From Ricordea florida (lineage: Eukaryota > Cnidaria > Anthozoa > Corallimorpharia > Ricordeidae), in NCBI GenBank assembly GCA_949710005.1, contig OX453272.1:15161088-15225087 (forward strand): a DNA stretch of 64,000 nucleotides, written 5' to 3'. The stretch's first letter is position 1; every line of letters begins with the position of its first letter. The position numbers and the translations under genes were made by a program. Below the pieces are notes generated by a model, which saw only the letters and a program-made list of their open reading frames with translations, did not search any database and was not told where the DNA came from. Positions 1 to 64,000 of this stretch are shown here, in pieces.

Positions 1-1289
1 TTATTGGAGGATTATGGAAATTAGTCTTAAACAAAGGAAAAAACAAATCAAAATAGTTTGGAACAATTTTAACCACAAGTCCATGTTATCCTACAACACT
101 GCTACTCATCACTAAATACCCTTCCGGTGCATGTATTTTAAAGAAAATGACCTAGACCAAGAACCTTTACACAAAGTATTGCTAAACTTTGTAAGCTATG
201 ATTGACAGCAACAACAAGTGAAAAGCATCCTTCCATGCTACACTAAGACATAAACTCAATACAATACAAGTGGCCTGGGCAACTTCTCATGTACAGTACT
301 TTATCTTTTTCTTCTTGTGTCTTTCAGTAATAATTACAGTATGACTTAATTTGCCTCACTTGACATACATAAAGCTAAGCTCACTCATGAAATTTTCCAA
401 AACTCAAACAGAAACTTCAAGCTGTCTCTTGCATGGAGCCATTTATATGGTTCCGACACGAAACTGCAGCCAGTAAGGGAATTTCGTTTTCATCATCGAA
501 CAAGAGCGAATTAAAAATGAAATTAGGATCATAATCATAACTATAACAAAATTCTCAAATCTGATTGGCTATCAACTACCCTGATTTCAGCCTTAATAGG
601 ACAGTCAAATAGGACAGTACGCATCATGCCTGAGTAATTGGACAGTACGCGCCATCACGCGAGCGCTTAAATGGCTTTTTTTTCACTTCTGGCATAAACA
701 ATCTTGGAATTTCATGTGTTTTGATTAAAAAAATAAGAAGTTTATACATCACAAATTTTGTTACAGTTATGATTAATTGGTAATAAGACTTTGTGTCGTC
801 CAATTCAGTCTGCAATCATACTCGTGATTAAACAAATCGGACTCCCGCTACTCGGTCGTCCGATTTTGTTTATCACTCCTATGATTACCGAATTGGACTC
901 AACTCAGTCCTACTACCATTACTAATAGCCCGTAATCGGTTGCTGCGTAAATTTTTAAAACACCCGCCATTTCAAATACATGCGAAAAACAGCATCAAGA
1001 AGCCTGGGGCAAAAACTGACCACATGACAACCGAGAATAAGCCCGTTCCATTCAAGACAGAAATTTTCGAAAATTCAAACCGAGAATTTTCGGTGAATGG
1101 AAAGCCCCCCAGGTCAACCAGATTGCACCAAATCACACCACTGAGCACCTAAATTTCAAAAATTTCCTGGGGGGATGCCCTGGACCCCCCTACATGCTTG
1201 CAACCTATGGGTGCAGGAAAGGTTGCCCTTGGCAACCAAAGCATCTCCAACTTTTTATATAACCTCCTAATCAGAAACATTTTGAGAAG

Positions 1290-1450
1290 GCTGCTTGATA
1301 TAACGATATCCCCCGGTGTAACAATCCTTAATATAACAATAACCCTGGTATAATGATCCTCGATACTACGATATCCCCAATATAGCAATCCTCAATACAG
1401 TATAATGATATCCCTGGTAAAATGATCCTTAATATAACGATATGCCCAGT
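1290..1450. repeat. Degenerate short tandem repeat
   Basis: Related units such as AATATAACGATATCCC and GTATAATGATCCT alternate several times with substitutions. This is seen directly; the origin is unknown. Confidence 0.5.
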
Positions 1451-2085
1451 AAAATCTCTCCAGATATAAAGATATTACAGTATGAGTACACAGTTACAAT
1501 TTAAACAAAAACTTTGAATTTAATACAAACAGCAAAAAGTAAAGACGATTAGAGTCGCAACTTCAAATGTTTAAATTTTGTTTTGTTTCCCTTTTACGAT
1601 TCATACCACAGACTTTGTTGTTTTAGCTACAGCATATGAAATAATGCAGGGGCTAATAATTATGTTAAAGGAAACACGGGTGATTGAGGGAGGGAGGGAG
1701 CCAATCAGTGCATGCCTAGTATTTAGCCAATCACAAGGCACAATACAACTCGCTTAATTATATTGATTTATTTTTAAACTCAGAAGAGAATAATAAAAGT
1801 AATGAAATCGAGGGAAGGCGATTGGTACGGCAAAAAGGTCTGAATAAACTATATTAATGCAGTAGCCACAAGCATGCAATACTTGCCCATGTTTTAACAT
1901 TTTTTCTGATGATGTCTAATGCTTTGCAAATTGTTGCTTGAAATGCTATATGTTTGAGAGTAATTTAAGAGTCAATTGACAATCATTACAAGTTTAAAAA
2001 AATATATGTAGTAAAAAAAAGTATGTGTTCAGTTTACCCTGATACACTGATATTTTTGGTTATTTTATGGCAATATCATTATATT

Positions 2086-2190
2086 GGAAGTCTCGATATA
2101 CAGTACATTGTAACAATACCATGATATTGTGTATCGAGATAATTTCACTGCTCCCTTGGCATATTGTTACAGTGTATATCGGGATTCTAC
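2086..2190. repeat. Imperfect inverted repeat, MITE-like
   Basis: TCTCGATATACAGTACATTG followed by TAACAATACC near 2087-2117 is mirrored near 2160-2190 by GGCATATTGTTACAGTGTAT and ATCGGGATTC. It looks like an old foldback element; no target duplication was resolved. Confidence 0.45.
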
Positions 2191-2421
2191 TGTATCACAT
2201 ACAGTATGTATGGATAACATTTATATCTGCACATCTGATATCTGTTTTACTGACTTGCTACCACTCATACACCACTCAGCTTTATAATCATACTAGATAC
2301 ATGCAGTAACATTTAAAAGAACCCAAGACACTGTTGTAGATGTCAATCATTGTAAATTTTAATTCAAATTCTCAAAGCAATACAGAGAAATTATGCCATT
2401 AGAACAAGCTGCCATGCTTAC

Positions 2422-5400
2422 CTTCAATAGTAATGCTTCTGTCTGGGCCTCATGTTTCACAATAGTCTACAAAATTACAGATGAATTTCAATCTATTGAA
2501 GTAATAACAACAGATAAAGAATGGAACCTGACACCATACAAAACACATAATAATTATGTAATATGTGTTTTGTAAATAATTATGTATATTATGTACCTGT
2601 ACACTATACAAGTAAACTTTATGTACAGTACAGGCCAGAGGGACTGCAGCACTTACGCGCACGTAAAATGCGTGTAAAAGAGGGACCTTACGCGCGCGTT
2701 ACACGCAAATTACGCGCGCGTAATTTTTTACGCGCACTTTTACACGCACCTCAATTACACGCGAATTGCGTGTATTTCGAAGAAAAAAGAAATCCTTTGT
2801 TATTCATACACGCACTTTGCGTGTATTGTTCAGGTAGCGAAGTGAAGAATGTTGCGGTAGACCTTTACCGTACGTGTAACTCACAAGCCATCATTGGGAA
2901 TTCATAAACCTAATGTAAATAATTGCACAGAATTGCAGCCTGATGAAAGTGGTTTAACGTCGTAAACCCAAGTCGTATAACATTGTGAACGTCATCTTTC
3001 TCATTTACGATGAATGAAAATACGATTCTTATGATTTAATCTGCAGTTACTTGCGCTTTCATTCACAATTTCATCCGCACGGTATACGCTGTAGCTCACT
3101 GCAGTTCATGTTTACCCGACCAGTGTTTGCTATTGTATGTAAATAATACGTTTCGTAGATATTGTAATTTTAAAACATACGACGTCGAAGTGAGCTGAAA
3201 CATGAACTCTGATCTCAGAAAATCCACACTTCACCTCACTTCACGGTTGAAACTTGTCGAAATCCGAAGGATGGCCGGTTAAACTACACGACTTAACTTG
3301 CCAATGACTTTGTTCACGCCGGCCGATGTTGACATGTTTTTGATTTGTTCACGTACTAAGTTTCTCTACTCTAACAATTATGCCAAATCGCAACGCCTTC
3401 AAAAGACAACTTGAATCGTTTTCAATTTCCATTTATTCAAAATTATACTGGTATATCCTATTCTTAATTACAAGTACAACCTGTTCGAAATCTACATCTT
3501 GTCTTACAAATTATTAATTATGACAATGTCGAAAAAATTCGCTCCTGATGAAACTACAAGTATAATAAAACTTTTGTTGGAATGTTGAAAGTCACAAAGA
3601 GGATTTCGATTGTTCATTTCAAATTCGCAACCTCACGCGTGAAGTAAATTGATTGTTAATTGTTTATTCGCACCGAATGCCAATGTTAACTCAGCGTTGT
3701 TGTTGGAAAGCCTCAAATCTCGATCAAAGCCTCGGAGAAGGAACTCACAACGCAAAGAAACTAATATCGAATTGTTCGACATACAGTTGAGTTATCGGGA
3801 GTCAACTGGAAAAGTATTTTGTTTACACTTATATAGCACGTCACCACAATATTCTGTTTGGATAGAATTTCATCTTTGTTGAGAAACTAAAGAGTTTGTA
3901 ATTGGAAGTGACGATATTTAAGTGTACAGTATTTAGATTAAGATAGATGTTTTAAGAATCCTGTGATATTTTGTTCGGTCACATGCGACATCAGTTGATT
4001 TAAACACCGACCGACTTGACGGCTCTTTGCTTCATCGAAATATTAAATACGGTCGGTCTGTTTGCAGCTGCCGCGGTGGCTCATCAACAAGCGGAATGCA
4101 CATTTTAATTTGGCACTGTTGTTGTCGGCTGAAATTAAAACAAAAGCCTGCCAAACATGTTTTTGACTACGTCAAATTCACAACAATTTCATTCAAAGGA
4201 AACCCGGAACGTAAAGAAACCGATTGGCGATTCCGAATTGTTCGACATTTGTGACAAAATATTCCGTTCGGATAGAATTTCATCTTGCACGAAAAGCAAG
4301 ACAGATGCGCGATTTTATTTTAATCCAACAACAAGTACCAGGAAACAAATGCAGAGATAATTTTGTAAGTTACATGTAACAAAAAATTAATCTTCCCATT
4401 CAGAAAGAGTTTCATTAAAAGTAAAGTTCATATTCACATGTTTTTAGAATCCGGTGATATGTTTACGACCAGACGGCGGATCCGGTCGTCGCGCGTGGCG
4501 ATCGAAGCAAATTCCTTCGTTATACATTACACGCACTTAATGAGCTTGACTTTCAAACTGCGCATAAATTTTACGCGCACTTTATAAAGAATTGCGTGTA
4601 TTTTTTTACACGCACCTGCGCGTATTTGCGAGTTACGCGCGCGTAACGCGGGCGTAAACTGCGTGTAATTCGGCGTCTTTACACGCAATTTACGCGCGTG
4701 TAATGCTGCAGTCCCTCTGGCCTGTACTGTACATCACTGTGCAAAAGTAATGAAAATTGAATTTGATGAATTTCATTCTTTAGCAAAACGTCATTGAAAT
4801 TTTGAAAGAGGTTTCCAGTATATTTTGCTCAGGATTTCACTTCTGTACAGAAATTTGGCAAAAATTTAGATTTTATGTCATCAAAATTTAGGGGAATCAA
4901 AATTTTGGGCAAGCAAAACTTCAAGACCTACCGCAACATGCAGTGGCACTCTGAAAGGCCATAATTTTATACATGTTTCTTTTGGGGCATATAGCTTTAA
5001 AAACTTCAAAAACGATTAAAACATTCGAAATGTGTGCAGTTAAAAACTGAGTTAGTTAAACATGTACATGTACACTGCAGTATGATAACGCATGTCTAAA
5101 ACGACAAGTTTTAAGACGGATTTTAAAACAATTAAGATTATCTGCTCTTTAGGGGTAAATGCCATAGATGACTTATGACTGACATATAGAGTTTTCTTAT
5201 TTACAGTCTTGGGTGGGTACAGTAACTTGCCATGTAAAGTTTATAAAAGTTGCTACAGTAAACATGTTCAATATGGCACAAGAGCTAGTAAATCTTTCTG
5301 ATTCCATTTCATAACTCACAAATGAGAATGTAAAGCCTAAGGGAAAACTACAGCAGGTCAGGTTGCTAGTTCCTGCCAATGCTATAAAGTCAGAGTCGTC

Positions 5401-8400
5401 AAAAAGTTCTAAATTAGGCAGTTGCATTTGAAAAGTAACTGTCTAGACAGTCAAGTGCCGAAGAGGGCTCTTTGGGCATGCCAAGCAGAGTAACCAGCTG
5501 ATACGACGAAGTAGGCAGTGATTTTCATCGGCAGTCAGCTACACTTTTGACAGCCCTGCTATAATGCAACTGTACAACTGTATACAAACCTTAAGTTGTT
5601 CTTTTGATCCCCTGAAGTCACTCTCAAGAAAACTGCTGAACAACTGCAAACTTTGCCATTCATCAAGATTCTGAAAATAGAAAAAAATAATTGCAAACCC
5701 CTTGAACAAGTTTGGGACTGCACCATAAAATTATACTGTACACAATGTACTGGAACATACATCTTGAGCTTGTTTTGGTACTAATTTCCTGATGGTGTGA
5801 CAGCACAAAAGTACATATGTGTACAATTAATTAACTTGCCTTTTCATGCAGGCTCATATCTCCTGTACTTACAATGCATAAAAGAAGTATTTTACATGAG
5901 AATACTGTAAGGTACTGCAAAAATACAATATTATTCCTTTATTGTCACAAGATTATGCAGTCAAATAAGCAAAACAGCCAGCAACATAATTACATCTTTT
6001 AAATCATTCTGTAAAAATAATTACTGGATTATTTTTGCATAGTTTAATTTTTCATTTTGTCACTCTTCATAACTATATGCATTTGAAAACATACACCTCA
6101 GCTGTACTTACTAAAAAGTCACTGATTCTCTTGGCAAACTCCTTCCTTTTTGGTTTCACAGTGGGTGACTTCTTCAGTGTATCAGCAGACTGAGTACTAA
6201 GTAACAAGACACACACACACAAAAAAGGAAAGTTACAAATGAAGAATCAGATCCGAGAGCTTTCAATAGGCCAGTGCATAAGGCAAATTAATTTTAATAC
6301 CGGTACTCTATGCACGTCATGATGAAGACAAGGTAGTGTGGTATTTATTGTCAGGCTTCAGATGAGGATATAAATTATGTGCACATACAATACATTACAA
6401 TACGTAATGTAATTAATGTGGTGAAAACACTTAGCTCAATGTCATATAATTTATGTAGCCTAAGCTAACAACATAATAATAAAGATATTTTTTAACAGGG
6501 AGCCCACATCACAAAAAGGTGGTTTTCAGTGGGGCCCTGCTTAAAATAAATAACAAATACGATAAAATGATTTCAAAAGTGAAAGTTAAAAATAGAAGAT
6601 GTAAAAAGTTAAATTTAAAAATGAATATAAGAAATTAAAAAAAAAAAACTTATTAAATACTTCTGATAAGTCTTTTAAAAGTTAAAATGTCAAAAGTGCT
6701 TTTTGCTTTGTCGGGTAAAATGTTCCATTCGTGAGCAGCTTGATTAATAAATCGATTTTGGCCCCAGGAGCGACATGACTTGGGTCTACAAATGTCATTT
6801 CTTCCACGAGTATTATAATCATGAATGTCTTTAAAGCTATAAAGATTAAAATCCCAGTCAATCAAGCCATTCAAGGCCTTAAAAAAACAATATTAATCTA
6901 TGAAGTCTTCTTCTTTCCATTAAATTATCCCAGCCAAGCTGATGGAGTGCCTCAGTAGCAGATGAATGCCTTGGCATATCGAGTACGAATTTGGCAGCCA
7001 AATTTTGCAGAACTTGGACTTTCTTCATAAGAGTCAAATTAGCTTTGTCTCCCCATGTGACATCCGCATAGTCTAACAGAGGTATTATAGTTGATTTAAC
7101 CAAAAGTTCTCTGATATCTCTTGGAAGAAAATACTTAATTCTTCGTAGTAATCCCAACCTTTGCAAAACCTTGCTACGGAGGTTTTCTATATGATCTGTC
7201 CAAGTCAGGTTCTCGTTGATGATTACACCCAGATACTTATAAGAATTTACTCGATCCAGCCTTCTGTCATTGATTGACAATGCCACCTCGCTGAAATAAG
7301 AAAGCTTCTTGGGGCCACCGATGAGCATGAATTTAGATTTCGAAACATTTAATGTCAGTTTGTGTTCGTGAAGCCACTCTGCTAGTCTGACAAGGTCTTT
7401 ATTTAGCATGGTCTGTAAACCAAAAGCTGATTCTGAGGAGCAGTGAAGGGCCGTATCATCAGCGGATAATGTAACAGTACTGTTCCGAAGGACGGTAGGT
7501 AGATCATTGATGTAAATGGTAAACAATAGCGGCCCTAGAATTGACCCTTGAGGAACACCAACAGACACCTTTCTAGTAGAAGACGAGGCCTGTCCAATAA
7601 CTGTTTTCTGACATCGGGAAGAAAGATAAGAGTCAAACCAGGCCAGATGAGTGCTAGTTACTCCTATGTTCTTGAGCTTTCCTAACATAATGCCATGATC
7701 CACAGTGTCAAAAGCTTTCTTTAATTCAATAAACACTACACCATTCACTAATCCATTATCCATGTTACTTAGTACCTCGTCCGTAAACTGAGTTAGAGCT
7801 AGACTGGTAGATCTCCCACGCCTAAAACCAAATTGATTAACGGCGAGCAGGTTATTTAGAGAAAGGTAGTCATAAAGTTGGGAATGCACAGCTCTTTCAA
7901 TTACTTTGCTAACGGTGGGGAGGATGGAAATCGGACGATAGTTATCTTTATCAGTTCTGTCACCTTGCTTAAAAAGAGAAGTTACTTTGGCGCACTTCCA
8001 CGAAGATGGAAATCTACCACTTTCCAGATATAAGTTTATGATGTATCGCAGAGAAGGAGCAAGTACATTTGCTGCATCTCGAAGTAAGCGAGCGCTGATG
8101 TTGTCCAAGCCAATGGCTTTATTGATCTTCAACTGGCTCAGCTGCTTTTCGACGAAAAATAGTGTGACAGGTTGGAGGGAAAATCTTGCACTACACGTAA
8201 GACATTGACTTAGCACGACACTTCTAAAGGCTTTGGCAAGCTTCTTGCCGATACTTGAAAAATGATTGTTAAGAGTCTCAGCAATATTTGTAGGATCAGT
8301 TTGCAATTTTCCATCGGCAAAGATTGCGTTAATTTCATTGTGATTAGAGGGTAGTGTTTCTTTAATCGCTTTCCACATCTTGGAACTGTCGCCTCTAGCG

Positions 8401-11400
8401 TCCTCTATAAGACGGCAGTAATAGTCTGATTTAAGCCTTTTCTCTTCACGGTTAGTAAAATTCCTCAACTTCCGGTACATTTGCCAGTGGTACTTGGAAT
8501 TGGAAAATTGTGCCTTTCTTCTATGGTAATCGCGATCACGCCGTATTTCTAAAAGCTTGTTCGTTAGCCAAGGTGACTGTTTACCTTTTACTCATTTTGT
8601 TCTCATCGGGGCATGATCGTCGACAACGCCATTTAAAAGACTCTCCCAAAAGAATAGTGCATCATCAACGTCATTTGTGCTTTCAATTGCAGACCATGGT
8701 ACGTTATTTAAGTCTTTTAAAAATGCTTCTTTGTCATAGTTTTTAAAACAACGATACTCAAACAACATGACAGCTATTTTCCAGGTTTACCACAAATAAA
8801 AATAACAAATACAACAATAACTGAGTTATCACAAAGCAATACAGCTATTACATAGAGGATATTACACGGTGGCGCGAAGATATGAATTTTATTTTCGAGT
8901 GGCAAAACAATATTAATACGAAGAAGCGCAGCGCGTGAGTAAAATATTGTTTTTGCCACGAGAAAATAAAATTCATATCTTCAAGCCGCCATGTAATGTT
9001 CTTTTTATTATATAGACAAAAAGACACTATTACCGAAATTACCGAAATTTCGTCATCGATAAACTCACGTGTGAGATTATGGAAAATAAACCACTCGGGT
9101 CCCGGATGTAGTTTTTATGAATTTTAAGAGTGGTATATTTTCCAGTAAAACACTTGTGTCTATATAATAAAATATTATAATTATTAATAAAAGTAAAAAA
9201 GAAGAGTGAGTAATAAAAAGAGTAAAAAAATTCACTATAGTAAAATGTAAAATGACAATTATCATCAACATAAGATAAAACTACTGTACAAAATTTTATG
9301 GGGAAAAACTATTTCCTATCTCCGACAAAGGGCTAACACTCGAAACTGCAGCACCTCCCTTTTACCTTTGATTTACCCAATTTCTTGTATTTCCAAAACA
9401 GCAGCTCAAATAATAAACTAACTCAGGCCAACAAGATCAAGCGCTTTCTATTGTCTCTTAAAAATTCAAAGGTATTTTTATATTTCTTAGCACATTTGGT
9501 AAATAATTCCACGTCTGGGCAGCTCCATACCTCCATGACTTTAAGCTGTAAGTGGCTGAATTTGCCCAAAGTAGCTTAAGAATGTCATGGCCTTGTAAAT
9601 TGTATTGACTGCTTCTTACATGTAAGTGAAAAACACATGGGCGCGTTTGAACTGTTAATTGTTCTTATTAAAGACAGTACATGAAATATTTATGAGTCGT
9701 TGATTCATTATTGTAGTCAAACCAGCTTGTTTTAGTAAGGACTCGTATGGAGATTGATTGTCGAAGCTTGCTCATTTAATGTCTCTAATTTAGCCGCAGA
9801 ATGTGTGCTACAGAAAAATTAATGCCAAGATTCCGAGCAATAATTAAACTGCATAATAAATGGAAGCATCTTCTTCATTGTTCTTAGGACGGCAATTTAC
9901 TGGCTAACTTTCCTGGTTATCTTGCAGAGACATGTATGGCTTTCGAACTTCAATTTGCTGTATAATGTTACACCAAGCAGCTCTAAATCATTTTGTATTG
10001 GAATAACAGTGTTTTCACAGCTAAAGACAGGATTTTCTTGTGTTTTTCCCACAACCATGGCTTGGTACTTTTTATGATTTTGTTTTCATTTGGTTTTCCT
10101 GGTACCATTATTTTGTCAATTCTAGTGAGGTTGGGATTTATGGCTCTCTCAACTTCAGCTGCGTCATTGCCAGTATACAGTGTAAATGGCTCAAGTCCAG
10201 CTGACAACATTTCAGCATTTCCATGGTCAAGTGACATTCTCTCAATAACATTCTTTGTTGTGGCTCAATAATAACTTATTGTTTACATTCCCTCATTCTC
10301 ATTATTAAACAGAAAAATAGGATAGCAAAAATTGAGCCTCAGGTAGAATTGAACCACAATATACCGGTAGGAATACTATCAGGGCTCGACTTTCAGAAGA
10401 AAATCTTGGGGCCACCTGGCCTCCAAGTTTTCATTTTTGGTCGCCAGGACAAGTATTCTAGTCGCCAAAATTATCTTCAAGAAAAAATAGAATATAATAC
10501 ACTAAAGGTCCTTTAATAAACCTCAACAAAAACAATTTCATTGGCTTCATATGCGAACACGAAAGTATCAGAGTATTGAACTCAATAAGAAATTTTAAAA
10601 CTAAATAAAAAAATCTTGGGGCCAGCCTGGCGACCAGGCGTGAAAACTTAGTCGCCAGTGAATAAAATCTAGTCGCATTGGCAACCCCACAGGTCGCAAC
10701 ATCGAGCCCTGACTATGTTTTTATTGAAAAAGTGTGAGGGCTGGACAAGCGCTGCAAAGTCCACGCATCATGAAAGAGGGCCAAATATTATATTTTCCCC
10801 ATCCAGACGACCTGAGTCAATAAGCATTTTATCATAATATTATGACCACTAACTAAGTTTTGAAAATTTCAAAACTCTGAAAATGACTGCCACTCAGGTT
10901 GTCCAAACAACAATTCTTTTCTGCATTTGTGCATATACATAATAATTATGTGCAAAGAACACTTGAGCTATTACAATATGTACAACGAACATGTACTCCT
11001 GGCTGCATGCCTAGGAATTCAGGATCCAAAACTGGGAGCCAAATACTATTAAGCAAGCCAGATGTTTATTACTCAGCAATTGATTTTTGTAAGGCTCTGT
11101 TCACACTATTAAATATGTTTCCAAGATGCACTGTTTTAGTATGATCAAAAACAAATGATCCCAGCATTTTCACAAGACTTCTGTTTCAACTGTCTGCATT
11201 AACCCTTTTACTCCAAAGGGGTCTCTGTTTGACAAGTGAAATCATTTGTTGTTAGACAGAATAAAATCTATAAAGTCCCTCTTGGGAGTGAAAGGGTCAA
11301 AACAAAAGATCCTCATTAATTTTCAAATGTCTCCACTTTTGTATTTTTAAATCAGTGCATTTCTAATGCAAACACTCAGCAATTTTGAGCATTTCAATGT

Positions 11401-11764
11401 GGACAGAAGGCCAAAACACATAAAAAAACAAGCCTGCATTTTCAAACAAAACCACCTTAGCATGGATGGGGTCTACATGTAAGAGTATAATATTTATGTT
11501 ACAAAATGTTTTAGAAAACAGTCCTAAGAAAGTACGCGCGCTGATTGGTTAGAAATCGTGTTTCTATAACTCGATAGAAACACAGAACTAGCACGAGCTG
11601 TTGACGTAATGATGACGCGAGCAAAGAGAATTTACATTTTGATAATCAAAGCTAACAAGTTGCTTTTCTTTTTTTCGTCGCGGTGTTTTCTAAAAGAAAT
11701 AGAAAACATGTTCTTCGTGTTTCTATTGAGTTATAGAAACACTCGTGAAAGTTTGGGAGAACTC

Positions 11765-11795
<31 letters not shown>

Positions 11796-11796
11796 C

Positions 11797-11827
<31 letters not shown>

Positions 11828-13122
11828 CTTTCACTCGTGTTTCTATAACTCGATAGAAACACGGTACATGTTTTCTATTTCTTAAATGTTACAAACCTTG
11901 GCTGTTTGTAATGTCCAATCCCTGCTAAAAGGCAATCTTTCTTTAGTCTCAGTTCTTCAGCTATCTGCTCCTGTGGAAATTAATTCAACTTTTCACTTCA
12001 AAGATCGCAATACTACATGTAATTCATCTTAGCATAAGTGCCTTACACTTCTTTATATAGATTTAATAAGTGAAAGATTGTTGCAGTTGTGTGAGCAACT
12101 AACTGTAAGCAGTTGCAAAGATAAGACTTGAACAGTATTCCAACCCATGACCTTGCAATACCAGTGCAATGCTCTTACCAACTGAGATATCAGGGCAACT
12201 GGGAGCTGGTCACACGGCCGTAGCTAGGATCTTTCAAAGGGGGGAGGGGGGTCACACTGTGTCACACCCAGGATACTTAACAGATTGGTATGTCGACATC
12301 CACGCCATGTTTTACTAAACGTGAATTTTTTTTCGGATGAGCAGTGAGCGTGGGAAGGGGGGAGGGACAAGCCTACAAAATAGCTGCATAAATGAATTAA
12401 TTTTCACGTAACATAAATTGCTCTAATTTAGTCTCACAAATGGGGGGTCATGGGCACCCCAGGACCCCCCCCCCCTAACTACGCCCCTGGGTCATTTGTG
12501 AGTTTGTAACATACCCATACCCATAGAGCATAATGAAGAAATGAAGGTGAATATTTGAAAATTTCATATAATATTATATGTGAACTGTGGAAGAAAGATC
12601 TAATAAGTGAAAATCTTCTTTTTTCCACAGTTCACATACTTGAAATTTTCATACATTCACACTTCTTCATAGGTTAGGTGGAGGAGTGGCGTTACATCAG
12701 GTCGACATCCCTGAGGCTATCATTTTTGACAATATCTCTATTGCCCCTGTTTCTACAGGTAGCTACAGTGATATAGTGTAATTATTATGCTGTAATGAGC
12801 TCCATCAGTTGATGAAACACATCGGAAGTACATGTACAAGGCATGGAGATTCGATTAATGGCCGGATCATGTAGACATCCCTGCAATCATTTCAAGTCTC
12901 TGCACATTGCACTTACTGGTTCCTGAAGCGAAGACCGTCCAGTAATGATATGCCACAGACTTCGGTTCGACCTGCAGAAGAAAAACAAAACAGAAAAACC
13001 GCATGGTCTTGAACTAGAATTAATCTGCGACCAGCTAAAAACAAGAATTCACGTGTTTTTCCGAGCCAAACAAACTTAGCGCCACGACTACTAAAAATGA
13101 CTTACATCTCAACAGCAGTCAT
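2422..13122 (-). CDS. NUP188: NUP188 nuclear pore protein, 5' six exons (partial gene)
   Basis: NUP188 is a large scaffold nucleoporin of the inner ring of the nuclear pore complex. Six exons read in phase on the minus strand: 13122-13106 (ATG start), 12971-12917, 11970-11897, 6196-6112, 5670-5590 and 2466-2422. Each has AG acceptor and GT donor sites, mostly GTAAGT. The phases fit exactly: 17+55 nt gives 24 codons, 74+85 gives 53, then 27 and 15. The translation matches the order of NUP188 N-terminal signatures: SNRSLWHIITGRSSLQE, then AGIGHYKQPR, then EFAKRISDFL, then DEWQSLQLFSSFLE and RGSKEQLK, then QTEALLLK. The gene continues off the left edge. Intron 3 (6197-11896) holds a LINE, a second LINE relic and MITEs; intron 5 holds a 2.1 kb DNA transposon. 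The start Met is inferred because it gives the short lead before the first conserved block expected for this family; upstream codons are also open. Confidence 0.85.
2626..4729. mobile_element. 2.1 kb Tc1/mariner-like non-autonomous transposon
   Basis: The ends are inverted repeats starting CAGTACAGGCCAGAGGGACT and are flanked by TA on both sides (2624-2625 and 4730-4731). Both subterminal regions are full of TTACGCGCGCGTAA-type palindromic words. No transposase frame is visible. Internally, a block near 3650-4010 recurs in degenerate form near 4080-4480 (shared CGAATTGTTCGACAT and GATAGAATTTCATCTT). The CAGT start and TA duplication fit the Tc1/mariner superfamily, but that assignment rests on the ends only. 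Confidence 0.7.
6490..8772 (-). pseudogene. 5'-truncated LINE reverse transcriptase in NUP188 intron 3
   Basis: A non-LTR retrotransposon RT reads from about 8770 down to 6653. The main frame (8480-6879, 533 residues) has NYRPISILPTVSKVIE, NQFGFRRGRSTSLA, VGVPQGSILGPLLF and LSADDTALH blocks. Upstream codons to 8770 are in the same style but contain a stop near 8590. At 6874-6879 the frame shifts; the last 73 residues (YNTRGRNDI..., WNILPDKAKSTFDI) are the normal C-terminus of this family. Motif A reads VVFIELKKAFDTVDH, with Glu where the catalytic Asp is expected, so the enzyme was probably inactive even before the frameshift. The 3' end carries a GGGAGCCC...GGGGCCC stretch near 6500-6535. 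The endonuclease domain is missing. It is a Jockey/CR1-like LINE by style; the clade is uncertain. Confidence 0.85.
8856..9172. mobile_element. Foldback MITE
   Basis: A long hairpin pairs about 8856-8915 with about 8942-9002 (GAAGATATGAATTTTATTTT against its complement). A second inverted pair follows, with TTATATAGAC near 9014 and GTCTATATAA near 9160-9170. There is no coding potential. Confidence 0.65.
9560..10265 (-). pseudogene. Decayed LINE RT C-terminal fragment
   Basis: Read across shifting minus frames, this stretch gives an RT C-terminal pattern: acidic lead-in, INPNLTRI, then LELLGV-like, YSKLKFESH, and FNYCSESWH. Only 10237-9983 is open as one frame (84 residues). Frameshifts and stops are frequent. 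It lies in NUP188 intron 3 and is unrelated to the exons. The assignment is inference from short conserved blocks. Confidence 0.55.
10380..10711. mobile_element. 332 bp MITE with 5 bp target duplication
   Basis: The termini are CAGGGCTCGA and TCGAGCCCTG, flanked on both sides by ACTAT (10375-10379 and 10712-10716). Internally, GTCGCCAG-type words occur repeatedly near each end. No ORF is present. The superfamily is not settled by a 5 bp duplication. Confidence 0.75.
11689..11884. mobile_element. Long hairpin MITE beside a NUP188 splice donor
   Basis: Arms of about 90 bp pair across a loop near 11785-11795; GTTTCTATAACTCGATAGAA and CTCCCAAACTTTCACTCGTG recur in inverted orientation. The outer edge lies 12 bp inside the intron from the donor of NUP188 exon 3 (11896/11897). 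A related partial arm is present at 11560-11585. Confidence 0.7.
12085..12215 (-). mobile_element. tRNA-derived SINE fragment
   Basis: On the minus strand, TCTCAGTTGGTAAGAGCA resembles an A box and is followed by GGTCATGGGTTGGAATACTG, a degenerate B-box region. The body does not fold as a tRNA gene, so it is best read as the tRNA-like head of a SINE in NUP188 intron 2. Confidence 0.6.
12208..12492. mobile_element. MITE-like element with GTAGCTAGG ends
   Basis: The left end GGCCGTAGCTAGG and right end CCTAACTACGCCCC are imperfect inverted copies; the interior is G-rich with no ORF. The right end includes a run of about 13 C. Confidence 0.5.
12532..12684. repeat. Hairpin repeat
   Basis: GAAGAAATGAAGGTGAATAT, GAAAATTTCATA and GTGAACTGTGGAAGAAAGAT on the left arm are mirrored by ATCTTC...CCACAGTTCACA, GAAATTTTCATA and CACTTCTTCA on the right arm. 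Total about 150 bp. Confidence 0.6.
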
Positions 13123-14005
13123 TTTGATGAACTTAGCAAAAGTCACATTGAGATGGTTCTTGATGGTCCAAAGGTTAGCGTCGCTATCGCTGTCAAGAGA
13201 GTCGGCTTTATTCTCAGCTCGTTGCTCCCGCCATTTTGAAATGGGCTTAGGAGCCGCGCACACGCGGATCCCTGGGTACGAAGATTGGAAAGTGGAAGAA
13301 ACCGCTCTGGTCAGAAGCTGGTATTCCGTTTACTCGAATTCTCATTCAATTCTACCGTAGAAACATTTCCAGGGTAACTCTGAGCCACGACCCATTGTAA
13401 AATTGCACTTTTTCTAAGTCTCCAACAGATGAACAGTCATCTAAGTATTCGCTACAGTTCTCTATTGTACTATCTTCAGAGAGTAATAATCTGTTCTTTT
13501 CTAATCTCTCAAAATGGAACGGTTTCCAATTGACTGTTGCACAATCCCTTACGTCTTGCGTTGCTACACCACTTCAATTCCTACCAATCAAAAGTTAAAA
13601 CCAATTTAATTAGCTCCCTGTATGTTCTCTCGTTTAGTGCTAACCACGATATCAAGAGATGCATTAATTTGCTATGAAAACTGTGTGGTTCATTGGACTG
13701 ACATTGTATGTTGTGACTGGCTTGGCCAAAGTAATTTGCAGCAGTCATTTGACAGCCGCTCTATTATGCATTGGGCTCTCTATATCTGCATGACAGCTTA
13801 CGATTTGAAAATGATAAAAACAGAGCTTCTACGGAGTTCTACGGCAGCACGAGCGTACAAAATGTCTCCGTGGTAATTTATGACGTCAGTGCATTGAATA
13901 CGTAACGTAAAATGCACATTCTGACATCATAATATATAATACTCAATTGAGGCATTTACTAGTTCTGAGTAAATTTCGAGGCATTCCAACGTGAATAACA
14001 ATGTA
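13123..14005. other. Region between NUP188 start and the next gene
   Basis: This holds the presumed 5' UTR and promoter of NUP188 (minus) and the region upstream of the 14006 ORF (plus). An AT-rich ATAATATATAATACT stretch at about 13929-13943 could be a TATA element for the plus-strand ORF. Nothing else was recognised. Confidence 0.35.
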
Positions 14006-14527
14006 ATGGCCTCTATATCAAACATAATGAGACAAGTCGTTCATTACGTTTACACGTGGCTTCCAAAGCCTGCTACCGGATCGAGAAATCGAAGAAAACG
14101 CCGCGAGGGGAAGAAAAGAGTGACGTTTGAAGAACCCATGAACCTTAGGTGCGGCCCAAGTTTTTCAAAGTTTGAAGTCCTTGCTACAAGCTCATATACC
14201 TTGCCCAGTGTTCCGTACTGTTCAAAAGCGATACTTACAGAACCCTCGTGTTCAACAAGCCGAAATAACCCGAGAAAACGGGATGCATTTTCTCGCGATT
14301 TCTCACATGTTAATCTCGAGGTTGTGGGCTACAAGTTTATGTCAAAAGATAAGAAACTCAGCAAACGATCGGCCCTGAAACGTTGGTTGAAGCAAAAAAA
14401 AAGTGATGTGCAAGACCTGCATTGTGTCTGGGACGCTCATCGACAATGGTATGACTTTGCCTCAAGACACGATCTTTGTAGAAAAGAAATTTTTCAGTGT
14501 TCAGCAAGAATGGAAGATAAGTGTTAA
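14006..14527 (+). CDS. Small hypothetical protein with RVxF-like PP1-docking motif
   Basis: This is a single open frame of 173 residues from the ATG at 14006; an earlier GTG is not used here. The N-terminal part has an amphipathic or hydrophobic stretch (MASISNIMRQVVHYVYTWLP) followed by a very basic region and KKRVTFEEP, which has the form of a protein phosphatase 1 RVxF docking site. The middle is Ser/Cys-rich. Near the C-terminus is RQWYDFASRHDLCRKEIFQ, which loosely resembles the W..FA.D..RF..RI segment after the RVxF site in PPP1R15 (GADD34/CReP), the eIF2-alpha phosphatase targeting subunits. The spacing between the two motifs is much longer here than in PPP1R15, so homology is speculative. 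A TATA-like stretch lies about 70 bp upstream. Alternatives are a chance ORF or an exon of a larger gene. Confidence 0.45.
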   Translation: MASISNIMRQVVHYVYTWLPKPATGSRNRRKRREGKKRVTFEEPMNLRCGPSFSKFEVLATSSYTLPSVPYCSKAILTEPSCSTSRNNPRKRDAFSRDFSHVNLEVVGYKFMSKDKKLSKRSALKRWLKQKKSDVQDLHCVWDAHRQWYDFASRHDLCRKEIFQCSARMEDKC

Positions 14528-14562
14528 CTTCCTCCCTGAGTCTAACTGCTAACCAGGACAAA

Positions 14563-14975
14563 ATTGAAAGCTATATATTTTATCGAAATATTTTATCGTT
14601 CTCATACTAGATCATTGAGGTCTGTTAGTAATGAACTTTTAATGCAACCTAGATCGTATACCAAGACCTACGGAGATAGAGCATTTGCTGTTCATGCACC
14701 AAGAGAATGGAACTTAATACCCTATGAAATTCGGAAGTCCAACACCATCTCGAGTTTTAAAAGATCACTTAAGACGTACTTGTTTACTAAATTCAGTAAT
14801 AACAGATCATTGTTTTTATAGATTTGTATATATTCCGTTAGTTTTAATTTTTCCCTTTTTTACTCATTGTAAATATAATAGGATATGATTGTAAATTTGT
14901 AAATATTTTTCAATAATGTTGTTTACATGACTGTAAAGCGCCTTGAACATAGGATAAGAGCGCTATAGAAATATA

Positions 14976-15022
<47 letters not shown>
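14563..15022 (+). pseudogene. 3' fragment of a CR1/L2-like LINE
   Basis: The frame ending at 14821 encodes the last 70 or so residues of the same LINE family found at 61075-64000 (shared SYTKTYGDRAFAVHAPREWN and SSFKRSLKTYLFTKF). The 3' UTR is also shared (GTAAAGCGCCTTGAACATAG) and ends in an ATT microsatellite, as expected for target-primed insertion. Everything 5' of it is missing. Confidence 0.85.
14968..15020. repeat. (ATT)n microsatellite at LINE 3' tail
   Basis: About 17 ATT units directly follow the LINE 3' UTR and are probably its tail. Confidence 0.9.
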
Positions 15023-15023
<1 letters not shown>

Positions 15024-16424
15024 ATTAAAACAACGAGAAGAAACGTTCTTCTGTCTTGAGATTTGAATATTGACACGGCATCGCTTCGTCCTAAGATAAA
15101 TATTTTAGAACCAAAATGTGCAGATCGTTTGGCATAGATTCATTTTGACTGAGAAAAAAAGTTAGAACCACACTGTTTGGTAAAAAAAAACGTAATTTAA
15201 AACAGAGCCTTAGTTTTGCAAAAAAACTTCTGCAAAAGTTTCAAAATTAAAGTTGTTAACATAAATGGTTCAGTTGAGACATAGTTTTATGCTTGAGAGA
15301 CACTTTATTCCACGATTCTTTACGAAGCGAGGTAATGATTGAGCTTGATGTCCTAAGGCTAAGTTGGTCCAGGCATAGGGGATCATTTTGGTTGGTTCTC
15401 TTAGGGGCGGTTCAAATTTTCCTGTAAGGACCACTAAAATTGATAGCTGACCAGTTGATTGAGCTAAATCGAGATTTCGAAAAGCAGCGAATTCGAAAAT
15501 AAAAATTATTTCGGTCTCGATATCCACTCTCTGTTTCCAATATTAGGTTCCAATCTATACCGAAATTTCTTGAAAAAAAAAATAAAGTAAGGCACGCAAG
15601 CGATTAGTAGACAAGTTTGCAGAGGAGAAATAATGAGAAAGAATTTATCAGTTTATTGAACTTGTTCGGTCCGTACGTAATAGGAAAATATTGGCCAAAA
15701 GGCTTGATCCATAGACCTTCAAACATAGGCTTGGCCAATATATGTTTTTTGCTGCTAAGGACCTCCACTAAACCAATGAGACCTATGTATAAACAGTAAC
15801 TGAGTTTACAAGACGCCCATACGAGGGCGTTATGACGTGTTACAACATACGCTTTTTTCGCCCCACGAACGTAAAGCACGCGCGAATTTGAGGTCAAGGT
15901 CACCCTCAGAATTCTATTATGATTTAAAAGAGATAGAACGCGCGCTGTCATTGGCTAATAATTGTGTTTGTATTAGCACATACAAACTTGGTTCTGAATT
16001 CTCCACCTTCCGTCTCGAGTTTGCACGATCTGCTTTCGAATTCTCCCAAACGCAACTTCGTTTGCATGCGCTTGTACAAACACACCAGATGAGTTACAGT
16101 GTATAATTATCACAAAAAAGGAAACCGAGTAGGGACAACTTCAACGATTGGAGACATTTCGGAAAAAATAGTTCTACCAGACTACAAACGGAATCGGAAG
16201 ACGAGCAAGAAAACAGAATCTTTGTTTACTTCATTTTTATGATTTCAAATACCAATAATTAATAACAACCACAATACACAGTTGACCTTTTCCATTGGAA
16301 AATCTCTGTAAAAGAGAAACGAGTGTTTTGTAATACACAAATTTTTGTGATCTTTCATTCTGGTACTTACATTGATGTGGTATCTATATTCAGTGGAAGG
16401 GAATATTTTTTTCTGTACTTCGCT
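15023..16424. other. No gene recognised; short repeated-protein fragment at 16099-16205
   Basis: This is mostly unassigned AT-rich sequence. The segment 16099-16205 (plus) resembles minus-strand segments inside both tandem units: GGAAACCGAGTAGGGACAAC here against GGAAACCGAGGAGGGACGAC near 38272-38302. Both encode an RLQRLE...LKTESE-type stretch, so this is a dispersed, unidentified repeat. Confidence 0.4.
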
Positions 16425-16857
16425 GAAACGAAGTGGGTGCCACTAATAGATGAATTGCGGAGGAACCAGGAGGTGAGATCGGACATCAGCATATAGAAGG
16501 CGCATCTGACAGCCGCCTCAGTCCATAGATGATCTCACCCCACCCACCCAGACCCATGACGGCACAAGTCAGCTAGACCATGACACCGGGAACACACCCT
16601 ACTCTTTACGAACAGTGCCAAGGGTTCTTTTACGTCCCACATTTACCAATCAGTTATAAAGAGTTTTGAGACGGGGCCTACGGTTTATCGTCCTTATCCG
16701 AGAAGACTAGAAAGTCTAACTATTTGCAGATGTCATTACAAAGGCAGCACCTCCTCCTCAGTTATTTAAAGACCCTGAGTGTTGGTCCGGCCGAGGTTTG
16801 AACCCACGACCTCCCGCACGGTAGTCTGGTGCTCTACTAACTGAGCTAACCGGTCGG
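16425..16857 (-). mobile_element. tRNA-derived SINE
   Basis: The minus strand begins at about 16857 with CCGACCGGTTAGCTCAGTTA, then AGAGCACCAGACTACCGTGC and GTGGGTTCAAACCTCGGCCG. This is a clear Pol III A box plus GGTTCAAACC B box about 35 bp apart. A tRNA-unrelated body of about 350 bp follows to about 16425. It is an ordinary SINE, not a functional tRNA gene, because the acceptor stem does not close. Confidence 0.85.
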
Positions 16858-17627
16858 AGGAACATCATTGATACCAAATAAGGTTAACAAAAAAGCATAC
16901 ATTCATTGCAATTGTCCTGTATGTAGTAACACATCTTTCAGGTTTCCTAAATGCCCTATGTTTTCAATCATGAATTTCTACTTAAACTGTATGGCAGAAT
17001 GACTGCAGTAGATTCTAAGCCTCAAAGAAGAAATGGTATTGTTTAGAGCTGTTTACTTGTTACCACCTCAGATACAAACCCTATTCAGAAGAATACTGCA
17101 TTGCATGTAATAGTGGAAGTTCAATACCTTTTCCTAGATTATGACATACACCCCACCCGCATAAAAAATATATTATGTCAACAATAATGATAACAATAAT
17201 AATATCAATACTAGTAATAATAATTATGATAATGACAAAATAATATTAATAAGAACAATAATAATAATTAAATTACAAACAATGATAATGGTGATATAAT
17301 GATAAGATGAATACATTGGGGTCGTAGACCTGATAGGAAAAAATAGGTGCGCAATGAATGAATCTCGTTGGCCGAAATAAATAAATAAATAAATAAGACG
17401 CCTAGGGGCGTTTCCGTGGGATGTATTGCCTATTAGGCATGGCTACCCATGGTCACAATCAGTTGACAAAATTTGACCAGTTACAGTAGCCTGTCATGGT
17501 TAGTCAATGCGACCAGGAAAAGAAATCATGGGTGAAATAAGTGAAGTGACGAAAGTTACCAGACAGATGAGCCTTTGGAATACTCAATGGCTTTCGGTCT
17601 GAAAGCTATGTAAAAACCAACCTCTTC
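16858..17627. other. No gene; AAT-rich low-complexity sequence
   Basis: About 17170-17310 is a degenerate AATAAT/ATAATG array; the rest is unassigned. Confidence 0.5.
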
Positions 17628-17745
17628 CTATGAACATCATACCACAGGGAAAACACCAGTGCTCCGCCGATCACCGAAGTTAAGCCCTGTCAGGCGGCGT
17701 TAGTACTTGGAATAGTGACCGCATGAGAATACCCTGTGTTTTCAA
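17628..17745 (+). pseudogene. 5S rRNA-like sequence (pseudogene or 5S-derived SINE head)
   Basis: The stretch runs from ATCATACCACAGGGAAAACA through CCGATCACCGAAGTTAAGCC, GTTAGTACTTGG and GTGACCGCATGAGAATACC. It follows the metazoan 5S order with the A box, intermediate element and C box recognisable. There are substitutions in conserved positions (GGAATAGTGACC where TGGGTGACC is usual, and a weak closing stem). A decayed LINE follows directly, so it could be the head of a composite element. Confidence 0.75.
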
Positions 17746-17979
17746 GTGTTTTAGACTTAAAAAATATACTTTTAATTGCCAAAGGCAAAAAAGATCAACA
17801 CAAATCTTTCCCAGCCAAAACCTTTACAAAAACAAACAACACGTTTGCTATTAGAGGTATAGAACTTTCTATTTTATTGCGTTCGTGCAAAAGACATTCC
17901 GTGTTAATGTTCAAAGGGATCATTCGGCAGTAAATTGCCCTAAGCCATCTTGTTTAAAAAATCATTTCAGAGTGGCACT

Positions 17980-19727
17980 TATCCCGCAAAGCTCAAACAT
18001 GCAAAGATAATACCAGTATAATTAAAAATGATGACGAATCCAACCCAAATAATTACAGGCCGATTTCCCTTTTGTCTGTTTTTAATCCTATTTTTGAAAA
18101 CTTATGTATAAGCGGCTAAAATATTTTATTGATAAGTATGACATACTTTCTAAATCTCAATATGGCTTTAGAGAGCACTGTCCTACACAGCATGCCCTTA
18201 TTGATATTGTTGACAAGATACAACTTAATTTCGACAAAATATTGTATTAATGCGGAGTATTTATAGACTCAAAAAAGGCGTTTGATCGATACTATAGACC
18301 ATGACATGTTATTGAACAAATTAGAACATTATGACATAAGTGGCATAGCTAATAGCTGGTTTTCGTCTTATCTTAAGATTAGAAGTCAAACAACACAAGT
18401 TGGCTCATGCATTTCTAAAACTGTAAATGGCTCGGCTTTCTGTGGCATTCTGTTCTGGGTCCTCTGTTGTTTCTATTAGGGACGGACCATTAGAAAAGTG
18501 ATGGAGGGGGTGGGGAATTTTCAGCTTGCACGAATTTTTTTTTCGCTCACTGCTTGTGCAGGATTTTTTTTTCAGGTGAACCCCTCTGCACGAATTTTTT
18601 TACTACCGTGTGAAAAAGTCACAATTGGACCTTCCTTCTGTATGAATTTTTTTTTTTTGACCTTCTTCTTTGCATGAATTTTTTTTCTTGGCATTTTCCC
18701 TTGCAAGAATTTTTTTCTGTTTTTTTTTTCCCACCCCCCACCCCCATCACTTTTCTAATGGTCCGTCCCTTATATATCAATGATATTTCCAATTCGTCTA
18801 ATCAATTGAAATTTTCCTCTTTGCTGATGATACGAACCTCTTGTATGCAAATAAGAATTTGCGCGCGTTAGAAGAAACTGTTAATACACTTAATAGAGAA
18901 CTTGCCAGTGTATGTAAATGGCAAACAAATTATCCCTTAACACAATGAAATCGTATTTTGTAATTTTTCGACCATATCAGAAACCAATTGACTACGATGT
19001 AAGCATAAAACTTTTTGATCACGGTAAAAAATCCTTTATTTCTCTGAAAAGGAAAGATTATGTTAAATAGCTTGGTATTCTCATTGACTCGAAGCTAACT
19101 TGGAAGCATCATATTTCATATATTTCCTCAAAGATCGGCAAATCCCTTGGAATTCTCGCGAGACTGAGATATTTCGTTCCCATACTTTACTAAATATATA
19201 ACGATCTTTGATTCAGCCCTGCTACATAACTTATTGTATCGATGTATGGGGCCAAACTGCTCAAACAAATTTAGATAAATTATTAATTTTGCAAAAACGC
19301 GCTCTTCGTTTAATTCATTTTGCTCCATACAGATCTCATGCGATCCCGTTATTTAACTTATATGATATACTCCCGATTAACTTTCAATGCTGCAAGTCAG
19401 TCTATTATAATGCATGACGTTTCTAATAACTGTTTCCCAGAAAACACTATAAACTTATTTCTAGAATCTTCACAAGTGCATAGGTACAATACTAGGTTTT
19501 CAGAAACAAGTAGACTATACATTAAATATTCCAGAACAAATCAGTTAAAGCACTCATTCTCTAGATTTGGTGGAACAATTTGGAACAGTATTCCTCAAAG
19601 TATCCAAGTGCTTTATAGACACAAATTTATAGCTTCTTTACATCAGCTCTTCCTACATATCTTAGAACTGAAGGATACTTATGTTGACACACCCAATTTA
19701 ATCAATAAATTTAGTAAGATGACATGA
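17980..19727 (+). pseudogene. Decayed LINE reverse transcriptase, interrupted by a MITE
   Basis: RT blocks follow in order across several frames: NNYRPISLLSVFNPIFE (about 18047), SKSQYGFREH, IDSKKAF and TIDHDMLLNKLEHY, YINDISNSSNQL and a FADDT-type segment (about 18815), LGILIDSKLTWKHHI (about 19075), then a C-terminal frame 19320-19727 with VHRYNTRFS and WNSIPQSIQV. Frameshifts and stops are numerous. The MITE at 18479-18769 splits it just before the YIND block. The 3' tail runs into an AATAATA-rich stretch. Confidence 0.8.
18479..18769. mobile_element. PIF/Harbinger-like MITE, copy 1
   Basis: The terminal inverted repeats begin GGGACGGACCATTAGAAAAG and are flanked by TTA on both sides (18476-18478 and 18770-18772). 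The interior has TGCACGAATTTTTTT-type A/T runs. Related copies sit at 21411 and 23195. Confidence 0.85.
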
Positions 19728-20741
19728 AATGTAAAGTAAGCTTGTATAGATTGTATATTTTGTGTTATTACATTATAATACGTACGGTTAATCATTTATA
19801 TAGATAGATCTTGATTATATAATGATAATAATAATAACATAATAATAATTATTTTTAACTAATAAATTAATTCTTAGTTTCTTCCTAGTTATAAACTTCT
19901 CCCTATTATTATTTTTTTCCTATTATTATTTGTTTTCCGTTTTTTCACCTGAAGAAGACTAGCAGTAAGCAGTCGAAACGTCGCGACCACCACCCAATTG
20001 ACCACGTCGTGAGACCATAGAACTAATAAATATTAGTAAAAATCTACTTGTAGACTAATGCAAATGCTGCAATCTGATTGGCTGAGCTACTGTAGACTAT
20101 CAGCCATTAGACAGCACTTGGTTGAAGATCGTTTTCAAAATGGCGACGTATCGGCGCTTTTAGCGAAATTTCGCAGGAAGATTGAGTATTTTGGTTTTTT
20201 TTTCACCGACACATGATTTGTTTATTATGACTTTTACTAAAACAATTAGATTATTCGCTCTCAATTTCAATGAGGTGATAGTTTATTAGAGATCTCGAGC
20301 TCATAATCTAAATATAATTGTTAATTATCATCACTTAAACTGTTAGCAAAAGGCAAATCAACATTTGATAACAACATTTACTGTGCTTTAGCAATTACTC
20401 TGGTCTTGTATTTACATGTTCGGTTTTTCATAGGGCCGTATTTAGGTAGTGTCCGTTAAATTGAAGAAATCGCAACGAGAAACGGCTTTGCGCTGCTTTA
20501 AAGGCCATTGTGAGCTTAAAAATGATGTACTTCCTTTATAAGAGATAAAGACCATTGAAAATAAATAAATCTTGAAAATTCAGGATCGAGCAACGCGCCG
20601 GTCCATGTAATACTTTGGCCCAATGCTTACATGTGTAGCTTACTAAACCACGTGACAGGTGCTTGGATCTCGCGGAAAAATAAAAAATAAATAAATAAGT
20701 CCGATCGTGCCATAATGTGGCTAAACACCTCGTGTAAGCCA
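19728..20741. other. LINE tail and hairpin repeats; no gene
   Basis: AATAATA-rich LINE tail lies to about 19860. About 20226-20340 holds a hairpin related to the one at 24739-24849 (AAAACAATTAGATTAT...). The rest is unassigned. Confidence 0.45.
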
Positions 20742-20751
20742 CACAAAAACC

Positions 20752-20813
20752 ATTACGAGTTCTTCAAAAACTACCTTCGCGAGGTTTTGCGAGAATCGTA
20801 TTTCTAGACGAAT
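20752..20813 (-). repeat. Dispersed 60 bp conserved segment
   Basis: The minus-strand words TAGAAATACGATTCTCGCAA and AACCTCGCGAAGGTAGTTTT recur nearly unchanged at 32847, 35691 and 35989, where they mark the heads of tandem units. Its function is unknown. Confidence 0.6.
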
Positions 20814-20986
20814 GGAATCATACCATAAAATTACATAAAATAAAATCTAGCTTTACCAGGTATTTTGCGTTTCTATCATTTTCAATAATAAAGAAGGAGT
20901 TACGTACCTTAATGCAACTACGAAGGCAAGTCTTAAAGTTATTTCCTACCATTACCTAGTTGTTATCTTATCTTCTTCCTTTCCAG

Positions 20987-21159
20987 ACTCAAGCTTTCAA
21001 GAGAGACCGATACACAATTCACTTTTTGGTCTGAGAGGAGCAAAAAGATTTCCAAGAAAACAGTGGTCGAGAGAAACGTTCGAGAAAACTTTCGACGAGC
21101 AATTTGACGACAAACCAAGAAGGCGGGTTAATCTCAGCGAATCACTTTCTGTCATCAAA
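20987..21159 (+). CDS. Probable internal exon of an unidentified host gene
   Basis: A pyrimidine-rich tract ending TTCTTCCTTTCCAG precedes a 173 nt open stretch that ends at AAA|GTAAGA. Read in phase 2 it is fully open for 57 codons and encodes a basic, Arg/Phe-rich segment (FGLRGAKRFPRKQWSRETFE, then RRRVNLSESLSVIK). Codon use looks protein-like and unlike the repeats around it. No neighbouring exons were found and the family was not recognised, so this could be one exon of a gene with long introns or an unannotated small protein. Confidence 0.5.
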
Positions 21160-21410
21160 GTAAGACCGTCCTACGTAGACTATAGTAAGGAGAACTAAAA
21201 CCAGGTTTTCTTGCAACGCCATAGACTGTAGTTATTTGATGTCATGATTCGACTTGAGTCCTTGAATTATATTTTTTTAAACCATAAATGATAATACAAT
21301 TATTGATTAACAAAAATTAAAACTTAAGCTCTTGTACACGACACTTGTGAAACGTGCTCTTCAAATTCACTTTTACTTTGGGAAGTGCTAAGCACTGATA
21401 AAAGGCCTAA

Positions 21411-21709
21411 GGGACGGACCATTAGAAAAGTGATGGGGGGGGGGGAGTGGGGAAAAAAAAACAAAACAAAAAATTCATGCAAGGGAAAATGCCAAGAGAA
21501 AAAATTCATGCAAGGAAGAAGGTAAAAAAAAAATTCATGCAGAAGGAAGGTCCAATTGTGACTTTTTCACACGTAGTAAAAAAAATTCGTGCAGAGGGGT
21601 TCACCTGAAAAAAAATTCCTGCACAAGCAGTGAGCGAAAAAAAAATTCGTGCAAGCTGAAAATTCCCCACCCCCTCCCCCCCCCCATCACTTTTCTAATG
21701 GTCCGTCCC
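21411..21709. mobile_element. PIF/Harbinger-like MITE, copy 2
   Basis: Complete copy with GGGACGGACC/GGTCCGTCCC ends and TAA duplicated on both sides (21408-21410 and 21710-21712). Confidence 0.85.
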
Positions 21710-21719
21710 TAAGCTGAAC

Positions 21720-21960
21720 CCGGTTTCTGTAGCATAAACGTCCCAAGAGTATCGTTACTCCCTGCTGGAGCAGATACTAGCCCATCACAGGGTTACCCCC
21801 AGCATTATATCGCCAGTACCCACTTTTGAACCTTGATGGAGAGAGACAACGGAAAAAATACAGTTCCATTCTTCACAAGGACTCGAATTTCTGACCGGAC
21901 CTGCTAGGAAGTCCGGCCGGCAAGCAAATCCCTTCACTACTGTGCCTCCACGCTTCGCGA
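21720..21960 (-). mobile_element. Decayed tRNA-derived SINE
   Basis: The minus strand from about 21960 reads GTGGAGGCACAGTAGTGAAG ... GAAATTCGAGTCCTTGTG, a degenerate A box and a B box. A SINE-like body follows to about 21720. Confidence 0.55.
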
Positions 21961-22104
21961 AGTACAATAATGGTAATAAGAGATTTTTGCCGGCATTTTA
22001 GTGAACGGAGACGGAAAAAGCACAAGAAACCCGAATGGACATTTAAATGAAATTTGAAGACTCTCTCCAAGCCGAGAAAATTTGGAAACATTTAAGCATT
22101 TAGT

Positions 22105-22151
22105 GTAGTAGTAGTAGTAGCAGCAGCAGCAGCAGCAGCGGCAGCAGCAGC

Positions 22152-22211
<60 letters not shown>

Positions 22212-22248
22212 GGTGGTGGTGGTGGTGGTGGTGGTGGTGGTGGTGGTG

Positions 22249-22291
<43 letters not shown>

Positions 22292-22299
22292 TAGTAGTG

Positions 22300-22397
<98 letters not shown>

Positions 22398-22416
22398 TGT
22401 AGTAGTAGTAGTAGTT

Positions 22417-22464
<48 letters not shown>

Positions 22465-22475
22465 CTAGTAGTAGT

Positions 22476-22529
<54 letters not shown>

Positions 22530-22559
22530 TGTAGTAGTAGTAGTAGTAGTAGTAGTAGC

Positions 22560-22606
<47 letters not shown>

Positions 22607-22608
22607 AA
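22105..22608. repeat. ~500 bp (GTA/GTG)n microsatellite
   Basis: Uninterrupted trinucleotide array of GTA with blocks of GTG (22199-22258), GCA and GTT variants. The apparent poly-valine frame is an artefact. Confidence 0.97.
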
Positions 22609-23194
22609 ACTATATTACCGTGTCAAAAACCTTCTTGTTTGGGAGATATCCCATACTAAGGTGGAAACACAAATAGAAATAGATAACATTATTTACAAAT
22701 AAACACTACCTACTAAATTCTAAAATTAAATCATATATACATGCATGCATAAACTAAAAAGTAAGAACTAAGAAATCAATTAAGAATTACAAAGAGCACA
22801 GCCCCTGCAGCCATCATCAAACAGAGAGCTGAGGTCACGCTTACGTTTTTAAAGCTGGCTAACGATGTAACTGATCTGTCTGCCATCACAATAACCCACC
22901 GGTTCAGTGTTGGCTCTAGAGTCAGAGTTTATCTGGCGAAACACCGAAAGTACGGGCTATATCTCGAAACTGGAATCTCTAACATTTCAGTTTGAAGCTT
23001 TCCTCAATATCTGACAGTAAAAATGTACTAATACGAGTAATTTGTCATGCTTTTCTTGAAAACGCTCATGAAATTGTGGCCTAGAATTCCACGTGATAAC
23101 ACACTGAGTATTATACTTACGTAACGTTATAATGGGCAAGGCCCCCGTTTGGATAGTTCCAGACTGCGGTTCGCTAGCATCATAAATCAGATAA
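22609..23194. other. No gene recognised
   Basis: Unassigned sequence between the microsatellite and MITE copy 3. Confidence 0.4.
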
Positions 23195-23445
23195 GGGACG
23201 GACCATTAGAAAAGTGATGGGGGGGGGGTGGGGAAAAAAAAACAGAAAAAAAATCATGCAAGGGAAAATGCCAAAAAAAAAATTCATGCAGAAGGAAGGT
23301 CCAATTGTGACTTTTTCACACGTAGTAAAAAAAATTCCTGCAGAGGGGTTCACCTGAAAAAAAAATTCCTGCACAAGCAGTAAGCGAAAAAAAAAATCGT
23401 GCAAGCTGAAAATTCCCCACCCCCACCCCAATCACTTTTCTAATG
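23195..23445. mobile_element. PIF/Harbinger-like MITE, copy 3 (right end lost)
   Basis: Left end GGGACGGACC is preceded by TAA (23192-23194). The right end stops at CACTTTTCTAATG and lacks the terminal GTCCGTCCC, so about 10 bp have been lost. Confidence 0.8.
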
Positions 23446-23912
23446 AAATTTTATCAATCACCTTCTCCACCATGTCCTCTATTTCCGATGTCACGAAAGT
23501 CACAAATAATTACAGATCTTTGGGAAAGGCCACTTTGAACGAGAATAGCAATACGTCCTCGTATCGCGCGGAAAAGAACGTGGACGGAGAAGATCGAAAG
23601 AAATGTGCACATGGCAACCAGATTCTGACGCTTCGCAGGATTCACATAATGAATGTAACTTCGTGAAAAAGTTAGAATTCACCTACCCGACGGTTTGACA
23701 TCCCTGCCTAGTGTCCTCTTCAGCCGGGTGATTGATTAGGTTTGGCTGTGAAGCTCCTTTAAAAATGAAACGTTATGCAAAATGTAAAGTATGCAACTTT
23801 TAGGTTACATTCATTAATTGAAACAAGCGTAGCATCAACCTATGTCTAATTCATAGCTTATCAACACAGGATGTTTATACCAAAAAGGGCTACTGTCAAC
23901 TGGTGGAACTTA
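23446..23912. other. No gene recognised
   Basis: Unassigned; several short open frames on both strands overlap each other and carry no recognisable motif. Confidence 0.35.
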
Positions 23913-24277
23913 GGGACCGTTCTTTTGTTACTAGGGAGGGGGAACTGGTGGGATTTGGGTGGGGCATGCGAAGAAAAAACGGATTTTCAGGGGGGTCATC
24001 CAAAAAAAAAATTAAGGGAAAGGAGTACTCTTATGTCAATGTTTAAATCTTAAAAAAGTTTCAATCTTGGGAGAGGATTATTTATTTACTTTGTATTTTA
24101 TTATTATTTTTTCTTGGGGGGGGCGGTCATCCAAAAAAATTACCCCTTCAAGGGGGGTCATGCAATTTTTAATTGGTGATTACAGGGCTGATATGGGAAA
24201 GGAACGCTCCGTGATTGGCTCCTGGTGATTACCAAATCACCCTAGCCCCATCCCCTTCGTAAGAAATGGACGGTCCC
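23913..24277. mobile_element. Second TTA-flanked MITE family
   Basis: The ends GGGACCGT and ACGGTCCC are flanked by TTA (23910-23912 and 24278-24280). The interior has repeated GGGGGGTCATCCAAAAAAA-type words. The superfamily is likely the same as the GGGACGG family, but the sequence differs. Confidence 0.7.
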
Positions 24278-24738
24278 TTAGAACAATCAGAACAGCTAAG
24301 CCCAGGCCACACTGAGATCCTGTAGGACTTCAAACCTGACTCGCCTCGCCGAATTTTATATCTCCAACCACTTCCTTGCATTGCCAGAATTAAATCTGCC
24401 CCGCTAATAAACGAGGTCCTTTTCGGCAAAAAGAAAAATCCTCGCGGGAACAAAAATTGCTATTAAAAATGGTAATTACAGGAGCTTTCGGAAAAAATAG
24501 TCTGCACGTTGTACACGTGACTTTCAGATTGTTTCCGATGTCTATCAGTCTCCTTTGCAGCCGTTATCTGTCTCGTCACGCAGCGTTGCGGTTCCAGCGA
24601 AGGAGACAACTGGTCAATTTGCTTCATTGTGTTTATCAGTTTAGCCATGTTAGGTTGTGCAGGACGTGGCATGTGTTTCAAGACGAAACATTTAAAATCA
24701 AAATAAATGCAATACAAAAATAACCGATCGAAGTGTAT
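24278..24738. other. No gene recognised
   Basis: Unassigned sequence between two MITEs. Confidence 0.35.
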
Positions 24739-24849
24739 CAAACAATTAGATTATGAGCTCGAGATTTCTATCGCGTGATAGTTGACGAAGGCGCAGCCCG
24801 AGTCAACTATCACGCATCGAAGTCGAGAGCGAACAATCTAATTGTTTTA
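24739..24849. repeat. Hairpin repeat
   Basis: AAACAATTAGATTATGAGCT and GTGATAGTTGAC pair with GTCAACTATCAC and AACAATCTAATTGTTT. A related copy lies at about 20226-20340. Confidence 0.65.
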
Positions 24850-25078
24850 GTATAAATCTACTAGTCGTTCAAAACTTTGTCTTTTCTGGAACAGCCTCGA
24901 CCAGTAAACTGTCTAAATCATCTTCACGGACACTCCGAAAACGTGAAGAGGCGGCGCCATTTTGTTAGCAGGGGCACACTGCTATGCTACTCATTATCTA
25001 TCACAGAATAGATAGTGGGTAGCGTAGCCAATCAGAGCGCGGCATTTCGTGATAGAACGCTAGTAGATTTATACTAAA
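24850..25078. mobile_element. MITE with TTTAGTATAAATCTACTAG ends
   Basis: The left end (about 24848) and right end (about 25077) are near-perfect inverted copies of TTTAGTATAAATCTACTAG. There is no ORF. Confidence 0.65.
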
Positions 25079-25139
25079 TTGCAATAGAATCGTTTACGAC
25101 TTTGCAATAGGATTTGCTTGCACTCGAATACCACTATAA

Positions 25140-26240
25140 CTATACTATGACGGCTTTGCGTCTGTTGGCCCGACTCGGAAGGCCGCGGCTGCTTGAAGGG
25201 AAGGGAAGTTCCTCAACTGAAGTGGAAATCTCACTAACGAGCATGCATTCTCTGGAGAAAACTACAAAACCCGCTCTGCTAGCGGTGTTCAATGGTTGGA
25301 CGATATTCCTGTTTCGGTACTGTCGCCATATTTTGATTAAGCGCTCTCGAAATGTTCTGTAAGTGAAGAAGTAAATCACAGGATTATACATTGTCGAAGT
25401 TTTGGCGAGGAGCGCGGGCAATGCCGAACCCAATGTCGGCACACCGCCTGGACTTCCAAGGGCCGCCCACAACGACACGATCGCGTACGGAGTCCAAGCC
25501 AATAGGTAACCTGCCATTATCAGCATGGCAATACGACTCATTTTCCACGACGCAAGGACTGTTTCTAAGGTGGCGGCAGCGTTCGTTCCCCAGATTCTAG
25601 CCGCGTTTTTAGACATAAACTTGACATTTCTTACCATGAGGCTGTTGCAAGTAACAATGATTGCTATTGGCCCAAAATAGAAAAAAAAGAAAAGGCAAAC
25701 GATATATGAAGTGTCTGTTGGGCGGGAAGACTGCCATCGAATGGAACAGGCCATGTTGCCACCCTCAGGGACATAGGCAGACCAACCTAACAACGGACAA
25801 AGACTCCAGATGAAGGAAAATACCCATAGAGAGGCAATTAACATGGACATGCGTTCCACTGTGAGATTCACCTTCATTGGCCAGGACACAGACACGTATC
25901 TGTCAACTGCAAATGCTGTGTGATTCAACATAGTTCCCAGCCCCAAGAATGTTGTCACAAAAGCGTAGAAAACACATGTCGATTTACCACGTACCCAGGC
26001 TCCGGATAAATTAGACGCAAAACCCATGGGATTGGCTAGCACGCCCATCAGCCAATCAGATGTCGCTATACTGATTATGAATAAATTTCCAGGGAAAAGC
26101 AAAGAACGATCCAAAATGAAAGTCAAAAGAACAATGGAATTGAGTACAAACGAAACCAGGGCAATTACCAAGTAAACAAAAGCTATGATGGTGTGGGTTG
26201 TCGGGCTAAGGAGATTTGAATTGTCCATTTCTGTTTCCAT
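25140..26240 (-). CDS. Opsin (retinal-binding GPCR), intronless
   Basis: Complete 366-residue class A GPCR with seven hydrophobic segments, starting at METEMDNSN. Opsin identity rests on Lys280 in ALLAKTSTMYNPVIY, the Schiff-base lysine of TM7. Supporting features are C89 and C165 (TM3-ECL2 disulfide), DRYVSVSWP (113-121), AWTPY (248-252) in TM6 and NPVIY (286-290). The TM3 counterion site is Tyr92, while ECL2 has Glu159 six residues before Cys165, matching the ancestral position-181 counterion. The G-protein tripeptide after NPxxY(x)3 is YRT (294-296), unlike the NKQ of vertebrate visual opsins. The product should be a plasma-membrane photoreceptor; signalling partner and colour are not readable. 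A single coding exon is common in cnidarian opsins. No regulatory site was identified. The cnidarian opsin subgroup is uncertain. Confidence 0.9.
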   Translation of the reverse strand: METEMDNSNLLSPTTHTIIAFVYLVIALVSFVLNSIVLLTFILDRSLLFPGNLFIISIATSDWLMGVLANPMGFASNLSGAWVRGKSTCVFYAFVTTFLGLGTMLNHTAFAVDRYVSVSWPMKVNLTVERMSMLIASLWVFSFIWSLCPLLGWSAYVPEGGNMACSIRWQSSRPTDTSYIVCLFFFFYFGPIAIIVTCNSLMVRNVKFMSKNAARIWGTNAAATLETVLASWKMSRIAMLIMAGYLLAWTPYAIVSLWAALGSPGGVPTLGSALPALLAKTSTMYNPVIYFFTYRTFRERLIKIWRQYRNRNIVQPLNTASRAGFVVFSRECMLVSEISTSVEELPFPSSSRGLPSRANRRKAVIV

Positions 26241-29200
26241 TGTAGGCGTAATTGAAATGTCACGTTTCTAACAGATTTCACTTGACATGCAAGTCTGCGA
26301 GTAGATCAAAAGTGCAAATTACACAGGTAACAGCACTGAAAGAAAATAAACGAGGAATCTCGATCAGACAGATCACACAAGGATTTGTAAAAAAAAATTG
26401 GAAACGAAAAAGTGATGAAAATAGAATAATGAAGGTGTGAAAACACAACAATTACTTGTCCTTGGCGACCTCAATGCAAGCAATATTAATGCTCTTCAAA
26501 TGGGAAAATTGCAGATCTTTTTTGTTCTCTTCCTACTTACTAGGCAGAATTTTGATGCTGTGAGAGGAATAGAAATTAAAAATGCAATCGTAATGGTTTG
26601 TTACAATACTCCAGATTTACGTTTCCTATGGTGTTTTCCTAGCCTTTGTAAATTACGACAATATAACTAGAAGGTAAGATGCATGGAGGAAAAGGGAAAT
26701 TAGGGTCGTGTAAATAGAACGAAACCAAGGATTGGTCTGCTTTTCTTGTTGACGCGGTTCGAAATTGGAAAAAGTGGAAGATAGTGAAACATTGGCAATT
26801 AACCTCAGTGGATATGTCGAATGTTCTTTTAAAAACCATTAGAAAAATAATTGTTAAATCAAAATTGATAAATGTTCAGCGGCCACTAAGATGTTCTATC
26901 GCTTAAAACTTAAACCTAAAGGTTTTCGTTTGTGCGTAAACTTAAACTAGAAAAAAAAACCGTTCAATTCCTTTTTGCTTTGTTGTGTCTTCTTCGTTGC
27001 CATCTCATATGTATTGAGGTTACTTCTAACTACTGTCGAGGCCAATGGTTTTAAAAGTAGTATTTCGTACCATAAGCAATCCTTACTGAAAAGAAAAAAA
27101 TGCTTTAACCTACCTGTGCGGTGGCCTTTTCGTAAGAATGTCGAACGTTCCTAGCACTAAATGTAAAACCGTTAATACGGTTCGCAAAAAAGCCAAAAAC
27201 AAATTCCTTAGTTTCTCCAATTATAATAAGTTCAGTCTATCTTAAACCAGTTGCACCAGAAACAGACCACGTAAACGCATCGAACGCTAGGAAGCTTAGA
27301 AGAAAAGCCTCTATATTTGATTCTTTTATTTGAATCACAATAGATAGGCTCTAACCGGTTACGCGAATATTGGACATCTGTTCATTAACAATTGTTCTTT
27401 TGCAGGATGTCTCGGAAGAAAAAAAGAATCGAGAAAATCAGTAACGTTTTAGGGTACAATTTATTCCGTAAATTCATGTCATAACAACATATAATTAAAT
27501 GCTACTTGAATGTACGAAAGTCTGGATGCAATCAGTTTAAAGGTTAACTAATTTTTTTCACCTTTTCGTAAATGGTACAACTTTGAAATAGATAAATATA
27601 TTAATAAGTTGATTGCAAATATTTGTATGATAAAGAACTCCCTATACTGAGATGGGTACTGTGACAGTTGAGTTGAGAGAACATTAGAGAAATTGGAAGT
27701 GTTTTTCCAATGGGTTTTGCTCTTTCTAAGCAACTTCAAAGAACCCGCAATTTTCGGCAGAACTGTAAAAAGAATATATTTTTCTGTCTCCTTTTCTGCT
27801 AATAGAAGATATATTGAAAGTTCTTCTTTGTCACCTTACAGTATGTATTCAGTTTGTGATTATAAAAATCTGTGTTACTAGTTATTGTGTTCCAGCCTAA
27901 TGAATAGCTATTGAAAATTATTGATTTTTGTACTGAGTCATATCATTAAGTCCAAACTGTTCTCGCAAATTCTGTACCAGTTGTTAACTGACAATTTAAT
28001 GCAAGTTCTCCTTAAAAAGAAAATTTGAGAGGTTGTGAAATAATAACAAAAAAAACAATTTGAAAATAAAAGAAAATTTGAGAGGTTGTAAAATAATTAA
28101 ATTGGTATTTGGGCCGCATGAATTTATGACAGCCTTGTCGAACATACGACTTTCCGATTATTGCTGTTCGGACGATCTACCACTCGTGAGAGAAAGCCAT
28201 TAATTAAACATGCGGCAAACATCGTGCATACAGTACTTCTATAACTTGAATACCAAAGTGAATGGGCTCTGAACTAATGAAGATGGTCTATCTTGAGCCA
28301 GGTGGATTTGTTCAAGGTTGTTAAAGACCAATTTTTTCTTAACATGTCATTGGCTACGGAGATTGCCATCTATTGTTATTCTTTCTTAACCTTTTAAAAT
28401 AGAGTTAAATTTTAGGTTCTATATGTTATATGTTCTGTATCAGAAGACGTTTTTGGGGGGAAGCATTTACGCGCTTTGGCCTCAAGCAAAAATCCTTATT
28501 AATTAAGTTTAAATTTGATATTGCGAGAGTAGAAATTGCAGGTGTCTCTTGTCGGTGTTCAACAAAAAACGTGACGGGAATGACCAAAAGGGAATGACCA
28601 GACATTTGCAATCTGAAATCAGTTGCAATAAAATATCATAAGTTGCCATTCTCGTTTCTGGCAAAGAAAACTCTTACTCTACATAAATCATTTTCTTCGT
28701 CAAAAAAAAAAACGTCTTCATTTTTCAACAGCAAAAAGTTTCAGGGGAAATTGTCTAGCAATATGCCGACAATGCACGCCTTAAGGTGAAACGGCGGGAA
28801 TTATCTTGTCATGTCGGTGACTCTCGCTGATCGTTCGAGGTTGCCCTGGCTTAGGCGAGTACAATCCTAAAGCTGTCTAGATCATTCTTAGTGGTTTAGG
28901 ATAGCATTGAGGATTACGACAACCTCCTTCCTTACTTGCCTGCTTATAATTAATTAGTTTGTAAGTTCGTTACATGCTTGCTCGCTAGCTTGCTTGTTTA
29001 CCCACTCTCGCGATGACATTGTAGCTTTTCCACCACAAATTATCCTGTGCGAACTGCCCAACAGCTTTTTATCCAGACTGAAAATGTCCTAAGAGTTGTT
29101 TTGAAAGAAGCAGCTACGCAACGAAGATAGGCCGGATTGCACAAAAAGTTCTTTGGATATGCACGAGATGTGGATTGCAAAATTCTTTGCATATACATGA

Positions 29201-29571
29201 TGTAAACTTGTTTTATATATTTTATTTTGCATGAATGAGAATATCGCTCGGTCTTACAGGAGATATTCGCCATGTATTAAAGGAGCTCATTTGCGATTTT
29301 CACAAGATGACCAACACTTATCAATCAAGAATCTTACGAATAGTAGGGAGATGAGAGCACGAGCGCATTTTTGTTGAACCTGGGTAAATCAATTTTCACG
29401 TTCGGACGCAATTTACTATTATCCATGAAAAATCATGAGCGAGGGATACGAGCGAAAATTCATCACCAGAAGTAAAACTAGTTAGAGAAATCGATTCATA
29501 TTATAATAACAAGTATGGGCAACCAAACACAAACACCACAACCACAGGACTTCAGACTGAGTATACATTAT
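26241..29571. other. No gene recognised (3.3 kb)
   Basis: This is AT-rich sequence upstream of the opsin with only short open frames and no recognisable domain. A 20 bp word (AAAATTTGAGAGGTTGT) repeats at about 28020 and 28074. It may include opsin regulatory sequence, but nothing specific was seen. Confidence 0.4.
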
Positions 29572-30249
29572 GGACGAACTAGTACCTGAGATAAATGCCC
29601 CTATTTTAAAGACAACCCCGTATGTTGAGCATACAGATAATTCAAGCCTAGCTAAGAAGGCTGGTGAATCGGAGATAAATGAATTTTCAGATTGGATTTT
29701 ATCTTACAACCCCGAACCTATCTAACGGGCTGTAAAGAAACCAGTCGACAATCTGAAGGAACAAGTAAGCAAAATTTATAAAAGATTAGAACTCAAACAA
29801 CAACAAAACCTGTAGGATAGTTGGAATAGGGTTTGATCCCAAGAAATTTATTATTAATATTAAACGAAAAGTTCTCAATATCATAATGCATCAAAGGAAA
29901 CCCTAATTAATGTTGACCTCATCTCAGTTTACCTGTAGCTTCAAGAAAAGAGAATCCCGTTACAGGACAGATTTATGAAACTTCAGATTACTTCAACACC
30001 TTCATTGAAACAATAACTGAGTCAACTGATCTTTCAGACATTTTCAACAGTATGACCGAGCGATTACTCGAATTGATCCAACAATATCAAAATGGGGGCT
30101 CTGGTTGGCAGTTTAACCACGTTGAAATCTCTGACATTAATATAGACTCATACAACCCCACGGAGCGATATTATTGTATACACGGAAAACATAAATATAT
30201 TAGCAAATTATGTGTTGATAATGGCATTTGTGAACATAACAGTCCGTGA
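29572..30249 (+). pseudogene. Polinton relic: N-terminal polymerase-like region fused to a Cys/His repeat
   Basis: A broken frame starting at 29572 reads into segments typical of the N-terminal region of cnidarian Polinton PolB-type proteins: FSDWILSYNPEP, then after a stop FDPKKFIINIKRKV, then a short region with SGWQFNHVEISDINI. This last block aligns with SGWVFDHVLFFDIFI in the intact element's polymerase. It ends with YYCIHGKHKYISKLC and ICEH, the same repeat type as the intact right-end gene (59597-60064). At least two stops and frame changes separate the parts. It lies tail-to-tail with the relic at 30290-32078, as the corresponding genes do in the intact element. Confidence 0.7.
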
Positions 30250-30289
30250 GAAGTATTCTTATAAAGATTGTAAAGTAACAATCATATCT

Positions 30290-32078
30290 AACGAAATAGA
30301 AACCACGCTAATCCACCCATAGCAGCTGTCATTGCAATAGGATTAATCTGGTGCTGTCAGGTTGTTGTTGTTGTTGTTGAAGTAGGCATTGCATTAACAT
30401 TAACCTCCCTATCAACCGATTTCGATACTTTATAAGGTGAAGCCTCTGATCTATGCAGGAAATTTACTTTTGAACGACCCATACCATGTTTAATTCCAAC
30501 AGGTTTTGTCTCTGTGTTTAACGAATTATTTACTCCAAAAACCATATCACTAGTTCACGAGCTTGTTATTATAGCTGAGTCACACTCTCTGTGCTTATAA
30601 TTAAATTACTAGGCATCAGCTATAAGCCAGGAACAACAGCTAAATCCAAGCGTAATTTCGCCTCTTGAACAGCTAACTGATAGCGTTGAACTGATCAGTT
30701 CGATATGTATATATCGTTTTCAATGACACTAGACTCGAAGAGTGATATAAACTTTTACTCTGTTTCTTGAGCCCCACCACTCCCTTTCGAACTATTGCTG
30801 ATCTTATACTAACTTGGGCTCCCAATGTACAATAAACAAAGGCCTCAACCGAACGATTCAATGTACCTAAACCAGATCTTGTTAAACCTTCACCTGTCAA
30901 CGGGAACAAACCAAGAATATCGTAGACCCAAATGATCATCGTTCCGTGTGAAACTAACTAATTTTCCGCTGTTGGTTGTTCCACCTTCATCGGACAAGAG
31001 ATTCAACTTATCCGACCATGTATTAGCCCCAGTATGTCATATCCCCTTACAAAGTGCACGTTTTGATAGCCCGAGCCATGTCCATCCCCATGGTAAAACA
31101 CAAACACATCACCTAGGCCGTGATTCCTTCCACCCTTCCACCTGTATTCGGGATTAACAGATAAACCAAATTCGTGACTTATACCGCGTTCACACCAACT
31201 AAACTTGTTTCGTTAAACTAGGTTTTGAAATTTTCACAACAGCCTCCCAAACGAGTTAAGTCTAATCTTTACACATAGTGAGAAAAAGAATGTAACAGTG
31301 ATTCATTAGATATAACTTTCAAGTCAGTAGAGAATTTACACAGAGTTGCTTAGCGCAAAGTGATTCCAAACCATGGTTAACTAAACAGCGTTTAAACATG
31401 TTTAAGCTCCAGTGTGAACGCGGCATTAGTCTTTGGTAAGCAACCTTATTGTATGGATTATCTGTTTGGTTGAATACATTATCATCAGGTAGCGGACAAT
31501 ACAATTCAAATAAAATTCTTCTGATTGCAAAGTAACATGAGATGGAATTTAATGAAGCTATATACCACACGTGGATAATCCTTGCTTTCCTGTAAACTAA
31601 TACCACATCCTGATGTAGCGCACCAAACAGCGAAGGTTGAATTGCTGCAGCCAACAGTTAAAATCAGGGCCGTTAAGCCATTTTCTGCATTGTTTCGCAG
31701 ATCTGAAGGTTACAGTAGTCTCTCGGAAAATATTCCGCATATTCGTTATGAACTTTTGATTTGGTGGCACTTACATATCAAACTCGGTTAAAAAGGTTGC
31801 GATGTCATATGCTGAATTTTCGAAATTTATATTGGGGATAAGATATGTTTTATCCATTAGTTTTAAACTATCGGGGAACGATTCCTTAATACCAAGATCT
31901 CGATGTAGTCTAATCTTCAATTCGTTCCAGATAAGTCATCATAACTCATTATGGTAAGCCTATTATATTTCCAGTAAATATATCCTCCATAGCTGTCTGA
32001 AACAAATTTAAACTTTAATCCATCAGCCTTTGGATATCTCTTGTTAAATTCATCACGTAAACCCATCTTATTCTCCAT
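30290..32078 (-). pseudogene. Polinton relic: homologue of the 509-residue virion protein candidate
   Basis: Scattered frames on the minus strand match the intact 55994-57523 gene along its whole length. Matches are SYGGYIYWK near the start (about 31975), FAIRRILFELYCPLPDD and NPYNKVAYQRL (31440-31530), GLTRSGLGTLNRSVEAFVY (about 30840-30900), SLNTETKPVGIKHGMG (about 30480-30520) and a C-terminal GGLAWFLFR (about 30300). Stops and frameshifts break it throughout. It shows that a second, much older Polinton of the same family once sat here in inverted orientation. Confidence 0.85.
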
Positions 32079-32149
32079 ATAATTATACAACTACCTCTGA
32101 ATAAGAAAAATTGGACAGTTGCCAATATTGGATTTAGAGGTAGCTATAT

Positions 32150-32322
32150 AATAAACAAATAACAGGACTCCGTGCTTGTCCAATTAAGAAAATGTTGCAT
32201 TCGAAAATTCCTTGGAACACCAAATTGGACTCGGCATGCGGCCTTGGCCAATTTTGGTGTTCCTCTGAATTTTCTCAACCAATATTTTCTTAATTGGACA
32301 GCATGGAGTCCTATTATATATA
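32150..32322. mobile_element. Hairpin MITE at the edge of the Polinton relic
   Basis: The arms share GGACTCC, TGTCCAATTAAGAAAATGTT and GGAACACCAAATTGG with their inverted copies around a loop at about 32230-32245. It sits just upstream of the relic gene start. Confidence 0.65.
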
Positions 32323-32397
32323 CAAATAAGATGAGCTTTGAAACAGCCAATCTCATAAACCCATCCTACCTGTGATCTCTCGAACGATAATTCCATC

Positions 32398-32846
32398 TTT
32401 TTTTTTTTTTCAAGTGGCTGAAATTTATTTTTTATTTATTTTTTTTTTTTTATTTATTTATTTCAATAGAGAGAAAAAAATACACATAAATGACATACAA
32501 ATATACCAATACAAAGACTGAGAAAAAAAAGATACAATAAGTGCAACAGAAAATAAAAGACAGTCGAAAAAGTTGGTTACAAATAAAATTACTAACACAC
32601 TAGATCGCTAGGTCTGAAATTACAATACATTTTTTAAAACAATGTTTTTCATGACGCTTTGACTCCTCCTACAATACACTCTTTTTTTAATAATTTGCTT
32701 CAACTACACTAACACTAAAATTTTTCGAAGTTATATTTAAATTTAACATTGCCTATAAATTCACTTAATGATAACTCGCCATACAATAATTTCTAGTTGT
32801 AAAGATAATATTTCGCGTATAAAAAGGTGAAGTTTAACTTTCTAAC
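32398..32846. other. Poly-T/TTTA low-complexity and unassigned sequence
   Basis: A T-rich run with TTTATTTATTT (32398-32463) could be the A-rich tail of a minus-strand retroposon; nothing coding was recognised beyond it. Confidence 0.4.
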
Positions 32847-34091
32847 TAGAAATACGACTCTCGCAAAAACCTCGCGAAGCTAGTTTTTGAATAAGTCATA
32901 ATACTTTTATATTTTATTTTATATTTTATTTTTTATATCAGCATAATCCCCATTATTGAATTTGTTATGCTGTGTTTGGTACACAATTAGTGACACCTGG
33001 TGCAAATTACATGATCAGTATACCGCTCAGCACAGGGCTTAAAAATTGACCTTCATTTAGCTCTTTCACTGCCACTGAGATTGCACGAGAGGGAATAGAA
33101 GTAAAATTATTTGTTTCCTTGACAGGGAATACAGAGTCAATGAAGTATCACAATAATATTCAGTTAACACAAATTGAAAATTATTGTAAATATTTTGAAG
33201 GTGAAATCTTGAAGAGTTGATATGAATGCTTGTGTTTACCACCGGGTGTAAAAACCTGGGTTTTTTTTGGAGTTGTATTTTCTTAGTCTCTACTCCTTTG
33301 TCTTCTTTGTTGTACATCACTTTTAAACACAATATGTTCTTACACCGAGGATGAGTTGAATGCTCCAATTATTTTTTGTTTATGTTTTTTTCTAATAATT
33401 GCATGAGATTCATTGTAAGAAGAATCTTCTGATTAGATATTTTATTGTCTACTGCAGTCATTATTTCAATCCTAGGTAACCACAATTGAGAGCATTATGA
33501 ATAGTGCATGTTTCAATTTGTGTACTCTCTTCAGTTGCAATGGTAACCCTAGTGGTAGATAGAAAATTCCTCTTCCCTCAAAAGAGATGCCATGTGAACA
33601 GAAGTGTGAGATACAATGTCATTACATAAAAAATGGGGATAAAACAGTTGGATTCTACAAGAACTTTGAATAAAGGTTTGGTAATAGTGAGTGCCAACTG
33701 TATAGTATGTGGTTGTGCTATTTTTAGTTCATATCATAAGAACAATACATGTAAGAAAGAGTTATTGAAATCTTAACATGTTGAAAAAGATTGCTGCACT
33801 ATGTACTCCTATAAGAATATAATGTGAAATCAACATCAATCAGTCACAAGTATATACCACATGAAAGTTTAATTGTGTTGTTACAGAAACATGCAAAATA
33901 TCCGTACCCAACCAGAGAATAGTATATTATTTGAATATATGAAAATTTCTATTATAAAAACTGCAGAAGAAAGATTTATTTTATGGTATTTCATCGAAAA
34001 AGTCATGGCATTGAACTTGTAACCAATGACATATAGTAACGAGACAAACTATTATTATTATCATTACTATTATTATTATTACTGGTATTGA

Positions 34092-34137
<46 letters not shown>

Positions 34138-35690
34138 GTTATATTTTTTATGTTAAACATAATATATTTTTATGGGGTGGGATGCATGTCCTAATCTTGG
34201 TAAAGGTATTGTTACTCTACTATTACAAGCAATACCAAAATCTTCTTAATAGGCTTTCCATCAGAGGTGGTAGTAATCAAAACAGCTCCAAACAGTACCA
34301 TTTCTTTTAATGCTTAGAATCTAGTGCAGTCATTTTTCTATACAGTTTGTGTGGAAAATCATTATTGAAAGCATACTTTAGGGTATTTAGGAAACTTGAA
34401 ACACTTGTTACTACATACAGCACACTTGCAATGAATATATGAGAAAGATTATAAACATTTTGACATTACAAAATTTATTTTCTTCTTTATAAAGTTTTTT
34501 CAATGTAAAAGGTTAACTGTATGTTGTGGTTGTTATTAAAGATTGGTATTTGACATCATAAAATGAAGTAAACAGCAGAAAGTAACAAGGTTAACATGTT
34601 ATGTCTAACTTTGCAAATAAGGCTTGAATTAGCATTTCATTTGTGGAAAAAGGGTTCTAGATAGCAATATTATCGGGGCGGTCATTGAACTCTAAGGTAA
34701 ACCTTACTCATTGTGAAAAGGCTATGAAACTTGTTGTCTCTATGCAATATTATTGAAACCTTTCAATCAGAGAATACATACATATATATATATATAGCAA
34801 AGAGAAATACTACTCAGAAGTAAGTAATAACATTTGCTTTATTTTCAAATGATGGCATTGATCACTGATAAAATTGCAGAACCAGTACTTCATAGTGACA
34901 CTGGGTATATATTCTGTTTAAAATTCTATAAATTTACAATATTTTCACTATTGCAATGATATCAGATCACATCGTTATAAATGATTGCTATAACAACTGC
35001 AACTCTCTATGTTGGGAATTTTTTCAAAATGGAAACGCTATCGTTTTATTATGACAAATACCAACTTACATTCTTTTGTAATCTGTTGGTCGTCTTCCGA
35101 TTCCGTTTTTAGACTAATAGAATTATTTTCCAGAGACATCTTCAATCGTTGAAGTCGTTCCTACTCGGTTTCCCTTCTACATGTAAGTCGTTTTGCTAAA
35201 TTTAGTACGCCAATATATTTCGTTATGTAATCGTTCACTCATGTCCTGTATTTCTATCAATAACACATTCAAATTCAAAACGAACTTGGTTGAATTCCTG
35301 GTCCTTTTCCCTGCTGTTTCGTTTGCCTTTTTCTGGAGCGAGTGGTTGTTGTCCTTGCTGCGATTTCTGTTGTTATTCTCCCTGCTGTCGTTTCTCTATC
35401 CGTGCTTTGAGTCATTCTTTCCTTGTGTTGATTTTCACGGTATTCGAACTTACTCGGCGACGATCTCGGGCTAATCTTTCTTGAATATCTCGGAGATCAT
35501 CTTGCTGGGATGTACTTCCAGGAAGAGTGAAATCGGTTTCCACAAAATTTACATTACCTTCAAAAAGGCATCACCGAATTCTCAATGGCGGAAGTTCAAC
35601 AGTTCTCAAGTGCGCTACTATTGCCAGGTAACCTGGCCTGCGAACGGACACCTTTAAAATATAGATATATATATATATACATATATAACT
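32847..35690. repeat. Tandem unit 1 of a ~2.85 kb direct duplication
   Basis: The unit begins TAGAAATACGACTCTCGCAA and ends at GGACACCTTTAAAATATAG followed by TA repeats. The same order recurs in 35989-38810: GATTGCACGAGAGGGAATAG, GAAGAATCTTCTGATTAGAT, the ATT array, and GTTGGGAATTTTTTCAAAAT. Copies differ by point changes and small indels. No intact gene is present. A decayed minus-strand coding-like segment with RLQRLE and LKTESE words sits near its end (about 35085-35170). Confidence 0.85.
34056..34138. repeat. (ATT)n microsatellite inside tandem unit 1
   Basis: ATT array, strongly shortened at the equivalent site in unit 2 (about 37285-37345). Confidence 0.85.
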
Positions 35691-35988
35691 AGAAATACGA
35701 CTCCCGCAAAACCTCGCGAAGCTAGTTTTTGAAGAAGTCACAATGACTTTAGCTATTATCCTAATCCCCATTACTATATTCGTTATGCTTTGTTTGGTAC
35801 ACAATTATTGACACCTTGTGCAAATGACATGATCAGTATACAGCTCAACACAGTGCTTAAAAAGTTAACTTCATTTAGCTCTTTCACTGCCACTGAGATT
35901 GCACCAGAAGGAATAGAAGTAACATTATCTGTTATCCTTACACGGAATACAGAGTTTATGAAGTATCACAATAATATTCACTTAAAAC
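35691..35988. repeat. Partial tandem copy (298 bp) between the two full units
   Basis: It repeats only the first ~300 bp of the unit, from TAGAAATACGACTCCCGCAA to the CACAATAATATTCA region, then the next full copy starts. This gives three heads and two bodies. Confidence 0.85.
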
Positions 35989-38810
35989 TAGAAATACGAC
36001 TCCCGCAAAAACCTCGCGAAGCTAGTTTTTGAAGAAGTCACAATGCTTTTATATTTTATTTTATATTTTATTTTTTATATCAGCGTAGTCCCCATTATTT
36101 TATTTGTTATGCTGTGTTTGGTACATAATTAGTGACACCTGGTGCAAATTACATGATCAGGATACCGGTCAACACAGTGCTTAAAAAATGACCTTCATTT
36201 AGCTCTTTCACTGCCACTGAGATTGCACCAGAGGGAATAGAAGTAAAATTATTTATTATCTTGACAGGGAATACAGAGTCGATAAAGTCGGCTCGATTTA
36301 CTCGATTTACTCGGGCTTGCGAGCCACGTGGTCTGACCGAAGGCGACACGATTAGTAACCTCGCTACGCTCGGCCTTCGGCCTCGCTTCGCGAGGAACAA
36401 ATTGAAAATTATTGTAAATCTTTTGCAAGTGAAATCTTGAAGAACTGATATTAGTGCTTGTGTTTACCACAGCGTAAAAACCTGTTTTTTATTTTAGTTT
36501 TATTTTCTTAGTCTTTACTGCTTTGTCTGCTTTGTTGTACATCACTTTTAAAAGCAATAGATTCTTACGCCGAGGATGAGTTGAATGCTCCAGTTATTTT
36601 TGTTTATGCTCTATTGTTATCATTGCATGAGATTCATTGTAAGAAGAATCTTCTGATTAGATATTTTATTGTCTACTGCAGTCATTATTTCATTCCTAGG
36701 TAACCACAATTGAGAGCATTATGAATAGTGCACATTTCAATTTGTTTACTCTCTTCAGTTGGAATGGTACTCCCAGTGGTAGATAGAAAAATTCCTCTTC
36801 CCTCAAAAGAGATGCCATATCAACAGAAGTTAGAGATACAATGTCATTACATAAGAAAATTGGGGGTAAAATAATTGGATTCTACAAGAACTTTGAATAA
36901 AGGTTTGGTAATAGCGAGTGCCTACTGTATAGTATGTGGCTGTGCTTTTTTTAGGTAATCATAAAAACAATGTAAGAAAGAGTTATTGAAATCTTCATGT
37001 GTTGAAAAAAATGGCTGCACTACATACTCCTGGAAAAAAATTAATGCAAAATCAACATCAAGCAGTCAATAGTACATACCACATAAAAGTTTAATTGTGC
37101 TGTTACAGAAACAGCCAAAATATCCATACCCAACTAAAGAATAGTATATGATTTTGAATGTATGAAAATTTCAATTATAACAACTGCAAAAGAAAGATTT
37201 AATAGTATGGTATTTCATAAAGAAATTCAAAGCAGCTTGAGGTATTGAACTATAACCAATGACATTTAGTAACGAGAAGCACTATTATTATATTATTATC
37301 AGTCTTATTATTATTAATTACTGGTATTGATATTTTTATTATTATTCTTATATGTTTTTATGTTTTTCTTAATGTATATTGTTATGGGATGGAATGTTTG
37401 TCCTTATCTGGGTAAAAGTGTTCTTCCTCTACTACTACAAGCAATACAAAAATCTTCTTGATAGGCTTTCCATCAGAGGTGGTGGTAATCAAAACAGCTG
37501 TAGAGAATGTCATTTCCTCTTTAAGGCTTAGAATCTAGTGCAGTAATTTGTCCATAAAGTTAGTGTGGAAAATCATGATTGAAAGCATTGGGCATTTATG
37601 AAACTTGAAACAATTGTTACTATATACAGCACACTTGCAATGAATATATGAGAAAGATCATAAAAATTTTGGCATTACATACTTTAGTTTCTTCTTTAAG
37701 CTTTTCCAGTGTAAAAGGTGAACTGTATGTTGTGGTTGTTATTATATATTGGTATTTGATATCATAAGAATGAACACCAGTAAGTAACAAAGTTAATATG
37801 TTATGTATAATTTTGCAAATTAGGGCTTAAATTAACTTTTCATTTGTGGGAAAAGGGCAGAGGTCCTAGATAGCAATTTTATCAAAGGCTCATAGAACTC
37901 TAAGGTAAAACTGACCCATTGTAAAAAGGCTATGAAACTTGTCTGTCCCCACGCACTATTACTGAAACCTTTCAATCAGAGAATACAGTACTTAGTGACA
38001 CTGGGTATCTATTCTGTTGAATATGCTTAACATAACTGCTAGATCAAGATGATTTACAATATTTTCACTGTTGCAATGATATCAGATCACATAGTTATAA
38101 ATGATTGCTATAACAACTGCAACTCTCTGTGTTGGGAATTTCTTCAAAATGGAAAGGCTATCGTTTTATTACTAAAAATACCTTCATACATTCTCCTGCA
38201 ATATGTTGCTCGCCTTCCGATTCCGTTTTTAGAATAACAGAATTATTTTCCAGAGACGTCTCTAATCGTTGAAGTCGTCCCTCCTCGGTTTCCCTTCGAA
38301 GTCGTTTTGCTAAATTTAGTTGGCCAGTATATTTCGTTATGTAATCGTTCGCTCATGTCCTGTATTTCTATCAATAACACATTCAATTTCAAAATAAACT
38401 TGGTTGAATTCCTGATCCTTTTCCCTGCTGTTTCCTTTGCCATTTTTGGGGCGAGCAGTTGTGGTCTTTGCTGGGATGTCTGTTGTTATTCTCCCTGCCG
38501 TCGTATCTCTGTCTGTGCTTTGAGTCGCGCTTTCCTTGTGTTGATTTTCACGGTATTCGAACTTACTCGACTACGATGTCTTGCTGCTTTTTCTTGTATA
38601 TCTCGGAGATCTTCTTGCTGGGATGTACTTCTAGGACGAGTGAAATCGGTTTCCACAAAATTTACATTATTTTCAAAAAGGCATCACCGAACACGCAATG
38701 GCGGAAATTCAGCAATTTGTCAAATGCGCTACTGTGGCCTGGTAACCACGCCTGCGAACGGACACCTTTAAAATATATATATATATATATACATATATAA
38801 AAACTCTCGG
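35989..38810. repeat. Tandem unit 2 of the ~2.85 kb direct duplication
   Basis: Collinear with 32847-35690. It carries an extra ~110 bp GC-rich insert (36285-36394) and a shorter ATT array. Confidence 0.85.
36285..36394. repeat. GC-rich ~85 bp repeat, copy a
   Basis: Contains GGCTCGATTTACTCGGGCTT-type sequence, GCGAGCCACGTGGTCTGACC and GACACGATTAGTAACCTCGC, with an internal palindromic run of GCTACGCTCGGCCTTCGGCC. It interrupts the tandem-unit sequence. Confidence 0.8.
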
Positions 38811-38884
38811 CTCGATTTACTCGGGCTTGCGAGCCACGTGGTCTGACCGAAAGCGACACGATTAGTAACCTCGCTTCGCGAGGA
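38811..38884. repeat. GC-rich ~85 bp repeat, copy b
   Basis: Same sequence as copy a without the inner palindromic run; directly followed by copy c. Confidence 0.85.
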
Positions 38885-38969
38885 AAAACTCTCGGCTCGA
38901 TTTACTCGGGCTTGCGAGCCACGTGGTCTGACCGAAACCGACACGATTAGTAACTTCGCTTCGCGAGGA
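38885..38969. repeat. GC-rich ~85 bp repeat, copy c
   Basis: Head-to-tail with copy b, differing at a few bases (GAAACCGACACG, AACTTCGCTTCG). It abuts the end of the LINE fragment at 38970. Confidence 0.85.
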
Positions 38970-39607
38970 ATAATAATGTCTAATTCTTTGTTTACATTAT
39001 TCTTATCTTTGCCGAGAATTAATTCAGTTGGAGAAAGGGTGAGAGAGGTGGCATTTTCTCTATTAAACCATTTTATAACCTCTAAGAAGAATAATTGGCT
39101 CCAGTTACAATTATAGAAAGTGTGAATTATGGAGTCATCCATTTCACAATATGGACACTTTGCGTCCTCTGTCACACCGAAAAGGAATAATTCCTTTCTG
39201 GTGACGACTATTCTGTGTAAAAGTTTGAAGTAGAATTCCCTAAGCTTATTATCTCGACATACATTTCTTACGCGACTAAAAAAAGGTTTTCGAGATGTTT
39301 GGCCAATCTGAAGGTCTCTTGCCCATTTATAATTAGCCTTCAATTCAATTTGTTCTTTATTTATGAGGAGCCTGTAGTAGTCTTTGTTTTTCATTTTGGT
39401 TAAGTTGATGGAAGTCTCTGGGGAGAGGTGAAACATAGTGCTCGACAGCAAACCTGCTCTGTCTACAGGACACGCCCTCGTGGCACGTTCTACAAGATGC
39501 CTGGGAACTGCAGAAACTACTTGAAAATAAATGAGGAAATTGCATCTAAGATCATATTTCTGAACAAATTCTGAGTAAGATAGGAATTTACCATCTGATT
39601 TTAGAAG
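38970..39607 (-). pseudogene. Tx1/L1-type LINE, 3' coding part
   Basis: The frame reads KFLSYSEFVQKYDLRCNFL through KLLHRIVVTRKELFLFG to CPYCEMDDSIIHTFYNC, the CCHC-like C-terminus of Tx1/L1-type ORF2 proteins. It continues the LINE interrupted at 43700; the 7 bp TTAGAAG at 39601-39607 is part of the target duplication of the intervening transposon. Confidence 0.85.
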
Positions 39608-39878
39608 AGGGGCCGTAAGGAGGTTTCTCGTGAAACGTGATCGCATGTTTTTATTCTCCGTGATCTGTGATTACGAAATATTAAAATCCGTGAACTGTGA
39701 ATAACATGCTTGTCGTGACACGTGAAAGCAAAAAATTATTTTTCGATAACCGTGAAACTTGAATAAAATTCTTCACTTTTTCCGTGAAAACCGACCTACC
39801 GTGCAAATGTGACCCTTTATGATGTTTTCAAATTGCGTGTCTGACCGACTAGACGCTATTTGCGTGATGGCTTAGTAC

Positions 39879-39977
39879 AACCTCGTTCCCAGGGCTTTTC
39901 CCTAGAAAGAAAAATGGCGGACGGGATTTCCCGTCCGCCATTTTTCTTTCTAGGGAAAAGCCCTGGGAACGAGGTTG
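39879..39977. mobile_element. Perfect palindromic MITE with 10 bp target duplication
   Basis: Arms 39878-39926 and 39929-39977 are exact reverse complements with a 2 bp TT loop. GGCTTAGTAC flanks on both sides (39869-39878 and 39978-39987). The core word is CCTCGTTCCCAGGGC. It probably belongs to a hAT-like foldback family. Confidence 0.9.
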
Positions 39978-40200
39978 GGCTTAGTACCGTACTTGACGAC
40001 TTGACAGAAGATTGTAAAACAAACATGCACTTCGATACCAGAAGCCGAACCAAGGGGTCAGATGACAAGAGAAGACAAGGATGTCATTCTATTCGCCTTT
40101 ATCGTACAGCAGCAATCTTGGATTGACGTCATGTATTTTTGTCACCAATGCGAGGCCACGCGTGTAAAGGTCAACTTCCGGCGATCGAGGATTTGCCATC

Positions 40201-41909
40201 ATGCCGAACAGAGATCACTGTTGCGTGCTGCAATGTCAAAATAATCGCTAAAAAATTATTCAAGGTCTTACCTTTCACCAATTTCCGAGTGATCAATCCC
40301 TTCGAAAGCAGTGGGTTGTCAAAATACGGCGAGACGTGGACAAAAGCTTCAAGGTAAGTTGGTGACGTTATCGATGTCATTTTTGCGCACATGTACTTAA
40401 GCTTACATATTATCTGGCCCATCTCTAGATAACCAACAGCACAAGAGTCTGCTCTGTACACTTTAAGGAAGGGGATTTTAAGACCACTTTAACAGGGAAG
40501 CGTGTTCTGGAGAAGCATGCAGTTCCGAGTGTATTTTGCTGGTCAAGTTCACCAGAAAAAGAAAATCTCCGAAGACGCGAGAAGCACCGCTTGCACGAGT
40601 GCGATTATTCGATGTAAGCGTGTCATCGGCTGCTACTGCCACTGCCACAGGTAAATTCATGTTGTCACTATTGTTTTAAACATTTATTGGTTAAAATCGT
40701 ACTTATATGTTTTTATTTTAATCCATAGCATCAACTTCCAGCGGCCAAGTTTCTGATGAGGAAATTCCAATGGAGGGCCAACCGGAACTGTCACCCTGTG
40801 CATCCTCTTCTGTTCTTGTCGACTCCCGCGAGCCCATATACACACCTACCTTGAACTGCCACGATTACATTTTTTCTGGTGAGCCTCCCAAGACCACAGA
40901 GGAGCTGCTTGAAGCAGCTCATCAGAGAATTGGGGAGCTGGAGGCAGCACTGGAGAAGCAAACAATATATGTACAACTAAAAATGTAACCTAACAGCAGT
41001 ATTAGGTTTTACACAGGTTTTCCTTCCTTTGATGTTCTTGTTGCAACGTTTAGAGCTCTGAGTCCCACTGCACAGAATATGTATTCTTGGTCCCAGATGT
41101 AGCGCCTTAGAAATAAAGGGATTAGGGATGTTGAAGCCCTAAGGCAAACTATGCAAGGCTGCAAACTAAGTTTATTTGACCAGTTCTATTTAGTTCTTCA
41201 AAAGTTGAGGGTTGGTACTTTAAACCAAGTATTAGCTGATAATTTTAATATTTCCCAAACAACTGTAAGTAGGGTTTTCATTTCTTGGATAAAATTTCTT
41301 TATTTCATGCTTGGGAGTATTCGTATCTGGCCATCTCGGGCAAAAATCCAGAAGCACATGCCTACTTGTTTCAAGTCTCTGTACCCAGACTGTAGGGGTA
41401 TTATTGATGCATATAAGATAAAGGTTCAGGCACCATCAAGTTTAGTGTTAAATAGTGAAATGTATTCATCCTACAAAAGCCACACCACCTACAAGGGTAA
41501 TGTTGTTATTTCACCATCAGGGGAAATAATTCACATAAGTTCTTTTTTTGAGGGGTCAATATCAGATAAAGAGCTGGTCAAGCAATCTGGTCTCTTGCCA
41601 TTGCTCCAGCCTGGAGATCAGATTATGGCTGATAAGGGCTTTGTAATACAGGATCTACTCACACCTCTTGGTTGCAGTGTAGTGATGCCATCATTTTTAA
41701 GCAGCAAGCAACAGCTTTCGAAAGGTGAACTCCAGGAGAGCAAAAAAATTCACAACCTTCGAGTGCATGTTGAAAGGGCCATTAGAAGAGTCAAGGAGTT
41801 TCATTTTTTTGATAGGGTCATCCCACTAACCATGGCCGGCAGCATCAATCAGATATGGACAGTGTCATGTCTTATTACAGACTTTCAGGGACCTTCATTT
41901 TATGAATGA
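40201..41909 (+). pseudogene. THAP-domain DDE_Tnp_4 transposase (ISL2EU-like), broken
   Basis: Three exons fit GT-AG rules: 40201-40353, 40429-40650 and 40729-41909. Exon 1 starts MPNRDHCCVLQCQNNR, the zinc-binding start of a THAP domain, then hits a TAA codon. Exon 2 has RVCSVHF and AVPSVF, the THAP signature end, and needs a frame change. Exon 3 has a coiled-coil segment (EELLEAAHQRIGELEAALEK), a TAA at 40986 and a TAG at 41100. The catalytic part is then open from 41151: GIIDAYKIKVQAPSSL (first Asp), MADKGF (second Asp) and HVERAIRRVKEF (Glu). THAP plus this DDE fold is typical of ISL2EU-type transposases. The usual YqaJ partner gene was not found. Function is lost in this copy. Confidence 0.8.
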
Positions 41910-42343
41910 CTTCCTAAACTAATGCATGATAAATACACCACAAATCCTTGCTTACTTGATTTTAAGGGTAGGTGCCTAAGCACACATGTTCAAAAATGTT
42001 ATCATTTGTTACATTCCTTTTTCTCACCTGTAGTTGCTCATCTTGGAGGGAGCAAGAGGTCAAAATGTAGAATTTCACAGTCTATAATAACATGTATATG
42101 TTAAAATTACCATTAGAGTTGAGTCATACTCTTTCGCTTTGTTATTGCAATCAAGTAAGCAAGGTCTAAGGTACAGATACAGAAAATTATAGTACTTTTA
42201 CATGTAATTGTTATTGATAATTTCAAAAGCTTTTTGTGTAAAAGGTACAGGAGTCTTAATGAAAATAACTGTCTAACAAGGCTCACAAGATGAGGAATGC
42301 TCGTTGAGACTATGATATGACACAATAAAGTCTTGGAAATTGT

Positions 42344-42643
42344 TCACAGTAAACATACTATGTGAATGTCTTTGACACAATACAAAATCATCACTTTGTC
42401 ATTAAATCGCCTCAAAAGCATACATTCATTGAACAGAAGCATTACGATGGATGTCAAAGTCACCTTCACTGGAAGGTTTTCACTGGCCATTTTTTCAATA
42501 AAGGCGTTTGTGAATGACGGTATGTCCACCAGATTGCGGTGCCAAAACTCTGAAGAAATCGGAGTACTCGTCGAGTCAGCCATGATTGTTTTAACACCCG
42601 TGGCCTCACTTTCGTGCGAAAATGATGACGTTGCATCCAACAT
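42344..42643 (-). CDS. Unidentified ORF inside the transposon
   Basis: Open frame of 99 residues from 42643, or 79 from the inner Met of MADSTSTPISSEFWHRNLVD. It could be a first exon of a second transposon gene. No family was recognised. It is divergent from the ORF at 42750. Confidence 0.3.
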   Translation of the reverse strand: MLDATSSFSHESEATGVKTIMADSTSTPISSEFWHRNLVDIPSFTNAFIEKMASENLPVKVTLTSIVMLLFNECMLLRRFNDKVMILYCVKDIHIVCLL

Positions 42644-42749
42644 GGCGGACTGTGATTAAGGCGAACTCGATGTCCCTTGCATGTTAAATCACGCAATCAT
42701 TCTAAATCATTTTGGCCAAGCTCACGCTAAAATTCAGTGTCAAAAAGTC

Positions 42750-42989
42750 ATGGATGTCGAGGGCGACAAACAAATTTCTGTTATAGAAGGTGCCGTTTTC
42801 TACGTGGATCCAAACTCTACAGGATCACTGAGTTTCCTCGGAGGGAAAGAACGAGTCAGGATCCCACTCACCGAGAAGTATTTCTCTTTGGAAGCGCTAA
42901 AAAAACATGTAATCGATTATGCGGGCCTGAAGATCGAGGCCGAGAAAAGTCGTCTCGGTTCTTCAATCGAAGTTAAACTTTTTTTTTAA
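42750..42989 (+). CDS. Unidentified ORF inside the transposon
   Basis: Open frame from ATG 42750, 79 residues. It includes IEGAVFYVDPNSTGSLSFLG and YFSLEALKKHVIDYAGLKIE and ends KLFF followed by a stop in a T-run. It looks protein-like but was not recognised. It may be a captured host fragment or a transposon-encoded peptide. Confidence 0.3.
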   Translation: MDVEGDKQISVIEGAVFYVDPNSTGSLSFLGGKERVRIPLTEKYFSLEALKKHVIDYAGLKIEAEKSRLGSSIEVKLFF

Positions 42990-43699
42990 CGAGGACTAGT
43001 GAGAAGCACAAAGGAGAACTTTGTAGTTGTAACTATCAGTTTTAATTCCGACGCGTTTCGGAGACTTCTTCAGGGAATGAATGTTACAACTTAGGATAGC
43101 ATATATATATACATAAAATAACGCTACGTAATACACACGTGTAAGCGTGAAACTTCCCGTGGGAATGACTAATAGCATATACATACTGTAGGCGTGTGTT
43201 ACGAAAAACGCCTAAATTGCGGAATTGCGTGTTTTATATTTTGGGGGCCATACGATTAGCATTAGACCAGGAGGACTTCTTCGAGCCGTGACAACTCGTA
43301 GCGGACGAACTGTTCGAGTAACATCAAAGTTCTTTTAGCTGGCAGGTCCAGTTCCCCATGGATGAGGTACTTGTTTATTTTAGATGACCTTACATTTAGC
43401 TAACATTGTGTTCGCCGGTAACCTTTGTGCAAAATTGCCGATTATCAAGTTCATAAACAGGAGCCCGGCCCATTACCTCGGCATAAATAATAACTTCGGA
43501 AAGAAACATTAACATATCAATGATTGATGGCTTTTGTACGAGTGAAGACACTCAATATGGAGGAGTAAGTGCACAAGAGTTCCTTGTCTATGATGTTATT
43601 TTCCGTGAATTGTGAAACTCGAAAATTAATTGCCGTGATTCGTGATTTTCCATCTTTAATAGTCGTGAACTGTGCGCACTACCCCCCCTTACGGCCCCT

Positions 43700-44628
43700 C
43701 TTAGAAGGTCTCGTACAAGATAAATGCCTCGATCAAACCAATTCCTGTAAAAAATAGTGTGACCGTTGATTAGAATATCTTTGTTGTTAAATAAAATTAA
43801 TTCTTGACCCGACTGGTTTAAAAAAGATTCTTTTATTTCCAAAAAATACCGAAGAATTAAATTGTAGAACTGAGGCAGATCAATCTGCTCGAGGAATTTT
43901 TTGTCGTAGTTGCATCGTAATAGAAAGTTTAAACCGCCGTATTTTTCAAAAAAGTAATTAGGAATCGTCTTCCAAGATTCACAGCAGCTTTGTTCATTGG
44001 CTAGAAATCTGGAAATCCAAGCTAACTTTAATGATTTTTCTAAGACATCTATACTAGGTGCACGCAGACCTCCTTGGTCATAATCTAAGATCATCAACTT
44101 ACGCCTAATTTTGTCCTTTTTATTTTTCCAAATGAATTTAAAAATGGCCGATTCGCCGCCCCAAGGCATTCCCGAGGAACATCGAGGCTAGAAATTGTAT
44201 GTACCAATTGCGAGATGCCAAGGCTTTTCGTTATAAGACATCTCCCAAATAGTGTAAGATTCCGGCAGTTCCATATATCAAGAATGGTCTTTAATTTTTG
44301 CAATTTTAACATGAAATTAGATTTTTCATTTTCTTTCTCGTCGTAAGAAATAAAAGTACCTAACACACAGATTGGTTTTTCAGGCCATTGAAATCCAAAG
44401 GGTTTGTCTTGTCTATGTCTCCACGATCCCAACCACAGAGCTTTAGTTTTCGACGGGTTCAATTTCAAGCCGGATATATCACCAAAGTTGTCTAGTACAG
44501 CGATTGCTTTTTTTACCGAATTACAGTTACTGTTAAGAAGGGTGGTATCATCAGCAAACTGGCTTAATTTTAGCTCCTTCCCGAAAATTTTTATACCTTG
44601 TATTTCTTTATCTTGTCTGATCTTACAC
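43700..44628 (-). pseudogene. Tx1/L1-type LINE, middle part of ORF2
   Basis: The minus strand reads CKIRQDKEIQGIKIFGKE, then QFADDTTLLN (RT catalytic box), then GLKLNPSKTKALWLGSWRH, then after a frame change near 44130 GGESAIFKFIWKNKKDKI, YDQGGLRAPSIDVLEKSLKL and NWFDRGIYLVRDLL. Its 5' part is beyond the Polinton (60391-61074) and its 3' part is beyond the THAP transposon (38970-39607). Confidence 0.9.
44624..44628. repeat. Polinton target-site duplication, left
   Basis: TACAC, repeated at 60391-60395 on the other side. Confidence 0.85.
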
Positions 44629-44693
44629 TGATGTAATAAAATGCGGGTTCTAGCACAAAATCATAAAATGGTTTAGGTAGACGAGTTTTGTGG

Positions 44694-44815
44694 AAGTCTT
44701 GATGAAGTCTTTGTGGTGTTGTGCGTGTGCTAGCATAAAATCAAATAAGTCTTGCTGATGTCTTGGTGATGTACCCATACAACCTTATTTTGCCGAAGTC
44801 TCGAATATGTCTTGG
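44694..44815. promoter_or_regulatory. Three paired 11-bp-spaced words in the TIR
   Basis: AAGTCTTGATG/AAGTCTTTG, AAGTCTTGCTG/ATGTCTTGG and AAGTCTCGAAT/ATGTCTTGG. The helical spacing suggests a repeated protein-binding site, perhaps for the integrase or terminal-protein initiation. This is inference. They are mirrored at about 60204-60325. Confidence 0.5.
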
Positions 44816-44921
44816 TAATTTTCTGATTAAGTTTTATAAAGGTGGCTAAAATTTTATCAAAAAGTATCAGAGATTTATATAGTAATAGTTCTAGGTCACA
44901 GGAATTTTTTTAAAAAAATGA

Positions 44922-44929
44922 TTTAAAGA
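44922..44929 (+). promoter_or_regulatory. TTTAAAGA box, polymerase gene
   Basis: 33 bp upstream of ATG 44955, inside the left TIR. Confidence 0.65.
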
Positions 44930-44954
44930 CTTGAAATTGTTTACAAAAATAGAA

Positions 44955-47900
44955 ATGGACCAATTAAATAATTTGAATACAAAACAATTAAGTTCTCTAC
45001 TTTCGTGGTATAAAATTCAAGGTAGATCAAAAATGACTACTAAATATGAAAAAATTCAAGCATTGGGTAATATACCTGAAATAATTAATAATGTGCAACA
45101 AATAGTTGATAATATTCGAGAAATTATTACATCGATAAATAATACGCCAAATAGAAGAGAAAACGAACCACAACCTCCTCTTCCAATTCCCCGCGTTACA
45201 ACACCTACAATTAGAAATACTAAAACACCCAAACTTTTTATTCCAACTACAACACAAATGCCGGGAACCCCTCCCGGTTCACCAGATCGATATAGGCCAG
45301 GAACACCACCAGGTTCTCCACCAACAAAACCTAAAAAGTCATCAAGAAAACCACAACCACTTAAAAATACAAAAACAAAACAAACTCCTTTTATGGGAAA
45401 TATATTAAACAAGTTTTGGGATTTTGTAAAACCATATATTCCTGAAAAAGTAAAAAATAAAACAGAAGAATTAGCTAAAAATTTTATAGAAAGATATAAA
45501 AAAGTAAATGAAACTCGCTCAGTGAAAAATAAACCCAAAGAAATAAAACCGCCACCTAAAAGAGATTATGAGAAGGAAGGTGCTAAACCTAAAACAAAAA
45601 GAAATGATAAAAAAGAAAATGAAGAAGATTTTACTCCAAAAGAATATGAATCAGCTATAAAAGGTAATTATATAAGTTATAGGATTGAAGGAAATAAAAA
45701 GAATGATGAAAAGGCATTCTTACATAAAATCAAACCAAAAGTTATAAATTTAATTAAAGATAGAGTGAAAAAACAAAGTTCATTAAAGACAAAATTTATA
45801 TTTTCGTTCATGTTCAAAAGAAAAAATTTGGATACTGGGGAAATTGAATACTGTGATGCTTGCTTTCCTTCTGTAAAATCTGAAATTGTTCTTGAAGCAA
45901 CAGATTTATCAGAATTATTTGATAGATTAATAAATGAACAACTTAGATTATTTGAAGAATTTTTACGTAATAAATCTGGCTGGGTATTCGATCATGTACT
46001 ATTTTTTGATATCTTTATCGATCGTTTTGTTCCTCTTTTAGGTGGGTCTTATATTCCTCTACCACCAGAATTAGAAAAAAAGAAAGCAATTACTAACCCA
46101 AAAAATAAGAAAGATAAAAAATGTTTCAAGCACTATATAACTGAGGCTGTATATCCAAGGAAGAAAAACCGACATAGAGTAAATAAAGAGTTGGAAGAAA
46201 ACTCTAAGAATTTTAATTGGAGTGGAATTAATTTTCCAGTTTCATTACAAGATATTACTACGTTTGAAGATCAAAATGATTATGATATTGCTATATTTGG
46301 ATATGATAAGAAAATTGGAGTATATCCTATAAAAAGAAGTAGGAAACGAGGATTTAAATTGATTAGATTACTTTTATTAACTGAAGAAAAAGATGAAGAA
46401 AAAGATGAAGAAAAAGATGAAGAAAAAGATGAAGAAATAAATAAACACTATTGCTTAATAAATGATATTAGCAGGCTTATATCTAAACAAGTTAGTAAAC
46501 GTAAATGTAAGATGTACTTTTGTGATAATTGTTTACACTCTTTTCACTTAAAAAGAACATTAGAAAAACACGAAGGATATTGTTATTTATACAATGAAGC
46601 TAGGATTGATATGCTAAAAGATAAAGATGGTGAACCCTGCTTTATTTCTTTTAAAAATTTTGTGAAAAAAATGAGAATACCTTTTCTTGCATATGTTGAC
46701 TTTGAGTCTATTTTAGAAAAAATCAAAAAAAATTGCTACCTAAATAAGAATAAAAGTTTTACTAATAAATACCAAAGACACAAACCAATTTCATTCGGAT
46801 GTTATATTAAGAGTTTTAATGAAAAAATATGTAAATCCAGATTTTATAGATATACAGCTAAATCACCCAACGATGATGTAGCACAGAAATTTGTAGAATA
46901 TATAGAAGCAGAATTTAAGAAAATTTATAAAAATTGTATAAGTTATAATGTAAAAAGATTTAAAAAATTTAATAAGAAAATGATGACAGAAAATGATGAA
47001 ATAAACTATAAAAATGCAACTAATTGTCATATCTGTGAAAAAGAATTGGGTGAAGATAAGGTAATAGACCACTGTCATCTTACAGGAAAGTATAGAGGCG
47101 CCGCTCATAAAGAATGTAACTTAAATTATAAGATCCCAAAATTCTTTCCTGTCATAATTCACAATCTATCAGGATATGATTCTCATCTATTTATTAATAA
47201 CCTCAGTAAAACAGAAGGTAAAATAAAAATTATACCTAATAATGAGGAAAAGTATATTTCTTTCTCAAAAGAGATTGTAGTTGATACCTTTAAAGATAAA
47301 GAAAGTGGTGAGATGAAAGATGTTAAGAGAGATATCAGATTCATAGATTCATTCAAATTTATGCAAACCGGCCTTAGTAGTTTAGTTGATAATCTTAAAA
47401 AATGTGGAAAGTGCGAGGCCTGCAAACCATTGGATTGTATGAAGAGATACATAGAAGATGAAAAGATTGTTCCGTATAAAGGTATTGGTAATTGTGAAAA
47501 ATGTAATAATTGTTTATTAGCAAAAAGTAAGTGTCTTTCTCCAAAAGATGAGAAATTAACTGAAACGAAAAAGAAATTTGGAGATAAGATGTATTTAATG
47601 TTGAGAAAGGGTGTATTCCCATATGATTGGCTTGATGATTTTGAGAAACTAAATGAAACCCAACTTCCACCAAAGGAAGCGTTTTACTCAAAACTTAACG
47701 GTAAAGATATTTCAGAAGAAGATTACCAACATGCTAAAAAGGTATGGAAAACTTTTAATATGAAAACAATGCGAGATTACCTTGATCTATATCTCAAGTC
47801 AGATGTGCTACTATTAGCGGATGTATTTGAAAACTTTAGAGATGTTTGTCAAAATAACTATGGATTAGATCCCGCTTGGTATTATACATCACCTGGACTA

Positions 47901-49301
47901 GCTTGGGATGCTATGTTAAAGTTAACTGGTGTTAAATTGGAGATGATAATTGACATTGATATGCTAAATATGATTGAGAAAGGTGTTAGAGGGGGTATAT
48001 CTCAGATATCAAATAGATATGCTAAAGCTAACAACCCATACATGAGTGAATATTTTCCTAACCTAGTTACAAATTATATAGAATATTTAGATAGAAACAA
48101 CTTATATGGTGAAGCAATGAGTAAACCACTACCTACTCATGGTTTAAAATGGATGAGTAAAGAAGAGCTTGAAAATTGGAGAAATATGCCATGTATAGTG
48201 GAGGCTAATATGGAATATCCAAAACACCTTCATGATTTACATAGTGACTATCCGCTAGCTCCTGAGAGAATTAAGGTTAATGGGGTTGATAAATTGATAC
48301 CAAACTTAAAAAATAAGGAAAAGTATGTAGTTCACCGAGAAACTCTAAAAAAATATGAAAGTCTAGGATTAAAAGTAACAAAAATTCATAGAGGCATTAA
48401 ATTCGAAGAGTCATCGTGGTTAAAACCTTACATTGATTTAAATACTGAATTTAGGGCTAATGCAAAGAATGATTTTGAAAAAGAATTCTTCAAACTTATG
48501 AATAACTCTGTATTTGGGAAAACTATGGAAAATCTTAGAAAAAGGGTAGATATACGATTGGTTACGAATGAGAAAGATGCAAAAAAATTAATATCAAAAG
48601 CTAACTATAATCGTCGTACTATTTTTTCTGAAAATCTTATGGCCGTTCATATGAATATAACACATATAAAATACAATAAACCTATTTACTTAGGAATGTG
48701 TATTTTGGATATAAGTAAAGCAATAATGTATGACTTTCATTATAATTATATCAAAGCAAAATATGGTGAAAAAGCTAAATTACTTATGACAGATACAGAT
48801 AGTCTTGTATATGATATAGTAACAGAGGATTTCTATAAGGATATAAGTTCAGATGTTAGAGAGATTTTTGATACAAGTAATTATCCTAAAAATCATCCAT
48901 CAGGTATTGAGACGGGTGTAAACAAAAAATTAATTGGTAAGTTTAAAGATGAAGCTGGTGGTAAAATAATAGCTGAATTTGTTGGTCTACGAGCTAAGCT
49001 ATACGCTTTTAGGATGGATGGTGGTAAAGAGATAAAAAAGGATAAAGGAATGAAAAAATCAGTTGTAGAAAATAACATATCATTTTATGATTACAAGGAA
49101 TGTTTAGAAAATAAAGTTAAGCAGATGAGGGAGATGGAAGTAATTAGAAGTTATAAGCACGTTATTTATACTGAAACTGTTAATAAAGTTGCACTATCTG
49201 CTGATGATGATAAGAGAATCATTTGTAAAGATGGAAAACATACTCTTCCATATGGACATTATCTTTCAGAAACAAAATTAGGAGGCAGCTCGGTATCATA
49301 A
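44955..49301 (+). CDS. polB: Protein-primed DNA polymerase B (pPolB)
   Basis: 1448 residues from ATG 44955; an in-frame TTG at 44931 is disfavoured because it lies only 9 bp from the promoter box. It replicates the element's linear DNA by protein priming. The order is: SAP/Rho_N-like N-terminus (GRSKM), Pro-rich linker, conserved N-terminal Polinton domain (SGWVFDHVLFFDIF), a (DEEK)n stretch, a C2H2-like finger CDNCLHSFHLKRTLEKH (about 521), ExoI YVDFES (about 580), an EndoVII-like zinc motif CHICEKEL...CHLTGKYRG (about 690), ExoII HNLSGYDSH (about 735), ExoIII YLKSDVLL (about 946), PolA DRNNLYG (about 1042), PolB NNSVFGK (about 1182), PolC TDTDSLVY (about 1278) and KLY (about 1346). All exonuclease and polymerase acidic residues are present. 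The 3' end overlaps the convergent integrase gene by 43 bp, adding a short tail after the usual GHY end. Confidence 0.97.
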   Translation: MDQLNNLNTKQLSSLLSWYKIQGRSKMTTKYEKIQALGNIPEIINNVQQIVDNIREIITSINNTPNRRENEPQPPLPIPRVTTPTIRNTKTPKLFIPTTTQMPGTPPGSPDRYRPGTPPGSPPTKPKKSSRKPQPLKNTKTKQTPFMGNILNKFWDFVKPYIPEKVKNKTEELAKNFIERYKKVNETRSVKNKPKEIKPPPKRDYEKEGAKPKTKRNDKKENEEDFTPKEYESAIKGNYISYRIEGNKKNDEKAFLHKIKPKVINLIKDRVKKQSSLKTKFIFSFMFKRKNLDTGEIEYCDACFPSVKSEIVLEATDLSELFDRLINEQLRLFEEFLRNKSGWVFDHVLFFDIFIDRFVPLLGGSYIPLPPELEKKKAITNPKNKKDKKCFKHYITEAVYPRKKNRHRVNKELEENSKNFNWSGINFPVSLQDITTFEDQNDYDIAIFGYDKKIGVYPIKRSRKRGFKLIRLLLLTEEKDEEKDEEKDEEKDEEINKHYCLINDISRLISKQVSKRKCKMYFCDNCLHSFHLKRTLEKHEGYCYLYNEARIDMLKDKDGEPCFISFKNFVKKMRIPFLAYVDFESILEKIKKNCYLNKNKSFTNKYQRHKPISFGCYIKSFNEKICKSRFYRYTAKSPNDDVAQKFVEYIEAEFKKIYKNCISYNVKRFKKFNKKMMTENDEINYKNATNCHICEKELGEDKVIDHCHLTGKYRGAAHKECNLNYKIPKFFPVIIHNLSGYDSHLFINNLSKTEGKIKIIPNNEEKYISFSKEIVVDTFKDKESGEMKDVKRDIRFIDSFKFMQTGLSSLVDNLKKCGKCEACKPLDCMKRYIEDEKIVPYKGIGNCEKCNNCLLAKSKCLSPKDEKLTETKKKFGDKMYLMLRKGVFPYDWLDDFEKLNETQLPPKEAFYSKLNGKDISEEDYQHAKKVWKTFNMKTMRDYLDLYLKSDVLLLADVFENFRDVCQNNYGLDPAWYYTSPGLAWDAMLKLTGVKLEMIIDIDMLNMIEKGVRGGISQISNRYAKANNPYMSEYFPNLVTNYIEYLDRNNLYGEAMSKPLPTHGLKWMSKEELENWRNMPCIVEANMEYPKHLHDLHSDYPLAPERIKVNGVDKLIPNLKNKEKYVVHRETLKKYESLGLKVTKIHRGIKFEESSWLKPYIDLNTEFRANAKNDFEKEFFKLMNNSVFGKTMENLRKRVDIRLVTNEKDAKKLISKANYNRRTIFSENLMAVHMNITHIKYNKPIYLGMCILDISKAIMYDFHYNYIKAKYGEKAKLLMTDTDSLVYDIVTEDFYKDISSDVREIFDTSNYPKNHPSGIETGVNKKLIGKFKDEAGGKIIAEFVGLRAKLYAFRMDGGKEIKKDKGMKKSVVENNISFYDYKECLENKVKQMREMEVIRSYKHVIYTETVNKVALSADDDKRIICKDGKHTLPYGHYLSETKLGGSSVS
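46384..46437 (+). repeat. 12 bp tandem repeat inside polB
   Basis: Four-plus copies of GAAGAAAAAGAT encode EEKDEEKD...; probably a slippage-prone linker between the N-terminal domain and the zinc finger. Confidence 0.9.
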
Positions 49302-50356
49302 GGAATAACTTGTAATTCTTCTCTAACAAATCCTAGTCTTGGTCCATCCGTCAAATAATATAAAACTGGTTGATTAGGTGAAATAACACTTCTAGAAATA
49401 TCATAAACTTTGATACTCCAAATAGGATCAGTAGCTCGTCTTTTTTCACCACCTTCAAGTTCCCCAGGAGATAATAAATATCTAACTTTAACACCAGGTA
49501 TTATCCTAACCTCATCAACTCCCACCACACGTTTGTAATTTTTAGTTTCAATATCAACCTCTTTCAGTTTTATAGCTTTATCAGGTTCTTTACCAGTTAT
49601 TCTCGTTGGTGTATTATTCAAAGTTTTTATAATATCTGGTAATCTTTTCGCCCATACTCTAGACCTTTCATCACTGATCATTTCTTGGGCATATTGATGA
49701 CTAAATAATCTTTCACCTAATATTCTGTTTGCTCTTTCAACAAATGCTTGAGCTCTATGATTTCCAGCTTCACTTCTCTGTATTTTCACATTATGATAAT
49801 TCATAAGTTTTGTAACCTCACCCATAAATTCTTTTCCTGGATCAACCATTAATGTTTTAGGATATTTTAACTTCCTGGAATGTATTTTTTCAAAAGCATT
49901 TGAAATTTCTCGACTTTCTTTTGAGGTTAATGGTTCAGCATCTTTATATCTAGAAGCAACATCAACCACAACTAATGCATATTTATATGTTTTTCTTCCA
50001 ACTCTATCATGCGGTAAAAATAATAAATCTGCTTGGTGAATTTGATTCGGTTTATTCACAGTCCAGTGAGGTCTAGGTATATATTTAGGGGCTGGAAGAT
50101 AGATTTGCCATATTGCTTGTTTTTGTAACCATTGTTTTGCATAATTTTCACTTACTTTTGCTTTTTCAGCTAATTTATTAATCGCAGAATATCCTTTCCA
50201 ATATCCCTCAGTTGAATAATATATCCGACTCAAAGTCGGGCCCGGCTTCACTTCGTGGGAGGGCTTGCTTCGCGGCCCGAAGGGTCTTGCCCGATCCGCC
50301 GATTTTTTCGATCCGCCGAAGGCGGGGAGAGCTTTGCTCGATAAGGTAGAACTCAT
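49259..50356 (-). CDS. int: Retrovirus-like integrase (rve, D,D35E)
   Basis: 365 residues from ATG 50356. It should cut and join the element's ends to host DNA. The catalytic triad is D110 (HQADLLFL), D172 (VDPGKEF) and E207 (FVERANR); the D172-E207 distance is exactly 35. A helical N-terminal segment (residues 50-80) precedes the core. The C-terminus has an SH3/chromo-like region ending GPRLGFVREELQVIP, typical of Polinton integrases. No HHCC zinc finger is visible. Residues about 5-40 are encoded by a GC-rich hairpin-like insert unlike the rest of the element, so the native N-terminus may be shorter. It is convergent with polB (43 bp overlap) and divergent from the capsid gene with only 34 bp between start codons. 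Confidence 0.95.
   Translation of the reverse strand: MSSTLSSKALPAFGGSKKSADRARPFGPRSKPSHEVKPGPTLSRIYYSTEGYWKGYSAINKLAEKAKVSENYAKQWLQKQAIWQIYLPAPKYIPRPHWTVNKPNQIHQADLLFLPHDRVGRKTYKYALVVVDVASRYKDAEPLTSKESREISNAFEKIHSRKLKYPKTLMVDPGKEFMGEVTKLMNYHNVKIQRSEAGNHRAQAFVERANRILGERLFSHQYAQEMISDERSRVWAKRLPDIIKTLNNTPTRITGKEPDKAIKLKEVDIETKNYKRVVGVDEVRIIPGVKVRYLLSPGELEGGEKRRATDPIWSIKVYDISRSVISPNQPVLYYLTDGPRLGFVREELQVIPYDTELPPNFVSER
50228..50345. repeat. GC-rich palindromic insert within integrase 5' end
   Basis: Contains CGTGGGAGGGCTTGCTTCGC, GGGTCTTGCCCGATCCGCC and GATCCGCCGAAGGCGGGG. Shares TGGGAGGGCTT and TGCCCGATCC with 55770-55795. Confidence 0.75.
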
Positions 50357-50363
50357 TTAAAGA
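50356..50363 (+). promoter_or_regulatory. TTTAAAGA box, capsid gene; divergent promoter
   Basis: 35 bp upstream of capsid ATG 50391. On the minus strand a TTATAAGA variant (50375-50382) lies 26 bp upstream of the integrase start. Both genes must be driven from this 34 bp gap and their own 5' codons. Confidence 0.6.
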
Positions 50364-50390
50364 TTAACCAAAGTATCTTATAAATCAAAT

Positions 50391-51629
50391 ATGACGTCTG
50401 AAAAAATTAATCCAAACAGAATTCCACGAGAGCCATTTGGTTTGAAAGCGGAATCAACACTTAATCGAATTACTCTCAATCCATCCTCAGCTAGCCCTGG
50501 AGAAACATTATATATAAATATTCCAAAACTTTCTGAGAATTTAGTACTTGTACCTGGAAGTGTATCTCTACTATTTAACTTGGATGTTGGCGGGCATGCT
50601 AATAACACACTTGTAAATAATGTAGGTAGTAATCTTGTATCTAGACTTAGGGTTCTTTTTGGTGGTGAAACATTACAAGATACTCAAAGATATGATCTAT
50701 TTCAAACCTATCATGACTTATTCTTAACAGATGAAGAACGTGAAGATAGATTAAAACAAGGCATTTCTTCTGAAAATATGAGGAAGCTAAGGACAAATGC
50801 GGGTGATAAGAAAACACAAGATGTTAAGGAAGAGGCTCTTTCAAAAGTGCACAACACCAAATATCGTATACCACTAAACCATCCTATTTTAAACGATCAT
50901 GGAGTTTTCTATCCAAAAGCACTAGATCATCATCTAATCTTTGAGATTACACTTGCTCCAATTAATGATATTGTTGTTTATTCTGACACTACTAAAACCC
51001 CAACATATTCAATCAAAAACCTTGAGTTAGAATATTCTTCCATTTCAAGTGAATACTTGGCTCGTGAGGCTCAGGCAGCTTATCAAGTTGGTAAAGGATT
51101 CTTTTATGAAAATGTCACTCTACATAAAACTTTTACCTTTTCTATAGGTGGTGATGGTGTTATAAATCAGCATATTAATCTACCTAGAAGATCAATGACA
51201 GGAATATTATGTTTGTTTACATTACCAATCACAGCAGGAGCACGCAACTCTGAGAATTTTTACAATCCAGGTATAACCTCGATTAATATAGATGTTGATG
51301 GTGTACCAAATCGTTTATACTCTAAGGGTATGATACCATCAGATCTATGGGAGTCAGTAAAGAAACGTTTTGAAAAGACTGAAAAGAGGTGGTCAGTAAA
51401 GGAAAAAGATTTTTATGCTGATAAGTTTGCTCTTTGGGTTGATATGAGAACTCACCCTGATAATGGTATTCATGGCGGTGGTCTAGCATTAAACAATACA
51501 CAAGATGGAGTAAAACTAGAGATTAAAAGAAAACAAAGTGGATCTGGTACTATAACCTGTCATATGTTTGTTGTGGCTGATGCAATGATGGAAATAATGA
51601 ATTCGGGTTTAAGATCAATTAAGTACTGA
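50391..51629 (+). CDS. MCP: Major capsid protein candidate (double jelly-roll, hexon-like)
   Basis: 412 residues with no membrane segment. It is the expected main building block of a Polinton/adintovirus virion. Supporting features are position directly before the packaging ATPase, length near that of adintoviral hexons, and a beta-rich sequence with segments such as LYINIPKLSENLVLVPGSVS, FEITLAPINDIVVY and KLEIKRKQSGSGTITCHMFV. Polinton capsid proteins commonly begin with such a STLNRI...P..LYI layout. The C-terminus ends GLRSIKY. No catalytic motif is expected. The assignment combines family knowledge and gene order; structure prediction would settle the two jelly rolls. Confidence 0.85.
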   Translation: MTSEKINPNRIPREPFGLKAESTLNRITLNPSSASPGETLYINIPKLSENLVLVPGSVSLLFNLDVGGHANNTLVNNVGSNLVSRLRVLFGGETLQDTQRYDLFQTYHDLFLTDEEREDRLKQGISSENMRKLRTNAGDKKTQDVKEEALSKVHNTKYRIPLNHPILNDHGVFYPKALDHHLIFEITLAPINDIVVYSDTTKTPTYSIKNLELEYSSISSEYLAREAQAAYQVGKGFFYENVTLHKTFTFSIGGDGVINQHINLPRRSMTGILCLFTLPITAGARNSENFYNPGITSINIDVDGVPNRLYSKGMIPSDLWESVKKRFEKTEKRWSVKEKDFYADKFALWVDMRTHPDNGIHGGGLALNNTQDGVKLEIKRKQSGSGTITCHMFVVADAMMEIMNSGLRSIKY

Positions 51630-51660
51630 CTTAAAAAACCTTATGTTATGATACAAAATC

Positions 51661-52287
51661 ATGGAAGAACTACGAGAAAAATTACCATTCCATTGTATTA
51701 TAACTGGACCAACAAATTGTGGGAAAACAAAGTATCTCATTGAACAGCTTAGAGGACCATTCCGAAAAGTGTTTGATTACATTGTTCTAATATGCCCAAC
51801 TTATTCTAAAAATAAAACCTATCATAATTTTGCTAATAAAGATAAACATTTCTATGTATTATCACCCGATGCAAGTAACATTGATGAGATTAATGAATTG
51901 TTAACTGATTGTCAAACTTTATTCTCTGGAACAAATACATTAATAATTTTAGATGATTGTGCTGTTTCGAATGATCTGAAGAAACGATCGAACAAGTTTA
52001 TAGATTTAGCATTCTCTGGAAGACATCATGGATTATCAGTGTGGGTTCTCACTCAGCAATTAACATCGATAGCAAAACCATTCCGAGAAAATGTGGCTTG
52101 TGTTGTTTCATTCCATAATCCATCACAAAAGGGTATGAAGATGCTTTTAGAAGATTATGGAGGTGATTTAGACTCTGAAACTAGTAAAAAGTTTGTACAA
52201 CTCCTGAAAACTGAAAAATATTCTAGACTGTGTTTATCTTTACGTCACCCATTTAATTGCTATTTGGAGATTCCTGAAGTGATTTAA
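51661..52287 (+). CDS. A32/FtsK-HerA-type DNA packaging ATPase
   Basis: 208 residues, 31 bp downstream of the capsid gene. It should power DNA loading into the capsid. Walker A GPTNCGKT at 16-23, Walker B TLIILDDC at 93-100 (D98, D99) and a downstream VWVLTQQ (127-133) with the polar residue typical of HerA/FtsK-type packaging ATPases. Length fits the compact Polinton/A32 family (about 200-250). The upstream box is weak (CTTAAAAAA, about 32 bp before ATG). Confidence 0.93.
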   Translation: MEELREKLPFHCIITGPTNCGKTKYLIEQLRGPFRKVFDYIVLICPTYSKNKTYHNFANKDKHFYVLSPDASNIDEINELLTDCQTLFSGTNTLIILDDCAVSNDLKKRSNKFIDLAFSGRHHGLSVWVLTQQLTSIAKPFRENVACVVSFHNPSQKGMKMLLEDYGGDLDSETSKKFVQLLKTEKYSRLCLSLRHPFNCYLEIPEVI

Positions 52288-52312
52288 AAATAATCCATCT
52301 ATTATCACAAAG

Positions 52313-52882
52313 ATGACAAGCGTTGAAGATTATATTGAAGAAGAAAAAACCGGAGGAAAGACAGAGGTAAAAGATGTTGTAAAAGATAATGATGAACTTG
52401 AAATAAAACAAGAATCACTAGCTATTCTAGCAGCTCTTGGAACCACAAAAGAGTATTTAGGTATTGATATGAGCCTAGGTGATATAAAAAAATTATCAGT
52501 GAAAGATGTTGATAAATATTATAATCGATACCAGGCAGTATTGGGCAAGAAAATTAGTGGTGGGTTAGTAGATTCATCACTTCAATTAATTTCTAAAGTT
52601 ATTTCTTACATGGTTCCTGTAGATGATATAGAATCTCTTTGTGATGATTTGAAGAATGATGATTTAGTTAATCGTGAACTAACAAACATTGTAGGGCTCT
52701 TAGCATTGAAAGCAGGAAGATTGGCAGCACTTGCTAGCGGGCTATTCCAGGTTGCTAAACACGTTAAATTCAACAAAATTCAACAATTTACAAGTACAAC
52801 TGAGCATAAAATACAAGAGGTTTCAAGCATGACTGAGCAGGCTACTAAGCAAGATGCTAATGGGTATGATACTGTTTACTAA
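52313..52882 (+). CDS. Hypothetical Polinton protein, 189 residues
   Basis: Acidic N-terminus (residues 1-35), then helical segments with KLSVKDVDKYYNRYQAVLGK and a hydrophobic patch VGLLALKAGRLAALASGLFQ near residue 135. The C-terminus is Gln/Thr-rich and ends GYDTVY. Placed directly after the ATPase, so it may be a virion or assembly protein. A TTTAAAAA variant box lies 30 bp upstream. No family was recognised. Confidence 0.75.
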   Translation: MTSVEDYIEEEKTGGKTEVKDVVKDNDELEIKQESLAILAALGTTKEYLGIDMSLGDIKKLSVKDVDKYYNRYQAVLGKKISGGLVDSSLQLISKVISYMVPVDDIESLCDDLKNDDLVNRELTNIVGLLALKAGRLAALASGLFQVAKHVKFNKIQQFTSTTEHKIQEVSSMTEQATKQDANGYDTVY

Positions 52883-52897
52883 TCAGTCCTAAAGGAG

Positions 52898-52905
52898 TCT
52901 AAAGA
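52898..52905 (+). promoter_or_regulatory. TCTAAAGA box
   Basis: Within CCTAAAGGAGTCTAAAGATT. 30 bp upstream of ATG 52928, which favours that start over the in-frame ATG at 52913 (15 bp). Confidence 0.6.
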
Positions 52906-52927
52906 TTTCTTAATGATATGTAAAATA

Positions 52928-53365
52928 ATGTCTGAAGAAGTTGTTGAGCAAATTACTAGAGATCATCCAAAAGAAGACCAAAAAACTGAGGTTGTTTCTT
53001 CAAAAAAGAGGGAGAAAGATCCTAAAAAAGTCGCTGCTGGTAAGAAATTAGCTGAATATAATAAAAAAGCAAAAGAAGCATTAGCTAGGGAAATGAAACG
53101 AGAAAAGGAACAAGCGGAGATTAAACGGGAAGAAGAGCAAAATGAAAATACAGAAAGTGAGTCTAAAGCGTGGCTTCCAGAGCTATCTTTTACAACCGTA
53201 TTATCAATTGTTGGAATAGGGTTTACAGCATTTGATATGTTTATGAGATATTATAAAAACAGAATACCTGATTTATCGCAAGTTCCTCAAATACCACAAC
53301 CACCCACACAACCATCAAATATACTACCACAACCGATAGATCGACCAAAAATTGGAATGATGTAA
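52928..53365 (+). CDS. Lys/Glu-rich membrane-anchored protein, 145 residues
   Basis: Start chosen at 52928 (MSEEVVEQ) by promoter spacing. A highly charged coiled-coil region (residues 15-75, AKEALAREMKREKEQAEIKR) is followed by one membrane segment (FTTVLSIVGIGFTAFDMFM, about 88-108) and a Pro-rich tail (VPQIPQPPTQPSNILPQP). The layout suits a virion membrane or scaffold protein, but the function is unknown. Confidence 0.75.
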   Translation: MSEEVVEQITRDHPKEDQKTEVVSSKKREKDPKKVAAGKKLAEYNKKAKEALAREMKREKEQAEIKREEEQNENTESESKAWLPELSFTTVLSIVGIGFTAFDMFMRYYKNRIPDLSQVPQIPQPPTQPSNILPQPIDRPKIGMM

Positions 53366-53416
53366 TTTCAGCGTAGCTGGCCGGCAAAACCGATTTTATT
53401 TTCATCCCTAAAGGGG

Positions 53417-53424
53417 TCTAAAGA
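53417..53424 (+). promoter_or_regulatory. TCTAAAGA box
   Basis: 33 bp upstream of ATG 53450. About 30 bp around it (CCTAAAGGGGTCTAAAGATT) duplicate the promoter of the preceding gene. Confidence 0.65.
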
Positions 53425-53449
53425 TTTCTTACTGATGTAGTAAAAAATC

Positions 53450-53668
53450 ATGTCAAACGAAAACAAACTTGTGAAAACTGTTACTGATTCTGCAGTACTT
53501 ATCGGATTAGCGGCTGGTGTTGGTTATGTAGCTAAAAAAGCTATGAAAGAATCATTTATGAACGACCCATCCTCAAGTATTACAAGTTATGCAAAATGGG
53601 TAGCTGTATTGTCGGGTAGTATGTATCTAAAAACATATTTAGAGGATCAAAAGATTTTACCAAATTAA
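53450..53668 (+). CDS. Small membrane protein, 72 residues
   Basis: Two hydrophobic stretches: SAVLIGLAAGVGYVAKKA (about 14-31) and YAKWVAVLSGSMYLKTYL (about 47-64). Function unknown; it is one of a cluster of short membrane proteins after the ATPase gene. Confidence 0.7.
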   Translation: MSNENKLVKTVTDSAVLIGLAAGVGYVAKKAMKESFMNDPSSSITSYAKWVAVLSGSMYLKTYLEDQKILPN

Positions 53669-53678
53669 GGAATAAAAA

Positions 53679-54071
53679 ATGGCAGCAATAGCAATGATGA
53701 TTGGTGGAGCTATATTGAATGCAACTACTTTCGTTGGCGGATCATATCTTGCAAAATATCTATCAGGAGATAAAACAGATACAGAAAAAATACGACACGA
53801 TAAAGCAATGGAAAAATATCAAAGAGATTACGCTGAATATCAGGAAAAAAGACAGAAACTAATTGATTGGAAAATGCAACAAAAAGAAGAAAAATATCAA
53901 GCATCAAAAAATATTTCAAAAACAAATGAAGCTTTTGAATTATATAGTCAAATGCATGAGCCAAAATTCTCTGATTATTATAGACCAAGTGATAATCAAA
54001 AGACGGGGGAAATGTTATATGTTGGTGGCGGTATGTTGGCGCTGGGTTACACAGTTAGTAAATTCTTTTAG
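53679..54071 (+). CDS. Membrane protein with charged core, 130 residues
   Basis: Hydrophobic N-terminus AIAMMIGGAILNATTFVGGS, a long Lys/Gln/Tyr-rich helical middle (about 30-90) and a C-terminal hydrophobic segment (MLYVGGGMLALGYTVSKFF). It starts 11 bp after the preceding gene, and its TCAAAAGA box (53647-53654) lies inside that gene. The family was not recognised. Confidence 0.75.
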   Translation: MAAIAMMIGGAILNATTFVGGSYLAKYLSGDKTDTEKIRHDKAMEKYQRDYAEYQEKRQKLIDWKMQQKEEKYQASKNISKTNEAFELYSQMHEPKFSDYYRPSDNQKTGEMLYVGGGMLALGYTVSKFF

Positions 54072-54091
54072 AAAAGTGTGTGCTTTGCACG

Positions 54092-54099
54092 TTTAAAGA
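54092..54099 (+). promoter_or_regulatory. TTTAAAGA box
   Basis: 31 bp upstream of ATG 54123; followed by TTTCTTACT as at 53425-53433. Confidence 0.65.
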
Positions 54100-54122
54100 T
54101 TTCTTACTAATTGGTAAAAATC

Positions 54123-55109
54123 ATGGCAGAAGGAGGATATTTACCAGAAGATTTAGATCCAACTGAACTAAATGAACCAAAAGATGATTATGATGATGAT
54201 GGTGATAATGATGAAACAATTTATTTATCTACAAATACATCCACCACCATTCCAAATTACCATGACGATTATGAGGAGGAAGAAACTTCATTTGGTGGTG
54301 AAAAACAACCCTTGTTAGACGCTAAGATTGAAGATCAAGAAGAAGCTGAAGATGAAATTAAAAGGATCTATCCGCGCTCAAATTTTAAAAAATTTATAAC
54401 ATTTTTAAAAGATATTGGGGAAGGAATAAAAAAACCTGCTGTTAAATTAAACAGAGGAAAAGCTGCAGAGTATGTTCTTTTGGATGGTGAATTTCAAAAT
54501 TTTAAAACTAAAAGTAAAAAACTTCCTGATCAATTAAAAAATGCTTTGGGTAAAAGAGCAGAAGATGTTGTTGAAGATATGGATATTGAAACTACAAAGA
54601 AAAAAGAAACACTAAATAAAAAGATTGAGAGGGTAAAATTCCTTGAGGATAAGCCTCTTAAAACACCGGAGGAAAATAACGAGATTGAAAATATAAATAG
54701 AGAAATTGCTGAGGATAATGAAGATATAGCAAACGATGAGAGTGAGAGAGAAAGAATACAAAATAGAATGTCATTGCGTGATCGTGTGAAGGCTATCTTT
54801 AAAAAGTATGGTTTTACAGTATTTGCTGTTATTAGTGCTGTGGGTGTCATCATTGGTGTTATAGTTTCTAATCTTTCAAAAGGGTTAAATACTTTGGGGA
54901 AAGGTGTTGGTAATGGGTTGAAAACTATAGGTAAAAAACTAGGTGAAATATTACCAGGAATGGTTGGTGCAATAGTTAGCTTTCTATTCAAAACAGCTGG
55001 TCAGGTTATTGGATTTTTAGGTGAGAATGCATGGTTGCTGATAATGGCTGTTGTTCTATATTTTGTGGAACGAATGAAAGGAGGAACAAGTGAAAAGAAG
55101 AGAAAGTAA
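54123..55109 (+). CDS. Acidic coiled-coil protein with C-terminal membrane segments, 328 residues
   Basis: Start at ATG 54123 (MAEGGYLPED). Strongly acidic first 80 residues, a charged helical middle with NKKIERVKFLEDKPLKTPEE, then a Gly-rich hydrophobic C-terminal third: VFAVISAVGVIIGVIVSNL, a repeated GKGVGNGLKTIGKKLGE amphipathic stretch, and ENAWLLIMAVVLYFVERM. It ends with a basic tail. The architecture resembles membrane-active or minor virion proteins, but no enzymatic motif is visible and function is unknown. Confidence 0.8.
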   Translation: MAEGGYLPEDLDPTELNEPKDDYDDDGDNDETIYLSTNTSTTIPNYHDDYEEEETSFGGEKQPLLDAKIEDQEEAEDEIKRIYPRSNFKKFITFLKDIGEGIKKPAVKLNRGKAAEYVLLDGEFQNFKTKSKKLPDQLKNALGKRAEDVVEDMDIETTKKKETLNKKIERVKFLEDKPLKTPEENNEIENINREIAEDNEDIANDESERERIQNRMSLRDRVKAIFKKYGFTVFAVISAVGVIIGVIVSNLSKGLNTLGKGVGNGLKTIGKKLGEILPGMVGAIVSFLFKTAGQVIGFLGENAWLLIMAVVLYFVERMKGGTSEKKRK

Positions 55110-55113
55110 CAAA

Positions 55114-55121
55114 TTTAAAGA
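55114..55121 (+). promoter_or_regulatory. TTTAAAGA box
   Basis: 34 bp upstream of ATG 55148. Confidence 0.6.
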
Positions 55122-55147
55122 TATCACGTTGATCAGTAAAATACAAT

Positions 55148-55759
55148 ATGGATGACTATAATAAAATTTATCCTCAACTACCTAATAATGTTGATCCAAT
55201 TTCCTCCATTCAAACGGTTAATTTCAGACTGCAAAAATCAAGCGAAGTATTACAAAATCTTGAGAGAGAAATTAAACATTACGAAGATGTAAGGAAAAAA
55301 TACAATAGAGTTAGAGGAATATTTTCAAAAATAAGTGTTTGTGGTGGATTGATTTCAGTTATTCTATCTGCAAGCGGTCTTGGAACTTCTCTTACTGGTT
55401 TTGGTGCTATTGTCGGCGTTCCATTGGGCGTCGTCGGTGGAATTTTTGGTGGATTATCGGTTGGATTTGGTTACGCCTCAAAAAGACTTTCTAATAAAGT
55501 TAGTAAACATGAACAAACCGCTGCAATCGCAAAATCAAAATTAAACACTATTAACGATTTGGTTTCAAAAGCTTTGAAAGATAATGTTATATCCGATCAA
55601 GAATTTTCTATAATTTTAGCAGAGTTGGAAAAGTTTCAAAAACTAAAACTAGAAGTTCGACAAAAATTTAGGGGAGATACAGAAAAAAACTTAAACATGT
55701 CTCAGATAAGAAGAGAAGTTCGTGCAGATCTATTAAAAGAATTAACCGGTCCAGCTTAG
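55148..55759 (+). CDS. Coiled-coil protein with central hydrophobic hairpin, 203 residues
   Basis: An N-terminal helix (SSEVLQNLEREIKHYEDVRK) is followed by a long Gly-rich hydrophobic stretch (about 65-118, GGLISVILSASGLGTSLTGF then VGVPLGVVGGIFGGLSVGFG) and a C-terminal coiled coil. The layout recalls small pore-forming or membrane-inserting proteins, but that is form only; the family was not recognised. Confidence 0.75.
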   Translation: MDDYNKIYPQLPNNVDPISSIQTVNFRLQKSSEVLQNLEREIKHYEDVRKKYNRVRGIFSKISVCGGLISVILSASGLGTSLTGFGAIVGVPLGVVGGIFGGLSVGFGYASKRLSNKVSKHEQTAAIAKSKLNTINDLVSKALKDNVISDQEFSIILAELEKFQKLKLEVRQKFRGDTEKNLNMSQIRREVRADLLKELTGPA

Positions 55760-55960
55760 CTCCGCTTCGCTGGGAGGGCTTTGCCCGATCCCGGACATTA
55801 AAAATTTCATATGAGAGAACTGATGTTGGATTCAATTGTTTTGCGGGGATTAGAAATACCAGCGAAGCTGACCCACCCTACGGGTGATAAGAAATTAATT
55901 GATAATACTTTACATCTTATTCTAGATCTGCTGCTATGCAGAGGCCAGCTTTGCTGGTTT
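55756..55960. repeat. GC-rich hairpin-type insert between genes
   Basis: Contains CTCCGCTTCGCTGGGAGGGC, TTTGCCCGATCCC, AGCGAAGCTGACCCACCCTA and GCCAGCTTTGCTGG, with many short palindromes in an otherwise AT-rich element. Related to 50228-50345. Confidence 0.65.
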
Positions 55961-55965
55961 AAAGA
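55958..55965 (+). promoter_or_regulatory. TTTAAAGA box
   Basis: 36 bp upstream of ATG 55994. Confidence 0.6.
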
Positions 55966-55993
55966 CCAGATTCTCTGAAACACAAAGAATAAG

Positions 55994-57523
55994 ATGTTAT
56001 TCGATGATTTCAAAAATAGATACCCAAACGCTAATCTTGATAAATTTACATTTGTGAATGATTCGTATGGAGGATATATTAAGTGGAAAGTTAATGGAAC
56101 AACAGTTATGTCAAATGATGATCCTACTGGAAAAACCTGGACCGATGATCTTCCTACTAATTTGAAAACATTATTATGGGGAGATTTAGGTTTAGAAAAG
56201 AAAGCTAAAGTTGGTTCGTTTCCAAAGAGTTTAACAATTACAAATCAATCTTACCCAATACCTGCTATTAATTTTGACGACTTTACAACTGATGTAACAA
56301 AAACTCTAACCTTTCTAGATATATACGTTTCAAATACTAAGAAATTCACAGCAAATATGAGAAACATATTTAAATCACAAGTTGTAACATTCGAATCTGC
56401 AAAACAAAGTAGAAAATGGTTGAATAAACCAGATATTAATTATTGGCCCCAACAACTTAACTTTGCAGTTTGGTGCGCAACATCTGGTTGTGGAATAAGT
56501 CTTTTTGAAAGTCTAAATTATCCTAAAGTAATTAGCAGTTTTATAAAGTTTCATATATATTTCACAATAAGGCGAATATTGTATGAATTGAAACTCCCCT
56601 TACCAGATGAAAAACCTTTTTCAATAAAAAATAATCCATATAACAAAGTTGCATATAATAGATTGTGCGAAGAGTTTGGGGTTAGTAATAATTCTGACTT
56701 TAGATGGAAAGGTGGTAGAAACGGAGGATTAGGTGACGAATTTATTTATTACAACTCAGGAGGAAATGAAAATTTATTTATTGTAAGAAATTATGATCAT
56801 GATGCAAATACTTGGCCTGGGCAAAATAAGTTTTCTGATGAGGGTTATAAGGAAGGAGATGGAAATTTAATCTCGTTTATTAGAAATGATGTATTTAGTG
56901 ATTTCAAATATGCTTGGTTTATTCCTGCAAACGGGCATGGTCTCACCAAAGCGGGGCTTGGTAGATTAAATCGATCCGCTGAAGCTTTTGTTTACTGCAT
57001 ATTAGGATCACAAGTTATTACTAGAAACTCAATTTATGGTAATGGAGGCGGTGCAATAGAAACACAACAAGAATTCTTAGCCTTATTTGAAAGTAGCGTT
57101 ATAGAAAATGATATTTCTAATTCTATTAAAAATTACCAAAAATCTGTACAGGAAACTAAATTACGACTTGATTTAGCTATCGCACCTGGCGTTTGGTTGA
57201 TGCCGAGTAATATGATTATAAATACAGAAAGTGTGGTTGGTTATAATAACAAACTCATGAAAGCCACTGAAGATATGAAATTTGGATTAAATTATTCATT
57301 AAATATTGAAACAAAAACAGTTGGAATAAGCCATAATTTAGGATCTTCAAAGGTTTCATTACCTCATAAAACCGAAACTAAACCAAAACCTATAATACCA
57401 ACAGAAACAACACAAACAGATGCAATTAAACCAGAAAATAATATTAAATCAACTCAACATGAAGATAATCTTATAGTATTTATGGTTGTTGGTGGCGCAA
57501 TAGCTTGGTACCTATTTCGTTAA
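55994..57523 (+). CDS. Conserved Polinton protein with C-terminal anchor, 509 residues
   Basis: A large protein with no recognised enzyme motif. Landmarks are SYGGYIKWK near the start, FTIRRILYELKLPLPDEKPF and NPYNKVAYNRL mid-protein, GHGLTKAGLGRLNRSAEAFV (about 320), a Thr/Pro-rich stalk (about 455-485) and a terminal hydrophobic anchor LIVFMVVGGAIAWYLF. Its full-length homologue is recognisable in the relic at 30290-32078, so it is a conserved component of this Polinton family. A virion surface or membrane role is plausible from the anchor and stalk, but it is not shown. Confidence 0.85.
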   Translation: MLFDDFKNRYPNANLDKFTFVNDSYGGYIKWKVNGTTVMSNDDPTGKTWTDDLPTNLKTLLWGDLGLEKKAKVGSFPKSLTITNQSYPIPAINFDDFTTDVTKTLTFLDIYVSNTKKFTANMRNIFKSQVVTFESAKQSRKWLNKPDINYWPQQLNFAVWCATSGCGISLFESLNYPKVISSFIKFHIYFTIRRILYELKLPLPDEKPFSIKNNPYNKVAYNRLCEEFGVSNNSDFRWKGGRNGGLGDEFIYYNSGGNENLFIVRNYDHDANTWPGQNKFSDEGYKEGDGNLISFIRNDVFSDFKYAWFIPANGHGLTKAGLGRLNRSAEAFVYCILGSQVITRNSIYGNGGGAIETQQEFLALFESSVIENDISNSIKNYQKSVQETKLRLDLAIAPGVWLMPSNMIINTESVVGYNNKLMKATEDMKFGLNYSLNIETKTVGISHNLGSSKVSLPHKTETKPKPIIPTETTQTDAIKPENNIKSTQHEDNLIVFMVVGGAIAWYLFR

Positions 57524-57540
57524 TGTTTTGATTATAGAAA

Positions 57541-57548
57541 TCTAAAGA
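57541..57548 (+). promoter_or_regulatory. TCTAAAGA box
   Basis: 32 bp upstream of ATG 57573. Confidence 0.65.
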
Positions 57549-57572
57549 TGAATATGATGTAATCAAAACAAA

Positions 57573-58208
57573 ATGTTAAGTATTACAATGTATGATTCAG
57601 AAACAAGGATTTATTTAGATCCACCACTCAAAAATGTTCAAGAGATACAGCTACTAGATTGTAATATAAAAACCAAAAGATTGATTAATTTCAAGGATCA
57701 ACAGATATTATCTGATGAAAGGGATCGGCCACTCGTAATAATACAACCTGGCACATATTCACTACGAAATATTCAATCAATATTTCTTAATAGTGAAAAG
57801 GGATCAAATATAACAATAATTGAAGGAGATACTATTGACTATCTATTTTCTAATAAGCCATTCAACATTAAAATTACTAAAGGTTTACAAGTTTCTTTAG
57901 GGCTGCCTGAAATTTTAAATACTGGTAAATTATACCCAATAAATATAAATATTAAGGAGCCATTAAGACTTATGTGCAGTATAGTGGATAATAAGTCTTC
58001 ATATATGAATAACAATAAATATTCAGAACTTGTAAAACTCTCACCATCACACTTACTAGCAAACATACCCTCAAAAGATTATCCAACAATTCCAGTTCGA
58101 AAATATGATACTCTAATAAACCACTTTGATTTAACAATTTTAGACGCAGAATGGAAAAAACTTAATCTTAAGGATTCTCCCATAACTATAAGTTTAAGAT
58201 TCAGATAA
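57573..58208 (+). CDS. Putative minor capsid (penton/vertex-like) protein, 211 residues
   Basis: Beta-rich sequence without membrane segments. The C-terminal third (MCSIVDNKSSYMNNNKYSEL, then PTIPVRKYDTLINHFDLTIL and SPITISLRFR) follows a layout common to small structural proteins of cnidarian Polintons, in which a C.IV..S block precedes a final D..G..I.I.L.FR strand. A vertex (penton) or fibre-base role is inferred from that pattern and from the need for a minor capsid protein. Structure prediction for a single jelly roll would test it. Confidence 0.55.
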   Translation: MLSITMYDSETRIYLDPPLKNVQEIQLLDCNIKTKRLINFKDQQILSDERDRPLVIIQPGTYSLRNIQSIFLNSEKGSNITIIEGDTIDYLFSNKPFNIKITKGLQVSLGLPEILNTGKLYPININIKEPLRLMCSIVDNKSSYMNNNKYSELVKLSPSHLLANIPSKDYPTIPVRKYDTLINHFDLTILDAEWKKLNLKDSPITISLRFR

Positions 58209-58262
58209 ATTTTTTTTTTTTTGTTATGTAACACTTATTTGAGTTATATAACATAATTATTT

Positions 58263-58886
58263 TTAATTAATATTCCATCTTTCTTTCAAATCTCTTAACT
58301 CTTCAAAATCAAGATACCAATTAGGATCCCATACTGATTTTTTTATTTCTTTATTTAAATCTTTGTAAAATTTCTTTTTATGATTTATTTTATCTTCATT
58401 TAAATATACAACTACATGTAATGATTTAATAAAAAATTTTTTATCAAAGCTTTCGATATTACATTCCTTGTCATAATAAAACATATAAACACCATTTTCA
58501 TAAAAATGATCAATTGCTTCTTGATCTTCAATAAGCATACCATATTCAAATCCACAATAATAACCATCTTCTTCCTCAAAGTAGTCTTTATTAGCAGTTT
58601 TTAAAAATTTTTTTACAAAATCATTAATGCATATGTCATCAACACCAAAATCTATATCTTTTGAAAAGCCAATACAATTTTTAAAATAGTTATTATCTTT
58701 ATTATAATATTCAACCCAAACATTTATATTATTGCAAAATATAAATTCATCAATAAAATGTATGGTCACAGCGATGTGTTCTCTATTTTTTGATAAATTT
58801 TTTAACAAATCTTCTTTTATTTCCTCTATAAAATCACAAATACCAAGCTTTTTATCATTTTCATATTTAATATTTAATTCCGACAT
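58263..58886 (-). CDS. Acidic hypothetical protein, paralogue A (207 residues)
   Basis: Starts MSELNIKYENDKKLGICDFI. Acidic, Phe/Tyr/Asp-rich, no membrane segment. Shares almost identical blocks with the next gene (FSKDIDFGVDDICINDFVK and NIESFDKKFFIKSLHVVVYL). TTTAAAGA box 29 bp upstream (58915-58908). Function unknown; such rapidly varying duplicates often serve host interaction, but this is speculation. Confidence 0.8.
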   Translation of the reverse strand: MSELNIKYENDKKLGICDFIEEIKEDLLKNLSKNREHIAVTIHFIDEFIFCNNINVWVEYYNKDNNYFKNCIGFSKDIDFGVDDICINDFVKKFLKTANKDYFEEEDGYYCGFEYGMLIEDQEAIDHFYENGVYMFYYDKECNIESFDKKFFIKSLHVVVYLNEDKINHKKKFYKDLNKEIKKSVWDPNWYLDFEELRDLKERWNIN

Positions 58887-58907
58887 TATTTTTTATTTTA
58901 TTTTATA

Positions 58908-58915
58908 TCTTTAAA
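58908..58915 (-). promoter_or_regulatory. TTTAAAGA box
   Basis: 29 bp upstream of the 58886 start; flanking ATTATGATTTAAAGATATAA is shared with 59602-59609. Confidence 0.65.
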
Positions 58916-58980
58916 TCATAATTCATTTCTAATTTTATTATGTAACCATTATTTTGGTTATATAACATAATTAGTTTTAA

Positions 58981-59580
58981 TTAATCTTCACCCCATAACT
59001 CTTTCAAAAACTTTAACTCCTCTATATCAATACACCAATCTAAATATCTAGATGGATGCCATGCTACTTTCATTAAATCATCATACAAGTCTTTGTAAAA
59101 TTTGTTTTTATGATTTATTTTATCTTCATTTAAATATACAACTACATGTAATGATTTAATAAAAAATTTTTTATCAAAGCTTTCGATATTACATTCCTTG
59201 TCATAATAAAACATATAAACACCATTTTCATAAAAATTATCAATTGCTTGTGGGTCTTCTTCTTCTTCTTCCTCAAAGTAGTCTTCATTAGCAGTTTCTA
59301 AAAGTTCTTTTACAAAATCATTAATGCATATGTCATCAACACCAAAATCTATATCTTTTGAAAAGCCAATACAATGTTCAAAATAGTTATTATCTTTATT
59401 ATAATATTCAACCCAACCATATATATTATCGTGTAATATAAAATCAATAAAATGTAAGGTTACATACATGTGTTCTCTATTTTTTGATAAATTTTTTAAC
59501 AAATCTTCTTTTATTTCCTCTATAAAATCACAAATACCAAGCTTTTTATCATTTTCGTATTTAATATTTAATTCCGACAT
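58981..59580 (-). CDS. Acidic hypothetical protein, paralogue B (199 residues)
   Basis: Tandem duplicate of 58263-58886. The N-terminus and the SKDIDFGVDDICIND and SFDKKFFIKSLHVVVYL blocks are identical. The middle differs, with an EEEEEED run where paralogue A has YYCGFEYGM, and the C-termini diverge. The promoter region was duplicated as well. Confidence 0.8.
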   Translation of the reverse strand: MSELNIKYENDKKLGICDFIEEIKEDLLKNLSKNREHMYVTLHFIDFILHDNIYGWVEYYNKDNNYFEHCIGFSKDIDFGVDDICINDFVKELLETANEDYFEEEEEEDPQAIDNFYENGVYMFYYDKECNIESFDKKFFIKSLHVVVYLNEDKINHKNKFYKDLYDDLMKVAWHPSRYLDWCIDIEELKFLKELWGED

Positions 59581-59596
59581 TATTTTATATTTTATT

Positions 59597-60064
59597 TTAT
59601 ATCTTTAAATCATAATTCATTTCTAATTTTATTCTACATTCTTTACAAGAAGCTTTTTGTTTACCATGTTCACATATTTGCGATCCTCCACATTCTTTAC
59701 ATTGTTGTTTTTGTTTATTATGTTTGCATATATGGGATCCACCACATTCTTTACAACGATACTTATATTTATTATGTTTGCATATTTGAGATCCTTTACA
59801 CTTTTTACAACAATACTTAATTCTATCATGTTCGCATATTTGTGATCCACCGCATTCTTTACAAAAATATTTAAGTTTTCCATGAATACAAATATACTCA
59901 CTAGTAGTAGTAACTTTTTCAATTAAATTAATAATTTCCTCCTCTTTAAATTTTTTTAACTCATTAATAAAATCTTTTCTACTCATTTTTGATCTTCCTT
60001 TAATTTTTAACTCTTTCGCAATTCTTTTTAGTTCATAAAAATATAAATTATTTAATTGGTCCAT
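59597..60064 (-). CDS. Cys/His-repeat protein with SAP-like N-terminus, 155 residues
   Basis: Start at ATG 60064 (MDQLNNLYFYELKR), inside the right TIR, so its promoter and first codons equal those of polB. Residues 1-40 are SAP/Rho_N-like (KIKGRSKMSRKDFINEL). From about residue 60 an 18-residue unit CKECGGSQICEHGKQKAS repeats about five times with conserved CxxC and CxH, most likely binding zinc. The product probably binds nucleic acid. A degenerate homologue is in the relic at 29572-30249, there fused to an N-terminal polymerase-like region, suggesting it arose from a polB duplication through the TIR. Confidence 0.85.
   Translation of the reverse strand: MDQLNNLYFYELKRIAKELKIKGRSKMSRKDFINELKKFKEEEIINLIEKVTTTSEYICIHGKLKYFCKECGGSQICEHDRIKYCCKKCKGSQICKHNKYKYRCKECGGSHICKHNKQKQQCKECGGSQICEHGKQKASCKECRIKLEMNYDLKI
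59602..59609 (-). promoter_or_regulatory. TTTAAAGA box
   Basis: 29 bp upstream of the 59580 start, overlapping the 3' end of the Cys/His-repeat gene. Confidence 0.6.
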
Positions 60065-60390
60065 TTCTAATTTTGTAAACAATTTCAAGTCTTTAAATCA
60101 TTTTTTTAAAAAAATTCCTGTGACCTAGAACTATTACTATATAAATCTCTGATACTTTTTGATAAAATTTTAGCCACCTTTATAAAACTTAATCAGAAAA
60201 TTACCAAGACATATTCGAGACTTCGGCAAAATAAGGTTGTATGGGTACATCACCAAGACATCAGCAAGACTTATTTGATTTTATGCTAGCACACGCACAA
60301 CACCACAAAGACTTCATCAAGACTTCCACAAAACTCGTCTACCTAAACCATTTTATGATTTTGTGCTAGAACCCGCATTTTATTACATCA
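60045..60390 (-). repeat. Right terminal inverted repeat (346 bp)
   Basis: Inverted copy of 44629-44974 with one mismatch, ending TTATTACATCA. Confidence 0.97.
60090..60097 (-). promoter_or_regulatory. TTTAAAGA box
   Basis: 33 bp upstream of ATG 60064; TIR copy of the polB box. Confidence 0.65.
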
Positions 60391-60395
60391 TACAC
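60391..60395. repeat. Polinton target-site duplication, right
   Basis: TACAC, matching 44624-44628. Confidence 0.85.
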
Positions 60396-61074
60396 GCTAA
60401 CAGTTCTACTGCCAATACAAACAGATATGGGGATAGAGGGTAACCTTGTCTTACTCCTCTTGAGAGATGAAAATAATTTGTGCAGAAGCCATTGTTCAAG
60501 ACTGCACTTTCTGTGTTAGAGTAAAAGGTGGAAATCCAACGTTGAATGGATTCCCTAAAATTAAACAGTGCAATTGTTCTTTGTATAAACTCCCATTCAA
60601 TTGTATCAAAAGCCTTTCTAAAATCAAGCTGTAATAACATACCAGGGATGTTCTGAAGCTTTGTTTGCTCAAGAATGTCATTAATTAGCCTAATGTTTTG
60701 TCCAATATATCTTCCTTTAATGAAGCCTGTTTGGTCCGGATTGATTAGAAGAGCTAGAACCTTTTCTAGTCTCCTGGCAATAACTTTTGATGCAATTTTA
60801 TAGTCTAGATTCAATAACGTTATCGGGCGCCAATTAGCAAGTGTAGAAAGGTCCGAATCTTCTTTCGGTATAAGTGTAATTACGCCTCTCCGTTGGGAGA
60901 GTGACATTTCACCTGCTCTATACGAAGCATTAAGACAGTCGACAAGATCATGACCCAATAAATAAAAAAAACAGTTATAAAACTCCCAAGTAAATCCATC
61001 TTCGCCTGGTGATTTCCCGCTACTAAATGTGCATAGAATATCCTTACACTCCTTGAAAGTGATCTCACCTTCTA
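60391..61074 (-). pseudogene. Tx1/L1-type LINE, 5' part of RT
   Basis: Minus frame with SSGKSPGEDGFTWEFYN, LIPKEDSDLSTLANWRPITL, NPDQTGFIKGRYIGQNIRL, QLDFRKAFDTIEWEFI (catalytic Asp present) and RGVRQGYPLSPYLFVLAVEL. It stops where the Polinton begins and resumes at 44628. The 5' side is cut by the 3' end of the LINE at 61075. Confidence 0.9.
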
Positions 61075-64000
61075 ATTAATAATAATAATAATAACTTTAT
61101 TTCTATAGCGCTCTTATCCTATGTTCAAGGCGCTTTACAGTCATGTAAACAACATTATTAAAAATATTTACAAATTTACAACCATATCCTATTATATTTA
61201 CAATGAATAAAAAAGGGAAAAATTAAAACTAATGGAATATATACAAATCTATAAAAACAATGATCTGTTATTACTGAATTTAGTAAACAAGTACGTCTTA
61301 AGTGATCTTTTAAAACTCGAGATGGTGTTGGACTTCCGAATTTCATAGGGTATTAAGTTCCATTCTCTTGGTGCATGAACAGCAAATGCTCTATCTCCGT
61401 AGGTCTTGGTATACGATCTAGGTTGCATCAAAAGTTCATTACGAAGAGACCTCAATGATCTAGTACGAGCACGATAATATAATTTCTGAGCTAAATAGCT
61501 AGGCGATGTCTCATTCAGTGATTTATACACGAGGAGCAGAATCTTGAAAATAATGCGATATTGAATCGGTAGCCAGTGAAGCTCACACAAAACAGGTGTG
61601 ATATGCTGAAACTTACTCACTTGTAACACAACTCTAGCCGCCGTGTTTTGTACATACTGCAATCTTTGTAACTCATACTTAGGTAAGCAGTATAGTAATG
61701 CATTACAGTAATCTAGTTTCGAAGTAACAAATGCATGAACAGCAACTTCTGCTGATTCTTTAGTAAAATACTTCCTAATTCTAGATAGATTCCTGAGATG
61801 ATGAAATGATGATCTACAGATGCTAGACACATGTGCATGAAAAGACATGTGCTCATCAAAAATAACACCAAGACTCCTGGCCGACTGAGAGGCAGCAACG
61901 CTCTCATCACCAACACATAAGAACTGAAAACATGGAGAGGGACGATACTTTGAGTGGATGAGCATAACCTCCGTCTTGTCGTGGTTTAGCTTCAATTCAT
62001 TAAGATCCATCCAGCGACATATTGCAGAAATGCAGTTCTCGACCCTCGATTTAGCAGCGTCCACATCTACCGATTTGAATGCAAAGTATAGCTGAGTATC
62101 GTCAGCGTATAGATGATAATCTAAGCCATAAGATCTTATCACTTTAGCAAGTGGCGCAGTATACAGAAGGTAGAGTACAGGTCCCAGAACTGAACCTTGG
62201 GGAACACCCACGGGAAGATCTCGTACCGTAGAATTCGCCTCATTGATGTTTACAAACTGAGTTCTTTGAGAAAGATAAGAATCGAACCATTGGAGTACAG
62301 TTCCTCTGATGCCAAATGATTTCTGCAGTCGTGCCAGCAGCAAGGAATGGTTAACGGTATCAATTGCAAATGCTGCCGACAGATCCAATAAAATAAGGAA
62401 AACATTCTCGCCCTTATCCAATGACAGCATAATTTCATTTGTAACAGTGAGAAGTGCGGTCTCGGTGCTGTGAAAAATCTTGTACGCTGATTGAAGAGGC
62501 TCGTGTAGATCATTTTCGCCAAGATAGCTATTCAATTGCACAAACACTGTTTTCTCTATCAATTTAGATAGGAACTTTCAATTTGATACAGGGTGAAAAT
62601 TACTAAACTGCTCAAGGTCTGCATTTAATTTCTTAAGAATAGGTGATAGCAACGCTACCTTAAGTTCCTTGGGCAGCAATCCAGATGACAATGACAAATT
62701 AATCGCCCTTCTAAATATAGGGACAAGACTAGAATAGCATTTCCGCATGATACTCGCTGGAAGTGGATCTAGTGCGCATGCCTGAATAGTTGAACCCCTA
62801 ATCAACCCTAAGACGTCTTCATCTGTCACCATTGTGAACTCGCTAAAGCACGACGTACACTCAAAATCCTCCATGGTGCGCTCCCCCAGCTGCTCTTTTC
62901 TAACCAACAACTCATCACGAATTCGCACAATCTTGGCACTAAAGAAATCGGCAAAGGCATTCGCGAATTCTAGGTCACTGTTCGCAGACGGATATCTTTT
63001 GTCTATACTCTTTTGCAGTAATTTATCAACTGTGCGAAAAAGTAATTTACTATCATGGGCATTTTCCTGAATAACTGCTGAATAATGCTGTTCTTTCGCC
63101 TTGTAGAGCATATCATTCACAACATTGCACTGTTCCATATAATTTACCCTGTCAATTTCAAGACCAGTCGAACGCCATTTACGTTCAAGCCTTCGCCTTT
63201 TCCTCTTCTGAGTAGCGATCTCCTCATTATACCAAGGAGCATTAGGTCGAATGACAATAGTGCGAGTTCTTTTGGGTGCCAGCTTGTCCAAGGCCTTGCA
63301 TAACACCTCATCATACTCCTTCGCCAATGACTCAACATTTTGCGAGATACACCCGTCAGACAAACCAGACGATCCAATCATCTCATTGAAAGCATCAAAA
63401 TCAAATCCCTTTAATTTACGAGAGACAACAGTCCTCCTCTCATTTAATGGTTTCCGTAAATTCAAATTAAAACAAACAGCTTTGTGATCCGAGATAAACT
63501 GTTCCATGACTGTAATATTCCTTAGGCCTAAGGCACCCTCAGTCTCATTCCTTGTAATAACCAAGTCCAATATATGACCTCGATTATGGGTGAGTACACA
63601 CACATGTTGCTTTAAATTGAACAAATCCAGTAACTCTCCAAATCGTGTCGCGTCCAAATCAGCCTTGTCGTCCATATGGAAGTTAAAATCCCCGTAAATC
63701 AAAAGCTCTTCTGGGCATATTACAGTCTCTTGCAATAGGCTAGAAAATTCCTCCAGAAAGACTCCAACTGACGCACACCCCGGGGGACGGTAGACAACGA
63801 TTACTCTCAAACTCTTACGAGCAACAAACGTGACATCAATGCATTCAAACGATGTAAAAGAAGGCTCGAATAACCTTGTTTTAGAGCCAATACCTTGCTT
63901 GTAAAGAAGGCCCACACCTCCGCCTCGCCCTGCCGACCGTGGGGAGTGCAGGAAACGATAACCATTCGGACAAAGCTCTCCAATAGTCACTTCACTACCT
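61075..64000 (-). pseudogene. CR1/L2-like LINE, endonuclease plus RT, one in-frame stop
   Basis: A continuous minus frame from 63990 to 61249 holds the end of an APE-type endonuclease (RVIVVYRPPG, IYGDFNFHMDD, FISDHKAVCF) and an RT with GVPQGSVLGPVLYLLY and YHLYADDTQLYF. The only break is a TGA at about 62563-62578, after FHPVSN; both sides are in the same frame. Motif A reads LLDLSAAFAIDTVNH with two extra residues. The 3' UTR has the GCGCTTTACAGTCATGTAAA word and ends in AATAAT repeats at about 61077-61095. The 14563-15022 fragment is the same family. The 5' end is beyond the window. Confidence 0.9.

Follow-up and report, generated by a model that had tools for sequence, protein, structure and literature searches.

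Nematostella vectensis Polintons with a PLV-type capsid, such as P-3_NV, have been described (Krupovic 2014, PMC4028283), and two sea-anemone Polintons were suggested to be possible Polinton/PLV chimeras (Yutin 2015, PMC4642659). Among metazoan capsids, those of cnidarians have been reported to be alone in falling outside the Maverick/adintovirus cluster (Bellas 2023, PMC10120064), and meldviruses, e.g., Meld23486, join an adintovirus-like family B DNA polymerase (PolB) and integrase to capsid genes like those of larger DNA viruses (Buck 2024, PMC11071296). For vertebrate Mavericks, 134 intact elements from 17 species, with up to 287 copies per genome, were reported; as of that paper Polinton-type particles were unobserved (Barreat and Katzourakis 2021, PMC8097293). 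Maverick-Polintons of Trichomonas vaginalis, a protist rather than an animal host as here, contribute thousands of capsid genes per genome (2,224 and 4,841; PMC10120064). General background is given by Krupovic 2024 (PMC11071308). A literature search for anthozoan or chimeric Polintons found nothing further, which does not show absence from print.

The window, i.e., the whole 64,000-nucleotide stretch of Ricordea florida DNA that was analyzed, holds an element of 15,762 bp at positions 44629-60390 (Table 1). With the Nematostella elements it shares an rve integrase and a non-hexon capsid (a likeness of description, not of alignment), and with meldviruses the union of an adintovirus-like PolB and integrase with capsid genes similar to those found in larger DNA viruses. 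Common to this locus and the vertebrate Mavericks are intact, inverted-end elements with PolB, integrase, ATPase and capsid, and purifying selection, acting there on core genes and here seen among the best-matching capsid copies; the vertebrate elements differ in having 6-bp rather than 5-bp target duplications and a protease in their conserved set, where none was recognized here (PMC8097293).

Table 1. Features of the element and its insertion site (window coordinates).
Feature	Position	Strand	Remarks
Left target-site duplication	44624..44628		TACAC
Left terminal inverted repeat	44629..44974	+	346 bp; starts TGATG; holds PolB start codon (44955)
PolB, Polinton kind	44955..49301	+	1448 aa; exonuclease and polymerase motifs
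Retrovirus-type integrase	49259..50356	-	365 aa; rve E 1.9e-9; D110-D172-(34)-E207 (DD34E)
Major capsid protein	50391..51629	+	412 aa; double jelly-roll (predicted fold), nearest giant-virus capsids
Packaging ATPase	51661..52287	+	208 aa; Pox_A32 E 1.5e-12; Walker A GPTNCGKT; Walker B LIILDD
Acidic protein	52313..52882	+	189 aa
150-aa protein	52913..53365	+	one possible membrane segment
130-aa protein	53679..54071	+	possible membrane segment
332-aa protein	54111..55109	+	length counted from first ATG (residue 5); strong membrane segment; cysteine-free
203-aa protein	55148..55759	+	hydrophobic glycine-rich segment
509-aa protein	55994..57523	+	1,897 homologues at E<=0.001
211-aa protein	57573..58208	+	
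Accessory gene	58263..58886	-	207 aa; tandem duplicate of 199-aa gene
Accessory gene	58981..59580	-	199 aa; tandem duplicate of 207-aa gene
Right-end gene	59597..60064	-	155 aa; five 18-aa C-H-C-C repeats after PolB-like N-terminus
Right terminal inverted repeat	60045..60390	-	346 bp; one base different; holds right-end gene start codon (60064)
Right target-site duplication	60391..60395		TACAC
Interrupted LINE reverse transcriptase	60396..60958	-	frame continues left of 44624

End-to-end comparison bore out the matching ends reported in the initial annotation: the sole mismatch lies at 44949 versus 60070, a divergence of 0.29% (1/346; 95% interval 0.007-1.6%). The target duplication and the open large frames that it had described were likewise found. 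TACAC is duplicated over exactly 5 bp, extension to 6 bp giving a mismatch, and 14 frames (PolB and 13 others) lack internal stops, coding sequence making up 89.8% of the element. The element is a recent insertion into an old retrotransposon (LINE): rejoining the flanks minus one TACAC gave an unbroken 404-aa reverse-transcriptase frame across the junction, and three of the 40 scored LINE matches spanned the 300-nt joined flank almost fully (1-299, 1-299 and 1-293) at 86-87% identity. The ends, duplication, frames and interrupted LINE thus support the proposed recent, structurally intact insertion. That the matching ends were made by an assembly artefact is very unlikely, close to negligible, given the target duplication, the restored LINE frame and 15 other paired elements sharing this terminal organization.

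These pairs, 16 in all, were obtained by grouping end matches by position from the 40 scored among 273 candidates. End matches left unpaired were excluded (C15:8.28 Mb, locus L051; C5:25999180; C12:981558; C2:12793158; C14:10980677-10980968; C14:2906893; C9:28823885), as was a surplus left end at C10:1246411. Of the 16 paired elements, 15 were flanked by exact duplications of 5 bp and not of 6 bp, and no target duplication was found at the remaining one (C7_14.30). An exact 5-mer at one of eight boundary shifts is expected in about 0.8% of pairs, so the duplication is not attributable to chance. A paper on Ginger transposons reportedly gives a '5-bp TSD', and 5-bp duplications are not claimed here as unreported. 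In all 16 pairs both terminal genes start within the inverted repeat. Damage was seen in some partners: PolB is cut short at 238 aa in C9_11.86, and C13_21.85 has a split right-end gene.

The PolB has a SAP/Rho_N-like N-terminus and an Endonuclease_7 insert at aa 678-723; the N-terminus of the right-end gene resembles that of PolB (53% over 30 aa). What we take to be the exonuclease, A, B and C motifs are conserved across 11 aligned proteins, and Pfam PF03175 matched none of the 11, the window's PolB included. The named relatives among 120 listed matches were anthozoan: three Nematostella proteins, 50-64% identical to the window's PolB, and one from Exaiptasia. The rve match and DD34E triad of the integrase, the Pox_A32 match and Walker motifs of the FtsK/A32-type ATPase, the double jelly-roll predicted for the capsid, and inverted repeats of some hundred bp on an element of 15-20 kb are all features of Polintons/Mavericks. 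The 5-bp duplication departs from the 6 bp of vertebrate Mavericks. In PHROGs, only the transposase match of the integrase and the terminase match of the ATPase were more than weak.

The element had also been credited with a full replication, integration, capsid and packaging set. Genes for replication, integration, the major capsid protein and the packaging ATPase are present, but the wording is not supported as it stands, because neither a maturation protease nor a penton was recognized. Scans of Pfam (14 element frames) and NCBIfam (eight frames) gave no match to an adenovirus-type cysteine protease, where a divergent protease is possible, or to a penton (single jelly-roll minor capsid). 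The 211-aa protein may be a penton, a candidate by its likeness to similar proteins; 149 of its 150 scored genome copies are stop-free. The structure model of the 509-aa protein (pLDDT 42) was set aside as unusable, and PDB sequence searches with this protein, the capsid, the ATPase and PolB gave no meaningful match.

When the predicted capsid model was compared with solved structures, the nearest folds were giant-virus capsids; in a viral fold library an adintovirus capsid protein appeared at rank 8. It is decidedly improbable that the element is a canonical alpha- or beta-adintovirus or a vertebrate-type Maverick. PolB, rve integrase, ATPase, inverted ends, the 15.8-kb length and the rank-8 capsid match would all suit such an assignment, but the capsid fold, the 5-bp duplications at all but one of the 16 pairs, the lack of an adenovirus-type protease match in the Pfam and NCBIfam scans and the published position of cnidarian capsids outside that cluster (PMC10120064) speak against it. 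The earlier term 'adintovirus-like' is not supported, because of the capsid fold and that published placement, a judgement against which the rank-8 match counts.

Related sequences are abundant in the genome: the capsid probe found 1,951 places and the integrase probe 2,869. For contig C1, 69 capsid-probe places were listed and 64 of them used; of 100 integrase-probe places listed, the 98 up to 43 Mb were used. Matches are spread over contigs C1 to C16. Conserved integrase and ATPase stretches adjoin all 29 other capsid loci. A search of IMG/VR viral contigs with the capsid gave pattern matches in 15 stretches and confirmed no relative.

Selection on the capsid was examined in 30 loci at the top of the 101 best-scoring copies. 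Length changes excluded seven, among them the closest by protein (L058, 99%), leaving 23 of equal length, the window's included. Silent divergence of the 22 other copies from the window's was 0.11-0.40 and their dN/dS against it 0.056-0.115, with a median of 0.072 over 253 pairs. Among the best 101 of 6,195 candidates, 100 of the scored capsid copies were stop-free, where neutral drift would leave 0.4% of genes stop-free at 0.1 per site and 6% at 0.05 per site. Both intactness and dN/dS are biased toward a reading of selection, because best-scoring copies favour stop-free, low-dN genes. With that bias, the best-matching copies look, from their sequences, as though selection had kept their capsid functional.

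No near-identical donor for the insertion was found among the scored candidates for ends, right part, capsid region and PolB slice. The ends of other elements match the window's at 71-92%, often over part of their length (40 of 273 scored); the closest scored match to the right part was 95% over 700 nt, with one 52-nt piece at 96% (40 of 4,658 scored); the closest capsid region was 95.5% over 2.77 kb (29 other loci); and the closest scored PolB slice was 98% over 906 nt (40 of 3,219 scored). This single assembly may lack the donor, or the donor may lie among unscored candidates.

Within most paired elements the two ends are similar to each other, identity being taken from the longest or outermost local alignment. 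The ends of C4_3.89 and C5_24.89, and the outer part of those of C4_18.59, are 92.6-93.2% identical, and those of C10_1.25 are 85.7% identical in the longest, gap-rich alignment and 97.4% in the outer 195 nt. Several ends hold internal repeats, which give gapped alignments. Gene conversion might keep the ends of old insertions alike, making the element older than it appears; this is improbable, as the frames run without internal stops across the element, the 5-bp duplication is intact and the interrupted LINE is still open across the junction. It would account for the likeness of ends in most pairs, whichever the element, and the gapped alignments produced by internal repeats are in keeping with it.

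An alternative is an intracellular transposon family, in which capsid genes would be carried along during germ-line transposition and the donors of the window's element would be polymorphic or lost. This is possible but on the unlikely side. The very high copy number, the matches on C1 to C16 and the fact that Polintons were first described as self-synthesizing transposons favour it. It is harder to reconcile with strong capsid constraint in the copies read (biased to good matches), with an insertion of 0.29% end divergence for which no close donor was scored, and with paired ends that are mostly alike within elements yet 71-92% identical to the window's. Our own reading of the copy number, the terminal design, the capsid constraint and the want of any scored copy close enough to be the parent is that a capsid-dependent lineage has inserted repeatedly and independently. 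It is conceivable, though somewhat less likely than not, that the roughly 2,000 copies sample a large, diverse, still-circulating population of capsid-bearing viruses that has repeatedly and independently colonized this host, not an in-genome transposon family.

The element itself probably stems from recent integration by a small dsDNA virus lineage of a chimeric Polinton kind, in which a Polinton-type PolB and retrovirus-type integrase would be combined with a giant-virus/PLV-type capsid and an A32-type ATPase. PolB would replicate the linear DNA from its inverted ends, and the ATPase would package it into putative capsids built from the 412-aa protein. Joining of the TG...CA ends to host DNA, in this case a LINE, would be the work of the integrase, cutting with a 5-bp stagger. 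Because the start-codon-bearing repeat is present at both ends, it holds the beginnings of PolB and of the right-end gene, and near-identical, inward-facing promoters probably drive the two. Particles, and not germ-line transmission alone, would account for the spread.

Polinton-type particles have long been predicted. About 2,000 capsid-probe places, a capsid strongly constrained in the copies read and a young insertion with no near donor among the scored candidates make the question of virus or transposon directly testable in one host. Duplications of 5 bp and start codons that lie inside the inverted repeats give this branch concrete traits that can be checked. If the copies do sample circulating viruses, a cnidarian host would be a practical place to seek Polinton-type particles.

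The 346-bp terminal repeats of the element (window 44629-60390) differ at a single base, and alignment of the ends confirmed the initial annotation on this point. The target duplication that it had described as visible is TACAC, which is common to both flanks over exactly 5 bp, with no match at 6 bp. When 1,500 nt of each flank were joined and one TACAC removed, the LINE reverse-transcriptase frame (404 aa) ran unbroken over the junction. A 300-nt joined flank was matched over essentially its full length by three of 40 scored LINE matches (1-299, 1-299 and 1-293; 86-87%); these three are paralogous empty sites. Fourteen frames account for 89.8% of the element as coding sequence. The near-identical ends, the duplication, the restored LINE frame and the 14 frames uphold the earlier reading of an intact, young insertion; the observation is real, and the element young and complete-looking.

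The divergence of the window element's ends is 1/346 (95% interval 0.007-1.6%). At an assumed substitution rate of 3e-9 per site per year, the insertion would be about 0.5 My old (interval 0.01-2.7 My). Among 16 elements with both ends matched, end identity inside pairs was 92.6%-100%, bar one repeat-rich exception (C10_1.25); the ends of other elements matched those of the window element at 71-92%, many over partial length. An exact 5-bp duplication adjoins TGATG or AGAGA ends in 15 of the 16 pairs, the window's included, and C7_14.30 is the sole case among them with no duplication at its ends.

Canonical Maverick was considered as a classification and rejected, because the duplication is 5 bp, whereas one account of vertebrate Mavericks reports 6 bp (PMC8097293). 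The element was also not filed as an adintovirus, a group defined by hexon and OTU features; placement here rests on gene content. On this basis it fits with the suggested sea-anemone Polinton/PLV chimeras and the meldviruses. Two sea-anemone Polinton capsids are reported to fall among PLV group X, with chimeric elements suggested (Yutin et al. 2015, PMC4642659), and P-3_NV has been tied to the PgVV capsid (Krupovic et al. 2014, PMC4028283). Cnidarian capsids are described as the only metazoan ones beyond the main Maverick cluster (Bellas et al. 2023, PMC10120064), and meldviruses as similar chimeras (Buck et al. 2024, PMC11071296).

The reading frames of PolB and of the right-end gene each open at base 327 of the inverted repeat, which therefore supplies the two genes with their start codon and first codons. 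In all 16 pairs the aligned repeat contains an ATG at each end of the element, the PolB end and the opposite one. At the non-PolB end, 12 of the 16 elements begin with the zinc-repeat gene or a relative, which in C13_21.85 is split. Three others (C4_3.89, C11_23.50 and C5_24.89) have an accessory-gene relative in this position, and C2_46.92 has a different frame. This arrangement suggests that the inverted repeat may serve as a portable promoter-plus-start cassette into which various right-end genes are placed. The PolB frame of C9_11.86 ends at 238 aa, so the partner elements are not all intact.

Repeated features near the right end of the element
Feature	Window position	Occurrence or identity
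Five 54-nt repeats encoding 18-aa C-H-C-C units	59633-59902	Five-unit frames also at seven other element ends
Tandem duplicate of accessory gene	58263-59580	Blocks 89-96% identical; relatives terminal in three other elements

The element belongs to a very large population resident in this genome, of a kind that is known and has been little studied. In the genome (537.8 Mb, 48 contigs), a 33-nt capsid probe matched 1,951 places at up to 2 mismatches and an integrase probe matched 2,869; reversed control probes gave zero matches for both. The first 43 Mb of contig C1 were examined at 64 exact capsid-probe places. At 46 of these, the same strand carries an exact match to the integrase probe no more than 1.5 kb upstream, against a chance expectation of ~0.002 per place. 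If each capsid place were a 15.8-kb element, the population's share of the genome would be 5.7% (~31 Mb), an extrapolated upper guide as many copies may be partial. Stop codons were absent from 100 of 101 scored capsid copies (the best of 6,195 candidates) and from 149 of 150 scored copies of the 211-aa gene (the best of 4,655), proportions that overstate intactness since only best-scoring copies were taken. Two 211-aa gene copies with equal scores lie inverted about 12 kb apart at C14:9949394(+) and 9962441(-), a pattern also seen for the accessory region. Family B polymerase matches at C8:21371593, 21376908 and 21382222, on one strand and spaced by 5,315 and 5,314 nt, may form a tandem array of short units that carry a polymerase. 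The window also holds a 5S rRNA match (17629-17747, 61.7 bits).

Against the window copy, 22 capsid genes showed silent divergence of 0.107-0.397 and dN/dS of 0.056-0.115. Over all 253 pairs of the 23 copies the median dN/dS was 0.072, and the highest among the 248 pairs with dS >0.02 was 0.121; the copies were chosen by protein score, which biases dN low. At 0.1 substitutions per site, the computed neutral expectation is that 0.4% of capsid genes remain stop-free. Even so, proteins that differ by a few per cent at a silent divergence of 0.1-0.4 are not the outcome of neutral decay, so the lineages behind the sampled copies depended on a functional capsid.

No recent source copy close enough to the window element was found among the best-scoring candidates for the right part, capsid or PolB. 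The closest copies matched at 95% over 700 nt for the right part, with one 52-nt piece at 96% (best 40 of 4,658 candidates), 95.5% over 2.77 kb for the capsid region (best 101 of 6,195) and 98% over 906 nt for PolB (best 40 of 3,219). Only the best candidates were scored, but any near-identical copy would be expected at the top of the ranking. The PolB match belongs to an element at C1:27.87 Mb, where identity is 96% over the next 903 nt and falls to 92% near the capsid. Since the nearest relative differs from part to part, the comparison points to recombination among elements. Within PolB, alignments to the closest relatives stop at window 47400-47595. This part of the polymerase, close to paired cysteines at residues 817 and 847, is a variable insert.

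The element is of interest because its population reaches this scale within an animal, because the capsid is constrained and because no near donor was found among the scored copies.
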